Positions 1 to 64,000 of a stretch of DNA of 64,000 nt are shown in pieces (within the stretch, counting starts at the first letter, position 1; every line of letters begins with the position of its first letter). The position numbers and the translations under genes were made by a program. The stretch covers positions 742,843 to 806,842 of the forward strand of contig NZ_KE384082.1 of the NCBI RefSeq assembly GCF_000423705.1, in the 5' to 3' direction. Origin of the DNA: Stappia stellulata DSM 5886 (GTDB taxonomy: Bacteria; Pseudomonadota; Alphaproteobacteria; Rhizobiales; Stappiaceae). Below the pieces are notes generated by a model. It was given only the letters and a program-made list of their open reading frames with translations. It was not told the DNA's origin and did not search any database.

Positions 1-538
1 AAACGAGCGGATAGAAGACGAAGACCGCCACCAGAAGAATGAGCAGCGTGATGGCGCCGAGAACGAAGGCATCGCCCTTCAGGGCGCCGCGTTCGGCCGC
101 GCCGAAGGCGATCATCAGCGCGAAGCCGGTCACCACCATCAGCGCACCGGCGCCGAAGGCCGGCTGCCCCGAAACATCACCGAAAAGCGCCTCCAGCAGG
201 CCCCAGTTCCAGCCCCTGAGTCCGATAGCAAGGCCTTCCGCCAGCATCCACGCAAGACCCGAGACGCCGATCGCGATCATCGCCGCGCCCCGGGTTCCGG
301 GTTTGCGCATCACCCGCAGGCCGACCGCAGCCGCGACCAGCACCAGGATCGGCAGCAGTTGCCATTTGCCGTTGAGAGCCTGCAGGAGTCCGGGCCATAA
401 TTTCTCCGACGAGAAAAAGTCCGGCACCCACTCGAGCCCGAAAAAGCCGGACCTGATGCGATACCAGGGCAGCGCGACAAGCGCGAAGAGGCTTGCCGCC
501 AGGATCAGATCGAGCCTGCGGTTGTCTCTGGAGGTCAT
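1..538 (-). CDS. ABC transporter permease, N-terminal part (runs off the left edge)
   Basis: This gene runs leftward and is cut by the window edge, so only about 179 N-terminal residues are visible. It starts with MTSRDNRRLDLILAAS and shows several hydrophobic segments (around residues 10-20, 60-75, 90-105, 130-150 and 160-179). These fit an inner-membrane permease. It lies 67 bp downstream of a periplasmic binding-protein gene on the same strand, so it is very likely the permease of that importer, probably the long fused type of the Fe3+/2-AEP-like (FbpB/AfuB) class. Substrate class is inferred from the neighbour only. The ATP-binding subunit must lie outside the window. Confidence 0.7.
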   Translation of the reverse strand, partial: MTSRDNRRLDLILAASLFALVALPWYRIRSGFFGLEWVPDFFSSEKLWPGLLQALNGKWQLLPILVLVAAAVGLRVMRKPGTRGAAMIAIGVSGLAWMLAEGLAIGLRGWNWGLLEALFGDVSGQPAFGAGALMVVTGFALMIAFGAAERGALKGDAFVLGAITLLILLVAVFVFYPLV

Positions 539-570
539 GTGTCTGTCCGATGGGAAAGATGAAGCAGAGA

Positions 571-592
571 CGGGCGGCCCGTGGGCCGCCCG
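571..592. promoter_or_regulatory. Intercistronic hairpin between binding-protein and permease genes
   Basis: A perfect 10-bp inverted repeat (CGGGCGGCCC, two-base spacer GT, GGGCCGCCCG) lies between the stop of the binding-protein gene and the start of the permease gene. Neither strand has a T-tract after it, so it is not a classical intrinsic terminator. In ABC import operons such hairpins often stabilise the binding-protein mRNA against 3' exonucleases and give higher expression of that subunit. That role is inferred here. Confidence 0.6.
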
Positions 593-605
593 TCGCGAGC
601 CGAGA

Positions 606-1628
606 TCACTGAACCGGCAGGGAACCGACTTCCTCGTCCCAACGCGCAAGGAGGGCCTTGCGGCGGTCGGCGTCGCCGTATTCGGCGAAGTCGTAGTCGA
701 TCAACTTGATCGTCGACAGATCCGGCGCTTCCTTGGGCGGCGTGGCATTGGCGTTGGAGGGGATCTGGAAGGATCCGGCCTCCGGCATCAGGCTTTGCAC
801 CTCCGCCGTGAGCACCCAGTCATAGAAAGTGCGGGCTGCTTCCGGATTCTGCGCGCCCTCGATCAGCGACATGGAGCCGATCTCGTATCCGGTCCCCTCG
901 CAGGGAGCGACCACGCCGATCGGGAAGCCGGAAACCGCCTGGGATACGGCGTCGTGCTGGAAGACGATGCCGAGCCCGGTTTCACCCCGCGCCGCCGCCT
1001 TGACCGGCGCGCTGCCGGACTTGGTGTATTGCGACACATTGGCATGCATCTTCTTCAGGAAGTCGAAGGCTTCGTCTTCGCCCATCAGCTGCACCAGAGT
1101 CGCGAGCGCGGTGTAGGCGGTGCCGGAGGAATTCGGATCCGCAATCTGGACCTCGCCTTTCAGCGCAGGGTCCAGAAGATCCGCCCAGCATTTCGGCGGC
1201 TCGATCCCCTTCTTCTCGAAAATCTCCTTGTTGTACCCCCAGCCAAGCGCACCGGAATAGACACCGACCGTGTGGAAATCGGACACCTCGGCCTGCCCCT
1301 TCGCCCAATCCTGCAACTGGTCGAGCATCGGCGACTTGTACTGCGCGCTCAGCCCGTCCTGACCCGCCTGGAGATGCGGATCGCCGGTGCCGCCCCACCA
1401 AAGGTCGGTCTGGGGATTGCGCGCCTCGGCCCGCACCTTGGCATAAGCCTCGCCGGACGAAAGCCGGATCATGTTGACGTCGATATCGGAATGACTGGCC
1501 TCGAACTCGTTGACCAGTTTCTCGCAGATCACGACGTCCGCCGAGCAGATCAGATTGAGTTCATCTGCCAGCGCGGCACCGGGCATGGCGACGAGAGTGC
1601 CCAGAAGGGCGAGTTTCACAGCTTTCAT
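606..1628 (-). CDS. ABC transporter periplasmic substrate-binding protein (family 1, iron/polyamine-type)
   Basis: This 340-residue protein captures a solute in the periplasm and delivers it to the permease encoded just downstream. The start at 1628 is supported by a good GGGAGGAAACA ribosome site and gives a clear signal peptide (MKAVKLALLGTLVAMPGAALA) before the mature DELNLIC. The body reads like AfuA/FbpA-type family 1 binding proteins, with segments such as TDLWWGGTGDPH, LGWGYNKEIF and DPNSSGTAYT. Binding-site tyrosines typical of ferric-binding proteins cannot be assigned safely, so the ligand (Fe3+, a phosphonate or a polyamine) is open. It is divergent from a LacI-type gene that probably regulates it. 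Confidence 0.82.
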   Translation of the reverse strand: MKAVKLALLGTLVAMPGAALADELNLICSADVVICEKLVNEFEASHSDIDVNMIRLSSGEAYAKVRAEARNPQTDLWWGGTGDPHLQAGQDGLSAQYKSPMLDQLQDWAKGQAEVSDFHTVGVYSGALGWGYNKEIFEKKGIEPPKCWADLLDPALKGEVQIADPNSSGTAYTALATLVQLMGEDEAFDFLKKMHANVSQYTKSGSAPVKAAARGETGLGIVFQHDAVSQAVSGFPIGVVAPCEGTGYEIGSMSLIEGAQNPEAARTFYDWVLTAEVQSLMPEAGSFQIPSNANATPPKEAPDLSTIKLIDYDFAEYGDADRRKALLARWDEEVGSLPVQ

Positions 1629-1690
1629 TGTTTCCTCCCATTTTTCCCGTGACCGGGACAGGTGAATTGCACACCTGTGCATCAGGTTGA

Positions 1691-1718
1691 ATTTCATTTC
1701 AGGTCATGTCAATGAAAT
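1691..1718. promoter_or_regulatory. Candidate LacI-family operator
   Basis: A perfect 8-bp inverted repeat, ATTTCATT-N12-AATGAAAT, sits in the 153-bp gap between the divergent ABC importer and LacI-type genes. Its position suits an operator controlling both promoters. LacI operators are usually more compact, so another regulator could also use it. Confidence 0.45.
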
Positions 1719-1781
1719 GATAGAAATTTATCGTATCTTTTTCCCGGGCAGCACGTATGCACAGCATTGCAAGGCGATGAA

Positions 1782-2777
1782 ATGACGAGGCATCAGGTTA
1801 GCGCAAAGGATGTGGCCGAACTGGCAGGGGTGTCGCGCACCGCAGTCTCGCGCGCCTTCACGCCGGGCGCTTCCGTTTCGGCGGCGACACGGACGAAGGT
1901 CTATGCCGCCGCAGAGGAGCTGGGCTATCAGGTAAACAATCTCGCCCGTGGCCTGCTGACGTCCCGCACCGGCCTCGTCGCGCTGATCGCGTCCGAGGTC
2001 CAAACCCCCTATCGTGCGGCTCTGCTCGCAGCCTTGTCGAGCAGACTGCAACAGACCGGCAAGGTCGGCCTGCTGATCAACACCGACCGGTCGGACGAAA
2101 GCGTCGCCCAGGCGCTGCGCAAGGCGATTTCCTATCGCACCGAGGCAGCCGTCGTTCTGTCCGGCATGCCCGATACGTCGCTTGCCGAAACCTGTCTGCG
2201 AAACGGTATGCGCCTGGTTTTCATCAACAGGGAGGAGGAACGCCCGGGTGCGCTGCGCATTCGCATCGACGACGCCGTCGCCGGGCGGCAGGCATTCATG
2301 TCCCTGGCCGCGGCCGGATGCCGTCGCCCCGCCTTCGCATCGTCAATGGCCGGAACGCCCAGCCTTGTCGCGAGGGGACAGGGGTTCAAGGAGAGGGCGG
2401 CAGAGACCGGAACGCCCATCGTCGAATGTGCGAGCGGCATGACCTCCTACCGCACCGGGCTGGATGTGGGCACCCAACTCCTGACAATGCCCGACCGGCC
2501 GGACGGTATCTTCTGCGCGACCGATCTCATCGCCTGCGGTGTGGTCGACGCGGCGCGCCGGCGCTTCGGATTGCGTGTCCCGGAAGACGTATCGGTGATC
2601 GGCTTCGACGACATCGATCAGGCGGCCTGGGAAGCCTACCACCTGACGACCTTCCGCCAGCCGGTCGAGGAGATCGCGGAGGCCGCCGCAGCTTACCTGT
2701 CAGAGCCGCCGAACGACACGCCGCAAACGGTCACCCTCTCCTCGCGTATGGTCTGGCGGGGAAGCGTCCGCAGGTAG
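1782..2777 (+). CDS. LacI-family transcriptional regulator
   Basis: This 331-residue regulator has an N-terminal LacI helix-turn-helix (VSAKDVAELAGVSRTAVSRA, roughly residues 6-25) and hinge (GYQVNNLARGLLT), then a periplasmic-binding-like sensor domain. The sensor domain ends with the typical PDGIFCATDLIACGVVDA and PEDVSVIGFDDI segments. The ATG at 1782 is preferred over an in-frame TTG 15 bases upstream because AAGG lies seven bases before it. Its divergent position suggests it controls the neighbouring ABC importer in response to the imported compound or a metabolite. The ligand cannot be read from the sequence. Confidence 0.88.
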   Translation: MTRHQVSAKDVAELAGVSRTAVSRAFTPGASVSAATRTKVYAAAEELGYQVNNLARGLLTSRTGLVALIASEVQTPYRAALLAALSSRLQQTGKVGLLINTDRSDESVAQALRKAISYRTEAAVVLSGMPDTSLAETCLRNGMRLVFINREEERPGALRIRIDDAVAGRQAFMSLAAAGCRRPAFASSMAGTPSLVARGQGFKERAAETGTPIVECASGMTSYRTGLDVGTQLLTMPDRPDGIFCATDLIACGVVDAARRRFGLRVPEDVSVIGFDDIDQAAWEAYHLTTFRQPVEEIAEAAAAYLSEPPNDTPQTVTLSSRMVWRGSVRR

Positions 2778-2956
2778 CCCGCGCCTCTCACCATCCGTGC
2801 CGTCGGTCCTTTTGCCGTCTCGATCCATATCGTGTTCAAACAGAAAGTGTCGCTCAAACAGGCACCGCATCGGGCCGGATGCCCGGGCGCCCAGACGCCT
2901 CTTTGGGGAGCCGGCAGGGAGAAAAATCCGGAATTGATTGACGGCGATCCGGTTTT

Positions 2957-4129
2957 TCAACGACCGCGCCGCGCGGCAATGGCCTGCCCGGCCGCCCATC
3001 CCGCGGACCAGGCCCATTGAAAATTATAGCCACCCAACCAGCCGGTCACATCGACCGCCTCGCCGATGGCATAGAGGCCCGCAACGGTCTTTGCTTCCAT
3101 CGTGCGCGACGACAACGCGGCGGTTGAAATGCCGCCGGCCGTCACTTCGGCCTTGGCGAAGCCTTCGGTTCCGGTCGGATGGAATGTCAGGGCCTGCAGG
3201 GTTTCGGCGGCGCGCGCGAGATCCGCATCCGAACTGTTTCCCAACTCTCGTTCCAGCCCGATATGCGTTGAGAGAACCTCGGCCAGACGGTTTGGAAGGT
3301 GATCGCTCAAGACAGACCGCAGCCGGGCACGCGGGGACCGCTGTCGCGCTTCGCTCAAAATCTCCGTGGCATTTCCGATCAGCTCCAGCACCACTGGCGC
3401 GCCGGGCGTCCAGTATGAGGACGCTTGCAAAATGGCCGGCCCCGACAACCCGCGATGCGTGAAAAGGGCAGCCTCGGAAAAGGCGGTGCCCCCGATATGC
3501 GCCGTCACCGGGCAGGACACGCCGGAAATGTCCCGGAACGCTTGTGCGTCCGGCCCCAGCGTCAGAGGCACCAGCGCGGGCCTCGGCGGCACCACGGGCA
3601 AGCCGAAACGCTCCGCGATCTGGTAGGCCAGTCCGGTGGCACCCATTTTCGGAATGGACGGGCCGCCGGTGGCAATAACCAGTTGGGCTGCCGTCTCGCC
3701 TGCAACGCGAAACAGACCGTCACCATGACCGATCTCGCCAATCTGCGTCGACAGACGGATCTCGACCCCGCCACGAGCACATTCCTCGAGAAGCATCGCC
3801 ACGACCTGCCGCGCAGAGCCGTCGCAGAACAACTGTCCCAACGTTTTCTCATGCCACGCGATGCGATAACTTTCGATGAGCGCAAGAAAGTCCCATTGGG
3901 TGTACCGGGCGAGCGCGGATTTTGCGAAATGCGGATTTTCGGACAGGAAGCGATCCGGACTCGTTTCCATGTTGGTAAAATTGCATCTGCCGCCGCCGGA
4001 GATCAGGATTTTCTTGCCGGCCTTCTCCGCATGATCGAGCAAAAGCACCCGCGAACCGGCCTGTCCCGCTGTTGCGGCTGCCATCAGGCCGGCAGCTCCG
4101 GCACCAAGAACAATCACATCAAATGTCAT
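2957..4129 (-). CDS. NAD(P)/FAD-dependent oxidoreductase, HI0933/YhiN (BaiN-like) family
   Basis: This 390-residue flavoprotein starts with a textbook FAD dinucleotide-binding motif (VIVLGAGAAGLMAAATAG, residues 5-22). It has the HI0933-family segments GKKILISGGGRCNFTN and LIATGG-like VIATGGPSIPKMGATG, and the C-terminal GLYAIGEAVDVTGWLGGYN FAD-binding stretch. Family members are reductases of broadly unknown substrate; related enzymes reduce steroid or aminoacetone-like compounds. It is cytosolic, with length normal for the family. It converges with the LacI-type gene across a 179-bp gap that holds no clear terminator. Function beyond the family is not known. Confidence 0.87.
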   Translation of the reverse strand: MTFDVIVLGAGAAGLMAAATAGQAGSRVLLLDHAEKAGKKILISGGGRCNFTNMETSPDRFLSENPHFAKSALARYTQWDFLALIESYRIAWHEKTLGQLFCDGSARQVVAMLLEECARGGVEIRLSTQIGEIGHGDGLFRVAGETAAQLVIATGGPSIPKMGATGLAYQIAERFGLPVVPPRPALVPLTLGPDAQAFRDISGVSCPVTAHIGGTAFSEAALFTHRGLSGPAILQASSYWTPGAPVVLELIGNATEILSEARQRSPRARLRSVLSDHLPNRLAEVLSTHIGLERELGNSSDADLARAAETLQALTFHPTGTEGFAKAEVTAGGISTAALSSRTMEAKTVAGLYAIGEAVDVTGWLGGYNFQWAWSAGWAAGQAIAARRGR

Positions 4130-4371
4130 TCCCGTCCTCTACGATGCTCTGTGGCAAAGAAAAAGGGGAAATGCGCCAGTCACATGGGCGCGCAGGGTCC
4201 ATCAACCATCGTGCGACGAGCTCGGCCGTGCATGGTGACCCTGATGGCGGACATCAACTGACACGCCCGGCATGGGACAGCCGAACCGTCAGAATCTGCC
4301 CCCGACATTCAGACAACGATCCACGCTACGCTTCGCGGCTCTTCCAATCTTGGACGAAAGGGAGGCCAGAG

Positions 4372-4557
4372 ATGTCGAAACCCGGGCAGCACGCATTCGG
4401 GTTCAAGGCGAAGGCCGCGCCGGAAGCGCTGAACGGCGAGGAGCGGGTGATTCCGTGGTCGGCCATCAGCCGCTGGCGGCCACTTGCTCTTGTTTTGGGC
4501 GGCTTCAACCGGTCGCCGCAACACTTTCGATCATGTCGTGCTTGTGTAACCGGATAG
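4372..4557 (+). CDS. Possible small protein of 61 residues, unknown
   Basis: An ATG at 4372 is preceded at ideal spacing (six bases) by a strong Shine-Dalgarno sequence, AAAGGGAGG, and opens a 61-codon frame beginning MSKPGQHAFGFKAKAAPEAL. The frame ends with several Arg and Cys residues. No domain, signal peptide or membrane segment is recognised. It sits in the otherwise empty 585-bp gap between the flavoprotein and LuxR genes. The ribosome site is the only positive evidence, and the C-terminal half could be chance open frame. Confidence 0.3.
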   Translation: MSKPGQHAFGFKAKAAPEALNGEERVIPWSAISRWRPLALVLGGFNRSPQHFRSCRACVTG

Positions 4558-4601
4558 TCCGCATCGGGATCCCGGTGCAGCGGGCGTGCCGGGCGCCGCG
4601 C

Positions 4602-4630
4602 GAAAGACAAAAGGGGGCTTCCCGCGCCCC
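4602..4630 (-). terminator. Orphan intrinsic terminator candidate on the minus strand
   Basis: Read on the minus strand, a GGGGC stem, seven-base loop and GCCCC stem (4630-4614) is followed by CTTTTGTCTTTC. This resembles a Rho-independent terminator. No protein-coding gene on the minus strand ends here, since the upstream neighbour on that side (the LuxR gene) faces the other way. It may end a short non-coding transcript, or be chance. Confidence 0.35.
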
Positions 4631-4714
4631 GGCGTGCGGCAGAAGGCCTTCAAGCGTGTTGAGAAGGGTCCCGCGACGAACTCAGCCCTTTGATATTCCC
4701 CGGGGAAATCGATA

Positions 4715-5566
4715 GTGATGGCAAGTGTCGCCCCTGCCTGTCCTTCCGTTTGCGGACCCTCCATGTCCCTCGATCTGCCAAGCCTCGATAGAATCTATGC
4801 GCTCTGGGACGGCCTTGCCGACTTCGATGCCGTCAACATCCAGGCCTCTCGCACCTATTTGCTCGAACAGATCAGCAGCCTTGTGGATGCCCAGAATGCA
4901 GACTGGATCGGCTGCGTGCGGCTGAGCTGGAACCAGGCCGACGACCCGATGAAGGGATGGCGCCCGCGCACCCTGTCCACCCTGAAACCTTGCGCCAACT
5001 CCAACCAGGCGATCGACGAGGCCTTCCAGGAAATGGAGAAGGGCCAGCCGGACATCACCACCATCCGAAACGTGGAGCTGGCTGGCAGCTACAGGGTACT
5101 GTTGTTGAACGAACTGGCAAACCAGGACTGGTTCGCGGGGCCGTCCTACCAGCGCTACTACAAGGCCCTGGACCGACTGGATTCCATCTGGGCCGGTATC
5201 CCTGTCAACGCAGATGCGGAAGTGCAGATCGGCTTTCATCGCAGCTTCGAGAAGACACCGTTTTCCCGCGAGGACAAGGCGCTGGTCTTTCATGCGTTGC
5301 GCGGGATCCGCTGGTTCTACAAGCACCAGATGCTGGGCGAAGGTGTCGGGGTTGCGTCGTCCCCGCTGACGCCCACGGAAAAAACGGTGCTGCAGGGGCT
5401 CCTGCTCGGCATGACCGAGAAGCAGATTGCCGGCCAGAACAACCAGAGCCCGCACACCACCCACGACCACGTGAAGCGGATCTTCCGCAAATACGGTGTT
5501 TCCAGCCGTTCCAGCCTGATGGCTCTCTGGCTCGGCAAGGGCCTGATCTCGAACAATAACCCCTAA
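4715..5566 (+). CDS. LuxR-type helix-turn-helix transcriptional regulator
   Basis: This 283-residue protein carries a C-terminal LuxR/FixJ DNA-binding domain (LTPTEKTVLQGLLLGMTEKQ through HVKRIFRKYGVSSRSSLMAL, about residues 218-270). The long N-terminal part, with no response-regulator phospho-acceptor pattern, may bind a ligand. It does not show the conserved acyl-homoserine-lactone pocket residues clearly enough to call a quorum sensor. The start is uncertain: GTG 4715, ATG 4718 and ATG 4763 are all possible, and the last gives a protein starting MSLDLPSLDRIYALWDG. A CCCCT-AAAC-AGGGG inverted repeat overlaps its stop codon. The autotransporter gene directly downstream is a likely target. 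Confidence 0.75.
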   Translation: MMASVAPACPSVCGPSMSLDLPSLDRIYALWDGLADFDAVNIQASRTYLLEQISSLVDAQNADWIGCVRLSWNQADDPMKGWRPRTLSTLKPCANSNQAIDEAFQEMEKGQPDITTIRNVELAGSYRVLLLNELANQDWFAGPSYQRYYKALDRLDSIWAGIPVNADAEVQIGFHRSFEKTPFSREDKALVFHALRGIRWFYKHQMLGEGVGVASSPLTPTEKTVLQGLLLGMTEKQIAGQNNQSPHTTHDHVKRIFRKYGVSSRSSLMALWLGKGLISNNNP

Positions 5567-5701
5567 ACAGGGGATTCAACTCCCTCCCCCTGCGACGCCA
5601 TAAGCGGTTTGCGAAAACATTTTGCGCCGCAAGAGCGCCGTGCCGGCTTCCGCTCGGCGATGCCGGCGCCCGGCCACGCGGCGAAGCGCCCAGGGGGATC
5701 C

Positions 5702-8700
5702 ATGGACATGATCGACACGACGTCTCGCGCGCTTTTCGGCGCGGCACATGAAACGTCGAGCCGTGCAGCGACGCCGGGAGTGTGCAGGGACGAAAGCCGC
5801 CGGACAGCCCGCCAGATCCCCCCCGCGCGCCGGCGTGCCCTGCGGCTTCTCGCCTCGACCGCCCTGTGCGCCGCGGCGATCATGACCGTGTCCGGCGAGA
5901 CGGTACAGGCGGCGACCTATGCGGTTACGCAGGCAACGGATGACGGAAGCGGAACGGTCGCAGGGTCGCTGAGCTGGGCCATTGCGAATGCCTCGTCGGA
6001 CGGCGACGTGATCGAGATCGATCCGGCCCTTGATGCAATCGCCGTCTCGGGCGTGCTGCCGGATTTCGCCGCCGCAGTGACGATCAAGGCAACCGCGCCG
6101 GTCGAGATCACCGGATCGGATTTCTCCGCCTCCGGGACGTCTCTGGTCATCTCCGGCGTATCGGCGGCCGAGGCTGTCAAGGCCCGCCTGAGCGGCACAA
6201 TCACCGGCGTGGCGGCAACCAACGGAACCGGCGGTGGAGGCAACGGCGGCGAGGGCGGCAACGGCCTCTCGGGGCAAGGGTTCGTCATCGTCAATGATGC
6301 GTCCCTCGCCGGCAACGCGGGAGGCACGGGCGGCAAAGGCGCGGGCAGCGGAATGGCCCCCGCAGGGTCCGGCGGCGAAGGCGGGGCCGGCGGAAACGGT
6401 GTTTCCGGCACTTCCTTTCGGATCGACAACCTATCAACAATCCGTGGTGGCGCGGGCGGGGCCGGCGGAGACGGAGGAGATTCCGACGCGACGGGCACTG
6501 GCGGCACCGGCGGGACCGGCGGCGCTGGCGGCAGCGCGGTATCCGGTGCGGAGTTTTTCCTGAACAACGCCGGGAGTATCGAGGGTGGACACGGCGGTTC
6601 GGGCGGCGCGCTAGGCAACTCGGCAGTTGGCCCTCTCGGTCGCAAAGGCAATGGCGGCGCAGGCGGGGCGGCCATTTCCGGGACCGGCGTCACGGTTTTC
6701 AATTCCGGCACGATCACCGGGGGCTCGGGCGGGTCTGGCCTGACCGTCGGTGCCGGTGGGGCCGGCATTTCCGTCAGCAACGCCACAATCGTCAACAGCG
6801 GCACGATTTCCGGCGGGCTTTCCGGCGACGGAAGCAACCGGGCCAATGCCATTGAATTCACCTCAGGCACGAATTCGCTCGAGCTGCAAGCCGGTTATAC
6901 CATCACCGGCAATGTCATCGCGGGCGGCGGGAGCGACACGCTTGTCCTGGGAGGAGATACCAACCCTGGCGCGAGCTTCGATCTGGGCGATATCGGCACC
7001 AAATACAACGGCTTTGAAGCCATGTCGAAGACAGGCAGCTCCACCTGGACCATGACCGGCACAGCCGGCGCCGCGCTCGGAGACCTGACGGTTTCAGGCG
7101 GCTCGCTCAACCTCGACGGGGCAACGGCGACAGCCAATCTGCTCACCGTGAATGGCGGCACGCTGATTGTCTCCGGCACCCGGATCAATGTCGTCAACAG
7201 CATCAACCTCGGCCTGGATAGTGGCCAGAGCACTCTGACCGTGGCGAATTTGGCCCAGTTTGTGTCAGCTTCGCCCACCTATATGGCGCGAGATGGCGGC
7301 ACCGCGACGCTGAACATCGGCGCAGCGGCCGGTGAAGCCGCAGCAGAAGCCGGCTTCTTCTCCTCCGGTCTGCTTGTCTTCGGAGCGGGCGACGGAACCG
7401 TCGTGTTCAACCATACAAACAGCGCACTTTTCTTTACCAACGACATAAGCGGCAAGGGAACGATCGAGGCCCACGCCGGCACCACGACCCTGACCGGCAA
7501 CAACTCTGCCTTCACCGGCACGACAGTGGTGAACGGCGGCACGCTGCGTGCCGGGGGCGCGGATGCCTTTGCCGACACCACCCACTACGAGATCAACGGC
7601 GGAACCCTCGACCTCGGCGGCCATGATCTTACGATGTCGCGGCTGTGGGGAAGCGGCGGCACACTGACCAGCACCGGATCGGAAGCGAATCTGATCCTGG
7701 ATCAGGACGACGTTACCCGCTTTTCCGGCGAAGTCTCCGGCTTGCGCAACCTTACGAAAACGGGCTTTGGAACCGTGTTTCTGCGCGGCAACACAGCCGT
7801 TTCCGGCACGATCGGCGTCGACGAGGGCGTTCTCAGCTTCGGCGGCGGCAAGACCATGTCGAGCGGGCGTGGGTCAGCTACCGCGGCCGGCACAAGGGAT
7901 GCCGAATTCGAGATTTCCGGTGCGGGAACGAGTTGGACCATCGGCTCGGACCTGCGGCTCGGCGACACCGGCGGCAGCGGAAGCGGCAACCTGTGGATCT
8001 TCGACAAGGCCGTGGTCAGCGCCGCGAGCCTGCACATGGGCGATGGCGGCAAAGCCCATGCAGAGATCGCCGGTGCGGGGTCCGTTCTGACCGTGACCGG
8101 TCCCGCCGAGATCGGCGTTTCCTCCGGCGGGAGCGCTGCCATGGTGCTGTCCAACGGTGGACGTCTCGTCGTCGGCGGTGGAACCGGAACGGTGAACCTT
8201 GCCGCAGGCGCAGGCGCCTCCGGCACGCTGGTGATCGGCGCAGAGACCGGCAGGGCGCCGGTTTCTGCCGGGACGCTCGAGGCGCAGACAGTCGCTTTCG
8301 GCGCGGGCGATGGCACCATCGTCTTCAATCACACCGACACGGCCCATGACTTCAAAGCCGACGTGACCGGCGACGGCACGCTCGCCTTGCGCAACGGCGA
8401 GACGCTGCTCTCGGGTGACTATTCCGGCTTCACCGGCTCGGCCGAGATCTACCGCACCGGCGCGGCACGGCTTCAATCGAATTTCACCGGCGACGTCGGT
8501 CTGCATTCAGGCGTTGTCTACACGCTCGACACCACGCTCGCCGGAACCTTCACCGTCAATGACGGGGCGCGGCTCCAGGGCAACGGAACAGTCGGCGGTC
8601 TTTCGCTGGCCTCGGGCGGAACGCTTGCGCCCGGCAACTCGATCGGGACCATCAATGTGGCCGGCGACGCTTCCTTCGGCCCTGGAAGCATCTACGCCGT

Positions 8701-10075
8701 CGAGGTGGACGGAACCGGCGGGAGCGATCTGACGACGGTGACCGGACGCATCGACCTGACGGGCGGGACGGTCAATGTTTCGCTGGTGAGCGGCGCCACA
8801 CCACCCTTTTCCCCGACGACAAGCTACACGATCATGACCGGTGCCGGCGGCGTCTTCGGACGGTTCGACAGCGTGACAGACAGCCTCGCCTTTCTGGATT
8901 CCGCGCTTGTCTACCAACCGAACGCGGTGGTGCTGGAGCTGACCCGCAACGGCGCAAACTTCGCGTCGCAGGCACGGACCGCCAACCAGTTTGCGGTTGC
9001 GACAAGCCTCGACGACCCCGCGCTCTCGGCATCGCTTTTCGGCGCGCTGATCGGCCTCGACGCCCCCTCGGCCCGGGCCGCCTATGACAGTCTGTCAGGC
9101 GAGATACATGCCTCCCTGCCGGCGATGTTCGTAAGCGAAAGCGCCCGTCTGCGCGATGCGGTCGGCGCGCGCATTGAGGCCAGCTTTTCCAGTCTCGTGC
9201 CTCAGGCCTCCGGCGCGACTTCGGATGCGGTTTCTGGACCGCTCACAAGCCTGCAGGTCTGGGCCCAGACCCACGGCGCCTATGGCCGGTTCAAGGGCGA
9301 CGGCAACGCCGCCACACTTTCGAGCAACACGGGCGGCGGGGTCTTCGGCCTGGAAGCCAGCCCGACGCAGGATGTCCGGCTCGGCCTCCTGGCCGGCTTC
9401 AGCCGGTCGACGGCAAGCGTCGACAACCGCAGGTCGAGCGCAACCGCGGACAGCTTCACGCTCGGCGCCTATGGCGCGGTTCGCTCCGGCGCGGTCCGTC
9501 TTGAGGCCGGCGTCTCCAACAGCTGGCATCAGGTGTCGACCCGCCGTCACATCGCCTTCGGCGGCATCGACGAGGCCGTCACCGCCGACTACGGATCGCG
9601 CACGGCCCAGGCCTTCGCGGACGTCTCCTACCGGTTCGAGACGCCCTGGCTCGGGCTTGAACCCTACGCCGGTCTTGCGGTGGTTCATCAGGAAGGCAAC
9701 GCCTTTCAGGAGCGTGGCTCCTCCGACGTTGCGCTGGCAGGCAAAGCCTCAAGCCAGCTCTTCGGGTCAAGCAACCTCGGTGTTCGCCTGTCGAAGACCC
9801 TGTCCGCGCAAAACGGCACCACCGCCGAACTGACCGGCACCCTCGGCTGGCAGCACGCCATCGGAAGCCTGTCCGCCCATCAGCGCCTCGCCCTGGCGGG
9901 AATTGACAGCTTCTCCATCCAGGGCGTTCCCATCGACCGGGACACAGCCCTCGTGCAGGCAGGCGTGCGCTTCAACGTCAGCGAATTTGCAAAAATCGGC
10001 GTGTCCTATCAGGGACGCTTCGGGCGCAACGCCCTTGAACAAGGCGCAAACGCGAGGCTGGAAGTCCGTTTCTAG
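5702..10075 (+). CDS. Large autotransporter (type V secreted surface protein)
   Basis: This 1457-residue protein should be exported to the periplasm and then insert a C-terminal barrel in the outer membrane, displaying or releasing the passenger. The ATG at 5702 follows AGGGGGATCC. It gives a long N-terminal extension before a hydrophobic signal core (LRLLASTALCAAAIMTVSG) and a cleavage-like VQAA. The passenger contains a Gly-rich region, then beta-helix repeats with autotransporter-associated strands (for example GSGTLTLTGNNS-like GTTTLTGNNSAFTGTTVVNG and GGTLAPGNSIGTINVAGD). The last 270 or so residues form the autotransporter barrel, starting near LQVWAQTHGAYGRF and ending with the aromatic LEVRF signature. 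No protease or lipase motif is visible, so adhesion or biofilm formation is more likely. Expression may depend on the LuxR-type regulator upstream. Confidence 0.88.
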   Translation: MDMIDTTSRALFGAAHETSSRAATPGVCRDESRRTARQIPPARRRALRLLASTALCAAAIMTVSGETVQAATYAVTQATDDGSGTVAGSLSWAIANASSDGDVIEIDPALDAIAVSGVLPDFAAAVTIKATAPVEITGSDFSASGTSLVISGVSAAEAVKARLSGTITGVAATNGTGGGGNGGEGGNGLSGQGFVIVNDASLAGNAGGTGGKGAGSGMAPAGSGGEGGAGGNGVSGTSFRIDNLSTIRGGAGGAGGDGGDSDATGTGGTGGTGGAGGSAVSGAEFFLNNAGSIEGGHGGSGGALGNSAVGPLGRKGNGGAGGAAISGTGVTVFNSGTITGGSGGSGLTVGAGGAGISVSNATIVNSGTISGGLSGDGSNRANAIEFTSGTNSLELQAGYTITGNVIAGGGSDTLVLGGDTNPGASFDLGDIGTKYNGFEAMSKTGSSTWTMTGTAGAALGDLTVSGGSLNLDGATATANLLTVNGGTLIVSGTRINVVNSINLGLDSGQSTLTVANLAQFVSASPTYMARDGGTATLNIGAAAGEAAAEAGFFSSGLLVFGAGDGTVVFNHTNSALFFTNDISGKGTIEAHAGTTTLTGNNSAFTGTTVVNGGTLRAGGADAFADTTHYEINGGTLDLGGHDLTMSRLWGSGGTLTSTGSEANLILDQDDVTRFSGEVSGLRNLTKTGFGTVFLRGNTAVSGTIGVDEGVLSFGGGKTMSSGRGSATAAGTRDAEFEISGAGTSWTIGSDLRLGDTGGSGSGNLWIFDKAVVSAASLHMGDGGKAHAEIAGAGSVLTVTGPAEIGVSSGGSAAMVLSNGGRLVVGGGTGTVNLAAGAGASGTLVIGAETGRAPVSAGTLEAQTVAFGAGDGTIVFNHTDTAHDFKADVTGDGTLALRNGETLLSGDYSGFTGSAEIYRTGAARLQSNFTGDVGLHSGVVYTLDTTLAGTFTVNDGARLQGNGTVGGLSLASGGTLAPGNSIGTINVAGDASFGPGSIYAVEVDGTGGSDLTTVTGRIDLTGGTVNVSLVSGATPPFSPTTSYTIMTGAGGVFGRFDSVTDSLAFLDSALVYQPNAVVLELTRNGANFASQARTANQFAVATSLDDPALSASLFGALIGLDAPSARAAYDSLSGEIHASLPAMFVSESARLRDAVGARIEASFSSLVPQASGATSDAVSGPLTSLQVWAQTHGAYGRFKGDGNAATLSSNTGGGVFGLEASPTQDVRLGLLAGFSRSTASVDNRRSSATADSFTLGAYGAVRSGAVRLEAGVSNSWHQVSTRRHIAFGGIDEAVTADYGSRTAQAFADVSYRFETPWLGLEPYAGLAVVHQEGNAFQERGSSDVALAGKASSQLFGSSNLGVRLSKTLSAQNGTTAELTGTLGWQHAIGSLSAHQRLALAGIDSFSIQGVPIDRDTALVQAGVRFNVSEFAKIGVSYQGRFGRNALEQGANARLEVRF
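6226..6780 (+). repeat. Gly-rich GGxGG repeat tract inside the autotransporter gene
   Basis: About 185 codons of the passenger are dominated by Gly with Ala, Ser, Asn and Thr. They fall into several units of the pattern G-G-x-G-G-x-G-G ending in a short beta-strand such as VSGTSFRIDN, VSGAEFFLNN or ISGTGVTVFN. At least four units of 100-130 bases are visible. Such tracts are prone to copy-number change by slippage or recombination. Confidence 0.7.
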
Positions 10076-10082
10076 CGGTGGC

Positions 10083-10470
10083 TGGCGAACAGGTTGTTCC
10101 GTTGAGAGCCTGAGCGGATGTTTTGCCGCTGATCCCCATATGGGCCGTTTGTGATTGTGCCAGTCAAGCCATCTCGGCAGGCCGGCTTCGCGTGTCGGAG
10201 ACGGCGCGAACGGGATGGCAAAGGCCCAGTTCCGGAGCATGGTCTGGGCAAAGCGCTCGACCTTGCCGTCGGTTTTAGGCGTTTAGGGCATGGTTCTCAT
10301 ATCGCGGATGGAGAGCCTTTCCAGTGCTTTTCGAAACAGCTTTGCAATGTAGCTTGGTTCGTTTTCGGTCCGGTCATCACGCGCTCGCCCCCGACGCCGC
10401 GCACCTTGAACCAGCGCAGGCCCAGGCCGGTGGTGGAGCAACGGGCCTCGTCGGGATCACGCCTGTCAGT
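10083..10470 (-). pseudogene. Remnant of an IS481-family transposase (C-terminal integrase core)
   Basis: Read on the minus strand, pieces of the DDE/rve integrase core of IS481-type transposases can be joined across breaks: GGERVMT, then EPSYIAKLFRKALERLSIRD, a stop (TTA on the plus strand at 10283-10285) where a Tyr is usual in PYTPKTNGK, then TPKTDGKVERFAQTMLRNWA and LPRWLDWHNHKRP. A frameshift then leads into HMGISGKTSAQALNG. At least one in-frame stop and two frameshifts show it is dead. The N-terminal half and terminal inverted repeats were not found. It abuts the 3' end of the autotransporter gene, so an insertion here may have bounded or brought in the DNA to its right. Confidence 0.75.
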
Positions 10471-10883
10471 TTCTCTGCACGGCGCCCGTCGTCGACCTTG
10501 ACGACCTTATTTCGCTTCATCGTCTGGTCGCGAAGACCGCCGAGCTTCTTCCCCTCGTCGTTTGGCTTCGGCTAAATCCTCATCCATTTTCAGCAGTTTC
10601 AAGTAAGCTCTACGCATGAACTCTATGGTTCTATCGGATATGCAGAATCCACGCACTGAGGCTACATACCCTCGGCAAGGTCCGCGCTGTGACTGGTGCT
10701 GGGGGCCTTCCGACGACGACGGAGAGGGCAACCAGCAAAGCCGACAAGCACGCGCAACTGCTGCAAAACCTGCGTTGGAACGAAAGCCCGAGCTGAGGGT
10801 GAGGAAACAGGGAATACGGACAAGGCACGGCCAAACGGAACGCGACGGTGCTCCTTGTCGAGGGTGGCCCTTAGTAAGGCAGC
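10471..10883. other. Non-coding or degenerate stretch, no gene recognised
   Basis: This 413-bp stretch lies between the transposase remnant and an unknown membrane-protein gene. Short open frames cross it on both strands, one on the minus strand ending in a charged helix (KMDEDLAEAKRRGEEARRSS), but none has a convincing ribosome site or recognisable family. It reads as decayed sequence within the island. Confidence 0.5.
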
Positions 10884-11582
10884 TCAATTTTCAACATGAT
10901 CGGCCTCATTCTCGTGACGCCGTTCGAAATGTCCGTAAAGCGGCCTGAACCGCTCTTCATTGGCCACACGAAACCGGAAATCGATGGCGTTCTTGAATGC
11001 GGTGTCCATCTCTCGCCGCGTGGGCCTGTCCGTAGAGACAGTCTGTTCCTCATTCCGTGCATAGTCAAATAGGCTATTGGCATAGGCGAATAAAAGCACC
11101 GCATCATAAAGACGTTCCGAGAAATATGGATTGCAAAGCGGCATTGAGATGTCTTCTCTTCGAACCTTTTGCACTTGATACCAAGAAACCATCTCAAAGG
11201 TGCGTAAAGCAGCATCGGTGTCGATATGTTCAATTGCTTGCTTTAACGTCGCTAAAGCGACAATTGGCTCTTCTGGTGGTGCCTCGCTCTGGCTTGTCAA
11301 GAAAGCAACCACCGAGCGTAAATACCCGCAGATTTCGCTAATCGCATCAGGCATATGGGCTCGCGCCGCCAACGCTTTCCGCTCAAGAAGCTCCTTGTGT
11401 CGTGTATCTTCAAAATCTGTTTGACGCCGCAATTCATCAATTTGATCTTGGTGTCGCCTGGCGTCATCTTCTGCACTTCGGCTCATCATCCGAATGGTTC
11501 CGATGGCCGCACCGAGTGCAAGCAACGAACCTATCAAGGTTTGCCAGTCTTTCAAAAAACCGTAAACTGCATACCAGCTCAA
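10884..11582 (-). CDS. Unknown membrane-anchored protein with coiled coil
   Basis: The proposed 232-residue product starts at TTG 11582, preceded by GGAGAG. An upstream in-frame start at 11657 is possible. It opens with one membrane segment (residues about 10-28, TLIGSLLALGAAIGTI), then a charged region (SAEDDARRHQDQIDELRRQT) likely to form a coiled coil, then a soluble helical domain. The family is not recognised; the layout resembles small phage- or island-borne membrane proteins of unknown role. Base composition is clearly poorer in G+C than the flanking genes, and it sits between a transposase remnant and a tRNA gene. Both points suggest acquisition by transfer. Confidence 0.6.
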   Translation of the reverse strand: MSWYAVYGFLKDWQTLIGSLLALGAAIGTIRMMSRSAEDDARRHQDQIDELRRQTDFEDTRHKELLERKALAARAHMPDAISEICGYLRSVVAFLTSQSEAPPEEPIVALATLKQAIEHIDTDAALRTFEMVSWYQVQKVRREDISMPLCNPYFSERLYDAVLLFAYANSLFDYARNEEQTVSTDRPTRREMDTAFKNAIDFRFRVANEERFRPLYGHFERRHENEADHVEN

Positions 11583-11998
11583 CGAAACTCTCCATGTAGC
11601 CAAGAGATCACCCTTGCAACACACAATAAGTTGTGGCCCGACCCCTTTTACAGCCAAATATTTATTGTCTTCGAAGGGAATTCTCGGACAGGCCGGGTAC
11701 GGCCAAGAAGAGAAGGATGCCTATGATTCCAACAATTGCAATGCTGTGGTACGCAACGACCAACAGTCTGAATGGACCACATCAAGGGAAATAACCCAGA
11801 TAAATCTAAGCACTAGCTTTCCTGTAAGCGTTTCCGTTCTTCTCCGCCATTGTGACAAGCGCATTTTCAACTGACGCCCCAACGAACACTGGTCGCCCTG
11901 AAGAGCGGCAGCCACTTTCGTGGTCGTGATCCTAAATGTGACCCAGGAATTGCCGTGGAACAGAAGATTTTACAATTTATTGTTTTAAATTGAAAATT
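11583..11998. other. AT-rich intergenic DNA next to the tRNA gene
   Basis: These 416 bases are markedly richer in A+T than the rest of the window, ending in a run such as ATTTATTGTTTTAAATTGAAAATTTG just before the tRNA 3' end. The promoter of the unknown membrane-protein gene should be here. No gene, integrase or duplicate of the tRNA 3' end was found. Confidence 0.5.
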
Positions 11999-12075
11999 TG
12001 GTAGCGGAGGAGGGACTCGAACCCCCGACACGCGGATTATGATTCCGCTGCTCTAACCGGCTGAGCTACTCCGCC
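11999..12075 (-). tRNA. tRNA-Met (anticodon CAT)
   Basis: The minus strand folds as a full tRNA: acceptor stem GGCGGAG/CTCCGCT, D-arm GCTCAGCCGGTTAGAGC, anticodon stem GCGGA with loop ATCATAA and TCCGC, and T-arm GGGGGTTCGAGTCCCTC. The CCA end is encoded. The anticodon CAT could be elongator Met, initiator Met or a lysidine-modified Ile. The G1-T72 pair is not the unpaired initiator start, and the overall sequence resembles the alphaproteobacterial elongator tRNA-Met. Its 3' end marks the edge of the AT-rich island. Confidence 0.93.
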
Positions 12076-12660
12076 GTCCGTGTCGCGGAAAGGGCTTCCG
12101 CACGGATGTGAGCCGCATATAGTCGGCGCCGCGCTGCACTGTCAAGCCACCTCTTGCCGCTTTCACGCCGTTCTCCCCAGGGGCGGACGAATCATGCCGG
12201 TCAGCGCTTCGGAAAACGGCCGCGCGGCACGCCAAGACACCCGTCCCCCTCCCCGACGGTCTCGGCTTCGCCCGCACGCCAAAGGCACGCACCTTCTTCC
12301 CGCCAGATCCCCCTTCCCGAGGGAGCCGCCGCCGGCATGATGTCATGCTTGCACACCCCGCCGCGAAAGCGCGGCATGGCCGGCGTCGCGGCCCATCGAA
12401 CAAGCACATGCCTTGGCACGAAGGGCAGCACACAGATCGCGCCGGAAATGCATGATCCGAACGCACCGAGACGGTCGCACGACGCTCTCGTTGACGATCC
12501 GGGGTAACGCGAACCGCGCTTGCGCTTGCCCGCGAGCGAACGGAAGGGTACGAGAGAACCGCGCCGTGGCCATCGCCTTGCAGGCGGCCGGCGCAAGGCG
12601 CGGAACCGGTCTGCCCGGCCCGCCACGGGAAGGGCGGACGCAGGATACAGGGAGCAGCGC
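12076..12660. other. Intergenic DNA, no gene recognised
   Basis: This 585-bp GC-rich stretch separates the tRNA gene from the ABC exporter. Open frames cross it because of high GC, but none shows a ribosome site plus a protein-like composition. It should hold the promoters of both flanking genes. Confidence 0.5.
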
Positions 12661-14358
12661 GTGAGCGGTGCCAGGAACAAGAACTCGGCGGTGGGCAGCC
12701 TTTTCCTGCTGTTCTCCTTTCTGGTCCGCGACGGCAACCTGCTGCGCTCCCCGGTGCTCGCCTTTGCGATCCTGGCAAGCTTCACCCGATCCGGCATGAT
12801 CTACGCCATCAATCTGATCGCCGGTGGCGCGGCAATCGCGGCGGGCAACGTCGCCTTGCTCGCCGTCACCGTGGTCTCGACGCTGACATTCTCGCATCTG
12901 GCGCGGGTCAACTCCTTCAAGCTTGTGGAAACCACCAAGAGGCGCATGCGCACCCGGCTGAGCCGCCGACTGCTCGATGCGCGCGCCGACTATCTGGCCG
13001 GCCGCGACCAGGGCAAGGTCTATTCCATCGTCACCCACGAGGTGAACCAGATCTCAAGCGCCTCGACGAACTTCATCGAATCGCTCGAAGCCTGCCTGCT
13101 GATCGCCTTTTGCATTCCCTATCTGTTTTATCTGTCGTGGCCGAGCGGGGCTGCGACGCTCGCCGCGGTCGTCATTGGCGGCCTCGGCTACCTTCTTGCC
13201 CAGGGCCCCGCACAGGCCAGCGCGGAAGCCGCATCGCGCATCGAGTGGCAGTTCTTCGACCGGATCAACGATGTGCTGCGCGGCTACAAGGAACTGCGCC
13301 TGCGCGAGGCGCGCAAGGAGGACCTGCAGGACGAAATCGTCGCTATCTCCCTGCGCGAACGCGCACTGAAACTGGTGGCGGAACGCTACTACAGCCTGGG
13401 TCAGGTCTTCGCCCAGGGCGCGATGATGGGCCTGTTGTGCGCCATCGTCGTCGGCCTGCCGTTGTTGGCGGGAACGGAAACGGCAACCGTCCTGCAAATC
13501 CTCACCGTCGTTCTGCTCACCTACGGCCCGATCGAGACGGTGATGGGAAACCTCTCCTCGTTTTCGCGCGCGACCGTGGCGAAGCGCCTGATCGACGGGT
13601 TGGAACGCGACCTTATCAAGGAAACCGAAGACACCGCGGCCGTCCTCGTTGACCGTTCGCTCCCGCCGCCTGCGTTCCGCGCAATCGAGCTCAAGGGCGC
13701 AACGACGATCCTGACGAGCACGAGCGCGGCCGGCGACGACGAGAGCTTCACCGTCGGGCCCCTCGACCTCACACTGGTGCCGGGCGAGGTCGTCTTCATC
13801 TGCGGTGGAAATGGCGCCGGCAAATCGACGCTGATTTCCCTGCTCACGGGCCTGCGCCAGCCGGACGCAGGCGAGATCCTGCTCAACGGTCAGGCCGTGG
13901 GGACCGCAAACCTGATCCGCTACCGCAGCCTGTTCAGCGCGGTGTTCAGCGAATTCCACCTGTTCTCGCGGCTCTATGGCCTGAGCGACGACGAGCGGGC
14001 AGCGATCCCCGGCCATCTCGCGGAGCTCGACCTTGCCCACCGCGTGTCGGTGACGGACGAAAAATTTTCCACACTCGCGCTGTCCACCGGGCAGAAGCGG
14101 CGACTGGCGCTTTCCGTGGCGCTTGCCGAAAAGCGCCCGATCATCGTTCTGGACGAGTTTGCCGCCGATCAGGACCCGGTGCGCCGCGCGCTCTTCTACG
14201 ACGTGCTGGTGCCGCAGATGGCGCGCGACGGTCATCTCGTCCTGGCCGTGACCCATGACGAGCACCGCTTCACGCAATGCGACCGGCTGATCCGGATGGA
14301 AGCGGGACAGATCATTTCCGACGAGCGCATGAACGGCGGCGCCCGCAAGGCGATATGA
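12661..14358 (+). CDS. Cyclic-peptide-type ABC exporter (fused membrane and ATPase domains)
   Basis: This 565-residue half-transporter has an N-terminal six-helix membrane domain (about residues 20-330) and a C-terminal ATPase. Visible motifs are Walker A GGNGAGKST (near residue 382), the family-specific signature LSTGQKRRLAL, and Walker B IIVLDEFAADQDP followed by a switch His (AVTHDEHR). LSTGQ in place of LSGGQ is characteristic of the PvdE/SyrD group, which exports siderophore precursors and lipopeptides across the inner membrane. The GTG at 12661 is chosen because AGGGAG lies at good spacing. No peptide synthetase lies nearby, so the cargo is unknown. Confidence 0.85.
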   Translation: MSGARNKNSAVGSLFLLFSFLVRDGNLLRSPVLAFAILASFTRSGMIYAINLIAGGAAIAAGNVALLAVTVVSTLTFSHLARVNSFKLVETTKRRMRTRLSRRLLDARADYLAGRDQGKVYSIVTHEVNQISSASTNFIESLEACLLIAFCIPYLFYLSWPSGAATLAAVVIGGLGYLLAQGPAQASAEAASRIEWQFFDRINDVLRGYKELRLREARKEDLQDEIVAISLRERALKLVAERYYSLGQVFAQGAMMGLLCAIVVGLPLLAGTETATVLQILTVVLLTYGPIETVMGNLSSFSRATVAKRLIDGLERDLIKETEDTAAVLVDRSLPPPAFRAIELKGATTILTSTSAAGDDESFTVGPLDLTLVPGEVVFICGGNGAGKSTLISLLTGLRQPDAGEILLNGQAVGTANLIRYRSLFSAVFSEFHLFSRLYGLSDDERAAIPGHLAELDLAHRVSVTDEKFSTLALSTGQKRRLALSVALAEKRPIIVLDEFAADQDPVRRALFYDVLVPQMARDGHLVLAVTHDEHRFTQCDRLIRMEAGQIISDERMNGGARKAI

Positions 14359-14537
14359 AGCCCGCCGCCGCGAGGTTGCACGCCGCATCGCCACCGCCGC
14401 TCCGTCGCCACACGACGGCCCGACAACTGCCGTTTGCCGCAAGCCGCATTCTCCAGTAGGAAACAGCCAGGAGCCTGCCCGAACGTCCTGCGCGCCGGGA
14501 AAGGCATCAAGCGGCACCATCTGGAGACATGCGTCAC

Positions 14538-15824
14538 ATGGCCGATCTTTTCGTCGACGGCGGACACCCGATTTCAGGAACGGTCACTCCATCGGGAAAC
14601 AAGAACGCCGTATTGCCGATGCTATGCGCGACTCTGCTTACCGATGAGCCGGTGACGCTGGAAAACGTGCCCGAAATCAGCGATGTGGAGAAAATTCTCG
14701 CCTATTTCGAGCGCATGGGCTCCACGGTTGCGCGCGCCGACGATGGGGCGACCCTGACCATCCGCCACGACTTCAAGGCCTTTCGAGACGCGGAGGCGGA
14801 ACTGCCGCTGGGCATCCGCTCCGCCGTCTTGCTGCTGGCGCCGGTGATGGTGCGCACCGGCACCTTGCGCTTCGACACGGACGCCAAGGGCTGCGCGCTC
14901 GGCATGCGCGAGATCGACCCGCACCTGGAGATCCTGGAGCAGTTCGGCAGCCGGATCGTCGACACACAGCCCTATGATATCCGCCGCGAGGGCGCGCTCG
15001 AGGGGCAGGAGATCTGGGCCGATTACGCCTCCGTCACCGCGACCGAAACCTTCGCCATGATGGCGGCGACCGCGCGCGGCACCTCCGTCCTGATGAATGC
15101 GGCCTCCGAGCCGCATGTTCAGGCGCTGTGCCGGATGCTCACCGACATGGGCGCGCGCATCGACGGCCTCGGCACCTCGCGGCTGACGATCACCGGCGTG
15201 GAGAAGCTCTCCGGCACCCGCGCCCGCGTTCCCGACGATCACCACGAGGTCGCGACCTTCCTGGCGATCGGTGGCGTCACCGGCGGCCGGCTGACGGTCA
15301 AGACCGACGTGACAGAGCACATGACGCTGATCCTGCGCCAGCTCGCCAAGCTCGGCCTGCAGTTCGAGGTCGAAGAAGGTGCGATCACGGTCGTTGGTTG
15401 GACGCGCGAGGTCCAGCGCCCCTACACCCGCGAAATGCTGCCCAAGATCGAGGCCGCGCCCTGGCCGTATTTTCCCGCCGACCTCCTGCCCCAGGCCATT
15501 GGCGTGGCGGTCGGCTGCACGTCGGAGATCATGTTCTGGAACAAGATCTACGAGGGCGCGCTCGGCTGGAGTTCGGAACTCGCCAAATTCGGCGCACGTG
15601 TGCATTTGTCGGACCCGCACCGGCTGATCGTCTTTGGCGGAAACTCCTTGCGTCCGGCGGTCGTGGAAGCGCCCTATATCATTCGCGTGGTGCTTGGCCT
15701 GTTCCTGGCCGCGATCCAGGTCGAAGGCCAGTCGCTGATCAAGAACGCCGATCCCATCCGCCGGGCGCATCCGCGTTTCGTGGAAAAGCTGACGGAGCTG
15801 GGCGCGAAGGTGCGCTGGACCTGA
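14538..15824 (+). CDS. MurA-family enolpyruvyl transferase, probable paralogue
   Basis: This 428-residue protein has the EPSP synthase/MurA fold. It keeps the catalytic pair Lys-Asn (SGNKNAVLP), a Cys at the active-site loop (AKGCALGMREID), the general-base region PADLLPQ and a C-terminal Arg cluster (DPIRRAHPRF). Canonical MurA transfers enolpyruvate from PEP to UDP-GlcNAc in peptidoglycan synthesis. Several positions differ from E. coli MurA: GARPVD in the loop is replaced by GMREID, and an Asp-Leu-Arg in the last domain becomes Ile-Ile-Arg. It may therefore be a second copy with another acceptor rather than the housekeeping enzyme. The ATG at 14529 lies only two bases after GGAG, so 14538 is preferred. 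It lies next to an ABC exporter and an acid-sugar dehydratase-like gene. Confidence 0.75.
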   Translation: MADLFVDGGHPISGTVTPSGNKNAVLPMLCATLLTDEPVTLENVPEISDVEKILAYFERMGSTVARADDGATLTIRHDFKAFRDAEAELPLGIRSAVLLLAPVMVRTGTLRFDTDAKGCALGMREIDPHLEILEQFGSRIVDTQPYDIRREGALEGQEIWADYASVTATETFAMMAATARGTSVLMNAASEPHVQALCRMLTDMGARIDGLGTSRLTITGVEKLSGTRARVPDDHHEVATFLAIGGVTGGRLTVKTDVTEHMTLILRQLAKLGLQFEVEEGAITVVGWTREVQRPYTREMLPKIEAAPWPYFPADLLPQAIGVAVGCTSEIMFWNKIYEGALGWSSELAKFGARVHLSDPHRLIVFGGNSLRPAVVEAPYIIRVVLGLFLAAIQVEGQSLIKNADPIRRAHPRFVEKLTELGAKVRWT

Positions 15825-15872
15825 GGCTGCGGCAACCCGGTTGAACGCCTCGACACGCGGAAGGGAGACAGG

Positions 15873-17099
15873 ATGAAGCTCGCGGATCTCGAGACCTTCG
15901 TCGTCGGCAACCCTCCACCGGGCTTCGGCGGGCGCTACTTCGTCTTCGTAAAACTGACGACCGCCTGCGGGATCGTCGGCTACGGCGAGATCTATGCGGC
16001 AGCCTTCTCGCCATTCGTCGTGGAACAGATGGCGCGAGACGTTTTCGTCCGCTATCTCGACGGCACCGACCCCTTCCGTTGCGAGGCTTTCTTTCGCCGC
16101 GCCTATGGTTCGGGCTTTTCGCAGCGCCCCGATCCGTCGATGGCGGGCGTTGTCTCCGGGCTTGAGATGGCGATGTGGGACATTGTCGGCAAGGCGGTCG
16201 ACAAACCCGTTCATGCATTGCTTGGCGGCACTGTGCATGAGCGCTTGCGCAGTTACACATATCTCTACCCCGCACAGGGAGAGGATCCGGCGATCTTCTA
16301 CCTAGATGCGGACCGGGCGGCGGAAACGGCAGAGCGCTATGTCGCACAGGGTTTCACGGCGGTAAAATTCGATCCCGCCGGCCCCTATTCCGTGCATGGC
16401 GGCCACCAGCCGGATCTGGAGACGCTTTATCGCTCGCAGGAGTTCTGCCGCAAGCTGCGCGAGGCTGTCGGAACAAAGGCCGACCTGCTGTTTGGAACGC
16501 ACGGCCAGTTCACCGCCTCCGGCGCGCTGCGCCTGGCGCGCCGGCTTGAGGCCTATGATCCGCTTTGGTTCGAGGAACCCGTGCCACCGGATATGCCGGA
16601 GGAAATGGCAAAGGTCGCGCGCGGCACCGCCATTCCGGTTGCGACCGGCGAACGGCTTTGCACCAAATGGGAGTTCGCCCGGGTGCTGACAAGCGGGGCC
16701 GCCTCGATCCTGCAGATGAACCTCGGCCGGGTCGGAGGGCTGTTGGAGGCGAAGAAAATTTCCGGCATGGCGGAAGCCTTTCACGCCCAGATCGCGCCGC
16801 ACCTTTATTGCGGGCCGATTGTGGCGGCCGCCAATATCCAGCTGGCCGCCTGCTCGCCCAACTTCCTGATCCTGGAAAGCATCGGAAAATTCGACGGCTT
16901 TCACGCCCGGCTGCTCAAGACGCCTATTGTCTGGGAAAACGGCTACGTGGTGACGCCGACGGCGCCGGGGCTGGGCGTGGAGCTTGATGAGGCAGTCGCC
17001 CGCGCCCATCCGTATGAGGGCCAAGGGCTGCACCTCGACATGACGCAAATTCCGGTCGATCCCGCCCGTGACGCCCGCTTCGGCGTGCCGCAGCCTTGA
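15873..17099 (+). CDS. Mandelate racemase/muconate lactonizing enzyme family protein (acid-sugar dehydratase-like)
   Basis: This 408-residue enolase-superfamily enzyme likely abstracts a proton alpha to a carboxylate, dehydrating a sugar acid. Seen are the N-terminal capping domain, a Lys in the second strand (VKFDP), two metal-ligand Glu motifs (WFEEP and TGER) and a catalytic His region (APHLYCGPIVAA). The C-terminal GLGVELDE matches galactonate dehydratase-like members. The position that usually supplies the first metal-ligand Asp (DFHGR in E. coli galactonate dehydratase) reads GTHGQ, so metal binding may differ. The ribosome site GGGAGACAGG precedes the ATG. It lies 48 bp after the MurA paralogue, so co-transcription is possible. 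The substrate is unknown. Confidence 0.82.
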   Translation: MKLADLETFVVGNPPPGFGGRYFVFVKLTTACGIVGYGEIYAAAFSPFVVEQMARDVFVRYLDGTDPFRCEAFFRRAYGSGFSQRPDPSMAGVVSGLEMAMWDIVGKAVDKPVHALLGGTVHERLRSYTYLYPAQGEDPAIFYLDADRAAETAERYVAQGFTAVKFDPAGPYSVHGGHQPDLETLYRSQEFCRKLREAVGTKADLLFGTHGQFTASGALRLARRLEAYDPLWFEEPVPPDMPEEMAKVARGTAIPVATGERLCTKWEFARVLTSGAASILQMNLGRVGGLLEAKKISGMAEAFHAQIAPHLYCGPIVAAANIQLAACSPNFLILESIGKFDGFHARLLKTPIVWENGYVVTPTAPGLGVELDEAVARAHPYEGQGLHLDMTQIPVDPARDARFGVPQP

Positions 17100-17123
17100 A
17101 GGCGCGGCACGCGCCGGGCGGCA

Positions 17124-18404
17124 TCAGCCGTTCAGGTCGCGATCAAGGCGCGCACCGACACTGAGCACGCGGGCATCCTGGCCCTTCGCCCCGCCGATCA
17201 TCAGCGCTCCGGGACGTCCCGTCCCCGTCGTGCGCGTCGGCATGGTCATGGCGCAGGCATCGGCGAGATTGAGCAACGAGGTGTTGCGCAACATCGCCGC
17301 ATTGATCCGGTCGAAGTCGGCTTCGGCCTCGCGGATCGACGGCGGCAGGATCTGGAGCGTCGGCGCGATCAGCGCGTCGAAGCCCGAGAGTGCCTCGGCC
17401 AGGCGCGCGATCACGGCGCGCCGCTGCGCATAGGCCTCCGCGATCTCGTCCGCGGACGCGGATTCGCTGATACGGATGCGCGCGAGCACGCGCGGATCGC
17501 CGATCATGGCCAGTTGCGCCAGGTCGTCGGCATAGACCTCATGCGCTTCCGCCGAAACAAGCAGCCGATTGAGACCGAGCGCTTCGTGAAGAAAGCTCAG
17601 GTCCAGCTCCATGAGCGTATGACCGCACGCGACAAGCCGCGTCTTTGCCGCCTCGAAATGCCCGGCCGACCAGTCGTCGAGATCGTTGGTGAAGGCCCCG
17701 ACGGGAACCGCGAGCCGCAAGGGCTCGGCTGGTGCCTCGACCGCTTCGGCCGGCGTATCGCTCATGACGGCGAAGGCGGAGAGCATCGTTGCGAAATCGC
17801 GTGCCAGGGGCCCGCAGGAATCGAAGGAGCTTGCAAGCGGGTGTACGCCCTGAAGCGGCACCGCGTCCTGGCTCGGCTTGTGACCGTAAAGACCGTTGAT
17901 GGCGGCCGGGATGCGCACCGATCCGCCCGTGTCCGTACCAAGCGCGACGTCGGCAAGGTCAAGACCGACGGAGACAGCCCCGCCGGAGGTGGAGCCGCCA
18001 GGGATTCCGTCCGCGTCGAACACATTGGCCGGCGTGCCGTAGTGCGGGTTCAGTCCGACGCCGGAATAGGCCAGCTCGCTCATTGTCGTGCGGCCGAAGG
18101 GAACGGCGCCTGCCGCCTTGATACGCTGGATGACCGGGCAATCCGCAGAAGCAGGGTCCCGGTCGCGAAGCAACCGTGAGGCGGCGGTGGTGCGCTGACC
18201 CGCCTCGTCGTAGAGATCCTTGACACTGACCAGAAGGCCGGAGAGCGGCAGCGGCCGGTCGGCCGCCGCAATGCGGGCCTCGGCAGCCTCTGCATCCTTG
18301 CGGATACGCGCCGGGTCGAACTGCGTGAACAGCTTGCCCGCGGTCTCGCCCATGGCCTCCACCCGCGCAATCGCGGCTTCGGCCTTCTTGACTGTCTCTC
18401 CCAT
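17124..18404 (-). CDS. Amidase (amidase-signature family)
   Basis: This 426-residue hydrolase carries the Ser-cisSer-Lys triad of the amidase-signature family: Lys in VSVKDLYDEAG, the Gly/Ser-rich GGSTSGGAVS, and the nucleophile region GTDTGGSVRIPAA. It should hydrolyse a small amide or a ring-opened lactam in the cytosol. The start at 18404 follows GGAGGGG. It is the last gene of a leftward cluster with DUF2848, a TRAP transporter, a DUF1445 protein and a LysR regulator. This suggests it acts on the compound brought in by the TRAP system. The exact substrate is not known. Confidence 0.85.
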   Translation of the reverse strand: MGETVKKAEAAIARVEAMGETAGKLFTQFDPARIRKDAEAAEARIAAADRPLPLSGLLVSVKDLYDEAGQRTTAASRLLRDRDPASADCPVIQRIKAAGAVPFGRTTMSELAYSGVGLNPHYGTPANVFDADGIPGGSTSGGAVSVGLDLADVALGTDTGGSVRIPAAINGLYGHKPSQDAVPLQGVHPLASSFDSCGPLARDFATMLSAFAVMSDTPAEAVEAPAEPLRLAVPVGAFTNDLDDWSAGHFEAAKTRLVACGHTLMELDLSFLHEALGLNRLLVSAEAHEVYADDLAQLAMIGDPRVLARIRISESASADEIAEAYAQRRAVIARLAEALSGFDALIAPTLQILPPSIREAEADFDRINAAMLRNTSLLNLADACAMTMPTRTTGTGRPGALMIGGAKGQDARVLSVGARLDRDLNG

Positions 18405-18452
18405 ATCCCCTCCGGTCGGATGCCCGCGCACCCTCGTCAAACGAAACGCCGA

Positions 18453-19124
18453 TCACGAGACGATCGGCAGTGTCCTGATCTGGTAGCGGTGCGCGATGGT
18501 GCGATCAAGTTCGGGATCGCGCAATTCCATCCGGAAGGCTGCCGCGGGGCGCACTCCGCCGATGGCGCCAAAGGTCCCGCACAGAACGGCCGCAGCGTTG
18601 CGGGCGGAGGACGTCAGGCCGGCGCCGTCGATCAGTTGCTGCAGCGGACGGATCGAGGCAATCGTTCCCTCCTGATACAGCGTCCACTCCGCCTCCGGCT
18701 TTTCCTGGATCCAGGACCGCAGCTCCAGGCTTTCCAGCCGGTTGGCAACCTCGGACAGGCGCCACAGGTCGCGCGCCACAGGCTTGGCGCAGATCTGCTT
18801 GGACAACGCCACCGAATGCGCTTCCAGCTCGCGGTCGGTGTGGTCGGACGCAAGCCCGAGATAGAATTCGCCCGCATGGGAAACGATAAAGGGTTCGACC
18901 TCGCCCGATGTTCCCTCCCCGACGACCTCGATTTCGGCCGCCTGGGTCAACTGGTCGGCCGCGCAACGATAGTAGAGCGGCACGGCGGAGGGGGGCGCCA
19001 CGCCAAGCGCGGCAAGCTCGTCGATGTGATGACGGATCGCCTCCGGGTCCCGGCCGGTCCAGCCGGCGACGGTGAGATCGCGGACGTCGATGGACATGAC
19101 ACCATCGTCGAGAAAGAATTCCAT
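18453..19124 (-). CDS. DUF2848 family protein
   Basis: This 223-residue cytosolic protein resembles the DUF2848 family by overall pattern (for example RCAADQLTQAAEIEVVGEGT, SDHTDRELEAHSVALSKQICAK and VLCGTFGAIGG). The family has a fold related to fumarylacetoacetate-hydrolase-like proteins and is usually found beside amidase and transporter genes. No function is proven. The start at 19124 follows AAGGGCCTGAA. It lies 48 bp upstream of the amidase and 13 bp downstream of the TRAP large permease, consistent with one operon. Confidence 0.75.
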   Translation of the reverse strand: MEFFLDDGVMSIDVRDLTVAGWTGRDPEAIRHHIDELAALGVAPPSAVPLYYRCAADQLTQAAEIEVVGEGTSGEVEPFIVSHAGEFYLGLASDHTDRELEAHSVALSKQICAKPVARDLWRLSEVANRLESLELRSWIQEKPEAEWTLYQEGTIASIRPLQQLIDGAGLTSSARNAAAVLCGTFGAIGGVRPAAAFRMELRDPELDRTIAHRYQIRTLPIVS

Positions 19125-19137
19125 TTCAGGCCCTTTT

Positions 19138-20418
19138 TTAAAGACTGTTCGGAAGGAAGAGGGCGACATCCGGCACCAGCACCAGCAGCGCCACCATCGC
19201 CAGCATGACGAGCACATAAGGGATGGTTCCGACCATCACCTCAGACAGGGTCCCGGACTTGCGCGCGCCCTGCACGACATAGAGGTTCAGCCCCACCGGC
19301 GGCGTGATCAGCGCCATTTCCACCAGCACGATCATTAGGATGCCGAACCACACCGGATCATAGCCGAGGCCGATGACCACGGGGACGACGATGGGGATGG
19401 TCGCCACCATCAGCGACAGCGTCTCGATGAAGAAGCCGAGCACGATGTAGAGCAGGATCACCACGAGCAGCGTCCCGACAGGCGGCAGGTCCAGGCCGGT
19501 GAGCATCGCCTGCAACTCGCGACCGAGCCCCGCGGAGGCCAACGTGAAATTGAGAAAATAGGCGCCGGTGATCACCAGCATGATCATGGCGGTGATGCCG
19601 ATGGTCCCGAGCAGGCTGTCGCGCATCATGCGCATCGACACCCCGCCATGCGCGGCGGCGATGGCGAGCGCAATCGCCACACCGACGGCAGCCGATTCCG
19701 TCGGCGTCGCCCAGCCGGCGTAGATCGTGCCGATCACCACGGAAAAGAGAATGAGGATCGGAATAAGTTGCAGCAGGCTGGCGAAGCGCTCGCTCCAGCC
19801 GAAGCTGCGGCTTTCCCCGCCGAGCGAAGGCCTGATCTTGCACAGGATGGCCGTGATAACGACGAAGGCCAGCGCCATCATCAGCCCGGGCAAAAGACCG
19901 GCAAGAAAGAGGCGCGGGATCGAGGTTTGCGTCAGGAAACCATAGACGATCAGGTTGATCGACGGCGGGATCAGAATGCCCAGCGTTCCACCCGCGGCAA
20001 TCGCCCCGGAAAACAGACGCGGGTCGTAGCCGAGCCGCTCCGCCTGCGGCATGGCGACAGTCGCGACCGTCGCGGCCGTTGCCACCGACGAGCCGGAGGT
20101 GGCGGAGAACATTGTCGCCGTGCCGATGTTGGCGTGGATCAACCCGCCCGGCAGCCAGGAGAACCACTTGTCGAGCGAGGCATAGGTCTTTTCCGCCACG
20201 CCGCCGCGCACCAGGATTTCGCCAAGCAACACGAAGAAGGGAATGGCAATCAGCGTGGCGTGATTGGAGGCCGACCAGACCACCTGCCCCAGGCCCCGCA
20301 TGAGCGGAAAGGCAGAGAAAAACTGGTCAATGCCGAACCCGAGCAAAAACAGCACGATGCCGACGGGAATGGAGAGGGACAAGAGCCCCAGCAGCGCGAC
20401 CGCGACGCTCCAGATCAT
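19138..20418 (-). CDS. dctM: TRAP transporter large permease (DctM)
   Basis: This 426-residue inner-membrane protein has about twelve hydrophobic segments. It shows the DctM hallmarks ATMFSATSGSSVATAATVAT and GGTLGILIPPSINLIVYG. It forms the ion-coupled transport channel together with the small permease and accepts solute from the periplasmic receptor. Its start overlaps the stop of the small-permease gene by four bases (ATGA), so translation is probably coupled. Confidence 0.93.
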   Translation of the reverse strand: MIWSVAVALLGLLSLSIPVGIVLFLLGFGIDQFFSAFPLMRGLGQVVWSASNHATLIAIPFFVLLGEILVRGGVAEKTYASLDKWFSWLPGGLIHANIGTATMFSATSGSSVATAATVATVAMPQAERLGYDPRLFSGAIAAGGTLGILIPPSINLIVYGFLTQTSIPRLFLAGLLPGLMMALAFVVITAILCKIRPSLGGESRSFGWSERFASLLQLIPILILFSVVIGTIYAGWATPTESAAVGVAIALAIAAAHGGVSMRMMRDSLLGTIGITAMIMLVITGAYFLNFTLASAGLGRELQAMLTGLDLPPVGTLLVVILLYIVLGFFIETLSLMVATIPIVVPVVIGLGYDPVWFGILMIVLVEMALITPPVGLNLYVVQGARKSGTLSEVMVGTIPYVLVMLAMVALLVLVPDVALFLPNSL

Positions 20419-20963
20419 TGCTCGGTCTCCCCTTCAGAACCCGGCCCGACGAGGGCTTCCACCTTGGCAAAGTCGCGACGCACGAGAAGCGCGCAGGTCA
20501 GCGCAACGAGCACGCAGGCCGAGACGGCAAACCAGACCCATCCCGAAAACCACACGACCTGCGGGATCCACAAGGGCGTTTCCAGCGGCGTGTTCGCGCG
20601 CGACGAGCGGGTGATCGATTTTTCCAGAACCGGCCAGGCCTGGAAGGCGATGATGCTGACGGTCGCGGCCAGGACGGTGATCGCGAAGAGATCCATCAGC
20701 GCCTTGCCGCCGGCGCGAAGCTTGTAGCGGATCAGGTCGATGCGCACATGGGCAAGCTCGGTGAGCGCATAGGAGAGGCCCCAACTCGCCACCCCGGCCA
20801 TGACATAGCCGGAGATCTCGTCGGACCCGCCAAGAGAGCGGGCGAACTGGCGCATCGTGATGTCGACGATGATGAACCCGGCGGTGACGAGAAGCACCAT
20901 CCCAAGGACCAATGCGATCATCTTATTGAGACGGCGCAGGGCCGTGGCAATTGTATCGATCAT
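20415..20963 (-). CDS. dctQ: TRAP transporter small permease (DctQ)
   Basis: This 182-residue membrane protein has four hydrophobic helices (around residues 15-35, 50-70, 90-110 and 130-155). It contains the DctQ-type segment RQFARSLGGSDEISGYVMAG. It partners DctM in the inner membrane. It lies 28 bp after the receptor gene and overlaps dctM by four bases. Confidence 0.9.
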   Translation of the reverse strand: MIDTIATALRRLNKMIALVLGMVLLVTAGFIIVDITMRQFARSLGGSDEISGYVMAGVASWGLSYALTELAHVRIDLIRYKLRAGGKALMDLFAITVLAATVSIIAFQAWPVLEKSITRSSRANTPLETPLWIPQVVWFSGWVWFAVSACVLVALTCALLVRRDFAKVEALVGPGSEGETEQ

Positions 20964-20991
20964 GTCTCGGTCTCCGCCGGGTTCTCTTGCA

Positions 20992-22041
20992 TCAGTTCAG
21001 CGGGATCGAAACGCCGACGACTTCGCCGACGCTGTCGTTCCAGCGCTTGGCCCAGTCGTCGCCGGCACGCTCGGCCCACTCCGGCAGCACCGTCTCGGTC
21101 AGGATCGTGCGGGCTGCGGCGATATCCGCCTCGCTCGGCTCGACCAGTTTCAGCGATGCCGGATCGCCGGCGGTGCATTCGCCGTTGCCGGTCAGACAGG
21201 CGATGTCGCCCTCAAGCGAACCTGCCGCCACATCCCAGGCCGGAGCCTCGAACTTCGTGGTGACCTGCTCCTGAATCAGGGCCTTGGTCTCGTCCGACAG
21301 GCTGTTCCAGCGGTCCATGTTCATCGCAGTCACGACGGCGTCCCAGCCGCCGAGCGGCAGTGTCATCAACGTGTCGGTGACTTCCCACCAGCCAGCTGAA
21401 TAGCCCGAACCGGAACCGGTCACCGCGCAATCGATCACGCCGCGCTCCAGCGCGCCCGGCACTTCCGAGAAGCCGACGTTCACACCCTCGGCGCCAAGCG
21501 CTTCGAGGAACTTGGTCGTCATGCGACCCGAGCCGCGGATCTTCTTGCCTTCAAGATCGGCGAGCGAGGACATTTCGCCCTTGCAGAAGACGACCTGCGG
21601 CGGATAGGGCGCAATGGCGAGAAGCTTGGCGTTGAAGCGGTTGGCGAAGATCTCCTCCACCATCGGGCGGGCGGCTTCCACCATCGCCTTGGCTTGTGCG
21701 GCGGTGGTCGCGAGCAGCGGAACGTCGAGGCCTTCGAGCTCAGGCGCGTCGCCCACGGCATAGTCGGCAACGGTCATGCCAACGTCGAACACGCCGTCGC
21801 CGAGCATGCGGAAGACGTCGCCGCCCTTGATGCCCATCTGGTCGTGCGTGGTCAGCTGGACGGTGATGTCGCCGCCGGACGCCTCGGGAAGCGTTTCGGT
21901 CCAGAACGGTGCCTCGAACTGCTTGTGCAGCGGCAGGCCGCTCCAGCTGCCGACAACGGAAATCTCCTCGGCAGCCACTGGCGCAAGCGCCAGCAGGGAG
22001 ACCGCCGAGGCGGCCGCGATACGGGTAAGAGCACGTTTCAT
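20992..22041 (-). CDS. dctP: TRAP transporter periplasmic receptor (DctP family)
   Basis: This 349-residue protein has a signal peptide (MKRALTRIAAASAVSLLALA, cleavage after VAA) and binds the solute in the periplasm. The conserved Arg that usually holds the substrate carboxylate probably lies in the GKKIRGSGRMTTKFLEALGA segment. The motif VIDCAVTGSGSGYSAGWWEV is also family-typical. The start at 22041 follows AGAGGAGAGTTGAC. Substrates of such receptors are usually organic acids. The surrounding amidase and DUF1445 genes suggest an amide- or lactam-containing acid. Confidence 0.9.
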   Translation of the reverse strand: MKRALTRIAAASAVSLLALAPVAAEEISVVGSWSGLPLHKQFEAPFWTETLPEASGGDITVQLTTHDQMGIKGGDVFRMLGDGVFDVGMTVADYAVGDAPELEGLDVPLLATTAAQAKAMVEAARPMVEEIFANRFNAKLLAIAPYPPQVVFCKGEMSSLADLEGKKIRGSGRMTTKFLEALGAEGVNVGFSEVPGALERGVIDCAVTGSGSGYSAGWWEVTDTLMTLPLGGWDAVVTAMNMDRWNSLSDETKALIQEQVTTKFEAPAWDVAAGSLEGDIACLTGNGECTAGDPASLKLVEPSEADIAAARTILTETVLPEWAERAGDDWAKRWNDSVGEVVGVSIPLN

Positions 22042-22060
22042 GTCAACTCTCCTCTGGTTA

Positions 22061-22915
22061 TCAGGTCGACGTTTGACGGGCACCGCCGAGAGAAAACTCG
22101 GCTGCATCCGCGGATAGATCTGTGACGAGCATGTGGCCCGGCTCATGGGTGATCGCGAGTTGGGGACGGGCGGTGCGGATCGCCATTTGCGGGGTCACGC
22201 CGCAGGCCCAGAACACCGGAATGTCGCCGGACCGGAGGGCTGGCACATCGCCGAAGTCCGGTTTCGACAGATCGGCAATGCCGATTTCAGCCGGATCGCC
22301 AATGTGCACCGGCGCACCATGGGCGAGACGGTAGCGATCGGACAAAAGCACCGCCTGGATCGCGTCGGCGGCGCGGAAGGCGCGCATCGATACGACCATC
22401 GGGCCGGAAAACGGGCCGGCCGGCTGTGTCGGGATCGAGGTCACATACATCGCGACATTCCGCTCCTCGGCGATATGCGGAAGCCCGATCCCGGCGCGAA
22501 GAATGGCGGCCTCGAAGGAAAAGGAACAGCCGAGCACGAAGGAGACGAGATCATCCCGCCAGACCGATCCCAGATCGGAAACGGTGGCGTGTCCCTGAGT
22601 GCCCGCCTCGAACACCCGGTAGGCGCCAATGTCGGTGCGGATGTCGAGATCGCGACCGAGTGCGGGAATGGTCGGGTCGCCCGGCTCGGAGATGCCGATC
22701 ACTGGACACGGCTTGGGGTTGCGCTGGCAGTAGCGCAGGAAGTCACCCGCAAGCGCGCCTGGCAGAATGGCAAGGTTGCCTTGCAGGTGCCCGTCGGCAC
22801 AGCCGGAGGTGGGGCCGCGAAAGTGGCCTGCGCGTATGGCGCGACGCAAATCGGCCGGAGACAGCCGGCGCGGGCCGCTTGCCGTCTGCGGGTGTGTTTT
22901 GGCTGTAGCCGTCAC
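22061..22915 (-). CDS. DUF1445 / putative hydro-lyase (D-glutamate cyclase-like) protein
   Basis: This 284-residue cytosolic protein matches the DUF1445 family in length and pattern: the C-terminal FWACGVTPQMAI motif, SFVLGCSFSFEAAIL and GPMVVSMRAF. The family is labelled putative hydro-lyase. Part of the mammalian mitochondrial D-glutamate cyclase, which interconverts D-glutamate and 5-oxo-D-proline, is related to it. Its place immediately upstream of the TRAP receptor gene suggests it processes the transported acid. The start is a GTG. Confidence 0.82.
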   Translation of the reverse strand: MTATAKTHPQTASGPRRLSPADLRRAIRAGHFRGPTSGCADGHLQGNLAILPGALAGDFLRYCQRNPKPCPVIGISEPGDPTIPALGRDLDIRTDIGAYRVFEAGTQGHATVSDLGSVWRDDLVSFVLGCSFSFEAAILRAGIGLPHIAEERNVAMYVTSIPTQPAGPFSGPMVVSMRAFRAADAIQAVLLSDRYRLAHGAPVHIGDPAEIGIADLSKPDFGDVPALRSGDIPVFWACGVTPQMAIRTARPQLAITHEPGHMLVTDLSADAAEFSLGGARQTST

Positions 22916-22994
22916 GATCCGCTTGCCCTCCCTTGTATGACAAGTGGAGGATTGCGGCCTGATTTGATCTTGTCAAGTTATCGTCAGAAGTTTT

Positions 22995-23900
22995 TTATGA
23001 TCTTTTTTCGTGATCATATTGATCGCAGGCCAAGGCGATGGAGGCAACCGCCGCCCCCAGCTCGGCATTTCGTTCCGGCATATAGGCAACCATGAAGCGC
23101 AGATTGGCGAGCTTCGCACCATCGACCACCGGCAGCGGTTTTATGCTTTTGCCGAAGGGTTCGGCCTCCGCCATGCGTTCGGGCAGGACCCCGATGCCAA
23201 ATCCGTCCGCCACCAGGTGAATGACGGTCGAGAGCGACGCCGATCCGTGCAGCTCGATCGCCGGCAGGTCCGGCGCCGAGAGCAAAGCCTCCAGCTCTCG
23301 AAACGGTGGCGTCGCCTTGGGAAAGGTGACGATCGTGTGGTTCGCAAGCTCCGTGAGCGAAAACGGCTGCGCGGTCAACGGCATGTCGAGAGCCGCGTAC
23401 CATCCGAGCTTCAGCGGCGTAAGGGCAACGGAGGCCGCCCCGCGCGGAACGCTCTCGCGCAGCAGGATCGCGACATCCAGTTCATCGTCGGCAAGCGCGG
23501 CGCTCAACTGACCGGAGGTATCGACCGACAGTTCGAACCGAACGCGCGGATGCGCATTCTTCAGCTGCGCCAGAAGGTCGGACAGAAGCGTGTGAACGAT
23601 TGTCTCCGCGACGCCGATGCGCACAGTGCCGCTCAACCCCCCGGGCCGGGTGATCTCCTGCACCAGCCGGTCGCGCGCCGCCACAAGCCGGTGCGCCTCC
23701 TCCACAAAGCGCCGTCCGACGGGGGTCAGCCGCACCTGCCGCCGGGCCCGGTCGAAGATCTGGATCCCGAGGCGCTTTTCCAGCGCCAGCACCCGGTTGG
23801 AGATCGCCGACTGCGACAGTCCGTATTTCTGCGCCGCTGCCCGGAACCCGCCGGCGCGCACGATATCCTGCAGGATCTCGATATCTTTCAGCTCAAACAC
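22995..23900 (-). CDS. LysR-type transcriptional regulator
   Basis: This 301-residue regulator has an N-terminal winged helix-turn-helix (FRAAAQKYGLSQSAISNRVLAL, about residues 17-38) and a periplasmic-binding-like co-inducer domain. GTG 23900 is preferred over the in-frame TTG 23903 because AGGAGG then lies six bases upstream. It is co-directional with and just upstream of the DUF1445-TRAP-amidase genes, so it probably activates that operon in response to the substrate. It is also divergent from the LysE gene. Confidence 0.87.
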   Translation of the reverse strand: MFELKDIEILQDIVRAGGFRAAAQKYGLSQSAISNRVLALEKRLGIQIFDRARRQVRLTPVGRRFVEEAHRLVAARDRLVQEITRPGGLSGTVRIGVAETIVHTLLSDLLAQLKNAHPRVRFELSVDTSGQLSAALADDELDVAILLRESVPRGAASVALTPLKLGWYAALDMPLTAQPFSLTELANHTIVTFPKATPPFRELEALLSAPDLPAIELHGSASLSTVIHLVADGFGIGVLPERMAEAEPFGKSIKPLPVVDGAKLANLRFMVAYMPERNAELGAAVASIALACDQYDHEKRS

Positions 23901-24208
23901 CAACCGCCTCCTCTCGCGCGCGCACCGCCCCTGGTGATGGTCGAAGCACCTTAGTCAATTGACGCCTTCTGTCACGCAGACAGGGCGCGTCCGGTCCAGG
24001 GAGGTACCAATCGTCGGGATGTTCGGCGCCGTCGATTTTCAAGTCTTGATTGTCCCGCGCCGGATCGGCTTATCTGTGGGTCCTCATGCCCGATGCCATC
24101 GCCTCCCCGACGATGGCACGCATCGCCCTCCTGACCTGCAGCCGGTCGCCAGATTGCCGAACGCCGACTTTCCCGCCCGCATCGGCTGAAAACGAAACGA
24201 ACCGCGCC
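23901..24208. promoter_or_regulatory. Divergent LysR/LysE intergenic region
   Basis: This 308-bp gap between divergent genes should contain both promoters. An 8-bp palindrome, TCAATTGA, lies near 23956-23963, close to the LysR start, and could be part of a LysR-binding site. No other gene is seen. Confidence 0.4.
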
Positions 24209-24820
24209 ATGTCCTTCGAACAGCTCTTTGGTTTCGCCGCTTTCGCCTATGTGGCTTCGGCGACACCCGGCCCCAACAACATCCTGTTGACCGCCGTCGG
24301 CGGCGCCGGAGGCATTCGCGCGGGCCTGCCCGTGCTCCTGGGGATCGTCCTCGGCTTTGCCACGATGGTGTTCCTGCTGGCCTTCGGACTCGGACGGACA
24401 GTCTTCACCATGGACGCCGTGCTCGACACCATCCGATACGGCGGCCTCGCGGTCCTCGCCTGGCTTGCCTGGAAGATCGCGACCGCACCGGTCGCCCAGG
24501 CCGACGAACCCGCGCCGGACCTTGGTCGGCGCGGCAGTTTCCTCGGCGCGGCGCTGTTTCAATGGGTCAACCCGAAAGCCTGGATCGTGGCGGCGGGAGC
24601 AATCACCTCGTTCCTGCAGCCCGACCTGCCGGTTCTCGCCCAGGCCACGACCCTTGCCGCCGTATTCATCCTGGCCGGGGCGTTCGGTTGTCTGCCCTGG
24701 CTTGCCTTCGGCGCGCTGGTCAAACGCTTCCTGCGCGACCCGCTTCACGCCCGCCTGTTCAACGTGGCGATGGCGCTGCTGCTGGTGATCTCGATGCTGC
24801 TGGTCATTTTCGGCGGCTGA
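24209..24820 (+). CDS. LysE family amino-acid exporter
   Basis: This 203-residue inner-membrane protein has five or six hydrophobic helices and the LysE/RhtB hallmark near the N-terminus, YVASATPGPNNILLTAVGGA. A second conserved stretch, FQWVNPKAWIVAAGAI, follows. The family exports amino acids or derivatives. The start at 24209 is set by the family pattern, since the ribosome site is weak. The substrate is unknown; the divergent LysR gene might respond to it. Confidence 0.85.
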   Translation: MSFEQLFGFAAFAYVASATPGPNNILLTAVGGAGGIRAGLPVLLGIVLGFATMVFLLAFGLGRTVFTMDAVLDTIRYGGLAVLAWLAWKIATAPVAQADEPAPDLGRRGSFLGAALFQWVNPKAWIVAAGAITSFLQPDLPVLAQATTLAAVFILAGAFGCLPWLAFGALVKRFLRDPLHARLFNVAMALLLVISMLLVIFGG

Positions 24821-24860
24821 CGCAAACATCGCGCCAGCCACCCTTTGCCTGTCTGCGGGG

Positions 24861-26861
24861 TCAGACGAGCCCCTTGCGCATGACCTCGCCGAGACGGCGT
24901 GCGAAAGCGGCCGTATCGCTCGGGGCATCGCCATCGAGGATCCTTGCCTGATCGAACAACAGCCAGGCCATATCGGCAAGCTCCGCCTTGTCGCCATCGG
25001 CGGACAGACGCCTGGACATCCCCTCCACCAGCGCATGGGACGGGTTGAACTCCAGCACCGGCGCAAAGGCGCCGGACGCCGCCCCGGTCTGCCGGGCCAT
25101 CAGCTTTTCCAGTTGCCGGTCGGGACCATGCTCGGGCGCAACCAGACACACCGGGCTTTCCGAGAGCCTTGAGGATGAGCGCACGTCGGAGACGCTTTCC
25201 CCGAGGGTCTCCTTCAGAAAGGCGATGACCAGCCCGATATCGGCCTTTTCCGTGGCGTCCGTGTCGTCCTTCGCGTCATCCGCCTTGGCCTCGTCGCCTT
25301 CGACCGGAATTGCATCGAGCGCGGCGGCGCCTTGCGTAACCGACTGGAACGGCTTGCCCTCGAAGCCCTGCGCCATCTGCACCCAGAAGGCGTCGACCGG
25401 ATCGGCGAGATAGAGCACCTCGACCCCGCGCGCACGAAAACCTTCCAGATGCGGGCTGGAGGCAATCGCCTCGACGCTCGATCCGGTCGCGTAGAAGATC
25501 TGCGTCTGGTTTTCCTTCATGTCGGCGACGTAATCGGCCAGCCTGCGCCAGCCCTCGCCCTTGTCCCGGCTGGAGCGGAACCGGGCCAGCGCCAGCAGCT
25601 TGTCCTTGCGCTCGAAGTCCTCGTAGATGCCTTCCTTCAGGACCGGGCCGAAATTTTCCCAGATCGTGAGGAAGGTGTCCGGGTCCTTGTCGGACAGTTT
25701 CTGCAACTCGCTCAGGATGCGGTTGGTCACGCCCTTGCGGATCGATTCCAGCACCGGATTGTGCTGCAGCATCTCGCGCGACAGGTTGAGCGGCAGGTCG
25801 GCGCTGTCGATCACGCCGCGCGCGAACCTGAGCCATGCCGGCAGAAGATCGACGTCATCGGCGATGAACACCCGCCGCACGTAGAGCTTCACCCGGCCCT
25901 TGCGGTCGGGATCGAACAGGTCAAAGGGTTTCATCGAGGGCAGGAAGATCAGCACGGAATACTCGTGCCGGCCTTCCGCGCGATAGTGCAGCGTCAGCGC
26001 CGGATCGTCGTACTGGCCGGACACATGGCCGTAGAATTCCTTGTATTCCTCCTCCGACACCTCGGATTTGGGCTTCGTCCAGAGCGCCGTTCCGTCGGCG
26101 AGCTGGCGTTCGGCCGGCGCCTTTGCCAGCTGTTCGTTTTCCTCTTCCTCCGTCGCCTCGTCCGGCGCGGCGTCTTCAGCCGCCTTGGCCTGAAGGTCGA
26201 CGAGCAGGATCGGCACCGGGACATGGGCGGAATAGGACCGTACGACCCGCTCGACCTCTCCCGCCTGCGCATAGGACAGCGCATCGTCCTTCAGGTGCAG
26301 CACGACGCGCGATCCGCGGGCGGGCGCCTCGGCAAGATCCACCGGCTCCACGGTGAACTCGCCCATGCCGTCGGAGCTCCAGCGCCACGCCTCGTCGCTG
26401 CCGGCGGCGCGGCTCACGACCTCCACCTGATCCGCAACCATGAAGGCGGAATAGAAACCGACGCCGAACTGGCCGATCAGCGCGGACCCGTCCTTGGCCT
26501 CGCCGAGCTTGTCCATGAAGGCACGGGTGCCCGAACGGGCGATGGTGCCGAGGTTGGCGATCATTTCGTCCTGCGTCATGCCGATGCCGTTGTCGGCAAC
26601 GACGAGACGCTTTGCCGCCTCATCCACTTCAAGGCGGATCGAGAACTCGGGATCGTCCTTGATCAGCTCGGGTGCGGTGAGCGCGCTGTGCCGCAGCCGC
26701 TCGCAGGCGTCGGCCGCATTGGAGATCAGCTCACGGAGGAAAATATCCTTGTTGGAATAAACGGAATGCACCATGAGGTGCAGAAGACGGGCCACCTCGG
26801 CCTGGAAGGCATGTGCCTTGGGGGCGGCACCGTCCGTCTTGGTCTTGGTTTCGGTCGTCAT
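24861..26861 (-). CDS. htpG: Molecular chaperone HtpG (Hsp90)
   Basis: This 666-residue cytosolic ATP-dependent chaperone shows the Hsp90 N-terminal ATPase motifs in order: LLHLMVHSVYSNKDIFLREL, ISNAADACERLR, VADNGIGMTQDEM, LGTIARSGTRAF and IGQFGVGFYSAFMVAD. These are followed by the middle-domain KLYVRRVFIADDVDLLPAWL. The family Arg in LNLSREMLQHNPVL, which contacts ATP, is present. It is slightly longer than E. coli HtpG (624 residues) because of an acidic linker (DEATEEEENEQ) and an acidic stretch near VEGDEAKADDAKDDTD. The start at 26861 is chosen by homology. Confidence 0.96.
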   Translation of the reverse strand: MTTETKTKTDGAAPKAHAFQAEVARLLHLMVHSVYSNKDIFLRELISNAADACERLRHSALTAPELIKDDPEFSIRLEVDEAAKRLVVADNGIGMTQDEMIANLGTIARSGTRAFMDKLGEAKDGSALIGQFGVGFYSAFMVADQVEVVSRAAGSDEAWRWSSDGMGEFTVEPVDLAEAPARGSRVVLHLKDDALSYAQAGEVERVVRSYSAHVPVPILLVDLQAKAAEDAAPDEATEEEENEQLAKAPAERQLADGTALWTKPKSEVSEEEYKEFYGHVSGQYDDPALTLHYRAEGRHEYSVLIFLPSMKPFDLFDPDRKGRVKLYVRRVFIADDVDLLPAWLRFARGVIDSADLPLNLSREMLQHNPVLESIRKGVTNRILSELQKLSDKDPDTFLTIWENFGPVLKEGIYEDFERKDKLLALARFRSSRDKGEGWRRLADYVADMKENQTQIFYATGSSVEAIASSPHLEGFRARGVEVLYLADPVDAFWVQMAQGFEGKPFQSVTQGAAALDAIPVEGDEAKADDAKDDTDATEKADIGLVIAFLKETLGESVSDVRSSSRLSESPVCLVAPEHGPDRQLEKLMARQTGAASGAFAPVLEFNPSHALVEGMSRRLSADGDKAELADMAWLLFDQARILDGDAPSDTAAFARRLGEVMRKGLV

Positions 26862-26976
26862 CGGGCTCGCGGCTCCTGTTGGATACGTCTCGGTCGATCT
26901 GGGTGGGCGGCACGCGGGCCGCTCCGGCGGCTCAGATATCGGTGAAGCGGAGTGGCGTTTCAAGCGCCGCGCGCAA

Positions 26977-27744
26977 TCACCACACGCCTTCTTCCTGCGC
27001 AACGCGCTTGAGCACCGACGGCCGGTCGGTGACGATGCCGTTGACGCCGAGGCGAATGAGCCGGCGCATCTCCGCCTCGTCGTCGATGGTCCAGACGTGA
27101 ACCGCGATGCCGTGGCGGTTGCTGTGACGCAGAAACGCTCCGGTCGCCAGCGGCACGCCGTATTGCGACAGCGGTATCTGCGCGCAGGCGACATCGGGAA
27201 CGCCGACCGGCGCGCGCCAGGCCCCGAACCTCAGCGCCGCGACACTGCGCGGGCCGGAACTGAGGCAGACCCGTTCGCCGAACCGGGCGCGCGCGGCCCG
27301 CAGCCGGGCATCCGAAAACGACGCGACGCAAATCCGGTCCAGACAGTTCATCCGATCCAGCAGGTCCAGCGTGGGTGCAAGGGCGTGGTCGGTCTTGATG
27401 TCGATGTTGAAGCGCATCGACGGATGGGTCTCCAGCGCCTCGGCCAGGGTCATGAGTGGTTCCCCGCCCTCAATCCGCACGCCTTGCAGATCCTGCATGG
27501 GCTGCGCGGAGACCACACCGCGCCCGTCGGTGGTGCGTTCGAGCCGGTCATCGTGAAACACGACGACGGTTTCGTCGGAACTCGCCTGCACGTCGATCTC
27601 GATGAAGCGATAGCCCATCGCTGCCACGGCGGCAAAAGCCGCGCGGCTGTTTTCGGGTTGCTCCAGCCCGCCGCCGCGATGGGCAAGGGCTGCAAAGCCC
27701 TCGCCGGCGAGATAAGGATGATCGGGTGTGAACTCGACATTCAT
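26977..27744 (-). CDS. Glycerophosphodiester phosphodiesterase
   Basis: This 255-residue enzyme hydrolyses deacylated phospholipid diesters to glycerol-3-phosphate and an alcohol. Catalytic motifs visible are AHRGGGLEQPENS (His and Glu), FIEIDVQASSD (metal-binding Glu/Asp) and VVVFHDDRLERTTDGRG (second His). The C-terminal VHVWTIDDEAEM is also typical. No signal peptide follows the chosen ATG, so it is probably cytosolic. An upstream in-frame start at 27774 would add ten residues. Confidence 0.9.
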   Translation of the reverse strand: MNVEFTPDHPYLAGEGFAALAHRGGGLEQPENSRAAFAAVAAMGYRFIEIDVQASSDETVVVFHDDRLERTTDGRGVVSAQPMQDLQGVRIEGGEPLMTLAEALETHPSMRFNIDIKTDHALAPTLDLLDRMNCLDRICVASFSDARLRAARARFGERVCLSSGPRSVAALRFGAWRAPVGVPDVACAQIPLSQYGVPLATGAFLRHSNRHGIAVHVWTIDDEAEMRRLIRLGVNGIVTDRPSVLKRVAQEEGVW

Positions 27745-27951
27745 GGCAAGCGGATCCCGCAGTTCGAAGCACATTGGCTTGACAGATAGAAACCGGGCGA
27801 TCCTCCGCCATGTGGTCTCGGCGAGCAAGTCGGCTCTGCCCGACGCCGAAAGGAAGCCCGTTGTGCACAAAGGATTGACGCTCTCCCCCGGATCGGCTGC
27901 AATTGCGATAAGGGCAGGATATGCGGTCGGGCGTCACTGGAGCTTGGGAAC

Positions 27952-30168
27952 ATGCGAAAATCTTCGGACGGAACGGTCTTGCTTCACGCCGGACATGCCC
28001 CGCCTGTCGGCCGTTTTCTCGCAATGGCCCTGGCCGTCTCTGTGGCTATCGTGCTGGTACTCTGCACCCCCGTGCGTGCCGCCGAACGCAATGCGCTCGT
28101 CATTGGCAATGCCGATTACCGGGGCGAAACGCTCGGAGCGCTGAAAAACCCGGCAAACGATGCCGCGCTGATCGCCGACACACTGAAAAAGGCCGGCTTC
28201 AAGGTGACGCTGGTGCTGGACGCCGACCTGCGTGACATGAAACGCGCGGTGCGCGATTTTACCGACGCGCTCGGAGCGGCCGCACCGGGTGCGCTCGCCG
28301 CGGTCTATTACTCCGGCCACGGCTTCCAGGCCGGCGGCCGCAATTATCTCGCTCCGCTCGGTGCGGATCTGCGCGACGAGGTCGACGCCGAATTCGAGGC
28401 GCTTTCGGTCGACTGGGTGCTCTCGCGGGTCGAAGCTGCACATGACGGCGCAAACATCGTCATTCTGGATGCCTGCCGCAACACGGCGCTCAGCCGCTCC
28501 ATCGGCACAAGCAGCGAAGGGCTTGCGCTGTTGCAAAGCACGCCGCGCGGCAGCTTCATCTCCTTCGCCACGGCTCCTGGCAGCACGGCCGCCGACGGCA
28601 CGGGACTGAACAGCCCCTACACTTCGGCCATCGCGACGGAAATGCTCGTGCCCGGTCGCACGGTGGAAGCGGTGTTCAAGGCCGTGCGTCGCCGCGTCGT
28701 GGAAACGACCGGCGGTGAACAGGTTCCCTGGGACCACTCCTCGCTGACGGCCGACGTGGTGTTCCTGCCGGATGCCTCCGCTGTCGCGGGCGCGACTGCG
28801 CCCGGGGGAGCTGCCGTCTCCGACATGCAGGTCGAACTGCAACTGTGGAACGACGTGAAGGACAGCAACGCGCCGGAGCAACTGCAGGCCTATCTCGACC
28901 GTTTCCCGCAAGGCGCCTTTGCAGCACTTGCCAAGACCCGGCTGGAAACGGCACGACAAGGTGGAACGGGCGAGGTCGAGAAGCTCTTCGCGCAGCTCGC
29001 CAGCCGCTCGCTCATCGTCGACAACCCGACCCGGCCGCATGAGTTCTACAGCAACGCGCGCCTGCGCGAGATCCGCGGCGATTATCCCAAGGCCCGCCAG
29101 GATTATCTGAAGTATTTCGCCTTCGGCATGCCCCAGGTCGATCCGCACCTGCGGTTCCAGGCCGTTCTGAAAGTCCAGGAGGGCCGCGAGGGGGCCCGGG
29201 AAGTCTACCGGGCGCTATCGCAGGGCCGACAGGACCCGACAACCCTCTTTGCGGAGATCCTGCTCGCCGAACGCGAGGAGCGTGTACGTCGGCTGACGGC
29301 GTTTCTCACGGCCAACCCGGAATTCACCCCGGCGCATTACGCCCTGTCGCAGGACTTCAGCCAGGCCCGGCTGGGCCAGCAGTCGACGACCGACAAGACG
29401 CGCGAACACGACCTCCTGACCCGCTTCATGGAGGGCGTGGAGGACGGGCGGTTCCTGCGATTCTATCTGGATCAGCAAATGGCCGCGGAGCAGATCGAGG
29501 ACGCAAAGACACGGCTTGCGGCCTTGTCCTTCCTCAACACCGCCGCGCTCGCCAATCCGGTGAAGCTCAACGCCATGCGCAGCAATCAGGGCTGGATGCT
29601 GACGCTGGCCATCGCCGACCGGGCGCGGGAGATCTTCGTCCAGCTTCCGGGTGAGGAATTCAAGTCGACCGGCTTCGTCAATGGTGCACTCGATCCGACC
29701 ACCGGCCAGAAGATCCCCTATCCGGCGTTCGAACTGCCGGGAAATGCCGGCGATACGGCGATCAATGTGCGCTACCGCGACATCCGCGACGAGATGCAAG
29801 GCCCCTTCACCGTCAGCTTCACGCCGGCCGCAGCTCTTGTTTCCGGGCAAAAGGACATTCTGGAACGCCTGTCGAGCGGGTGGCTCAGCTACCGCGACTG
29901 GGACGGCAAGATGTATGTCTATTTCTCGCATCTGATCAGCTACCGCTGTGCCATTGACAGCGTGTTGTATGCGGTCGACGGCGACACGCCCGACACGCCG
30001 TTCGAGACCGGCCCTTGCGATCCGGACAATCCCCATGCCGTGCCCGAAAGCGGCCCCGGGTCGAAGATCCACATCATCGTTCCGAAGGCGACCGACTATG
30101 TGAGCGTCCAGCTCACCTATCGCGACGGGACCCGCTCCGAGGTCAAGCGCTTCGACGCGCCGCAGTAA
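27952..30168 (+). CDS. Secreted caspase-like (peptidase C14) protein
   Basis: This 738-residue protein has an N-terminal signal or anchor (residues about 20-43, FLAMALAVSVAIVLVLC...RAA). A caspase/metacaspase p20 domain (about 45-260) follows, with the catalytic dyad His123 (YYSGHG) and Cys175 (ILDACRN). The rest (260-738) has helical repeat-like segments, then a C-terminal region with no recognised domain. It should act in the periplasm. Its stop codon touches the start of a CHASE2-cyclase gene and a FecR-like gene follows, so a signalling unit is likely. Bacterial C14 proteins of this type are often called orthocaspases; targets are unknown. Confidence 0.87.
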   Translation: MRKSSDGTVLLHAGHAPPVGRFLAMALAVSVAIVLVLCTPVRAAERNALVIGNADYRGETLGALKNPANDAALIADTLKKAGFKVTLVLDADLRDMKRAVRDFTDALGAAAPGALAAVYYSGHGFQAGGRNYLAPLGADLRDEVDAEFEALSVDWVLSRVEAAHDGANIVILDACRNTALSRSIGTSSEGLALLQSTPRGSFISFATAPGSTAADGTGLNSPYTSAIATEMLVPGRTVEAVFKAVRRRVVETTGGEQVPWDHSSLTADVVFLPDASAVAGATAPGGAAVSDMQVELQLWNDVKDSNAPEQLQAYLDRFPQGAFAALAKTRLETARQGGTGEVEKLFAQLASRSLIVDNPTRPHEFYSNARLREIRGDYPKARQDYLKYFAFGMPQVDPHLRFQAVLKVQEGREGAREVYRALSQGRQDPTTLFAEILLAEREERVRRLTAFLTANPEFTPAHYALSQDFSQARLGQQSTTDKTREHDLLTRFMEGVEDGRFLRFYLDQQMAAEQIEDAKTRLAALSFLNTAALANPVKLNAMRSNQGWMLTLAIADRAREIFVQLPGEEFKSTGFVNGALDPTTGQKIPYPAFELPGNAGDTAINVRYRDIRDEMQGPFTVSFTPAAALVSGQKDILERLSSGWLSYRDWDGKMYVYFSHLISYRCAIDSVLYAVDGDTPDTPFETGPCDPDNPHAVPESGPGSKIHIIVPKATDYVSVQLTYRDGTRSEVKRFDAPQ

Positions 30169-32106
30169 GTGTCAAATCACCAGATGATGCCCGCACCCGC
30201 GCGCCGCCGCTGGCGCCTGCAGGCGCTCGCCGCTGTCATGATCGCGGCCTTGACCGCCCTCGCTGCCTCCCCCTGGCTGGAGCCGCGCGCCGGCGATCTG
30301 GCGATGGCCCTTGCTCCATCGCCCGAGGCTGCGGTCGCGGATCAAGTCGCTGTGGTCGCAATCACCGAAGAGACGCTTGCCGGCTTTCCCTATCGCTCCC
30401 CCATCGACCGGGCGTTCCTCGCCACCCTGATCGCGCGGCTGGACGCCGCCGGGGCACGTGCCGTCGGTCTCGATGTCCTGATCGACCAGCCGAGCGATCC
30501 GCAAAAGGATACGCGGTTCTTTCAGTCCCTCGATGCATCCGACATGCCGGTCGTGCTGGCGCTTGCAACCCGCGTCGACGGACTGACGGACCGACAGGCC
30601 GACTATATCGCACGCACCGTCGCGCCCCGCACAACCGGGCTGATTGCCCTTGCCCGCGACGAGGTCGACGGTGTGTTGCGGCACCTGCCGGACACCCGCC
30701 CCGGCAACCAGACCTTCGCACAATCCCTGGCGGGCGATGCAGCAAAGCCGATCTCGGGCCGGATCCTCTATTCGCGTTCCCTCGACGGGGCCGCCCCTTT
30801 TCCCGTCTACCCGGCGCATCTGGTCGGCCAGCTTCCCGACGACTGGTTTGCCGGCAAGATCGTGCTGATCGGCACAGATCTGCCAACCATCGACCGGCAC
30901 CCGACACCGCTGACGACGCGCGAAGGGGTTGCGGCGGGAACCCTGCCCGGGGTCGTCATTCACGCGCATATCCTGGCGCAAACGCTCGCCGGTCAAAGCC
31001 TGCGTCCGCTGTCCGCGCTGGAAAGCAGCATCGCGGTTCTTGCAGCCGCTGTCCTCGCCGCTGCGGCCTTTTCCACCCGCGCCGCGCCCCGGCGTCTGTT
31101 CATCGGCCTTGCGCTGGCGCTTGTCGCCTATTTCGCCGCGAGCGGCGTGTTGATTGCCCGTGCAGGGGTTCTGCCACCGCTGATCACCCCGCCGCTCGCG
31201 GCACTCGTCGCCGGCGGCCTGATCGTACTGACGCGCTGGCGCGCCGACCACGCCGACCGGGCTTTCTTGCGCCATGCCTTCGCCCGCTATGTCAGCCCGG
31301 CCGTGGTGGAGCGAATTGCAAGCGGACGCCTGCACCTGGCGCTCGGCGGCGAGAAACGCGAGGTCACCTATCTCTTCACCGACCTGGAGGGCTTTACCAG
31401 CCTGTCGGAACGCCTGCCGCCGCAGGATGTCGCCGAGCTGCTCAATGCCTATCTCGACCGCATATGCGACCTGATGACCGCGCATGGCGCGACCATCGAC
31501 AAGATTATCGGCGATGCCGTCGTCTGTTTCTTCGGCGCGCCCGATGACGACCCGGACCAAGCGGACCATGCGCTCGGGCTCGCGCTCGCGCTCGATGCCT
31601 TTGCCGAAGCCCATCGCGCGCGGCTCCTGGAGGAAAAAGGCATCGCGCTCGGTGTCACCCGCATCGGCGTGCATCGCGGCGAGGCCGTCATCGGCAACTT
31701 CGGGGGACGCCGCTTTTTCGACTACACCGGCGTCGGCGACACGGTGAACACCGCCGCGCGTCTGGAAGGCGCGAACAAATACCTCGGCACGCGGATCCTG
31801 GTCAGCGAAACCGTCGCGCGGGCCTGCCAGGCAGGCTGTGTTCTGCGCCCGGCGGCGACACTGGTTCTCAAGGGCCGCGCCAGCGCGCTCGCCTGTTTCG
31901 AACCGCGCCGCGCGGAGGAGGCGAACGCAAAATGGCTGGCGGCCTACATCTCCGCCTTTGCCCTTCTCGACGCAAACAGCAATGGTGCGCGCGCCGCCTT
32001 CGAGGCGGTGCTTGCGCTAAAGCCGGACGACCCGCTCACGCAGCTGCATCTGGAGCGGTTGCGAACGGGCGAGGAAGGCGCGACAGTGACACTTGGCGGG
32101 AAATAG
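30169..32106 (+). CDS. CHASE2-domain adenylate/guanylate cyclase
   Basis: This 645-residue protein combines an N-terminal membrane helix, an extracytoplasmic CHASE2 sensor (about residues 40-280), three clustered helices (about 284-357) and a C-terminal class III nucleotide cyclase (about 395-570). The cyclase shows the metal-binding Asp motifs YLFTDLEGFTSLSERL and DKIIGDAVVCFFGAP, the GVHRGEAVIGNFG strand and the GDTVNTAARLEGANK transition-state region. It should make cAMP or cGMP in response to a periplasmic cue. The GTG start at 30169 directly follows the stop of the caspase gene; an ATG at 30184 is an alternative. Confidence 0.9.
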   Translation: MSNHQMMPAPARRRWRLQALAAVMIAALTALAASPWLEPRAGDLAMALAPSPEAAVADQVAVVAITEETLAGFPYRSPIDRAFLATLIARLDAAGARAVGLDVLIDQPSDPQKDTRFFQSLDASDMPVVLALATRVDGLTDRQADYIARTVAPRTTGLIALARDEVDGVLRHLPDTRPGNQTFAQSLAGDAAKPISGRILYSRSLDGAAPFPVYPAHLVGQLPDDWFAGKIVLIGTDLPTIDRHPTPLTTREGVAAGTLPGVVIHAHILAQTLAGQSLRPLSALESSIAVLAAAVLAAAAFSTRAAPRRLFIGLALALVAYFAASGVLIARAGVLPPLITPPLAALVAGGLIVLTRWRADHADRAFLRHAFARYVSPAVVERIASGRLHLALGGEKREVTYLFTDLEGFTSLSERLPPQDVAELLNAYLDRICDLMTAHGATIDKIIGDAVVCFFGAPDDDPDQADHALGLALALDAFAEAHRARLLEEKGIALGVTRIGVHRGEAVIGNFGGRRFFDYTGVGDTVNTAARLEGANKYLGTRILVSETVARACQAGCVLRPAATLVLKGRASALACFEPRRAEEANAKWLAAYISAFALLDANSNGARAAFEAVLALKPDDPLTQLHLERLRTGEEGATVTLGGK

Positions 32107-32139
32107 GCAACCGGGGCCGGAAGAACGCAGGAGACGGAA

Positions 32140-32919
32140 ATGAAACGGCTTTCTGGCATGTGCCGGCGGTTTGCCGCACGGACGGCCATCCACGCCACGG
32201 CTGCGCTTTTGGCACTGCCCCTGTCAGCCGGCATGGTCCGCGCGGATTTCGTCGTTCTGGCCGCAAGCGGACCCTCCGGCGATCTACAGGCAGGAAAACG
32301 CCTTGCCGACGACGCCACGGTCGCCTTGCCGGATGGTGCCAGGGTCACGCTGATGTCCAGAGACGGGCGCATGCTGACACTCAAGGGCGCCTATTCCGGC
32401 CCGCTCGACCCGCAATCGGATGCCGGAACCACGGCGAAAGGCAGCGACGCAGCCTTGCAGAAACTCTCGAGGCTTTTGCAGGGAGGCGACGCGCGCTCCG
32501 CCGTGCTGGGCGCCGCCCGCGCGGGCGCCGGCGACATTCCTCCGCCCCCCGGTATCTGGCACGTCAGCGTCGACAGTTCCGGGCCGCGCTGCGTGCAACC
32601 GGGACCGCTACAGCTTTGGCGGCGCGATGCCGGCCAGGGCAGTTCCGTCACCCTGCGCAGCGCGTCCGGCAGGCGTGAGGGTCTCACCTTCGCACAGGGT
32701 GCGCATGTGCTGACGGTTGACGATGCCGTGGCCGACAGCGACGACCGGTTGCTCGTCTCGCTCGACGGCGAGTTGCGCGATCTTGCGCTTTCCCATCGAC
32801 CGGACACGCTTGCCGGTGCCTCTCCCGGCGAGATCCTCGTCTGGATGCTGGACAACGACTGCAAGCGACAGGCCCTTACGCTGATCGGGCAGGTGCACGC
32901 CGGCCGGGAACCGCGCTGA
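32140..32919 (+). CDS. Secreted FecR-like protein, third gene of the caspase-cyclase unit
   Basis: This 259-residue protein has a signal peptide (residues about 10-35, ending GMVRA). A stretch resembling the FecR fold follows (GDLQAGKRLADDATVALPDG, then ARVTLMSRDGRMLTLKG), with a segment of unknown fold after it. FecR-like domains commonly occur beside CHASE2 cyclases, where they may supply a periplasmic signal. It starts 33 bp after the cyclase stop. A caspase protease, a cyclase sensor and a periplasmic partner encoded together suggest proteolysis or binding in the periplasm feeding into cyclic-nucleotide output. The domain call is tentative. Confidence 0.6.
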   Translation: MKRLSGMCRRFAARTAIHATAALLALPLSAGMVRADFVVLAASGPSGDLQAGKRLADDATVALPDGARVTLMSRDGRMLTLKGAYSGPLDPQSDAGTTAKGSDAALQKLSRLLQGGDARSAVLGAARAGAGDIPPPPGIWHVSVDSSGPRCVQPGPLQLWRRDAGQGSSVTLRSASGRREGLTFAQGAHVLTVDDAVADSDDRLLVSLDGELRDLALSHRPDTLAGASPGEILVWMLDNDCKRQALTLIGQVHAGREPR

Positions 32920-32943
32920 CGAACGCGTTCCGCTCCACCGACC

Positions 32944-34182
32944 TCAGGCGAGGGCGGGACGCGGTGTTTTCGTGCGCCACATCACCAGACAGATCACCGC
33001 GATATTGAGCAGGTTCCAGGCAATGCCATTGAGGAACGCCGCCTGATAGGACGCCGTCAGGTCGTAGATCCAGCCGGACATCCACCCGCCAAGCGCCATG
33101 CCGACAATCGTCGCGGTGATCACCATGCCGACGCGCCGACCCGCTTCGCGCGCGGGCATGTACTCACGCACCACGATGGCATAGCTCGACACGATCCCGC
33201 CCTGCGACAGGCCGAAGATCAGCGACACCATGTAAAGCGAGGCCAGACCGTCGTAGGGAATGTACAAAAGAAGCGCCAGGCATTGCAGCACGGCCCCGAT
33301 CAAAAGGGTCGGAACGCCGCCGATCCTGTCGGCCAGAACGCCCGAAATCAGCCGGCTTGCGATCCCGCCGGCAAGCATCAACGACAGCATTTCCGCACCG
33401 CGCGCCACACCGTAGCCGAGGTCGACGCAATAGGCGACGATATGCACCTGAGGCATCGACATGGCGACACAGCAGCCCAGGCCGGCGATGATCAAGAGGC
33501 CCTGCAGGGCGCGCGGCGACATGGCGATCTGCCGGGCGGGCGGGGCCTCGGGAACAGGCTGCGCCAGACCGCGCGACGCCATGTGCGGCGGTGGACGACG
33601 CAGCAAAAAGGCAACCGGGATCAGAACGCAGAGACACACGATGCCAACGAAGAGATAGGCACCGCGCCAGCCATGATCCTGCATCACCGCCTGAAGAACC
33701 AGCGGCCAAAGCGCGCCGGCGAAATAATTGCCCGATGCGGTGGCGGCCATGGCAAGACCTCGCCGCTTCGCGAACCAGTGCGAGACGTCTGCCAGAAGCG
33801 GCCCGAAGGTCGCCGCCGAGCCAAAGCCGATCAACGCGCCCTGCAGGATCGCGAAAACCAGCAAGGACTGCGCCTGCGACGCGAGCAGGAACCCCGAGCC
33901 AAGCGCGGCCGAGGCAATGGCGAGCGGCGCGGTGACACCATATCGGTCGACGAAACGTCCGATCAGAAGATTGCCGAGCGCAAAGCCCACCATCGTCGCG
34001 GTATAGGGAAGCGAGGCGTCTGCGCGGTCCACACCGAACTCGACTTCCACCGACGGAAGCACGACGATCACCGACCACATGCCAACGCCGCCGATGGTGG
34101 CAAGCAGCATCGAAAGGCCAAGACGCAACCAGGCATAGGCGCTATCGACGCCGCCGGGCGTCGGAGTGTCCACAGTCGACAT
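32944..34182 (-). CDS. Major facilitator superfamily transporter
   Basis: This 412-residue protein has about twelve hydrophobic helices. The loop 2-3 segment LIGRFVDRYGVTAPL and its second-half counterpart LISGVLADRIGGVPTLLIG mark it as MFS. The pattern is closest to monocarboxylate/oxalate-formate-type carriers (for example LGSGFLLASQAQSL). The ATG at 34182 follows GAGGAAAT. The substrate is unknown. It converges with the FecR-like gene with 24 bp between stops. Confidence 0.85.
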   Translation of the reverse strand: MSTVDTPTPGGVDSAYAWLRLGLSMLLATIGGVGMWSVIVVLPSVEVEFGVDRADASLPYTATMVGFALGNLLIGRFVDRYGVTAPLAIASAALGSGFLLASQAQSLLVFAILQGALIGFGSAATFGPLLADVSHWFAKRRGLAMAATASGNYFAGALWPLVLQAVMQDHGWRGAYLFVGIVCLCVLIPVAFLLRRPPPHMASRGLAQPVPEAPPARQIAMSPRALQGLLIIAGLGCCVAMSMPQVHIVAYCVDLGYGVARGAEMLSLMLAGGIASRLISGVLADRIGGVPTLLIGAVLQCLALLLYIPYDGLASLYMVSLIFGLSQGGIVSSYAIVVREYMPAREAGRRVGMVITATIVGMALGGWMSGWIYDLTASYQAAFLNGIAWNLLNIAVICLVMWRTKTPRPALA

Positions 34183-34270
34183 GCGCGGGATTTCCTCGGG
34201 TGACTTCAGGCGTGGTCTTTCCGGGGTACAACCGCTTGCACGTTCTGGCAATCCCGGGAGGACGGATTTC

Positions 34271-35338
34271 CTAGCAAGCCGTTTCGAGGGTGTCTGCCGC
34301 AACCTCCATGGAGTGTTCCGCCGCGCGCGGCGCCGGCTCGCCGGCCAGCCGCTTCATCAGCCAGGCGCCATCGCCGTCGCCGGATCGGCGATACGACATG
34401 TCCCTCTCGGGCGGGATCGGGACGATCCCCTCGGACGTCCGTTCGCCGATGGCGAAGCGGAAGGCGTAACCCGGTGTCAGCCCCATGCGCAGGTCCGAAA
34501 CCACCACCTTGCCGTCCGCCGCCTCGGCGCGGAAATACCCCCGGCTGAACCACACCAGTTTTTCAAAGGCATCGGACCCCGACAGGCAGGCGACGAGATC
34601 GGGGCGACGCGCATGCGTGTAGATCGGCATCTCGGCGCCGTCGGGATCGAGCAGCGACAGATAGACGTTGTGATAGCGGTCGTCTTCAAGACCGATGACC
34701 TTCCACACCACAGTTGTTAACGGCGCGGCGATGGCGAAGATCCGGTCGGGCTCAAGCCCTGCGCGGGCGAAAACCTCCTTCGCCCGCGCCTCCATATGGG
34801 CCTGAAGCACGACCGAAAGGCCGAGATAGGCCGTGCTGACGATGAGTGCCGTCGTCAGTCCGCGCGCAAAGGTGCGTCCCCAGTCGCGCCTGAACAGCGC
34901 CCAAACGGTCACGACGAGAAGCGGCAGCGTGTAGAGCGGGTCGATGATAAAGACCGACCCGACACCCACCGGGTCGGGATAAAGCGGCCAGAACAGCCGT
35001 GTGCCATAAACCGTCATCGCATCGATGACCGCGTGGGTGGACAGACACAGATAGACGGTGAGCCAGACCAGCCAGCGTTTGTCGCGCAGCACGCGAAAGA
35101 TCCGCAAGAGCGCCTCGCCGATTACCGGCGCCGCGAAGGCCTGGATGATGAGCGAATGGGTCGCGCCGCGATGCAGGACAAAACTGTCGACCGGATCATC
35201 GAAGGGAATGAACACGTCGAGGTCGGGCAAGGTGCCGAGCACTCCGCCAACGAGCGCGGCCTTGCGCGGGCCGAGCGTCTTGCCGAGGCAGGCGGTGGAG
35301 ACCGCCGCACCGAGAAGAAATTGCGTAAGGGAATCCAT
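34271..35338 (-). CDS. YdjM/DUF457-family membrane-bound metal-dependent hydrolase-like protein
   Basis: This 355-residue protein has an N-terminal half with about five membrane helices. It contains the DUF457 metal-site-like His/Asp pattern: LGTLPDLDVFIP, HRGATHSLIIQ and STHAVIDAMTVYGTRLFWP. The C-terminal half is soluble. Related proteins (YdjM, YfhO-like) are linked to membrane stress or LexA control, but no reaction is proven. The start at 35338 is an ATG. Confidence 0.8.
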   Translation of the reverse strand: MDSLTQFLLGAAVSTACLGKTLGPRKAALVGGVLGTLPDLDVFIPFDDPVDSFVLHRGATHSLIIQAFAAPVIGEALLRIFRVLRDKRWLVWLTVYLCLSTHAVIDAMTVYGTRLFWPLYPDPVGVGSVFIIDPLYTLPLLVVTVWALFRRDWGRTFARGLTTALIVSTAYLGLSVVLQAHMEARAKEVFARAGLEPDRIFAIAAPLTTVVWKVIGLEDDRYHNVYLSLLDPDGAEMPIYTHARRPDLVACLSGSDAFEKLVWFSRGYFRAEAADGKVVVSDLRMGLTPGYAFRFAIGERTSEGIVPIPPERDMSYRRSGDGDGAWLMKRLAGEPAPRAAEHSMEVAADTLETAC

Positions 35339-35474
35339 GCGAGTCTTTTCGGATCAGGGACGGGCGGCGGGTTGACCGCCGAGCCGCCACACGACGGGCA
35401 ACTCGGCACGATGCGCCGAACATAGGGCATCGCGCCGGCGCGACCAGCCCGCAAGGCACCCGGTTCGCCGCACC

Positions 35475-37574
35475 TTACCCCTCGTCGTTCAGCGAGGCGA
35501 AGGTCTTTTCTTCTTCCACCAGACGCACCAACAGCGGCGACGGCTCCCAGAAGAAGGCATCTTCCTCCGCGAATTCGCGAATGTCGGCGAGGATCCTGTC
35601 CAGCCCCTGCGCATCCGCATAGTGCATCGGCCCGCCACGCCAGCGCGGGAAACCGTAACCGAAGAGCATCGTCACATCGACATCGAGCGGGCGCAGGGCG
35701 ATCCCCTCCTCGACCGTCTTCGCCGCCTCGTTGATCATCGCCGCCATATAGCGGCGAATGATTTCCGCGTCGCTGAAATCGCGCGGCACGATCCCCTTGG
35801 CATCTCGCTCGGCCGCGATAATCGCCTCCACCTCCGGGTCGGGCGTGCCGCGGCGCGCGCCGTCCTCATAGCGATAGAAACCGCGGCCCGTCTTCTGTCC
35901 GAACCATTCGCGTTCGCACAGCCGGTCGGCGAAGCCGACGACGCGCTCGCGCGGATCGCGTGTCGCCGCGCGGCGCTTGCGACCGGCCCAGGCGATGTCG
36001 AGACCGGCAAGGTCGCCCACGGCGAACGGCCCCATGGCGAAACCGAAGTCCACCAGCGCGGCATCGATCCGATAGGGACTTGCGCCGTCCTCGACCATGT
36101 AGTCGGCGGCCTTGCGGTAGGTGTTCAGCAAGCGGTTGCCGATGAAGCCGTCGCATACGCCGGCGCGCACCGCGACCTTCTTCATCCGCTTGGCGAGCGC
36201 GAACCCGGTGACGACCACATCGGCGGCGGTCTTGTCGGCGACCACGACCTCCAGCAGCCGCATCACATGGGCGGGTGAGAAGAAATGAAAGCCGATGACG
36301 TCCTGCGGGCGCTTTGTCGCCGCCGCGATCTCGTTGACGTCGAGATAGGAGGTGTTGGTCGCCAGGATCGCGCGGTCCTTGCACACCGCATCGAGCTTGC
36401 GGAAGACCTCTTTCTTGACCTCCATGTCCTCGAAAACTGCCTCGATAACGAGATCGGCGTCCTTCAGGGCGGAATAATCCGTCGCGACCCGGAAGGCGCC
36501 GGCCAGAATGCCGTCGCGCTTCGAGGCGGCCATCTTGCCGCGCCGAACGCCGTCGTCGAGCAGGCGGGTGACCATTGCATGGGCGCGCTCTGCACCGGCG
36601 TCGTCGCGCTCCACCAGCGTCACGTCGAGGCCGCTGCCGAGCGCGGCAACCGCGATACCGCTGCCCATGGTGCCGCCGCCAATGATGCCGATGGCATGGA
36701 GCGGGCGCGCCGTCGCCTGCCCGGCTTCCGGGATCTTCGCCACCGCACGCTCCGCGAAAAACGCATGGATCAGGCCGGCGCGCTGGTCGGAGGCCATCAG
36801 CCCGGAAAACAGCACGCGCTCGCGCGCCAGCCCCTCGGCGAAGGGCAGGTCGTAGGCCGCCTCCACAGCGTCGATGGCGACCATCGGGGAAAGCTGGCCA
36901 CGCGCACGTTTTTGCGTCGCCTTGCGCACCTCTGCAAACAGCGCCGCGTCCTTCCGGCCTGCATCGATCTCGCCCGTGCGGCGCAGGTCCGGTGCCTTGT
37001 CCAGATAGGCGCGCGCAAACGCCAGCCCCGCGTTGAGCGCATCATCGTCGCGCGACACCGCATCGACGATCCCGAGCGTTTCCGCCTCGCCCGCGCCAAC
37101 CTGTCGACCGGATGTGATCAGATCGAGCGCCGCCTTTGCGCCCGTGAGGCGCGGCAAGCGCTGGGTCCCGCCGGCACCGGGAAGAATCCCAAGCGTGACT
37201 TCCGGCAGACCGACGCGCGCTGTCTCCAGCGCCACCCGGGCATGACAGCCGAGTGCAACCTCAAGCCCGCCGCCCAGCGCGGTGCCGTGCAACGCGGCGA
37301 CGACCGGCTTGTCGCAGGCTTCGATCCGATTGATCACGTCGGGAAGAAACGGCTCGGCCATCGGCTTGCCGAATTCCTTGATATCCGCACCGGCAATGAA
37401 GGTCCGCCCCACGCCGTAGAGCACCGCGATGCGGGCGCTCCCATCCTGCGCGAACCGGGCGACCGCGTCGTCGAGCCCGGCCCGCACGGCCTGCGACAGG
37501 GCATTTACCGGCGGATTGTCCACCGCAATCCGGGCGATGCCATTTTCAACGGAGTAGCGAACGGGGTCTGTCAC
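35475..37574 (-). CDS. Bifunctional enoyl-CoA hydratase / 3-hydroxyacyl-CoA dehydrogenase (FadJ/FadB-like)
   Basis: This 699-residue beta-oxidation enzyme has an N-terminal crotonase domain (about residues 1-190, with oxyanion segments [10 protein letters not shown] and [20 protein letters not shown]). A linker follows, then an NAD-binding domain ([20 protein letters not shown], near residue 300) and the dehydrogenase C-terminal domains. The catalytic His lies in [13 protein letters not shown]. It hydrates enoyl-CoA and oxidises the product to 3-ketoacyl-CoA. It starts with GTG. No thiolase partner lies next to it, so it may act as a stand-alone PFE-type protein. Confidence 0.93.
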
Positions 37575-37688
37575 GAACCAAGTCTCCCTGACGAGTTTCT
37601 GAAGGCGGTGTCACGCGCCGCGCAGTCTAGGCGGCGATCAAGATGTTTGAAACTTAAAATATCGCGTCCGACCAGCGCATGTCCCGCG

Positions 37689-38519
37689 TCATGCAACGAG
37701 CCTCAGCGCGATCTCGGAGAGCGGCACCCCGTCCACCCGCGTCGCCCAGGTCTCGCCCGGTGCCACGGGCATGGCGCGCGTCAGCGTTCCGGTCGTCACG
37801 ATTGCGCCGGGACCGACGGGTTCGGCAAGCGCCGTTTCGGGCAACCCGTCGACCATCGCCTTCAATGCGCTCAAGGGGCCGCCGAGGACATTTTCCGAAG
37901 CGCCCCGATCTATCACCTCGCCGTCCTTCAACAAGGTCAGCGTGAAGGACGACAACGCCGCGAACCAGGTGTCACGGTTTTCATCCGTCACGGTCGCAAA
38001 GGGACGATGCCGCAGCAATCCGTGCAGCGCGAAGGCGGCGACCGTGTCGGGCGCGCGAAACCGCCAGCCCGGAAAGGGCGACTGCACCAGCTCGAACCCG
38101 AGCGCCACACCGTCGATGCGGGCGAGCAGATCGGCCTCGCTCATGCCCGGCGCCAGCGACGCGGAGATCCGAAACACGATCTCCGGCTCGATGCGCGGCT
38201 CCATGAGGCCCGACACACCGCAGGGCGCGGGCGTATCGCCCTCCACCCCCTGAACGGTGCTGTCGTAGACCGGCCCCCAGATCGGCGCATGCACGTCGTA
38301 TTCGTCCCAGATCGTACGGTTGGTGAAGCCGATTTTCCAGCCGCAGGGGACCTCGCCGCGTGCGATGCGCTGCGCACGCACCTCGTGCGACACGCAATAG
38401 GCGGCGGCAAGATCGAACCCACGATCCGCATCGGTCAGTGGTGCGCAGGTTCCGGTTCGAGCAGCGATCCTAAGCAGCGACGTTGCCGTGCCCGTGTGGG
38501 TGGCATCTCTCCCGTCCAT
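37689..38519 (-). CDS. 2-keto-4-pentenoate hydratase / fumarylacetoacetate hydrolase-family protein
   Basis: This 276-residue protein resembles the MhpD/XylJ-type hydratases and decarboxylases of meta-cleavage pathways. It has the segment [25 protein letters not shown] and a metal-binding acid pattern, [13 protein letters not shown]. The start at 38519 follows GGGAGA. It likely adds water to a 2-hydroxy-dienoate to give a 2-keto-4-hydroxy acid. No neighbouring ring-cleavage genes confirm this; the FadJ-like gene downstream is the only metabolic neighbour. Confidence 0.78.
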
Positions 38520-38767
38520 GGTGTCTCTCCCGATCCGGTGATCCGCGTGGCTTGCGCGCCCGGCCTTTTGTTTCGCGCGCAACGATGCCGAGACGAACTT
38601 CGAATGGCAAGTCATGCTTCGGTCAAGGTTGCGAAAGAAAACAGGGCGACCGCCGCACCTGCTTGCACCGCTTGCTGCGCGGGCTACTGTGCGGCCGGCG
38701 TCCGGGTGACAGGCGATACGCCCCCTCACCCGGGCTATCAAAGATATTCAAGCCCTTGCGAGGACCC

Positions 38768-39154
38768 ATGAAACGTTTGTTGACCGCGCTGAGCGCGCTT
38801 TTTCTCACCTTTGCCCCGGCCAGCGCGGCCGATCTGCAAGTCACCGACGTAACCGTCGGCAGCGGCGCGGAGGCCGTTGCCGGCTCGACGGTCAAGGTGC
38901 ATTACACCGGCTGGCTGATGGATGGCACGAAATTCGATTCCAGCCGCGACCGCGGCGAGCCCTTCTCCTTTCCGCTTGGCGCCGGCCGCGTGATCCGCGG
39001 ATGGGACGAAGGCGTTGCCGGAATGAAGGTCGGTGGACGGCGCGAACTCGTTATTCCGCCGGAGATGGGCTATGGCGCGCGCGGCGCCGGCGGCGTGATC
39101 CCGCCGAACGCCACGCTGAAGTTCGATGTGGAACTGCTCGACGTCTCCAAATAG
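38768..39154 (+). CDS. FKBP-type peptidyl-prolyl cis-trans isomerase, periplasmic
   Basis: This 128-residue isomerase has a signal peptide ([21 protein letters not shown]) and one complete FKBP domain. The active-site residues are recognisable in [32 protein letters not shown] and [10 protein letters not shown]. It should help proteins fold in the periplasm. Confidence 0.93.
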
Positions 39155-39218
39155 GCGCCGCAAGGGAGGCAAACGCCACCTTTGAAAAACAAACACGACG
39201 TGCCGGAGGACCAGGGGG

Positions 39219-39869
39219 TTACTCCGGCGCGTCCGCCTGTTGCGGCTCTTTCGCGCTGTCGGCCGCGCGAAGAAGCCCCACGGCGCGGCGCATGCGCTGC
39301 ACGGCGGTGAAATGCGACAGTACGCCGTAAACCCCAAGGCCGCCGGCGATCACCGTCGCGCCCGATACACCGGCGAACGGCGCGGCGCCGGCCACAAGCA
39401 ACATCGCGCAGAGAAAGATGATCCGTTCCAGCCGCTCGAAAAAATCCGGCCAGGCTTCATTGCTGATCGGGATCTCGATGGCGGTGCGCGCCTTGGCGTA
39501 GCTGGTCAGCACCCCGCCGGAGAAGGCGAAGAGCGCCAGACCCCACATGTCTTGCGCGGCCGCGAGGGCGGCAAGCACCACAAGCTCCTGATACCGGTCG
39601 ACCATCGCATCGAAATACCCGCCCGACCGCGTGCACATGTCGCGCCGGCGTGCGACCGCGCCATCGAGCGCATCGAAGGCAAAGGACACCGCCAGCGTCC
39701 CCCCGAAGAGCGCGGCGTTGCCGTGCCACAGATAGGCGAGCGACGCGAGACAGATCAGCACGAGACCCGTTGCCGTCACCTGATTGGGCGTCATGCGCGC
39801 ACGCACCAGCGGCGTTGAGAGGCTTTCCCACAGCGGGTCGATGTGGCGCTTGAACAATCCGTCGATCAT
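39219..39869 (-). CDS. CDP-alcohol phosphatidyltransferase family protein (first of two)
   Basis: This 216-residue inner-membrane enzyme contains the full family motif D-x2-DG-x2-AR-x8-G-x3-D-x3-D (DALDGAVARRRD...GGYFDAMVDR). The motif binds a divalent metal and the CDP donor. About five or six membrane helices are visible. Such enzymes move a phospho-alcohol from CMP onto an acceptor, or phosphatidyl from CDP-diacylglycerol onto an alcohol. The acceptor cannot be read here. It lies 66 bp downstream of an FGGY kinase gene on the same strand and begins the lipid locus. It may use an alcohol phosphate made by that kinase or CMP-aminoethylphosphonate. Confidence 0.88.
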   Translation of the reverse strand: MIDGLFKRHIDPLWESLSTPLVRARMTPNQVTATGLVLICLASLAYLWHGNAALFGGTLAVSFAFDALDGAVARRRDMCTRSGGYFDAMVDRYQELVVLAALAAAQDMWGLALFAFSGGVLTSYAKARTAIEIPISNEAWPDFFERLERIIFLCAMLLVAGAAPFAGVSGATVIAGGLGVYGVLSHFTAVQRMRRAVGLLRAADSAKEPQQADAPE

Positions 39870-39935
39870 GGGTGCGAGATCCCTTGAAGGCGCCGCGCCG
39901 GGCGGGCGGTGCGGGGTGGAGACATGCGGGCGGCC

Positions 39936-41495
39936 TCAGCGGTAAAGCGACAACAGCCCCTTGCGGTGACGGTCGAGACGGGCGGCCCGGGCCGCGCAAC
40001 GCGCCACGCCCGCCGGCTCGGGATCATAGATTTCGACCGGTCCGGACGACAGGACGGGGGCTGCCGCCCTCACGCTGTCGAACCAGCCAAGAGCCGCGCC
40101 GGCAATGGCGGCGGCCCCGCGCACCCCCGCATGGCGCGGTGCGCGTACCTCGACCCTGCGGTCCAGCGCATCGGCGAGCAATTGGGCAAACCGGGGGTTC
40201 ACGGCGGCGCCGCCGACCAGCGGCAACGGCAGATCGTGGCGCACGCCCTTCTGGCGCGCCACTTTCGACATCGCCCAGCGCATGTTGAGCGCAACCCCCT
40301 CCAGGGTCGCCCGCAACACCGCCTTTCGGTCATGGCGCATGCTCAGACCGTAAAACACGCCGCGCAGGCGATCATCGTCCACCGGCACACGCTCGCCGGC
40401 AAGCCAGGGCACGAACAGCGGGTCATCGTCCTGCATGTCGCCAATGCCGTCATAGAGTGTATCCAGCGCGCTGTCGCTGTCGCCAGCGGAGTCCCCGACA
40501 AGACGGGCTGCCCAGGCGAAAGCCGTGCCGGCACTCTCCTGCGTCGCGATCAGAAGCGGTCGGAACCCGATGCTGCTGGCAATGGTCGCATAGGAATGGA
40601 AGACATCGAGCCGGCGGGACGGGAAAAACCCGCTGAGCCAGGAACTCGTGCCGGCATAGGCGTGAAGCTGGCCATCCTCCATCGCCCCAGAGCCGATCGC
40701 CGTCGCCCCGACATCGCCGGCGCCGGCGACGACGGGAAGCCCCGCGCCAAGTCCAAGCCCAGCCGCGGCCTGCTGGGTGAGACGCCCTGCAACGGAGGCG
40801 CCGTCGACGATCTCCGGCAACTTGTCGAGGGGGATGCCGAGCCGTCCGGCAAGGTAGGACGACCAGCCCTCCCGGCCCGGGCGCGTGTCCATCATCCAGG
40901 TCAGGTTCGCGCTGTCGGCGGTCGTGGTGAGAGCGCCTGTGGCGCGGAAGATCAGCCAGTCCTTGACGTCGAGAAGCTTGTGCGACGCCGCCCATACGTC
41001 CGGCTCATGAGCCTTGATCCACAGCATCTTCGCCGGCGGGTCCATGCCGTTGTGCGACGGCGCGCCGTTGGCGATCCTTGTCCAGGTGAACAGCTTGTCG
41101 GCCCGGTAGCCCGCGACCGATGGAAATCCGCCGTTCATCTTGCGCGACAAGGCGCCGGCGCGCTTGTCGAGCGAGATCAACGCCGGGCGCAGCACCGCCC
41201 CTTCACGGTCGACGCACACCAATCCGCACATCTGCGCGCAAGGGACGAGCGCAACCGTGCGCTCCTTCAGATCCGGGATCTCGTCCTGCAATGAGGCTAC
41301 GCCCCGGCGCAGCGCCTGCCACCAGTCGTCCGGCTGTTGTTCGGCCATGCCCGGGCCGGGAAAGGAAAGCGGGTAGGATTCGGCCGCCGTCGCCTTGATC
41401 GCCAGCGAGCGGTCGAGCGCGGCAAGCTTCACGCCCGATGTCCCGAAGTCGGCCGCGATCACCAGATCGCGGCTGTCCTGCTTGTCCCTTGTCAC
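39936..41495 (-). CDS. FGGY-family carbohydrate kinase
   Basis: This 519-residue kinase has the N-terminal phosphate-binding motif (AADFGTSGVKLAAL), a substrate-domain segment (PCAQMCGLVCVDREG) and the C-terminal GGAAVNPRFAQLLAD family signature. It phosphorylates a sugar or polyol in the cytosol. Sequence alone does not separate xylulo-, ribulo- or ribitol-type kinases. GTG 41495 is preferred because GGGGGA lies six bases upstream. Placed just before a CDP-alcohol phosphotransferase gene, it could supply a polyol phosphate for a head group. Confidence 0.85.
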   Translation of the reverse strand: MTRDKQDSRDLVIAADFGTSGVKLAALDRSLAIKATAAESYPLSFPGPGMAEQQPDDWWQALRRGVASLQDEIPDLKERTVALVPCAQMCGLVCVDREGAVLRPALISLDKRAGALSRKMNGGFPSVAGYRADKLFTWTRIANGAPSHNGMDPPAKMLWIKAHEPDVWAASHKLLDVKDWLIFRATGALTTTADSANLTWMMDTRPGREGWSSYLAGRLGIPLDKLPEIVDGASVAGRLTQQAAAGLGLGAGLPVVAGAGDVGATAIGSGAMEDGQLHAYAGTSSWLSGFFPSRRLDVFHSYATIASSIGFRPLLIATQESAGTAFAWAARLVGDSAGDSDSALDTLYDGIGDMQDDDPLFVPWLAGERVPVDDDRLRGVFYGLSMRHDRKAVLRATLEGVALNMRWAMSKVARQKGVRHDLPLPLVGGAAVNPRFAQLLADALDRRVEVRAPRHAGVRGAAAIAGAALGWFDSVRAAAPVLSSGPVEIYDPEPAGVARCAARAARLDRHRKGLLSLYR

Positions 41496-41670
41496 CACCT
41501 GTCCCCCGGGGTCCGCCGACCATGCGTTTGCCCATGCGCCGGGACCGGGTTTATAGAGGTCGGCGACAAAAATGAACTCCCCAACGCATACCGGCAGCGC
41601 AAGATGCCCGGTCGGCGGCACCCGCGCATGGCCCCCGACCGGACGGCAGACCGGAGAAAGCCGCAGTTCC

Positions 41671-42660
41671 ATGGCCGAAGGCGAGACACCAACCGTTTCA
41701 CCGACAAAGATCGACGTCGTTTACACATGGGTCGACGACACGTTTCCCGGCTATGCCGAAACGCTCCGGGAATTCGCGACGACCCGCCACGATGCCAACC
41801 CCAACCGGACGCGCGACAATCTCGAGATGCTGCGCTATTCGCTGCGGTCGCTCGAGCGTCACGCGCCATTCGTGCGCCGCGTGCACCTGCTGACCTGCCG
41901 CCCGCAGGTGCCGGACTGGTTGAACGCTGAACACCCCGATATCTCGGTCGTGCATCACGACGAGATCATGGCGCCGTCGGTCCTGCCGACCTTCAACTCC
42001 TTCGCCATCATCAGCCATCTGGGCAAGATGGCCGGCGTGAGCGAGCGCTTTCTCTATTGCGAGGACGACACGCTGTTCCTGTCGCGGGCGCGGCTGCCGG
42101 ATTTCCTGCGGGATGACGGTCACACGCGAGTTTTCGCCAAGAACAGGGATGCCCCGGTTCATGCCCGGACCAAACCGGACGACAGCCCGTGGAACCTGTC
42201 GCTTGCGAATGCCAATGCCGCTCTCGACCGCGCGTTCACGCCGCATCCCCGGCGGTTTCTCGCCCATGGACCGCGGCTGATCGAACGCCAGTCGTTCGAG
42301 GAGATGTGCGACCGCTTTCCCGAGGAGATCGCGGCGACGCGGGCATCGCGTTTTCGCGGTGGCGACAATGTCCCGCCGGAGTATCTCTATCCGCAATACC
42401 TGCTTGAAAAAGGCGCGGGCGTCCTTGCATCGGACGCCGAAACCCGCCGGATGGCCGGCTATGCCTCCATCGACAACTTCCTGCCCTGGACCTGGCTTCA
42501 ACTCGCCCGGCTCGACCGCCTCCGGCCGGTGACGGCAACCCTCAACGACAATTTCAACAACCGGCCGAACCCGCGCGTCGTGGCCCACGTTCGCAACCGC
42601 CTGAAGCAATGGTTTCCCGAGCCGTCTCGCTTCGAGCACCCGGACCGTCCACCTGCCTGA
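41671..42660 (+). CDS. Stealth-family sugar-phosphate transferase
   Basis: This 329-residue protein shows the four conserved Stealth regions: CR1 KIDVVYTWVDDTF, CR2 LRYSLRSLERHAPFVRRVHL plus FNSFAIISHLGKM and FLYCEDDTLF, CR3 around ASRFRGGDNVPPEYLYPQY, and CR4 TATLNDNFNN. Stealth enzymes are related to GlcNAc-1-phosphotransferase and link hexose-1-phosphate units through phosphodiesters in capsules and surface glycans. Its stop codon directly touches the stop of the oppositely oriented glycosyltransferase gene. A role in decorating the surface molecule made by this locus is inferred. Confidence 0.85.
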   Translation: MAEGETPTVSPTKIDVVYTWVDDTFPGYAETLREFATTRHDANPNRTRDNLEMLRYSLRSLERHAPFVRRVHLLTCRPQVPDWLNAEHPDISVVHHDEIMAPSVLPTFNSFAIISHLGKMAGVSERFLYCEDDTLFLSRARLPDFLRDDGHTRVFAKNRDAPVHARTKPDDSPWNLSLANANAALDRAFTPHPRRFLAHGPRLIERQSFEEMCDRFPEEIAATRASRFRGGDNVPPEYLYPQYLLEKGAGVLASDAETRRMAGYASIDNFLPWTWLQLARLDRLRPVTATLNDNFNNRPNPRVVAHVRNRLKQWFPEPSRFEHPDRPPA

Positions 42661-43788
42661 TCAGGACCGCAATGCGTCGCGATAGATCTCCACGAAGGCC
42701 GGTCCGGTGGCCTCGACCCCAAAGGAAAGCGCATGCGGCAGGGCCCATGCGCCCAGCGCCCGGCGAGCCGGTGCATCGGCGCACAAGTCGATCAGTTTCA
42801 CCGCAAGCGCCGATGCATCGCCCGGCCGCACCAGCAGCTGTTCGCCCGGCCCGGTCAGCACCGTGCGATAGCCCTCGTTGGCGGCAGCCACCGGCAGGGT
42901 CCCCGCCGCCATCGCCTCGATCAGGATGAGACCGAAGCTCTCGCCGTAAAGTGATGGCGCCACCAGCAGATCGGCCTTCGCGACAAGCCGCCGCGCGCTG
43001 TCGGCATCCGGCGAGGGGACAAAACGAATGCGCTCACCGCCCGCGCCTGTCATCGCCTCGCGAACCAGCCCCTCCTGCGGCCCGCCGCCGGCGACGGTCA
43101 GCCGCACGCGGGGAAAACGGGCAGCGACCTCGGGCCAGGCCGCGAGCAACACGCCAAGCCCCTTGCGCGCCTCGAAACGGCCGAGAAAAACGATCTCTGT
43201 GTCCGTGGTGTCGTCCGCCCTCCGCACCTGAGCGCCGACAGCCTGCCAAGGCGCGAGATCGATGGCCGGTGGCAGAACATGCGCCGCGATGCCGGCATCC
43301 TGCGGACGCAGATGCGCCAGCGGTGTCGCGGATGGAACGATGGCGGCACGCGAATGCGTCAGGAAATGACGCGCCGCCCGGCGCAGGGCGCGCGCGGCAA
43401 GCCCGCCCGTCTTTTCTTCCGGCAATGTCGCGTGAAAGGTGGTGACGGTTGGAAGGTCGAGATCCCGCCAGACCTGCCAGGCCATGAAAGGCGTCCAGGG
43501 CGTATGCAGATGGACGAGCTCCGCGCCCCAGTCGCGCAGCGCGCCAATCAGCGGACCACGGTCGCGCGATCGGGCGTAACTGATCTCAAAGCCGGTGCCG
43601 AACAACTGCGCCTTGATGGCGCGCCCGCAGTGATCGATGCCCGCAAGAGGCGCGTTCCGAAGAGGATGAGGTGCGACGACGCGCACATCGTGACCGGCCC
43701 GCACGAGCCACGCGGAGAGATCGCGAACATGCGCCTGCACGCCGCCCGGACGGGCAAGGTCATAGGGACAGATCTGGACGATCTTCAT
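42661..43788 (-). CDS. GT4 glycosyltransferase, PimA-like
   Basis: This 375-residue GT-B enzyme starts with MKIVQICPYDLARPGGVQAH, which closely resembles the opening of PimA-type phosphatidylinositol mannosyltransferases. The C-terminal donor-site motif LVAPSLYGESFGLILIEAMA (with the EX7E glutamates) and FLGRFEARKGLGVLL are typical GT4. It transfers a sugar from a nucleotide donor onto a lipid or glycan at the inner face of the membrane. An alternative ATG at 43809 overlaps the upstream CDP-alcohol transferase gene. Being beside a CDP-alcohol transferase and near Ino1, it may glycosylate an inositol lipid. Confidence 0.83.
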   Translation of the reverse strand: MKIVQICPYDLARPGGVQAHVRDLSAWLVRAGHDVRVVAPHPLRNAPLAGIDHCGRAIKAQLFGTGFEISYARSRDRGPLIGALRDWGAELVHLHTPWTPFMAWQVWRDLDLPTVTTFHATLPEEKTGGLAARALRRAARHFLTHSRAAIVPSATPLAHLRPQDAGIAAHVLPPAIDLAPWQAVGAQVRRADDTTDTEIVFLGRFEARKGLGVLLAAWPEVAARFPRVRLTVAGGGPQEGLVREAMTGAGGERIRFVPSPDADSARRLVAKADLLVAPSLYGESFGLILIEAMAAGTLPVAAANEGYRTVLTGPGEQLLVRPGDASALAVKLIDLCADAPARRALGAWALPHALSFGVEATGPAFVEIYRDALRS

Positions 43789-43798
43789 CGCTGGCGCA

Positions 43799-44524
43799 TC
43801 ATCTTTCATGCCGGGCAAGGGTCGCGATCATGCCCTCGGCGACATCGGCAAGCGCATAGACGAGCAGGAATACGACCAGCCAGGGCAGGGTGCCGCTCCA
43901 CCAGGCAAGCAGCACCGCAGGGGCGATCGCTCCGCTCAGTCCTGCAAAGAACCAGAAGACAACATCCACCGGACCGGACGCCCGCTCTCCCGCAGGAGCG
44001 GAAGCCTCGGCACCGCCCGCGCCGGCATCGCGCACGACCCTGGCGTAGAGCCGGACCCAGGCGGCCGCGCAACCGACGGCCGTCCAGACGGCACCGCTGT
44101 CGAGCACCCGGTCCGCCAAAAGCCCGATGCTGGAATAGAGTAACCCCCATTGCGCCATGTCGATCAGGAAATCCAGCGTTGCGCCGAGTCGGGACGTGCG
44201 CCCGGTGCAGCGGGCGAGACCTCCATCGACGCAATCGAGAACCTGAAACGCCATCGCGACCAGCCCGACCCCGAGAGCGGCCCGGTCCACCGGCAGCATC
44301 AATGCCAGAACGGGCATGGAAAGCACCAACGGCAGGGATGCGACGGTAACCGCGGTCGGCGAGACAGGCGTGCGTGCCAGCAGCCAGATAAGCGGAAAGC
44401 TCCAGATCCGATACAAGACCATCACGGCCCAGTCGCCGCGCAGCTCTCCCCTGCGCTTGTCCATGTCATAGTTCTGAACCACCCTGGCAAAGGTGGGACC
44501 GCCGTTCGTTTCGTTGTTGCTCAC
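43799..44524 (-). CDS. CDP-alcohol phosphatidyltransferase family protein (second of two)
   Basis: This 241-residue membrane enzyme has a perfect family motif (DCVDGGLARCTGRTSRLGAT then LDFLID). A 30-residue cytosolic N-terminus and about six helices are seen. The layout resembles di-myo-inositol-phosphate-phosphate synthases and related enzymes that use CDP-inositol, as well as phosphatidylinositol-phosphate synthases. It is divergent by 69 bp from a cytidylyltransferase gene, which could make its CDP-activated substrate, and is followed by a PimA-like glycosyltransferase. It starts with GTG. Confidence 0.87.
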   Translation of the reverse strand: MSNNETNGGPTFARVVQNYDMDKRRGELRGDWAVMVLYRIWSFPLIWLLARTPVSPTAVTVASLPLVLSMPVLALMLPVDRAALGVGLVAMAFQVLDCVDGGLARCTGRTSRLGATLDFLIDMAQWGLLYSSIGLLADRVLDSGAVWTAVGCAAAWVRLYARVVRDAGAGGAEASAPAGERASGPVDVVFWFFAGLSGAIAPAVLLAWWSGTLPWLVVFLLVYALADVAEGMIATLARHER

Positions 44525-44593
44525 CTGCCCTCTCTTGCCCCGCTGCCGGGCCTCGCATATGACTGGTTCGACTTATCATATTCCGGCGGGTCC

Positions 44594-45364
44594 ATGGTTG
44601 ACATCACTGCAGTTTTTCTGGCCGCCGGGCGCGGCGTGCGCATGGGCGAACGCGGACGCATGACCCCCAAGGGTTTGCTGTCGATCGGTGAGACGACCTT
44701 CGTCGAGGAAGCGGTCGCCACCTTGCGCGCGCACGGGATTTCGTCGCCGCGCATCGTTACCGGCCATCTCGCGGATCAATACGAGACGCTTGCCGCAGCC
44801 CGTCTGCCCGACGCCGAGCTGCGTCACAACCCCGACTTCGCCGACAAGGGGTCGCTTCACAGCCTGCTCGTTGGCTTAAGTGGACAGACGGGTCCGTGTC
44901 TTCTGCTGGAATCCGACCTGATTTTCGAACCGCGTGCCGTGGCGACCGCGATTGCCGATCCGGCGCAGGCCGCCCTGCTCGTTTCCGGCGCAACGGGCGC
45001 AGGCGACGAGGTCTATGTCTGGGCCGACAAGAAAGACGGCCAGGATTGCCTGCGGGACATGTCGAAGGACGCGGCGCGCTGGCCGGATCCCCATCACGGC
45101 GAACTTGTCGGCCTGACGTATCTTACCGCCAGGGCCGTGGCGCATCTCAACACGATCGGCCCCGAAATGGTCGCGCAGGATGCGATGACGGATTACGAAA
45201 GCGGCATCGTTGCGCTCGCCCGCGGCGAGCACGTCGCCTGCCCGAAGATCGAGGATCTCGCATGGGCGGAAGTCGACAATGAAGAGATGTTCGCGCGGGC
45301 AGCCGCCCAGGTTTATCCACGCATCGACGCAGCCCGCCGCGCGCACCCGCTAATGCGGGCGTGA
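44594..45364 (+). CDS. LicC/PntC-like nucleotidyltransferase (probable cytidylyltransferase)
   Basis: This 256-residue cytosolic enzyme has the sugar-phosphate nucleotidyltransferase start (VFLAAGRGVRMGERGRMTPKG). The metal/phosphate region (LLLESDLIFE) and C-terminal DLAWAEVDNEEMFARA are typical of LicC-, PntC- and inositol-phosphate cytidylyltransferases. It should join CTP with a phospho-alcohol or phosphonate to form a CDP/CMP-activated head group. Candidates are inositol-phosphate (from Ino1 in this locus), a polyol phosphate, or AEP. Its last 15 bases overlap the end of the convergent LptG-like gene. Confidence 0.8.
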   Translation: MVDITAVFLAAGRGVRMGERGRMTPKGLLSIGETTFVEEAVATLRAHGISSPRIVTGHLADQYETLAAARLPDAELRHNPDFADKGSLHSLLVGLSGQTGPCLLLESDLIFEPRAVATAIADPAQAALLVSGATGAGDEVYVWADKKDGQDCLRDMSKDAARWPDPHHGELVGLTYLTARAVAHLNTIGPEMVAQDAMTDYESGIVALARGEHVACPKIEDLAWAEVDNEEMFARAAAQVYPRIDAARRAHPLMRA

Positions 45365-46579
45365 CAGAACGATCTGTGCGACAAGCGTTCCGACAAGCGC
45401 GAACACGACGGCGATCCAGCTGCTGGTAAAGCCGGACAACGCGCCGATCTCGCCCATCGCCCAGGACACCTTCGTCGCCACGAGCGCGAAGTAACCGCAC
45501 AGCGCCAGCCCGACGATCCGACCCGGCGAGACGACACGGCCGGAGCCGGCGATCGGCGCCAGGCTGGCCCCGAGCAGCGCATAGGCGCCCGGCAGGAAGA
45601 ACGCCGCGATCCGCCGCCACAGGGCCGCATCGACATCCGCACCCTTCAACGGGTTGCCGTCTCCCGCCAGACGCTCAAGCGGCTGTTGCGGAAGATAAAA
45701 AGCCGGAATGCCGAAATAGGTCAGCGTGTCGGCAAGCACGTCGAGCCGCACGTCGAGCGTCTCGTAGCGCGAAATCAGATAGAGCGGATGTTCCGCATAG
45801 GCATCCGGTCGCGGCGCGTCCCTTTCGTCGCTGCCGGTCTCGGCAGCCGGCAGGCTTGCCCACAGGTCGACATCGTAAAGCCGCCAAAACCCGGGCCTGC
45901 CGGTCGGCTGGGCCTTGCGCGCGACGAGCACATCGCGCAGGTCGCCCGACACCACACCGCGATAAAGCTCCACGTCCCGAAGCTCCGGCGAATCGCTGCG
46001 CACGACCCGGGCGCGCAGCGCATTGCCGTTGACCACCAGCCAGTGCGTGCCCGACATCGCGCCCCTTGCGAACCGCGCGCCATAGGCGCCGAGCTGAAGC
46101 TCTGCCTGGGCAAAGACGGCGGCCGGCCGGCCCCAGCGTTCCAGGGTTCCCTGAAGCGCGCCGCTCAGGCCGGCGAAGACGGCAACCACCGCAAGCGTCT
46201 GGCGGGGCGACCAGCCGGCCGCAGCCAGGATCGTCGTCTCCCGGTTGAACAGTCGATAGAGTTCTGCGGCAAACAGTCCGATGAAGCAGGCGACGGGAAA
46301 CAGTCGGGTAACGATATCGACCGTGCGAAAGCCAAGATAAAGCGCCAGAACGCCGCCGCCCGAGCGACCGAGTTCGTCTGCCCGCGCCAGAACGCCATCG
46401 AGGTTCTGCGCCAGATCGATCGCCCAGGCGATGATCAGGAACATCAGCATCACGAGGCCCGTCACCTTCAGATAGAGCGCAAGCGCCCGACGTCCGGCGA
46501 TGCCGAAGATCGCCATGTGGGGTGCGATACCCGCCATCCACCCGTCCGCGCCGCGTGCTTGTGCCGCCTGCATGGTCAT
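45350..46579 (-). CDS. LptF/LptG-family permease (second of pair)
   Basis: This 409-residue inner-membrane protein has the YjgP/YjgQ layout: three N-terminal helices (around residues 30-125), a periplasmic beta domain (about 140-310), and three C-terminal helices. The segment LYRLFNRETTILAAAGWSPRQ matches the coupling-helix region of LptF/LptG that meets LptB. In lipopolysaccharide export these proteins pull lipid from the inner membrane into the Lpt bridge. It overlaps the preceding permease gene by four bases (ATGA). Confidence 0.8.
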   Translation of the reverse strand: MTMQAAQARGADGWMAGIAPHMAIFGIAGRRALALYLKVTGLVMLMFLIIAWAIDLAQNLDGVLARADELGRSGGGVLALYLGFRTVDIVTRLFPVACFIGLFAAELYRLFNRETTILAAAGWSPRQTLAVVAVFAGLSGALQGTLERWGRPAAVFAQAELQLGAYGARFARGAMSGTHWLVVNGNALRARVVRSDSPELRDVELYRGVVSGDLRDVLVARKAQPTGRPGFWRLYDVDLWASLPAAETGSDERDAPRPDAYAEHPLYLISRYETLDVRLDVLADTLTYFGIPAFYLPQQPLERLAGDGNPLKGADVDAALWRRIAAFFLPGAYALLGASLAPIAGSGRVVSPGRIVGLALCGYFALVATKVSWAMGEIGALSGFTSSWIAVVFALVGTLVAQIVLSRPH

Positions 46580-47799
46580 GCCCGTTCGCTCACGGGACGC
46601 AGCAAGGCTGCAGAGCGCAAGCCGATCGCCAACGTCAGAGCGAGCGCCAGTGCAAGGCCGATCGCGACACCCATTGCGGCCATGGCGAGGGGCTGCGCAC
46701 CGGCGATACCGCCAAGCAGCGCCCGCAGGCCGACATCGAGCGCAAGAAGCCCGGCGCAGGCGAGCGGCATGGCGAAATAGCCGGCCAGCCCGCCGGAGGC
46801 AAAGGCGCAGGCCAGCAAGGCGAGAAGCGGCGCGAGAAAGGCCGCGATCGCCCGGGCGAACCGCTCGCCGGCGATCTCGCGGGCATCCTGCCCCGCCTGG
46901 GTCCGGGCGGATGCGGGATCCAGCGCCTCCAGGAACGTCCATTCCCGCGCCACCGTCGTGCGTGCCGCATGATGCAGGATGTTTGTCAGGCTGACCGGAA
47001 CCGAGACGTTTTCCACCTTCACGCGCGGAAGCACCGGCACGTCCTTCAACTGCGGATCGCCAAGCGAGAACAGATTGGCGCCCCGCCCGCCACGCAGGAT
47101 CCCGCCGACGCGATCTTCAGGCGAAACCCGGACAAAGTCATAAGCGATCACCCGCCCGAGACCGAGACTGTAATTGCCCTCGGCATCCGGCCCGTCGAGC
47201 CGCCACTTGCCCGCCTGCGTCACACGCCAGGAGCCGTCCTCGCCCGGCTGGTGCACGAACAGGCTCTCATGCGGCGGAGACATCGAGGTGTCGCTGAGCG
47301 CGGCGAAGGTCTTGCCGCGGATGGTCTCGATCAGCGTCCCTTCACTGGGTTCGGTGATGCGGCGAAAAAGAAGGTCGCTCTTCAAGGTGAAGACCACGGA
47401 GCGGGTCAGGTTCTTTGCAAGCGGATCGATGAACCCGGACACGCCGAGGCTTGCGCCGAAGGCGCAAACTCCAAGGACGAGAGCGACCCTGAGCGGCAGC
47501 GCCGGCGAAACGCCCGCGGCTGACAGGGCGACCATCTCGCGCTCCTCGCGCGCTGCGACGAAGGCGAAATATCCGCCGATGACGCAGGCAAGCGCAAGCG
47601 CGAAATCAAAGATCTCCGGCGCGGTCAACACAAGGATCGACAGGGCCGCGACGACGTCTCCGCCGCTGCCGAGTACCTGTTCGAGGATCCCGGTAAGTTT
47701 CTCCGCCAGAAAGACAACCTCGATGGTCGCCAGAACGATGACGACCTTGACCACCACCCGCATCGTCAGCGAGCGATTGGACAGCGACCAGCCGATCAT
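46576..47799 (-). CDS. LptF/LptG-family permease (first of pair)
   Basis: This 407-residue protein has the same layout as its neighbour, with a coupling-helix-like segment AAREEREMVALSAAGVSPAL between helices 2 and 3. The classical partners near lptF-lptG in proteobacteria (lptD, surA, pdxA or pepA) are absent. The pair is instead embedded among sphingolipid, inositol and phosphonate genes. It may therefore be a dedicated exporter for those lipids, or simply the organism's only LptFG. Confidence 0.8.
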   Translation of the reverse strand: MIGWSLSNRSLTMRVVVKVVIVLATIEVVFLAEKLTGILEQVLGSGGDVVAALSILVLTAPEIFDFALALACVIGGYFAFVAAREEREMVALSAAGVSPALPLRVALVLGVCAFGASLGVSGFIDPLAKNLTRSVVFTLKSDLLFRRITEPSEGTLIETIRGKTFAALSDTSMSPPHESLFVHQPGEDGSWRVTQAGKWRLDGPDAEGNYSLGLGRVIAYDFVRVSPEDRVGGILRGGRGANLFSLGDPQLKDVPVLPRVKVENVSVPVSLTNILHHAARTTVAREWTFLEALDPASARTQAGQDAREIAGERFARAIAAFLAPLLALLACAFASGGLAGYFAMPLACAGLLALDVGLRALLGGIAGAQPLAMAAMGVAIGLALALALTLAIGLRSAALLRPVSERA

Positions 47800-47999
47800 C
47801 TCGCAACACCGGATGACGGGCGCGCCGCAAGACCGCGACCGCGAGGGCGTTGATCGTGAATGCGTCGCGCCATCGCTCCCAATTCCGTTTCGTGCTAGAT
47901 CACCGACCGAACCGGCCCCGGCCGAAAACCGGTCCCTTCCGGATCTGTTCCAACAGCGCGCAGACCGTGATTCCCTCGCGCCATCATAGGCCGCAGCCC

Positions 48000-48458
48000 A
48001 TGCGACGTCTTGCCCATATCCTCGCACTTTCGTTCGGCGCCGGTCTCTCGCCGGTCTGGCCGGGTACGGCGGGGGCGGCCGTCGGCCTCGTTTTCGCCGC
48101 CGCGCTGCTTCCCCTTGCCCCCACCCTCCAGGTTGTCCTGCTTGCCGCCCTTCTCGTCGTCGGCATCTGGGCTTCGGCGATCGTGGCTGCCGACACCGGC
48201 GAGGACGATCCGCAGATCGTCGTGATCGACGAGACGTTCGGCGCCGCCGCCGTGGTGCTCGCGCTTCCCGCGGACGTGCTGTGGTGGATCGTGGGCTTCA
48301 TTGCCTTTCGAGCCTTCGACATTTTGAAGCCCTGGCCGGTAAACTGGGTCCAGGACACCGTACCGGGCGGCACCGGCATCATGCTCGACGATGCGGCTGC
48401 GGCGCTCTTCGCGCTGATCGTGCTTCTGCCGGTCGTCTTTCTCGTCCCACCGCTGTGA
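48000..48458 (+). CDS. PgpA-like phosphatidylglycerophosphatase A family protein
   Basis: This 152-residue membrane phosphatase has PgpA-type segments: GAGLSPVWPGTAGAAVGL, VIDETFGAAAV and FRAFDILKPWPVNWVQD. PgpA removes phosphate from phosphatidylglycerophosphate. In this setting a phosphatidylinositol-phosphate or similar intermediate is an alternative substrate. It ends two bases from the stop of the convergent CdsA-like gene. The PgpA core seems intact (the acid-rich IDE and RxxD motifs), with length near the E. coli protein. Confidence 0.85.
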   Translation: MRRLAHILALSFGAGLSPVWPGTAGAAVGLVFAAALLPLAPTLQVVLLAALLVVGIWASAIVAADTGEDDPQIVVIDETFGAAAVVLALPADVLWWIVGFIAFRAFDILKPWPVNWVQDTVPGGTGIMLDDAAAALFALIVLLPVVFLVPPL

Positions 48459-48460
48459 CG

Positions 48461-49411
48461 TCAACCGGCGAGGCGCGCCAGGATCACCAGCGCGGGTCCG
48501 GCAATCAGCCAGGCATCGGCAATATCGAGCACCCCACCCTGGCCGGGCAGCACGCAGGGATAGTCCTTCACCCCGGATGCCCGCTTCAACCGTGATCCGG
48601 CGAGATCGCCGCCAACGGCCGCCACTGCAATACCCCCCGCCGCGAGCAAGGAAGCGACGAGGCTCCAACCGAAGATCAGAGGGCCGACGAGACCGGCCGT
48701 CGCTGCCAGCATCGCGCCACCCACGGCCAGCCCCTCGACGGTTTTCTTCGGACTCAGCACCGGAAAAGCCGGATGCCGGCCGATCAGCTTGCCGCCGAAA
48801 AGCGCATAGCTGTCGTAGGTCTCCACCAGCAGGAAGGCGAGCAACAACAAGCCGGCGTTGCCGCCCTCTTGCGCCAGGGCCACGAAAAGCACAAGCGGAA
48901 CCGCCGGAAAGACCAGCACCTCCAGAAAAATTGCCAAGGGTCGGTCGGCAGCGCCAAGCCTGCGTCTCAGCATCACGGCCATCCCCGCCAGAAGAGCGCC
49001 GCCTGCGGCAAGGCCTGTAAAGGGCACCGCCGCCGCAACGAACCCCGACAGCGCTAGCGCCACGCCGCTGACGACGGGAAACACCCATTTCCGGAAGAGA
49101 TCGCGTTTTCCCGCATCGGGCGCCTCAAGGCGCAGCAACGCGACGCGCACCGCCTCGAAACCGATCCTGACCGAAAGGGCGGCAAGCGCCAGGTCGAGCA
49201 AGATCCCGCCCGCGACGAACGGCAGAACCGCCACCGCGACGATCACGACTTCGGTCGCAAACACCGGCCAGATCGGCCGCGCCTTGTGCGAGGTCGCGGG
49301 CAACGCGCTTGCAAGTGCCAGGGCGATACCGCCCAGCGCAAGGCCTGCGGCCACCGTCAGTGCGACCGGCATCAGCGAAACGGACGGAAGAACGATCAGC
49401 GGCGCGGACAT
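48461..49411 (-). CDS. Divergent phosphatidate cytidylyltransferase (CdsA-like)
   Basis: This 316-residue protein has about eight membrane helices and the C-terminal CdsA region (GGDLAGSRLKRASGVKDYPC). CdsA makes CDP-diacylglycerol from phosphatidic acid and CTP. The signature differs from the usual PGHGGxxDRxD: it reads PGQGGVLDIAD, replacing His by Gln and Arg by Ile while keeping both Asp. It may be a second, specialised copy that activates another lipid phosphate. Its start is only a base after the stop of the reductase gene upstream. Confidence 0.78.
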   Translation of the reverse strand: MSAPLIVLPSVSLMPVALTVAAGLALGGIALALASALPATSHKARPIWPVFATEVVIVAVAVLPFVAGGILLDLALAALSVRIGFEAVRVALLRLEAPDAGKRDLFRKWVFPVVSGVALALSGFVAAAVPFTGLAAGGALLAGMAVMLRRRLGAADRPLAIFLEVLVFPAVPLVLFVALAQEGGNAGLLLLAFLLVETYDSYALFGGKLIGRHPAFPVLSPKKTVEGLAVGGAMLAATAGLVGPLIFGWSLVASLLAAGGIAVAAVGGDLAGSRLKRASGVKDYPCVLPGQGGVLDIADAWLIAGPALVILARLAG

Positions 49412-49412
49412 T

Positions 49413-50240
49413 CTAGCGGTCGTGCTTTCTCGCGATTCGCGCCTGATAGAAGCGAAGCAGCGGCGACAGGACGCTGTGGCCGTGAGCGAGAACGCGCATC
49501 TGTGCCCCCGGTGCGACCAGGAACCGGCGACGGCGCGCAGCGGTGACAATCTGTCCCGCGATCCTGTCCGCCGACCACAGGCCGCCACCGGCGGTAATCG
49601 CCTTTGTTGCCTCCGGTTTGGAGCGGCGCTCCTCCACGAGTTGCGGCGTATCGGTATCGGGTGGATAGGCGAGCGTCACATGGATGCCTTTCGGCGCAAG
49701 CTCCACCCTGAGCACTTCCGCCAGTCCGCGCATGGCGAACTTCGACGGTGCATAGGCGCCATAACCGTAGATGCCGAAAAACGCAGCTCCCGAGGAAATG
49801 AAGACCAGGTGACCGTTTCCGGTTTCGGCCATAGCGGGTGCGACCGCATGCGCGACATGCAGGGCCCCGAGATAATTGGTTTGCATCTGATCGAGATGGT
49901 CGTCGAGCGGCTGTTCCAGAAACCGTCCCGGCCGCGCGATGCCGGCATTCAAGACAGCCCAGCGCGGCGGGCCCATCTCCCGGACCAGCGCCTCCACCGC
50001 GCTGGTCGCCGATGCCCGGTCGCCGACGTCGGCGGGATAGACGTTCACCCGAGCATCCGGCGCCCTCTCCAGAACGATCCGCCGGGTCTCCTCCAGACGG
50101 CCAATGCCACGGGCCATCAGCGCCAGGTCGAAACCGTCACGCGCAAGCCTGACCGCGAGGGCCCGCCCGATTCCGCTGCTTCCGCCGGTGATCAGCGCGA
50201 CGGGCCTTTGCGGCGATTGGTCCGTCCGCCCGGCGCGCAT
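49413..50240 (-). CDS. 3-ketodihydrosphingosine reductase-like SDR
   Basis: This 275-residue short-chain dehydrogenase has the nucleotide motif TGGSSGIG (residues 18-25), active-site Ser near ISSGAAF, and Tyr163-x3-Lys167 (YAPSK). The stretch AYPPDTDTPQLVEERRSKPE after the active site is a hallmark of eukaryotic KDSR/Tsc10 enzymes, which reduce 3-ketodihydrosphingosine to dihydrosphingosine with NADPH. This supports a place after serine palmitoyltransferase in sphingoid-base synthesis. It lies four bases after the Ino1 gene and one before the CdsA-like gene, so all three are co-transcribed. The chosen ATG at 50240 skips a 19-residue in-frame extension. Confidence 0.85.
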   Translation of the reverse strand: MRAGRTDQSPQRPVALITGGSSGIGRALAVRLARDGFDLALMARGIGRLEETRRIVLERAPDARVNVYPADVGDRASATSAVEALVREMGPPRWAVLNAGIARPGRFLEQPLDDHLDQMQTNYLGALHVAHAVAPAMAETGNGHLVFISSGAAFFGIYGYGAYAPSKFAMRGLAEVLRVELAPKGIHVTLAYPPDTDTPQLVEERRSKPEATKAITAGGGLWSADRIAGQIVTAARRRRFLVAPGAQMRVLAHGHSVLSPLLRFYQARIARKHDR

Positions 50241-50244
50241 GGGT

Positions 50245-51357
50245 TCAAGCCTCCGTTTCACCCGCGAACGCAAGAAGACGGGCATAGCCTTCCGCATCTT
50301 CGAGCTGCACCGGCGGATGCTTGAACAGGAAGGCGCTGGCGTCGTCCACCGGACCGGAAAGCCCCTTGTCGCGGGCGATTGCCGCGCAACGGATGGCGAT
50401 CAGCGCCATGGCCGCGGCATTCGGCGAATCCTCGACCTCAAGGCGCATCTCCACATGGGTGCGCACGCCGCCGAACAGTCGCCCTTCCAGCCGGACATAG
50501 GCGACCTTGCGGTCATCAAGCCACGGCACGTAATCCGACGGGCCAATGCGGATCTCATTGTCCGACAGCCGCGAATTCATCGCCGTCTGTACCGCCTCGG
50601 TCTTGGATTCCCGCTTCATGGTGAGGCGGTCCATGTCCATCATGTTCAGGAAGTCGGTGTTGCCGCCGACGTTCAGCTGGTAGGTCTTGTCGACCTTCAC
50701 GCCGCGCATGTCGGCAAGCCGCGCCAGTGCGCGGTGGGTGATCGTGGCGCCGAACTGGGCCTTGAAGTCGTCGCCGACGATCGGAAGGCCCGCCTTGCGA
50801 AAGCGTGCCGCCCACGCGGGATCGGAGGCGATAAAGACCGGAATGCCGTTGACGAAGGCGCAGCCGGCCTCCAGCGCACATTCCGCATAAAATTCGGTCG
50901 CCTCGATGGACCCGACCGGGAGGAAATTGATCATTACCTCGGCGCGTGCCTGGCGCAGGGCCGCAACCACGCCGGCCTTGTCGAGCGCGGGCTCCTGCGA
51001 CACCACGAAACTGCGGTCCGGAGCCTGGTTGCGCATGAAGGCGGAGACGCCATCGAGATCCGGCCCGCGCATCACCGGCGCACGCATCTGCGCCAGGTCC
51101 TTGTGGAAAATCTCTGTGCAATTGGGCAAGGCAACGGCTGCCTCGCCGACAGTCCGTCCGACCTTGCGCGCATCGACATCGAAAGCCGCGACGATCTCCA
51201 CGTCCTCGGGACGGTAGCCGCCAAGGCTTGGAAACGGCACACCGATGGCCTCGTCGCCCAGGGCGCGGCAATAGGCAACGCCCTGAACGAGCGAACTGGC
51301 GCAATTGCCGGCTCCAACGATCGCCGTGCGGATCTGCTTGGCGGTAGTACCTGTCAT
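50245..51357 (-). CDS. ino1: Inositol-3-phosphate synthase
   Basis: This 370-residue NAD-dependent enzyme converts glucose-6-phosphate to inositol-3-phosphate. Seen are the NAD site VGAGNCASSLVQGV (residues 14-27), MINFLPVGSIEATEFYAECA, the catalytic-domain GDDFKAQFGATITHRAL and LNVGGNTDFLNMM. Length and pattern match the short bacterial/archaeal class. It opens a tight operon with the sphingosine-type reductase and CdsA-like genes, so it likely supplies the inositol head group for lipids. Confidence 0.93.
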   Translation of the reverse strand: MTGTTAKQIRTAIVGAGNCASSLVQGVAYCRALGDEAIGVPFPSLGGYRPEDVEIVAAFDVDARKVGRTVGEAAVALPNCTEIFHKDLAQMRAPVMRGPDLDGVSAFMRNQAPDRSFVVSQEPALDKAGVVAALRQARAEVMINFLPVGSIEATEFYAECALEAGCAFVNGIPVFIASDPAWAARFRKAGLPIVGDDFKAQFGATITHRALARLADMRGVKVDKTYQLNVGGNTDFLNMMDMDRLTMKRESKTEAVQTAMNSRLSDNEIRIGPSDYVPWLDDRKVAYVRLEGRLFGGVRTHVEMRLEVEDSPNAAAMALIAIRCAAIARDKGLSGPVDDASAFLFKHPPVQLEDAEGYARLLAFAGETEA

Positions 51358-51494
51358 GATCTTTTTCTTTGCCCCTGCGCGTCGTCCGGTGCGGCGACGG
51401 GCGCCGGCACCGGCAGGTCTTGTGTTCTGGCGCGCCGTTCCCTCGCGCGACCAGCCGAATTGTTTTGAACCGAGCTCCCTCGGCCGGTGCAGCG

Positions 51495-52178
51495 TTACTC
51501 TATCTGGATGCGTTCGACCAGCGCCTTGCCGGTGGCGATATCGCGCCCGATCACGCGCACCTCGCGCACGCTCGGCATGAACCCGTCTTCATTGACATCG
51601 ACATAGGCGTAGAGCGGCCGGAACACCCGCTCGCCCGCGGTCGCGGTGACGTTCACCCGCCCCGGCTCCACCAGCTTCAGCGTCGCCATCCGCTCGGGAT
51701 AGGACACCACATAGAGCTTGAAGACATTCGGATCGCCGGTTGCCTGGGCGCGAATGCCGAAAGCGAAATTATCCTCCACCATCTTCAGCGCCTTGCGCTC
51801 GCCCGTGGTGTTGAACCGCCGCCAGTAAGCGATCACCGGCTCATCCGGATCCAGCGTCCCGTCGTCGCGGAAGTTCGCGGCATAGACAACGGTGTTGGAA
51901 TTGGTCGAACGCTGCAGGTAAAACAGCATGCCGGGCTCGTCGGGCACCGGGAACTCGGGGCGCACGACCGGCAGTTCGTCGAGAAGTTCAACGCTTGACC
52001 CCCGCACGCTTTGTTCACTGCCCGGGCGAACTCGGGTGCCTTCCTGGGCCGAGGCGGGCGATCCGGCGACAACGAGGCTGATCGCAAGCGCAAGACCGCC
52101 GAGCCTTGCACCCATGCGCCGTCCGCGCCCCCAGGCCGCCGGCATCGCTTGCGTTTTCCCGTCGGTATCTGTCGGCAT
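51495..52178 (-). CDS. Secreted DUF4833 protein
   Basis: This 227-residue protein has a signal peptide (residues about 27-46, ending ASAQ), followed by a DUF4833-like domain (MLFYLQRSTNSNTVVYAANF, then PVIAYWRRFN and VEDNFAFGIRA). The family has no known function. Here it is encoded between serine palmitoyltransferase and Ino1 on the same strand, 26 bp after the former. It therefore probably acts in the periplasm on the lipid made by this locus. The start is uncertain (GTG 52190 or ATG 52178). Confidence 0.7.
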   Translation of the reverse strand: MPTDTDGKTQAMPAAWGRGRRMGARLGGLALAISLVVAGSPASAQEGTRVRPGSEQSVRGSSVELLDELPVVRPEFPVPDEPGMLFYLQRSTNSNTVVYAANFRDDGTLDPDEPVIAYWRRFNTTGERKALKMVEDNFAFGIRAQATGDPNVFKLYVVSYPERMATLKLVEPGRVNVTATAGERVFRPLYAYVDVNEDGFMPSVREVRVIGRDIATGKALVERIQIE

Positions 52179-52204
52179 CTTCACTTGCACCGCTGAACCG
52201 GCGC

Positions 52205-53443
52205 TTACGCGCCCGCTATTGCTGGGCGCGGCTCCGCGTCGGTGTCGCCGAAACCCGCGACGATTTCCGCGATGAGGCCAATGGTCTTTTCCATTTCGGC
52301 CCGGGTGTGTTCGGCGGAAATGAAGAAGCGGATACGGGGCAAGTCCTTGGGAACGCCGACCTGAACGATCGGAGGGGCATAAATCCCGGCGTCCAGAAGG
52401 GTTTGCGAGACGATCATCGTCTGCTCGGGCGTGGCAAAGAGAATCGGTACGACGCCACAGCCGATCGCATCTCCGGTGTTCAGCCCGCAGTCGCGCGCGT
52501 GGTCACGGAAGAACACCGAATTTTCGTGAAGCCGCTCCACCCGCTCCGGATGGGCCTTGAGATGCGTCAGCGCGCCCTGGGCCGCGCCAAGCGTCGCCGG
52601 CGAGAGACCGACACTGTAGACAAACCCCGGAAGACAGAAGCGAAGCCAGTCGATAACGCTCTTTTCCGCACAGACGAAACCTCCCGACGACACGAAGGAC
52701 TTCGACAGCGTTCCGACGCCGAGTTCTATGCACCGGGGGTCGATGTCGAAATGCTCGCACAATCCGCGGCCGGTCTTGCCCAGCACGCCATAGGAGTGGG
52801 CTTCGTCGACCAGAAGCCAGGCGTCGTGCCTTTCCTTCATCTCGACCAGCCGGGGCAGGTCGGGGATGTCCCCGTCCATCGAGTAAAGCCCTTCGACGAC
52901 GACGAGCACGTTGCGGTAGTCGCCGCGACATTCCGCGAGCTGGCTTTCGAGGTCGTCCAGATTGTTGTGATCGAAGGTACGATATTCGTAGCGGCCGTTT
53001 TTCGCGCCGACGAAAATCGAGTTGTGGGCGAGCTCGTCGATGAGCACCAGGTCACGCGGTCCCATCAGGAAATTGATGAGCGAGACATTGACCAGATAAC
53101 CGCTGACCAGCGTCATGACATCGCCGACGCCCAGAAACTCCGCCAGTTCCGATTCAAAGGCGCGATGTCCGCTGCGCTCGCCGCCAACGAGCCGCGAGGC
53201 GCCGACGCCGCTTCCGAGCCGGTGCAACTCGGCGCTCGATGTCTCGACGACATCGGGGTGCTGACTCAGACCGAGGTAGTCGTAATGCGCGAAGCTGATG
53301 AAGGGGATGCCGTTGCGTTCGCAGATTTCCCGCTGCCGGTCGACGGGCAGGAAATATGGATTGTGGCGCTCGATGATCGCCTTTCCGGCCAAGCGGAAAC
53401 GGCGCTCGGCAACCACGGAAAAGCTTGGCCGATCAGGCTTCAT
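52205..53443 (-). CDS. spt: Serine palmitoyltransferase (alpha-oxoamine synthase family)
   Basis: This 412-residue PLP enzyme condenses L-serine with an acyl thioester to give 3-ketosphinganine, the first step of sphingolipid synthesis. Visible are DEAHSYGVLG (213-222), the PLP-binding Lys248 in GTLSKSF, FAHYDYLGLS near the N-terminus and GSGVGASRLVGGE. Relatives making 5-aminolevulinate or 8-amino-7-oxononanoate share the fold. The KDSR-like gene nearby supports the sphingolipid assignment. No membrane helix is seen, as in other bacterial enzymes. A 574-bp gap lies upstream, so its promoter is probably there. Confidence 0.9.
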   Translation of the reverse strand: MKPDRPSFSVVAERRFRLAGKAIIERHNPYFLPVDRQREICERNGIPFISFAHYDYLGLSQHPDVVETSSAELHRLGSGVGASRLVGGERSGHRAFESELAEFLGVGDVMTLVSGYLVNVSLINFLMGPRDLVLIDELAHNSIFVGAKNGRYEYRTFDHNNLDDLESQLAECRGDYRNVLVVVEGLYSMDGDIPDLPRLVEMKERHDAWLLVDEAHSYGVLGKTGRGLCEHFDIDPRCIELGVGTLSKSFVSSGGFVCAEKSVIDWLRFCLPGFVYSVGLSPATLGAAQGALTHLKAHPERVERLHENSVFFRDHARDCGLNTGDAIGCGVVPILFATPEQTMIVSQTLLDAGIYAPPIVQVGVPKDLPRIRFFISAEHTRAEMEKTIGLIAEIVAGFGDTDAEPRPAIAGA

Positions 53444-54017
53444 TCTCGTCTACCCCCAACACCCGATCAACTGCCGAAAAAAGCCGGGCCTTGTCAAATT
53501 TCTGTCCCGCAAATCACCGCAGCGGGATGCGCAATCCTGTCGGCCGAAACCGCCCGATGGCATGACGGTCCCGCTCAGCAAACGCTTGTTCGGCACCTGC
53601 CGGAACGCCAGGGTTCGAATTTGAGGCCGACCGCCGAGCCTTCTTGTTGGTCTTGATAATGCGGATTTCGCTAAATAACCGAAAGGACCCGATGTGTCGA
53701 GTAAGCCGACCAAGGGTCGGTGGCACACCGCGCCTTGCCGGCGGTCGCCCTCCCCCGTGCACGTCTGCGCTCTTCCGTTCCGCACAACGAGACGGTCCGG
53801 CACATATGCCACGCGCCGCAAGGCACCGGAGGAGTGTCCCGCGTCTTAACCTGCGGGACATAGGGAGTAATCACGAGGGTTTTCCTTGGTCGACGGCCTC
53901 CGAACGCCGGTCGGCTCGCTGCCGCAACGGCATTCCTGCCCGAAAGGCGACGCATGTCACGTGAGCACATGCCCGCTCCGGCTGCACGGCAGCGGAATGA
54001 CGCTGCGCACACAAAGG
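53444..54017. other. Intergenic region between sphingolipid and phosphonate genes
   Basis: This 574-bp stretch separates the serine palmitoyltransferase gene from the phosphonate operon. It should carry the promoter of the leftward sphingolipid genes. It contains two inverted repeats: CCGACC-AAG-GGTCGG near 53708, and a stronger one described separately. Open frames here lack ribosome sites and protein-like composition. No acyl carrier protein gene was found. Confidence 0.55.
53836..53859. promoter_or_regulatory. Inverted repeat upstream of the sphingolipid genes
   Basis: A perfect 7-bp stem GTCCCGC / GCGGGAC is separated by ten bases. There is no following T-tract on either strand, so it is more likely an operator or mRNA structure than a terminator. 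It lies about 390 bp upstream of the serine palmitoyltransferase start and about 160 bp beyond the end of the phosphonate operon. Confidence 0.35.
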
Positions 54018-55178
54018 TCAAGAGATCACTTTCTGTTTCATCTCTGACACAACCGCCTTCGTCGCCGTCAGGAACGCCTCGATGGTGAGGGAATCGATTG
54101 CGCCGATCACCCCCACCCGGAAGGTGCCGCGCCCGGTCATCTTTCCGGCATAGATCGCAAAACCGCGTGCCCGAAGCGCCTCATAAAACGTCTCGAAGGA
54201 AAACCAGTCGTCCGCCGGCTCGACGAAGGAGGCTATCACGGGCGCTTGTCGCGCCGGATCGAGGGCCGGCTGGAACCCGAGACGGTCCATGCCCGAAAGA
54301 AGGGTGGCGAGGTTCTGCGAATAGCGCTCGAGCCGCGCGGGCGGGCCGCCCTCCTCCTCCAGTTCGGCAAGCGCCGCATCCAGCGCCGCAATCACATGCG
54401 TCGGCGGGGTAAACCGCCACTGCCCGCCATTGGCAAGCGCTGCCGCCTGGGCCTGGAGATCGAGAACGACGGACGGCGCGCGTCCCCGCGCAGCCTCAAG
54501 CAGCTCCTTGCGGCACACCACGAAGCCAAGTCCCGGAACGCCCTGCAGGCACTTGTTGGACGATGCGGCCATCGCAGCAAGCTCCAGGCCGCTCATGTCG
54601 ACGGACAGGGCGCCGAAACCGCTCATGCTGTCGACCAGAAGCCAGCGCCCTTCGGCGCGCACACAGCTTGCGATGTCCTCCAGGGGGTTGAGCAAGCCCG
54701 AGGTCGTCTCGCAATGGACCATCGCAACGAAAGCAATGGCCGGATCGAGCCGCAGCCGCCGCGAGACTTCGGCAGGGTCATGCACCTCGGTTTCCGCGAC
54801 CTCGTAGATCTCCACCGCGCGACCGCTCTTGCGACAGATATCGGCCATGCGATGACCATAGGCACCGTTGACCAGAAGCAGAACCCGCTCTCCCGCCCCG
54901 ACGAACGTCGTCAGCATGGCCTCGACGGCAAAGGTGCCGCTGCCCTGCAGGGGCACGCAGACATGATCCTCTGCCGTTCCGCCCGACAGTGCGCGAATGC
55001 GGTCGAACACGCCTTGCGACAGGGCGACGAAGGCAGGATCCCGCGATCCCCAGTCGCGGAGCATGGCTTCTTTCACACGGGCGCTGGTTGTCAGCGGTCC
55101 GGGCGTCAGGAGCACCGGCGTCTCCTTGCCCTCAATCGAACGGGTGGCGGGGGTCTTCGCTTGTGGCGCACTGCTCAT
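54018..55178 (-). CDS. phnW: 2-aminoethylphosphonate-pyruvate transaminase
   Basis: This 386-residue PLP enzyme interconverts phosphonoacetaldehyde plus alanine and 2-aminoethylphosphonate plus pyruvate. Markers are LLTPGPLTTSARVKEAML, VPLQGSGTFAVEAML, the PLP Lys209 in SSNKCLQGVPG and GRWLLVDSMSGFGALSVD. In phosphonate breakdown it runs one way. Here, encoded with PEP mutase and phosphonopyruvate decarboxylase, it should form aminoethylphosphonate. Its start overlaps the decarboxylase stop by four bases (ATGA). Confidence 0.92.
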   Translation of the reverse strand: MSSAPQAKTPATRSIEGKETPVLLTPGPLTTSARVKEAMLRDWGSRDPAFVALSQGVFDRIRALSGGTAEDHVCVPLQGSGTFAVEAMLTTFVGAGERVLLLVNGAYGHRMADICRKSGRAVEIYEVAETEVHDPAEVSRRLRLDPAIAFVAMVHCETTSGLLNPLEDIASCVRAEGRWLLVDSMSGFGALSVDMSGLELAAMAASSNKCLQGVPGLGFVVCRKELLEAARGRAPSVVLDLQAQAAALANGGQWRFTPPTHVIAALDAALAELEEEGGPPARLERYSQNLATLLSGMDRLGFQPALDPARQAPVIASFVEPADDWFSFETFYEALRARGFAIYAGKMTGRGTFRVGVIGAIDSLTIEAFLTATKAVVSEMKQKVIS

Positions 55179-56320
55179 GATCCCAGCTCCGCAAGATAGG
55201 CCCGAAAGCGGCGCGCCACATCGCGCGGCGCGACCGTCGGCCGGCCAAGTCCGTCCACCGGATCCGTCGAGACCCTGACATGAAGCAACCGGGGACCCGG
55301 CATCGCAAGGGCGGCCTGAAACGCCGCGACCGCGCCGTCGAGACCCGCGGCCCGTGCCGCGAAGCGATAACCGCAGGAAGCCGCGACCTGCGCGAAATCG
55401 ACGTTCGGCGAGACCGTCGCCTGCCCGCCGGTCGACAGGTGACAGCCGTTGTCCAGGACAATATGGGTCAGGTTTTCCGGCGCCTGCGCGCCGATGGTGG
55501 CCATGTTGCCGAGTTTCATGAGAGCCGCGCCGTCGCCATCCAAAACGACGATCTCGCGGCTTGAATTCAAGGCAGTGCCCAGACCGATCGCGCTGGCGCC
55601 GCCCATCGAACCGACGCAATAAAGATTGCGCGCCTCATCGCCGAGCGTAAAGAGCTCACGGCCCGTGTGCCCGGTGGTGGCGATCACGCCCGCGCCCGCC
55701 GGAAGGCACGGCAACAGTGCCTCGAGCGTGTCGATCCGCCGCCTTGCGGCCGCTGCCGCATCGAAATCGGCAACCTGCGACGGCGCGCGCTTCTGAAGGT
55801 CCGTTTCATCGAGCGGCCCCGCAGCCACCGCGCCCTTGGGCTGAACCAGCGCCACAGGCAGACCGGTTTCCCGCATCAGGCGCGCGGCCCGCGCAAGGCT
55901 GCTCTCCACATCGGCCTCGTTTTCCGGAAAATCGACCCGCCGCGCGCCGATCAGGTCGAGCAGCGGTTGGGTGATCCGCCCCATCAATTCATGCTGCGGC
56001 TCGTCCGTCAGCCCCGGCGCGCCGCGCCAGGTCACGATCATCAGCGTCGGGATGGCGAAGGGATGATTGAGCGAGGTGATCGGATTGACCGCGTTGCCAA
56101 GGCCCGAATTCTGGCACATGACCGCGGTCTCGCGCCCGGCAAGCCATGCACCGGCGGCAATCGCGACGGCCTCGCCCTCGCTGGTCGCACCGACATAGCG
56201 GGTCTGCGCATCCGAGATCGCCGCATTCATCAAGGGCGTCAGGAAACTGCAGGGAACCCCCGTGAAAAAATCGATGCCCTGCCGCTTGGCGGCATCGAGA
56301 AACTGTCCGGCTTCGATCAT
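55175..56320 (-). CDS. ppd: Phosphonopyruvate decarboxylase
   Basis: This 381-residue thiamine-diphosphate enzyme decarboxylates phosphonopyruvate to phosphonoacetaldehyde, pulling the unfavourable PEP mutase reaction forward. The ThDP fold is shown by the catalytic Glu region GATSEGEAVAIAAGAWLAG, the active-site PCSFLTPLMNAAI and the diphosphate/metal motif LDGDGAALMKLGNMATIG. It lies seven bases after the PEP mutase gene and overlaps phnW by four bases. Confidence 0.93.
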   Translation of the reverse strand: MIEAGQFLDAAKRQGIDFFTGVPCSFLTPLMNAAISDAQTRYVGATSEGEAVAIAAGAWLAGRETAVMCQNSGLGNAVNPITSLNHPFAIPTLMIVTWRGAPGLTDEPQHELMGRITQPLLDLIGARRVDFPENEADVESSLARAARLMRETGLPVALVQPKGAVAAGPLDETDLQKRAPSQVADFDAAAAARRRIDTLEALLPCLPAGAGVIATTGHTGRELFTLGDEARNLYCVGSMGGASAIGLGTALNSSREIVVLDGDGAALMKLGNMATIGAQAPENLTHIVLDNGCHLSTGGQATVSPNVDFAQVAASCGYRFAARAAGLDGAVAAFQAALAMPGPRLLHVRVSTDPVDGLGRPTVAPRDVARRFRAYLAELGS

Positions 56321-56327
56321 CTTGCCA

Positions 56328-57971
56328 TCACACCGCGTCCCGAGCCTGGGCCAGGTCCATGAGGTCGTTCACATTGCCCCAGTAACCGCGCACGTACACG
56401 ACCCCGATCCGCTCGCCCTCGCCGGCCAACCGGGTCAGGACCGCACCGAGATCGGCGGTATCGAGGGTCCCCTCTCCCTCCATCGCAGCCAGTGTCTCGC
56501 GGATCCTGCTTACCCCATCGGCATTGGCGCGCATCAATCCGATGAACGCGCCGTTGGCTTCGGCTCCGTCGGCAACGAACCGCGTCAGGGAAACCGCTTC
56601 GCCGGTCGCCTCGAGATCGGCATCATGGGGCTGCGAACAGGCGACCGCATCCCGAAGAGGCTGACCGTCGGCCCGCGTTTCCGCCCTGGGATCGACGAGA
56701 ACGACGATATCGGCCTGCGCCTCCTCCAGAAGCGACAGGAAAAACGGCCGGTACAGGATATCGCCGTAGGAAACGATCGTGTCGCCTTCGCCCTGTGTCA
56801 GCGCAAGCGCCAGCGACCGGGCCTCGCCGGTGCTGTCATGGGCCGGGTTTTCCACCTTGCGAATGCCCGGCACGGCCACCGCATCCTCCCGGTAGCCCAC
56901 TACGACGGAAATGTCGGAGACGCCGTGCCGGCCCAGTGCCTCGACCTGGCGGCCGAGAAGCGACTGTCCGCGAACGGGCACCATGCACTTGGGACGCTCC
57001 GCTGTCAGATCGCCCAGCCCCTTGCCCCGTGTCGCCGCAAGAATGACGGCACGCGCGGGATCGCGTGTCGACAGATACCGCTTTTCCGCCTGTTCCAGCT
57101 CCTGCGCGCCGGCGAGCGCAAAGACATCGCCGAGCGGAGCGACCGTATCCTCGACCTCCAGCAGCGTTTCCTGCGCCTTCAGCCTGGCGCAAGTGTCGCG
57201 CATCGCCTGGATCGAGCTTCTGAGATTGTGATTGGCCCAGATCACCATCGCCGCATTGGCGTCGCGGAACCGGTCGGTCGGCGTGCGGTAGTATTTGGTC
57301 GGAATGAGCACCACCGGCGCGCGGTTCTCCCATTGCCGGCAGAAATCGAAGATCTCGTCTGCGGTGCTCTTCTTTGAGTGGATGACGATCGCATCCGCGC
57401 CCGCATCCACATAGGCATGGGCCCGGGTCAGCGCCTCATCCACGCCCCGGCCCGCGATCAGCGCCTCGACCCGTGCAACCACGGAAAAATCCGGGTGGGT
57501 CTGCGTGTCCTTGCCGGCCTTGATCTTTCCGCAGAACTCGTCGACGTCGGCCAGCGGCTGGTTCTCGCCCAGGAAGGAATTCGTCTTGGGAAAGATCTTG
57601 TCCTCGATGCACACGCCGGCGATGCCGCGCTCGCAGAGCTTTTGCACGAAACGCCGGAAATTGTTGAAATTTCCGTAGCCGGTATCGCCGTCGACCAGGA
57701 TCGGCAGGGACGAAGCGTCGGACATGTACTCCAGCATGTCGAGAACCTGGGTCCACGACAGTTCGTTGTTGTCCCTGACGCCCAGCGTCGCCGACATCGA
57801 CAGTCCGGATGCCCAGATCCCCTCGAACCCCGCCTCCTCGACGATGCGCGCCGAAAGCCCGTTGTGCGCTTCCATCAGGAAGGCGAGGTCGGGGCGGGTC
57901 AGCATCTGCCGCAGGCGGGTGAACTTCGACGCCTGGGCCGGCTGTCGGTCGGGGGAACCATCGAAATGCAA
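56328..57971 (-). CDS. pepM: PEP mutase fused to a cytidylyltransferase (PepM-PntC type)
   Basis: This 547-residue bifunctional protein has an N-terminal PEP mutase domain (about 20-300). It carries the diagnostic E-D-K-x5-N-S motif ([10 protein letters not shown], residues 123-132) and metal-binding [12 protein letters not shown]-terminal nucleotidyltransferase (about 308-547) follows, starting [18 protein letters not shown] with [11 protein letters not shown] mutase forms phosphonopyruvate, committing to phosphonate synthesis. The fused domain probably activates aminoethylphosphonate with CTP to CMP-AEP for transfer onto a lipid or glycan, as shown for PntC enzymes. The TTG start follows AAAGGGCAG; the next in-frame ATG is at 57905. 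Confidence 0.92.
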
Positions 57972-58060
57972 GAGACTGCCCTTTCTGGATTGGCACGGTC
58001 ATCGGCGAAAACGCGGGCCCGGTGAAAGGACCGCCGGTTCCGGCGCCAAGAGATGAAACG

Positions 58061-58867
58061 TCAGACGCGGAATGTATAGTCGCCGGAGGGGTCGCGCTCC
58101 ACATCGGGCGGGTAGGCCGCGTGCTTGTCGGCGTAATAGGCTGCCAAGTGATCGCCTTCGGACGCGCGATTGTAGGTCGCGAAATAGAGCCGGCGCTGCT
58201 CGCGAGAGCGATTGACGCAAGAGCGGTGCGGACAATAGCTGTCGATGAGAACGACATCGCCCGGCTCGGTTTCCACCGGCACGAACGTCATGCTCTTCAT
58301 GTCATCGTCGCTCAGCGGCTCCCACGCGCGGAACATGCCATGTCGATGGTGGCCGGCTGCGAATTCGACGCACCCGTTTTCTTCCGTCGCGGCGTCGATC
58401 GACACCATGATCGACACGAACCGGCTGGCGTAGTTCCACCAGCCGGCCTGCTGGTCCTGATGCGGTGTGAAGCCGGCGCCCCCGGGGCGCTTGAAATTAA
58501 GCTTTTCCTTGAAGAGCACGGCGGGCTCCCCGAGCGCCACCGCCGCATACTCCCCCAGCGCGCGGCCGAGGGCTGAAAACACGGGAGAATGACGTTCGAG
58601 ATACTCCATCCGGCTGATGACCCGCCGCTCTTCGGGGTCGCAGACCGTCTCGCCGTAGACCCAGTGCTGGCCGGGCTGTTCCGGCATCGATTCCAGCCGT
58701 TGCACTTCCTGTTCGATCAACTGGAGCGCCGGCAGCGAAAGAACCTGTTTGAGAAGGAGAAAACCGTCCTCGCCATAGCGGCGGCCGTCATCGACGGTCA
58801 TGGCCCGAAGGGCGAATTCGGGCCCGGCTTGTGGAGCCGCCTTCGCATCAATGCCTGAGTGAGTCAT
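58061..58867 (-). CDS. Phytanoyl-CoA dioxygenase-family (PhyH) Fe(II)/2-oxoglutarate oxygenase
   Basis: This 268-residue oxygenase has the facial-triad His136-x-Asp138 (FTPHQDQQAGWW), the distal His214 in SYCPHRSC and a nearby Arg for 2-oxoglutarate. The start at 58867 follows AGGAGGCGTGAAC. It lies 89 bp upstream of pepM on the same strand. Related enzymes hydroxylate phosphonates or lipid chains; 1-hydroxy-2-aminoethylphosphonate is known from bacterial sphingophosphonolipids. It probably hydroxylates aminoethylphosphonate or the lipid made by this locus. The substrate is not shown by sequence. Confidence 0.83.
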   Translation of the reverse strand: MTHSGIDAKAAPQAGPEFALRAMTVDDGRRYGEDGFLLLKQVLSLPALQLIEQEVQRLESMPEQPGQHWVYGETVCDPEERRVISRMEYLERHSPVFSALGRALGEYAAVALGEPAVLFKEKLNFKRPGGAGFTPHQDQQAGWWNYASRFVSIMVSIDAATEENGCVEFAAGHHRHGMFRAWEPLSDDDMKSMTFVPVETEPGDVVLIDSYCPHRSCVNRSREQRRLYFATYNRASEGDHLAAYYADKHAAYPPDVERDPSGDYTFRV

Positions 58868-59118
58868 GTTCACGCCTCCTCCAGCCTTCAAACGGCAGTG
58901 CCGAATGCAACCACAAGCCCCTTCGCCACCGACGGAGCGCGCCCGTTTTCCAACCTAATCCGACTGAGCGCTATTCCTAGCGAACTCTCATGCCGAAGGG
59001 AAGAAAGCGAGACGATTGTTGCAAATCCGGCCATGCCGGGCCGTCGCGAACGCAAACCGGCAGGTCGCTCGCCCATCGCTGCCGACACATGCGGGGACGG
59101 GCGAGCGGACGATCTGCG

Positions 59119-60111
59119 TCAGGCGTTGACGTCGACGACGACGCGGCCGCGCACTTCGCCCTTGAGAATGGCGCGGCCCAGGTCCGGCAGGTCGGCAAGC
59201 GTCGCCGGCTGGATCATGTCGCCGAGCTTGTTCATCGGCAGATCCTGCGCAATGCGCGACCAGGCCCGCACCCGGTCCTCATAGGGGCGCATGACGGAAT
59301 CGATCCCGAGAAGATTGACCCCGCGCAACAGGAACGGAATGACGGTCGCGGGAAGACCCGCCCCGCCGGCGAGACCGACGGCGGCAACGCTTGCGCCGTA
59401 TTTCATCTGGCCAAGCACGCGCGCGAGCATTGCCCCGCCGACGGCATCGACACAGCCCGCCCAGGTTTCCGCTTCCAGCGGGCGCTTCACCGTCTCATTG
59501 AGATCGGCCCGGGCGACGATGCTCGTCGCACCGAGGCCCTTGAGGTAGTCGGCTGTTTCCGGACGTCCGGTAACAGCGGCGACCTCGTGGCCGAGCTTTG
59601 CCAGAATGGCGGTCGCCACCGAGCCGACACCGCCGGCAGCACCCGTGACGAGAACCGGGCCGCGGCCTGGCGTCAGGCCGTGATCCTCAAGCGCCATCAC
59701 CGCCAGCATCGCTGTAAAACCCGCCGTGCCCACGGCCATCGCATCGCGGGTCGACAGGCCCTCTGGCAGCGGCACGAGCCAGTCGGCCTTGACGCGGGCT
59801 TTCTGCGCATAACCGCCCCACCAGGCCTCGCCGACACGCCAGCCGGTCAAAACGACCTTGTCGCCCGGCTTGTAGCGCGCGTCGTCGGAGGCCTCGACCG
59901 TGCCGGCGAAATCGATCCCCGGCACATGCGGGTAGGTGCGCACCAGTCCGCCGCCGGACCCGAGGCACAGGCCGTCCTTGTAGTTCACGGTCGAGTAATC
60001 CACCGCGACCGTGACATCTCCCTCCGGCAGGCGACTTTCATCGATGGACTGAATGCCGGCGGACGTCGATCCGTCCTCGGCCTTTTCAACGATCACAGCG
60101 TTGAAGCTCAT
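59119..60111 (-). CDS. acuI: Acryloyl-CoA reductase-like MDR (AcuI/YhdH family)
   Basis: This 330-residue NADPH-dependent medium-chain reductase belongs to the AcuI/YhdH group: SVNYKDGLC-like STVNYKDGLCLGSGG, the nucleotide motif VTGAAGGVGSVATAILAKLG and PGIDFAGTV. AcuI reduces acryloyl-CoA to propionyl-CoA, a step in 3-hydroxypropionate and DMSP breakdown in marine alphaproteobacteria. No other DMSP gene is nearby. The start at 60111 follows AAGGACGAAGGC. Confidence 0.85.
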   Translation of the reverse strand: MSFNAVIVEKAEDGSTSAGIQSIDESRLPEGDVTVAVDYSTVNYKDGLCLGSGGGLVRTYPHVPGIDFAGTVEASDDARYKPGDKVVLTGWRVGEAWWGGYAQKARVKADWLVPLPEGLSTRDAMAVGTAGFTAMLAVMALEDHGLTPGRGPVLVTGAAGGVGSVATAILAKLGHEVAAVTGRPETADYLKGLGATSIVARADLNETVKRPLEAETWAGCVDAVGGAMLARVLGQMKYGASVAAVGLAGGAGLPATVIPFLLRGVNLLGIDSVMRPYEDRVRAWSRIAQDLPMNKLGDMIQPATLADLPDLGRAILKGEVRGRVVVDVNA

Positions 60112-60181
60112 GCCTTCGTCCTTCCCTGTCTGTTCGCGTTGGAGTGCGTGCCGGCGCTCAGCCTTGCCCGCCCCACTCGAT

Positions 60182-60760
60182 TTAGCAAATCTCGGCACTG
60201 CGACCGTCGAAGTCCCAGACCCGACCGTGTGCCCTGACCCGTCCCTTGCTGGGAGTTGCAATGGTGATGTCGAGCCCCATCCAGTAGCCGGTGTTGGTGA
60301 CCATCACGTCCGGGTCAGGGTCGGGGCCGGCAATCGGCGTCACTTCGCCCTGGATCGCCTTTCCGACCGTCAACCGACGGGTCTTGCCCTCGGTCTGGAA
60401 GTCCACGGGCGCGCGCTCCGCGCCCAAGAACTCCGAGACCAGCATCTTGAACAGCCCGGTGGTTCCCCGCGCCCGGCCCGAGAAGATCTCGATCAGTGCG
60501 TCATAGGCGGCCTCCGAGGCCCGTTCGTCGATATAGGCGGCGCATTTCCAGTTGCCGCGCGCCATGTTGCCTGGAATGTCAAGCAACAGGCCAACGTTCA
60601 GCCCCGAGAGATCCTCGCCTTCATGGTGACCGCTGTCGATGCGAACGCCCGCCCAGGCCTGGCAATAGCCTTCCGTTGGCGGATGCTTGCCGAGCGATAC
60701 GACGCACGGACAAAACACCGTGCAGTTGCAGTTGAGGATCAGCTCCCCTTGATGGCCCAA
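60182..60760 (-). CDS. DUF1326 protein with an apparent 5' frameshift
   Basis: This frame encodes about 192 residues with the DUF1326 pattern: a Cys-rich start (ELILNCNCTVFCPCVV) and MARGNWKCAAYIDERAS-type segments. Family members usually begin M-A-D-W-x-x-x-G directly before it. Exactly that start (MADWAIKG, ATG at 60768, good GGGGGA ribosome site) exists in another frame and hits a stop after nine codons. Adding one base in the C4/G4 run at 60745-60748 would join them. Either the gene is frameshifted (real or a sequencing error), or the TTG at 60760 is used. It pairs with the DUF2182 gene just upstream; the two families commonly co-occur. Confidence 0.72.
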   Translation of the reverse strand: MGHQGELILNCNCTVFCPCVVSLGKHPPTEGYCQAWAGVRIDSGHHEGEDLSGLNVGLLLDIPGNMARGNWKCAAYIDERASEAAYDALIEIFSGRARGTTGLFKMLVSEFLGAERAPVDFQTEGKTRRLTVGKAIQGEVTPIAGPDPDPDVMVTNTGYWMGLDITIATPSKGRVRAHGRVWDFDGRSAEIC

Positions 60761-60782
60761 TCCGCCATTTTCAGTCCCCCGA

Positions 60783-61607
60783 TCAGATGACGTTCACAAG
60801 ACGCAGCGCGTCCACCAGTCCGGCGACGACAAGAACCGCCGCCAGCGGCCGGGTGAGCCAACGCCCCACCTCCGGCAATTTCTCGAAGACCATGACCAGC
60901 GTCGCCAGCCCCATGAACGCGAGGTTCATCGTGCCGCCGACAAAGGCGAGCAACATCAGCGCCCAGCAACAGCCGACGCATACAAGCCCGAGGCGCAGGC
61001 CCATCGCAGCAGCGCCCGAGGGCCCCTCGCGCCAGTTCGCAAGAAAGAAGGAGAGCGGCGCGCGGCATTTGCTCAGACACGCGGCCTTGGCGGGCGAGAG
61101 CTGATAAAGCCCGGCGACGAGCAGCAGCGCCGCGGGCGCTCCCGGAACCAGGACTACGCCGTCGGGGCGCAGCCAGCCGGCCGAGGCAAGGCCGAGCTGG
61201 AGGCCGGCGGCGCCAAGCGAAAACGCCAGCCAGGCCGCGAGGTACCCGCCGACCAGCGCCCAGAAGCCGGCGGCATTGCCCGCACCGGCATGACCGAGAT
61301 CGAGGTAGGTGTTGAAGGCCGGCATGGCGGTCGGCGCCATCATCGCGGCGCTCATGATCGCCCACATCCCGAAGACGGCCGGAAAGCCGGCGATGCCGGG
61401 CGACACGGCACAGATCGACCGCCAGTAGTCGGCCCCAAAGGCCTCGCTGCCCGGCGGCACCTGCGCGGCTGCCGCTATCCACATCAGGATGGCCCAGGAA
61501 CCGAGCACCAGGGCGAAAAACGCAAGCCAGAGCGCCGCCCGGCCACCGCCTGCGAACCGCGAGCGATGCGCGACGGAGCGTTGCCCGGACAAGGGGTAAG
61601 CAGTCAT
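60783..61607 (-). CDS. DUF2182 integral membrane protein
   Basis: This 274-residue protein has about seven membrane helices and the DUF2182 pattern WAIMSAAMMAPTAMPAFNTY, LSPAKAACLSKCRAPLSFFL and CWALMLLAFVGGTMNLAF, with conserved Met/Cys/His positions that may bind a metal. ATG 61607 is preferred (GGAGG eight bases upstream) over ATG 61613. Metal-related transport or resistance is the usual guess. It precedes the DUF1326 gene by 14 bp. Confidence 0.8.
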   Translation of the reverse strand: MTAYPLSGQRSVAHRSRFAGGGRAALWLAFFALVLGSWAILMWIAAAAQVPPGSEAFGADYWRSICAVSPGIAGFPAVFGMWAIMSAAMMAPTAMPAFNTYLDLGHAGAGNAAGFWALVGGYLAAWLAFSLGAAGLQLGLASAGWLRPDGVVLVPGAPAALLLVAGLYQLSPAKAACLSKCRAPLSFFLANWREGPSGAAAMGLRLGLVCVGCCWALMLLAFVGGTMNLAFMGLATLVMVFEKLPEVGRWLTRPLAAVLVVAGLVDALRLVNVI

Positions 61608-61779
61608 TGGCATTGCCTCCCGAGGCGGATGCGCTTCGGCAGAAGCCGGCGATCCGTCCGTTTTCCCACCGCCTGTCCCGCTCTCAGACAGGGCTCCTCT
61701 CCGCGACCCGACGCTTCGAAGACCGCCCCGACCGTGGATGGCAGCGTGTTGCAGCCAACTTCGAAAACACGCCTTCAAT

Positions 61780-61824
61780 TGTCAAACATTATTTTGTCTG
61801 ACATTTATTGGATAGACATTTGAC
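61780..61824. promoter_or_regulatory. Candidate operator upstream of the GntR-type gene
   Basis: Within AT-rich DNA, an outer inverted pair GTCAAA (61781-61786) / TTTGAC (61819-61824) brackets an inner palindrome TGTC-T-GACA (61795-61803). Autoregulatory GntR/FCD operators are often such short inverted sequences. It lies between the divergent DUF2182 and GntR genes. Confidence 0.35.
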
Positions 61825-61870
61825 CGTCGTCCGGCCCCCCCTTATGGTCGCGGCGTCAAAGAGGATGTTC

Positions 61871-62593
61871 ATGTCGATCGAGTACACGGGAATCACGCGC
61901 GAGGGCCTGTCGAAGCAGATCGCCGACGCAATCCGAACCGCCATCATCGACGGTCGGCTGATGGTCGACGAACGGCTTCCGAGCGAAACAGAGCTTGCCG
62001 AACGCTTCGGCGTGTCGCGCCCGACCGTTCGCGAGGCCTTGAAGCGCCTGGCCGCACAGAACCTCATTCGCACGCAGCGCGGCCCGACCGGCGGCGCCTT
62101 CGTCAACCGGCTGACCTGGTCGGAGGCGCATGACGCGCTGGTCACCACCGCCACGCTTTTGATCGGCATGAACGACATTCCCTTCGAGGAGGCGATCGAG
62201 GCGCGCTTCGCGCTGGAAGCCGCCTGTCTGCCCTTTGCCGTCGAACGGCGCACGGAGGCCCAGCTGGAGACCCTGCGCCGGGAGATCGAACAGCAACAGC
62301 GCGGCAGCATGACGGACGAGGGGTTTTGCGCCTCCGACCTGCGCTTTCACCGGGTGCTGGTGGATGCGGCCGACAACCCGGTGCTGTCCTTCCAGATGGC
62401 CGGCGTGATCGAGGCCATGCAGCCCTTGATGAACATGCTGACCTACCGCATGCGCGACCGCACGAGGATCGCCCGTCTGCACGCCAGCCTCGCCGATGCG
62501 CTTCAGGCGCGCGTCACGCAATCCGCGCTCGCCGCCCTCAAGGAGCTTGGCGACTACACTCTGGACCTCGCCCGCGCCCGGCGCGAAGGATAA
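61871..62593 (+). CDS. GntR/FCD-family transcriptional regulator
   Basis: This 240-residue regulator has an N-terminal GntR winged helix (LPSETELAERFGVSRPTVREALKRL, roughly residues 35-60) and a C-terminal FCD ligand-binding domain whose metal-binding His/Asp pattern includes DLRFHRVLVDAADNPVL. ATG 61871 gives proper spacing to AGAGGATG; an ATG two codons upstream is also in frame. It probably controls the CoA-transferase gene that follows by 121 bp, in response to a carboxylic acid. The exact ligand is unknown. Confidence 0.87.
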   Translation: MSIEYTGITREGLSKQIADAIRTAIIDGRLMVDERLPSETELAERFGVSRPTVREALKRLAAQNLIRTQRGPTGGAFVNRLTWSEAHDALVTTATLLIGMNDIPFEEAIEARFALEAACLPFAVERRTEAQLETLRREIEQQQRGSMTDEGFCASDLRFHRVLVDAADNPVLSFQMAGVIEAMQPLMNMLTYRMRDRTRIARLHASLADALQARVTQSALAALKELGDYTLDLARARREG

Positions 62594-62714
62594 CGCCCGG
62601 CGCAAACTGCAGGACGCCGAGGAATGACGTCGCCACCGCAAGTCATTGGACGCGGTCGGCTCCCCGGTCTAAGACCACGGGCACACTCGTTCATTCCAAA
62701 TGGTGAGAGACTTC

Positions 62715-63944
62715 ATGACCGGCCCTCTGTCGCACCTGCGCGTCCTCGATCTGTCCCGCGTTCTCGCCGGCCCCTGGTCGACGCAGACGCTCGCCGACAT
62801 GGGCGCGGAGGTGATCAAGATCGAGCGGCCCGGAACGGGCGACGACACGCGCGGCTGGGGACCGCCCTTCGTTGAGGACGGACCCGCCACCGGCGAGAGC
62901 GCCTATTTCATGGCGGCCAACCGGGGCAAGAAGTCGGTCGCCGTCGACATCGCCAGCGACGGCGGGCGGGCGCTCGTGATCGAACTGGCCAGGAAGTCCG
63001 ACATTCTCGTCGAGAACTACAAGGTCGGGGGGCTGAAGAAATATGGCCTCGACTATGCGAGCCTCGCCGAGATCAACCCGTCGCTTATCTACTGTTCGAT
63101 CACCGGCTTCGGCCAGACCGGCCCCTACGCCCAGCGCGCCGGCTACGACTTCATGATCCAGGGCATGGGCGGCCTCATGTCGGTCACCGGCGAGCGCGAC
63201 GCGCTGCCGGGCGGCGGCCCGCAAAAGGCAGGCGTTGCGCTTGCCGACGTCCTCACCGGCCTCAACGCCACCATCGCCATTCTCGGCGCGGTGGCGCACC
63301 GCGAACGCAGCGGCGAAGGCCAGCACCTCGACATCGCGCTTTTCGACGTTCAGGTCGCCTCGCTCGCAAACCAGGCGCTCAGCTATCTCGTGTCCGGCAC
63401 CGCGCCCGCGCGCATGGGCAACGCCCACACGGCCATCGTGCCCTATCAGGCTTTCGAAACCGCGGACGGTCACATCATCCTCGCCGTGGGCAACGACGGC
63501 CAGTTCGTGCGTTTCTGCGAGGTGGCGGGCCGGTCCGACCTTCCCGCCGACCCGCGGTTCACGCTCAACCGCGACCGGGTGAGGAACCGGGAGATCCTTG
63601 TCCCGGTCATCGCCGACATCATCAAGGCCCGCACCACCCGCGCGTGGATCGAGGTTCTGGAGGCGGCCGCCGTGCCCTGCGGCCCCATCAACACCATCGC
63701 GGAGGTCTTCGAGGAGCCGCAAGCCAAGGCCCGTGGATTGCTGAACCCCGCCCTGCCCCACGCCAGCGGCGGCACGGTGCCGGGCGTTGCAAGCCCCTTG
63801 CGGTTCTCCAAGACCCCGGTCAACGACACCGTCGCGCCGCCCGTGCTCGGTCAACACACCCGCGAGGTCCTCGCCGACGTCCTGGGCCTCGACGAAGACG
63901 AGATCGCGGCTCTCCTGACAAGCGGTGCCGTCGACGGACTCTGA
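62715..63944 (+). CDS. CaiB/BaiF class III CoA-transferase
   Basis: This 409-residue enzyme moves CoA between acyl-CoA and a free acid. It contains LRVLDLSRVLAGPWSTQTLADMGAE, VENYKVGGLKKYGLDY, the catalytic Asp region in YDFMIQGMGGLMSVTG and ALFDVQVASLANQALSYL. ATG 62715 is preferred over ATG 62700 because GAGAG lies before it. It follows a GntR/FCD regulator gene, a common pairing in organic-acid catabolism. The substrate is not known. Confidence 0.88.
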   Translation: MTGPLSHLRVLDLSRVLAGPWSTQTLADMGAEVIKIERPGTGDDTRGWGPPFVEDGPATGESAYFMAANRGKKSVAVDIASDGGRALVIELARKSDILVENYKVGGLKKYGLDYASLAEINPSLIYCSITGFGQTGPYAQRAGYDFMIQGMGGLMSVTGERDALPGGGPQKAGVALADVLTGLNATIAILGAVAHRERSGEGQHLDIALFDVQVASLANQALSYLVSGTAPARMGNAHTAIVPYQAFETADGHIILAVGNDGQFVRFCEVAGRSDLPADPRFTLNRDRVRNREILVPVIADIIKARTTRAWIEVLEAAAVPCGPINTIAEVFEEPQAKARGLLNPALPHASGGTVPGVASPLRFSKTPVNDTVAPPVLGQHTREVLADVLGLDEDEIAALLTSGAVDGL

Positions 63945-64000
63945 CAGGACGCCATGTTGCATTGCAAAAAATTTATGCAACTCCAGGCGATGCCGCTTAA

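Follow-up and report, generated by a model that had tools for sequence, protein, structure and literature searches.

A second LptF/LptG pair has already been reported in the Caulobacter phosphosphingolipid region CC_1168-CC_1152, where, as far as the available portion of the source goes, it lies together with long-chain-base synthesis, a CDP-alcohol transferase and a nucleotidyltransferase, and where sphingolipid export is proposed to be LPS-transport-like (PMC11324152). The Bacteroides inositol lipid cluster BT_1522-BT_1526 is a five-gene operon that includes a myo-inositol-phosphate synthase, a PIPS and a PgpA-like phosphatase needed for PI; BT_1522 transfers the head to ceramide, and phosphonate or Lpt genes are not described in the available excerpts (PMC8791184, PMC9246714). 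The PntC-AEPT/Pnt clusters of Treponema denticola, according to the accessible text, contain a PepM-nucleotidyltransferase fusion together with separate PntC, Ppd and AEPT, and the neighbours of Pnt clusters are LicD-like phosphotransferases or glycosyltransferases (PMC6697681).

The locus described here occupies positions 39219-58867 of the window, by which we mean the whole 64,000-nucleotide stretch of Stappia stellulata DNA that was analysed. It resembles the Caulobacter region in all four of the listed components; in contrast, the Caulobacter region has a true serine palmitoyltransferase (Spt) and ceramide synthase (CerS), and the available part of that paper holds no wording on inositol, phosphonate or cytidylyltransferase (PMC11324152). 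The three Bacteroides components named above have counterparts, the PIPS with the same CDP-alcohol phosphotransferase (CDP-AP) motif, and no counterpart of BT_1522 was seen among the window genes. The phosphonate genes follow the Treponema composition, but where those clusters have LicD-like or glycosyltransferase neighbours, this locus has inositol lipid genes and a CDP-alcohol phosphotransferase. No system of this composition was found in our search of open-licence PMC papers. We consider it slightly better than an even chance that the locus makes a glycosylated inositol lipid with a long-chain-amine anchor, decorated with 2-aminoethylphosphonate (AEP) and exported in an Lpt-like manner, its products forming one surface glycolipid family.

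Organization of the locus

The block of about 18 genes is real, and its families are nearly as the original prediction had them. Every gene named there was found, and the DUF4833 gene (51495-52184), absent from that list, also lies in the block. The genes fall into core, add-on and phosphonate layers, as follows.

39219..39869, minus strand: CDP-alcohol phosphotransferase, PIPS-like, core (PF01066; intact DX2DGX2ARX8GX3DX3D motif)
39936..41498, minus strand: FGGY carbohydrate kinase, xylulokinase-like, core (family profiles)
41671..42660, plus strand: Stealth-family transferase, add-on (Stealth CR2 and CR3 over cut-off; CR1 and CR4 below)
42661..43809, minus strand: GT4 glycosyltransferase, PimA-like, core (PDB match to PimA)
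43799..44524, minus strand: second CDP-alcohol phosphotransferase, candidate CMP-AEP transferase, add-on (PF01066; intact CDP-AP motif)
44594..45364, plus strand: PntC-like CTP:2-aminoethylphosphonate cytidylyltransferase, add-on (PDB Tde-PntC, E 9.7e-35)
45350..46579, minus strand: LptG-like permease, divergent second copy, core (profiles and tree)
46576..47799, minus strand: LptF-like permease, divergent second copy, core (profiles and tree)
48000..48458, plus strand: PgpA-family phosphatase, candidate inositol-lipid phosphate phosphatase, add-on (PF04608)
48461..49411, minus strand: divergent CdsA-like CTP:lipid-phosphate cytidylyltransferase, core (PF01148)
49413..50240, minus strand: short-chain dehydrogenase (SDR), candidate ketone reductase partner of AOS, core
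50245..51357, minus strand: Ino1, myo-inositol-phosphate synthase, core (PF01658)
51495..52184, minus strand: DUF4833 protein, core (PF16117)
52205..53443, minus strand: alpha-oxoamine synthase (AOS), capsule-locus (RkpG-type) clade, core (profiles, PDB, trees)
54018..55115, minus strand: 2-aminoethylphosphonate transaminase (AepT), phosphonate module (TIGR03301, 409.7 vs cut-off 360.8)
55175..56320, minus strand: phosphonopyruvate decarboxylase (Ppd), phosphonate module (TIGR03297, 405.2 vs cut-off 312.5)
56328..57971, minus strand: PEP mutase (PepM) fused to an NTP-transferase domain (TIGR02320, 387.9 vs cut-off 319.55; 10-letter motif EDKxxxxxNS)
58061..58801, minus strand: PhyH/PhnY-like oxygenase, optional AEP-hydroxylase candidate (PF05721; NF052437, 133 vs cut-off 500)

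Three genes, encoding Stealth, the PntC-like nucleotidyltransferase and PgpA, lie on the plus strand, each convergent with a neighbour. AOS is separated from the phosphonate genes, on the AepT side, by a gap of 574 bp, so that the two need not share one transcript; together with the opposite strands, the gap indicates several transcripts in the locus.

Inositol-lipid genes

Profiles and PDB matches bear out the earlier claim of an inositol-lipid module, and we regard a predicted inositol-phosphate lipid module of Ino1, PIPS-like CDP-AP, PgpA and PimA-like GT4 as well supported. Ino1 scores 119 bits against PF01658 (cut-off 27) and is the sole match to that profile in the genome. The top three NCBIfam matches of the PIPS-like transferase are inositol-phosphate transferases, all under cut-off, and its PDB matches, DIPPS (4mnd) and mycobacterial PIPS (6h5a), are weak at 37 bits each. 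With PgpA, all three parts of the two-step inositol-phosphate lipid pathway (MIPS, PIPS, PIP phosphatase) are present in the locus. The GT4 matches PimA in the PDB with 131.7 bits over residues 6-355, compared with 66.7 bits for the best non-PimA entry.

PgpA at the locus is the only PF04608 match of the genome, and a sole PgpA likewise sits at the locus throughout the set G000, G002, G013, G024, G055 and G070. PgpA is absent from both G014 and G020, which belong to the same family and have no locus; the four Rhodobacteraceae genomes tested and the distant alphaproteobacterium G101 each have a single PgpA, outside the locus stretch. The locus CdsA scores lowest among the three PF01148 genes of the genome and, given the two higher-scoring genes elsewhere, looks dedicated.

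Predicted phosphonate synthesis and activation

PepM, Ppd and the AEP transaminase each score above their NCBIfam cut-offs, as the original prediction had assigned them. In an alignment, the NTP-transferase domain fused to PepM lacks the R15 and E104 positions of PntC, whereas the stand-alone PntC-like protein keeps R15, K25, E104, K153 and E196 of Tde-PntC, which comprise catalytic and amine-contact residues; E104 and E196 are reported to face the AEP amine (available text of PMC6697681). With Treponema PntC as its best PDB match, the stand-alone protein is the clearer candidate for the AEP-activating enzyme, and we regard predicted AEP synthesis and CTP activation of AEP as well supported. 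The second CDP-AP adjoins PntC with its motif intact; its PDB matches are weak (best E 1.1e-4). Outside the window, the PhyH/PhnY-like oxygenase recurs in 5/15 Stappiaceae regions.

The nucleotidyltransferase and second CDP-AP might instead form a CDP-inositol route of the Bacteroides vulgatus type, with the phosphonate genes serving another product. An NTP transferase and a CDP-AP beside Ino1 is indeed the arrangement described in the available part of PMC9246714, and four Rhodobacteraceae loci that have no PepM above cut-off retain the pair. The best PDB match of the stand-alone enzyme, however, is the AEP-specific Treponema PntC with 123.5 bits (next best 28.7), compared with only 13.2 bits for inositol-1-phosphate cytidylyltransferase, and the residues on the AEP amine side are kept. 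A separate PIPS-like transferase is already in the core, and a profile search found no HAD family match among the locus genes, the B. vulgatus cluster being likened by description only. We therefore consider a CDP-inositol route very unlikely and retain AEP activation.

The lipid backbone

The original prediction of a serine palmitoyltransferase is not supported in that form. AOS falls below every curated NCBIfam Spt cut-off and, in trees, outside the Spt clade (Spt group 100/97, AOS's own group 100/100; BioF and ALAS have long branches and unsure placement). On this basis it is an alpha-oxoamine synthase by sequence and not a canonical Spt; an assignment to Spt by best match was dropped on the tree evidence. 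That best PDB match is Sphingobacterium Spt at 200 bits, with KBL close behind at 186.5. Lys, His and Arg are conserved in the alignments at the positions that we take to be catalytic.

These two observations would suit a sphingolipid built on true ceramide and headed by inositol phosphate and/or AEP, with AOS as a divergent Spt and some other ceramide synthase encoded elsewhere in the genome. So would the G055 locus, where Ino1, DUF4833, PgpA and LptFG are accompanied by CerS (40%), a KDSR-like SDR and a true Spt (50% to one from an alphaproteobacterium); the locus SDR has 37% identity over 192 residues to the SDR next to Spt there. Against it stand the tree placement and the CerS search, in which the query matched 0/13 locus genomes vs 4/4 controls, one control being the query's own genome. 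The query owes its name to its position: it adjoins LptFG in a locus that also encodes Spt and a fatty acyl-AMP ligase. No NCBIfam family matches it, and its GNAT match is below threshold. In addition, acpR, aasR, cerR and CerS gave no tblastn match in loci L025-L045. These four labels were assigned in other genomes by gene order and size, and a profile check of genes so labelled identified fatty acyl-AMP ligase, epimerase and acyl carrier protein, with Spt over cut-off. As AOS is not a canonical Spt and CerS has no match in the locus genomes, a ceramide-based sphingolipid is unproven, and we judge it unlikely. Of the originally proposed sphingolipid with AEP and/or glycosylated inositol phosphate, the inositol lipid and AEP activation are well supported as predictions, the sphingolipid in part only.

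AOS groups with the AOS of S. meliloti pSymB and Shinella, each flanked by a PKS-type synthase and an SDR near capsule genes, and capsule genes also adjoin its nearest plasmid match, in Acidisoma. The lipid genes of the rhizobial plasmid capsule loci are, we presume, RkpA/RkpG/RkpH (WcbR/T/S). The locus SDR shares 37-38% identity with the SDRs adjoining two capsule-locus AOS; in the window, DUF4833 and Ino1 separate AOS from SDR. Together with the Stealth domain, these likenesses would fit a lipid-linked phosphoglycan on a capsule-type anchor made by AOS and SDR; Stealth would then act like a polymerase, and the glycan would bear the AEP. Unlike the capsule loci, the locus has no RkpA-type PKS/FAS partner (KS-AT synthase) beside AOS, a separate PKS-AOS pair lying on contig 3 of the same genome, and a profile search of the window block found no capsule-type ABC-2 export genes. 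Stealth, moreover, has no match in the G101, L036 and L037 stretches. A phosphoglycan is not a likely product, and we keep the glycosylated inositol lipid on a long-chain amine as the preferred reading.

A divergent LptF/LptG pair and a DUF4833 protein

The two permeases, predicted earlier as LptF/LptG, are a second pair beside the standard one. The latter, elsewhere in the genome, scores 219 and 201 bits, the locus pair 73 and 70, and in trees the locus LptF and LptG form clades of their own, with long branches flagged; a second, divergent pair is well supported by these scores and trees. LptFG from Spt loci of genomes other than Caulobacter fall in clades apart from the locus pair, and orthology to pairs in canonical Spt loci was rejected on these separate clades, subject to the same long branches. 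A profile search of the window block found no gene for a dedicated LptB, LptC or LptA. The G055 locus has an ABC ATPase that we read as LptB-like.

DUF4833 (PF16117) is over cut-off in 2/385 genomes of the class, the S. stellulata genome included. Its structural model is all-beta (pLDDT 80.4) and gave no PDB match at E<=0.001 in Foldseek, a result that neither favours nor disfavours an LptC/LptA-like role.

Conservation and modular layers

The co-occurrence that was expected in relatives was found. We compared 23 Ino1 regions of relatives, 15 of them from Stappiaceae, and all 16 genes from FGGY to pepM are present in 15/15 Stappiaceae regions with 43-95% identity (tblastn). The PIPS-like gene is in 8/8 extended Stappiaceae regions. 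Eight Ino1 regions are without the full locus, among them L197, L198 and L201, which are whole contigs below 10 kb.

Three layers can be distinguished. The core comprises AOS, DUF4833, Ino1, SDR, CdsA, LptF, LptG, PimA-like GT4, FGGY and the PIPS-like transferase; it occurs alone, in the same order and on one strand, in G101, with no add-on matches in the stretch. Core order is kept in Rhodobacteraceae as well, and this recurrence, with that in 15/15 Stappiaceae regions, is more than chance. The second layer consists of the add-ons PgpA, Stealth, PntC and second CDP-alcohol transferase, three of the four on the opposite strand. The third, AEP synthesis (PepM, Ppd, AepT), is confined to Stappiaceae and the Mesorhizobium MAG L034 among the loci examined; a 494-aa fusion in L034 was dismissed as a gene-caller artefact.

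The related-loci survey kept 80 of 212 loci. Eleven have PepM, Ppd and AepT, five have most of the core but not those three, L039 and L040 are truncated contigs with some of the core genes, L043 carries an incomplete set, and 61 have Ino1 plus, at best, stray matches, some on contigs below 5 kb. Ten of the regions compared by genome share their contigs with loci L025-L033 and L045, and the two counts therefore overlap. Since gene calls were wrong-frame or missing in some high-GC loci (L202, L043, L170, L036), homology matches were used instead.

The five loci with most of the core are from Rhodobacteraceae, and their genomes (some MAGs) show no PepM over cut-off. The nucleotidyltransferase is kept in all five, its PntC likeness having been compared for L041 alone; without PepM, AEP would need to be imported there, unless the enzyme uses another substrate. 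The second CDP-AP and AOS were not matched in L035, nor FGGY in the L036 stretch. The phosphonate genes of the original prediction are therefore not obligate, as is seen in these five loci and in the G101 locus, where PntC and second CDP-AP have no match.

Core occurrence without phosphonate genes, like the 574-bp gap, would fit two separate pathways that happen to adjoin, one operon for an inositol lipid and one for a phosphonate. The PntC-like gene, however, lies inside the core block and is confined to the same 16/61 genomes, from two genera, as PepM over cut-off, and adjacency is kept in all 15 Stappiaceae regions and in L034. The PntC-like search matched 35 of the 61 genomes at E 0.001; the 16 score at least 289 bits, and the other 19 are below 40, the next best at 39.6. 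The 16 genomes being from two genera, this co-occurrence may reflect one inheritance. In the same-genus G001, which is 89% complete and 7% contaminated, neither Ino1 nor PntC is matched and nothing reaches the PepM cut-off. We consider separate pathways quite unlikely and return to a single decorated inositol lipid.

Proposed pathway and product

The sequences themselves show the gene families, the enzymes of AEP synthesis, the active-site residues of PntC, the CDP-AP motifs, and the conservation and modular build of the locus. We infer the roles of DUF4833 and FGGY, the export, the order of steps, the nature of the backbone and each substrate past CMP-AEP and inositol phosphate. Ino1 would supply inositol-3-phosphate, the locus CdsA would activate a lipid phosphate with CTP, and the PIPS-like transferase would join the two. 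The extra phosphate would be removed by PgpA, or by another phosphatase where PgpA is missing, and the PimA-like GT4, with Stealth where present, would add a sugar or sugar-phosphate. AOS and SDR would make a long-chain amino alcohol, which we take for all or part of the lipid backbone. In Stappiaceae, AEP would come from PepM, Ppd and AepT, the stand-alone PntC would convert it to CMP-AEP, and the second CDP-alcohol transferase would place AEP on the lipid or the lipid's sugar. The divergent LptF/LptG would extract the lipid from the inner membrane, perhaps helped by DUF4833, with LptB and the bridge probably shared with LPS export.

Bacteriovorax stolpii is, we assume, only distantly related to Stappia. 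Its sphingophosphonolipids resemble the predicted product as bacterial phosphonate lipids on a sphingoid backbone, and Trypanosoma cruzi carries AEP on inositol-glycan anchors (GPI) and on long-chain-base lipids (AEP-ceramide), as far as the available part of the source describes them (PMC5648825). T. cruzi is a eukaryote, and the likeness is of predicted product only. More tentatively, and on the doubtful side, the product may be a bacterial analogue of the glycoinositol lipids that carry AEP in T. cruzi: a mannosylated, AEP-decorated outer-membrane glycolipid with long-chain base and inositol phosphate, made from one locus and exported by a third, dedicated LptFG type with DUF4833 as a new periplasmic partner. 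With an AOS/SDR backbone, such a lipid need not contain ceramide.

According to the available portion of PMC11324152, it is not known how bacterial sphingolipids arrive at the outer membrane. In the present locus a single biosynthetic pathway would be linked to an LptFG pair distinct from the standard one and to DUF4833, a conserved protein of uncharacterised function, and the genus includes cultured strains. The locus also yields a candidate for a CMP-AEP lipid transferase; the accessible text of PMC6697681 calls the steps past AEP enigmatic. Stappia stellulata, a marine model AEP consumer (PMC8316502), would likely be an AEP-lipid producer too.

Gene content and predicted product of the locus

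The block at 39219-58801 comprises 18 genes, called by codon usage and named through Pfam, NCBIfam and PDB searches. Three of them (Stealth, a nucleotidyltransferase and PgpA) are encoded on the + strand and converge with an adjoining gene. The original prediction of a compact locus combining sphingolipid, inositol-lipid and phosphonate synthesis with LptF/LptG export is confirmed as to the existence of the locus, and its gene list is correct apart from three amendments. One is the strand of the three genes just named; the list also omitted a conserved gene, DUF4833, and the gene labelled serine palmitoyltransferase (Spt, 52205-53443) is placed by trees as an alpha-oxoamine synthase (AOS) of a different clade. 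From gene content, the locus probably makes a glycosylated inositol phospholipid with a long-chain amine as its backbone. This lipid would be exported by a dedicated Lpt-like pair of permeases and, in Stappiaceae, would carry 2-aminoethylphosphonate (AEP). We found no description of the gene set as a whole in open-licence PMC papers. The closest named relative among the matches listed is Stappia stellulata SN27-3 (Ino1 95% identical).

Recurrence in relatives

Ino1 is present in 24 of 61 genomes, the window's own counted, and we fetched the regions around the 23 Ino1 genes lying outside the window. In 15 of these regions, 12 from the same genus and three from a second genus of the same family, tblastn matched every one of the 16 genes that run from FGGY to PepM (43-95% identity). 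The proposed co-occurrence in relatives is supported. The PIPS-like transferase (39219-39869) was found in all eight regions that were extended downstream. In seven of the remaining eight regions, Ino1 is accompanied by no more than three weak matches, and three of these seven regions come from contigs shorter than 10 kb; the eighth, L202 of genome G055, is a related yet different locus.

Of the 61 genomes, 16 have PepM over its cut-off, and exactly these carry the PntC-like gene (at least 289 bits, next best 39.6); in one of the 16, G007, PepM has an internal stop. Fisher's test on this co-occurrence, counted on genomes, gives 4.9e-15, but because the 16 positives fall in just two genera, much of the signal is relatedness. 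The recurrence of the gene set is more than chance. In G001, a genome of the same genus (89% complete, 7% contaminated), neither Ino1 nor a PntC match was found, and no PepM exceeds the cut-off.

Layers of the locus

DUF4833 is rare. Two genomes of the class, out of 385, score over its cut-off; one is the window's source and the other is G101, a class-level relative that proved to have the core operon. In G101, AOS, DUF4833, Ino1, SDR, CdsA, LptF, LptG, GT4, FGGY and PIPS lie on a single strand in the same gene order as in the window, with identities of 58% for AOS, 69% for Ino1 and 62% for PIPS. We call this ten-gene set the core layer of the locus.

Five Rhodobacteraceae loci (L035-L038 and L041) have a nucleotidyltransferase inserted between LptG and GT4; a second CDP-alcohol phosphotransferase occurs in four of the five and Stealth in three. 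L035 gave no AOS match and L036 no FGGY match. In four loci, a gene of the fatty-acid desaturase family lies between GT4 and Stealth; it was not seen in those of Stappia. Its positions are:

L034 (Mesorhizobium MAG), 18562-19611
L035, 17314-18375
L038, 17751-18812
L041, 17892-18968

PgpA and a PepM-Ppd-AepT block are added in Stappiaceae and in L034, and a search of eight non-phosphonate genomes gave no PepM over the cut-off. PhyH is present in six of the 16 Stappiaceae regions, the window counted.

Lipid backbone

The alphaproteobacterial Spt model, whose cut-off is 670, gives the AOS 196 bits. Among the matches listed, this model hits at 432 bits or more in at least 24 of 190 class genomes, just two of them over 670, and the rest stay below 263. 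In trees, the AOS groups with rhizobial capsule-locus enzymes (100/100), apart from the Spt group (100/97); these capsule-locus relatives adjoin a PKS-type synthase and an SDR. A query for the ceramide synthase-type N-acyltransferase (CerS), named from where it lies in a canonical locus and from a weak hit to GNAT, matched none of the 13 locus genomes versus all four controls, one of which is the query's own source.

The G055 locus (L202, L213) bears on the sphingolipid question. It combines DUF4833, LptF/LptG, PgpA, Ino1, GT4 and a CDP-alcohol phosphotransferase with a true Spt, CerS, a KDSR-like SDR and an ABC ATPase, and its LptF/LptG resemble the locus type more closely than they do the pairs of Spt loci. 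Since sphingolipid and inositol-lipid genes neighbour each other here, the idea of a sphingolipid stays alive, in a weaker form only. The earlier interpretation overall is borne out in part.

Contig 3 of the window's own genome (about 160.7-169.7 kb; L129:1238-10209) encodes a 2527-aa mono-modular synthase with KS, AT, DH, ER, KR and carrier domains. A second AOS, which shares 43% identity with the one in the window, comes next; the two form a PKS-AOS pair of capsule type.

Inositol-lipid genes

Ino1 is the sole PF01658 match in the genome. In PDB searches, GT4 has its best matches among solved structures in PimA enzymes (131.7 and 130.2 bits, against 66.7 for the best protein of another kind), and the transferase at 39219 in inositol-phosphate transferases (37 bits). 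A PgpA-like protein of Bacteroides is described as required for PI and assigned as the PIP phosphatase (PMC9246714). The genome's one PgpA is the copy at the locus, and PgpA is absent from two genomes of the same family that lack the locus. G101 and four Rhodobacteraceae genomes each have one PgpA, located outside the locus stretch. In the Rhodobacteraceae genomes G073 (L037) and G074 (L038), the gene is found some 21 kb upstream of Ino1, beyond the region that was fetched; this may be a loose link to the locus. Because two further CdsA genes elsewhere in the genome both have higher Pfam scores, the copy at the locus is probably dedicated to a particular lipid.

Phosphonate genes

PepM, Ppd and AepT all score above curated cut-offs. 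For the stand-alone nucleotidyltransferase (44594-45364), Treponema PntC ranks far above every other structure in the PDB search, and the alignment retains the positions R15, K25 and K153, reported for catalysis in PntC, and E104 and E196, reported around the AEP amine (PMC6697681). A second such domain is fused to PepM:

56328-57065, nucleotidyltransferase domain, C-terminal part of PepM, without R15 (nucleotide-loop Arg) and E104 (amine-contact Glu) in the alignment

With these two residues missing, the fused domain may be inactive or act on another substrate. In L041, the one Rhodobacteraceae member examined, the homologue is also PntC-like (114 bits, next 41), and its genome has no PepM over the cut-off; the predicted enzyme might use imported AEP or phosphoethanolamine there. 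Strain DSM 5886 of S. stellulata is described as a model marine AEP consumer (PMC8316502). The genome of another strain of the species, SN27-3 (L026), carries this locus's genes for AEP synthesis.

Export genes and further observations

The genome has two LptF/LptG pairs, a standard one on contig 1 and a divergent one at the locus. The locus proteins form clades separate from both the standard pair and the canonical Spt-locus pairs, with long-branch warnings. The DUF4833 model is all-beta (mean pLDDT 80.4) and gave no PDB match at E 0.001; we infer that the protein may take part in lipid transfer.

In L043, from a Hyphomicrobiales MAG, homologues of Ino1, the PIPS-like transferase, PgpA and GT4 lie beside an LptF homologue, Wzt-type and ABC-2 exporter genes and an ATPase that is 48% identical to that of L202. 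By its gene content, L043 is another predicted inositol-lipid/Lpt association.

Elsewhere in the window, codon-usage calling gave no gene at 10075-12661, and a tRNA-Met lies at 11999-12075 on the - strand. GC falls to 53% at 10001-12000, versus about 65% in the surroundings, and this low-GC stretch is possibly an island boundary.
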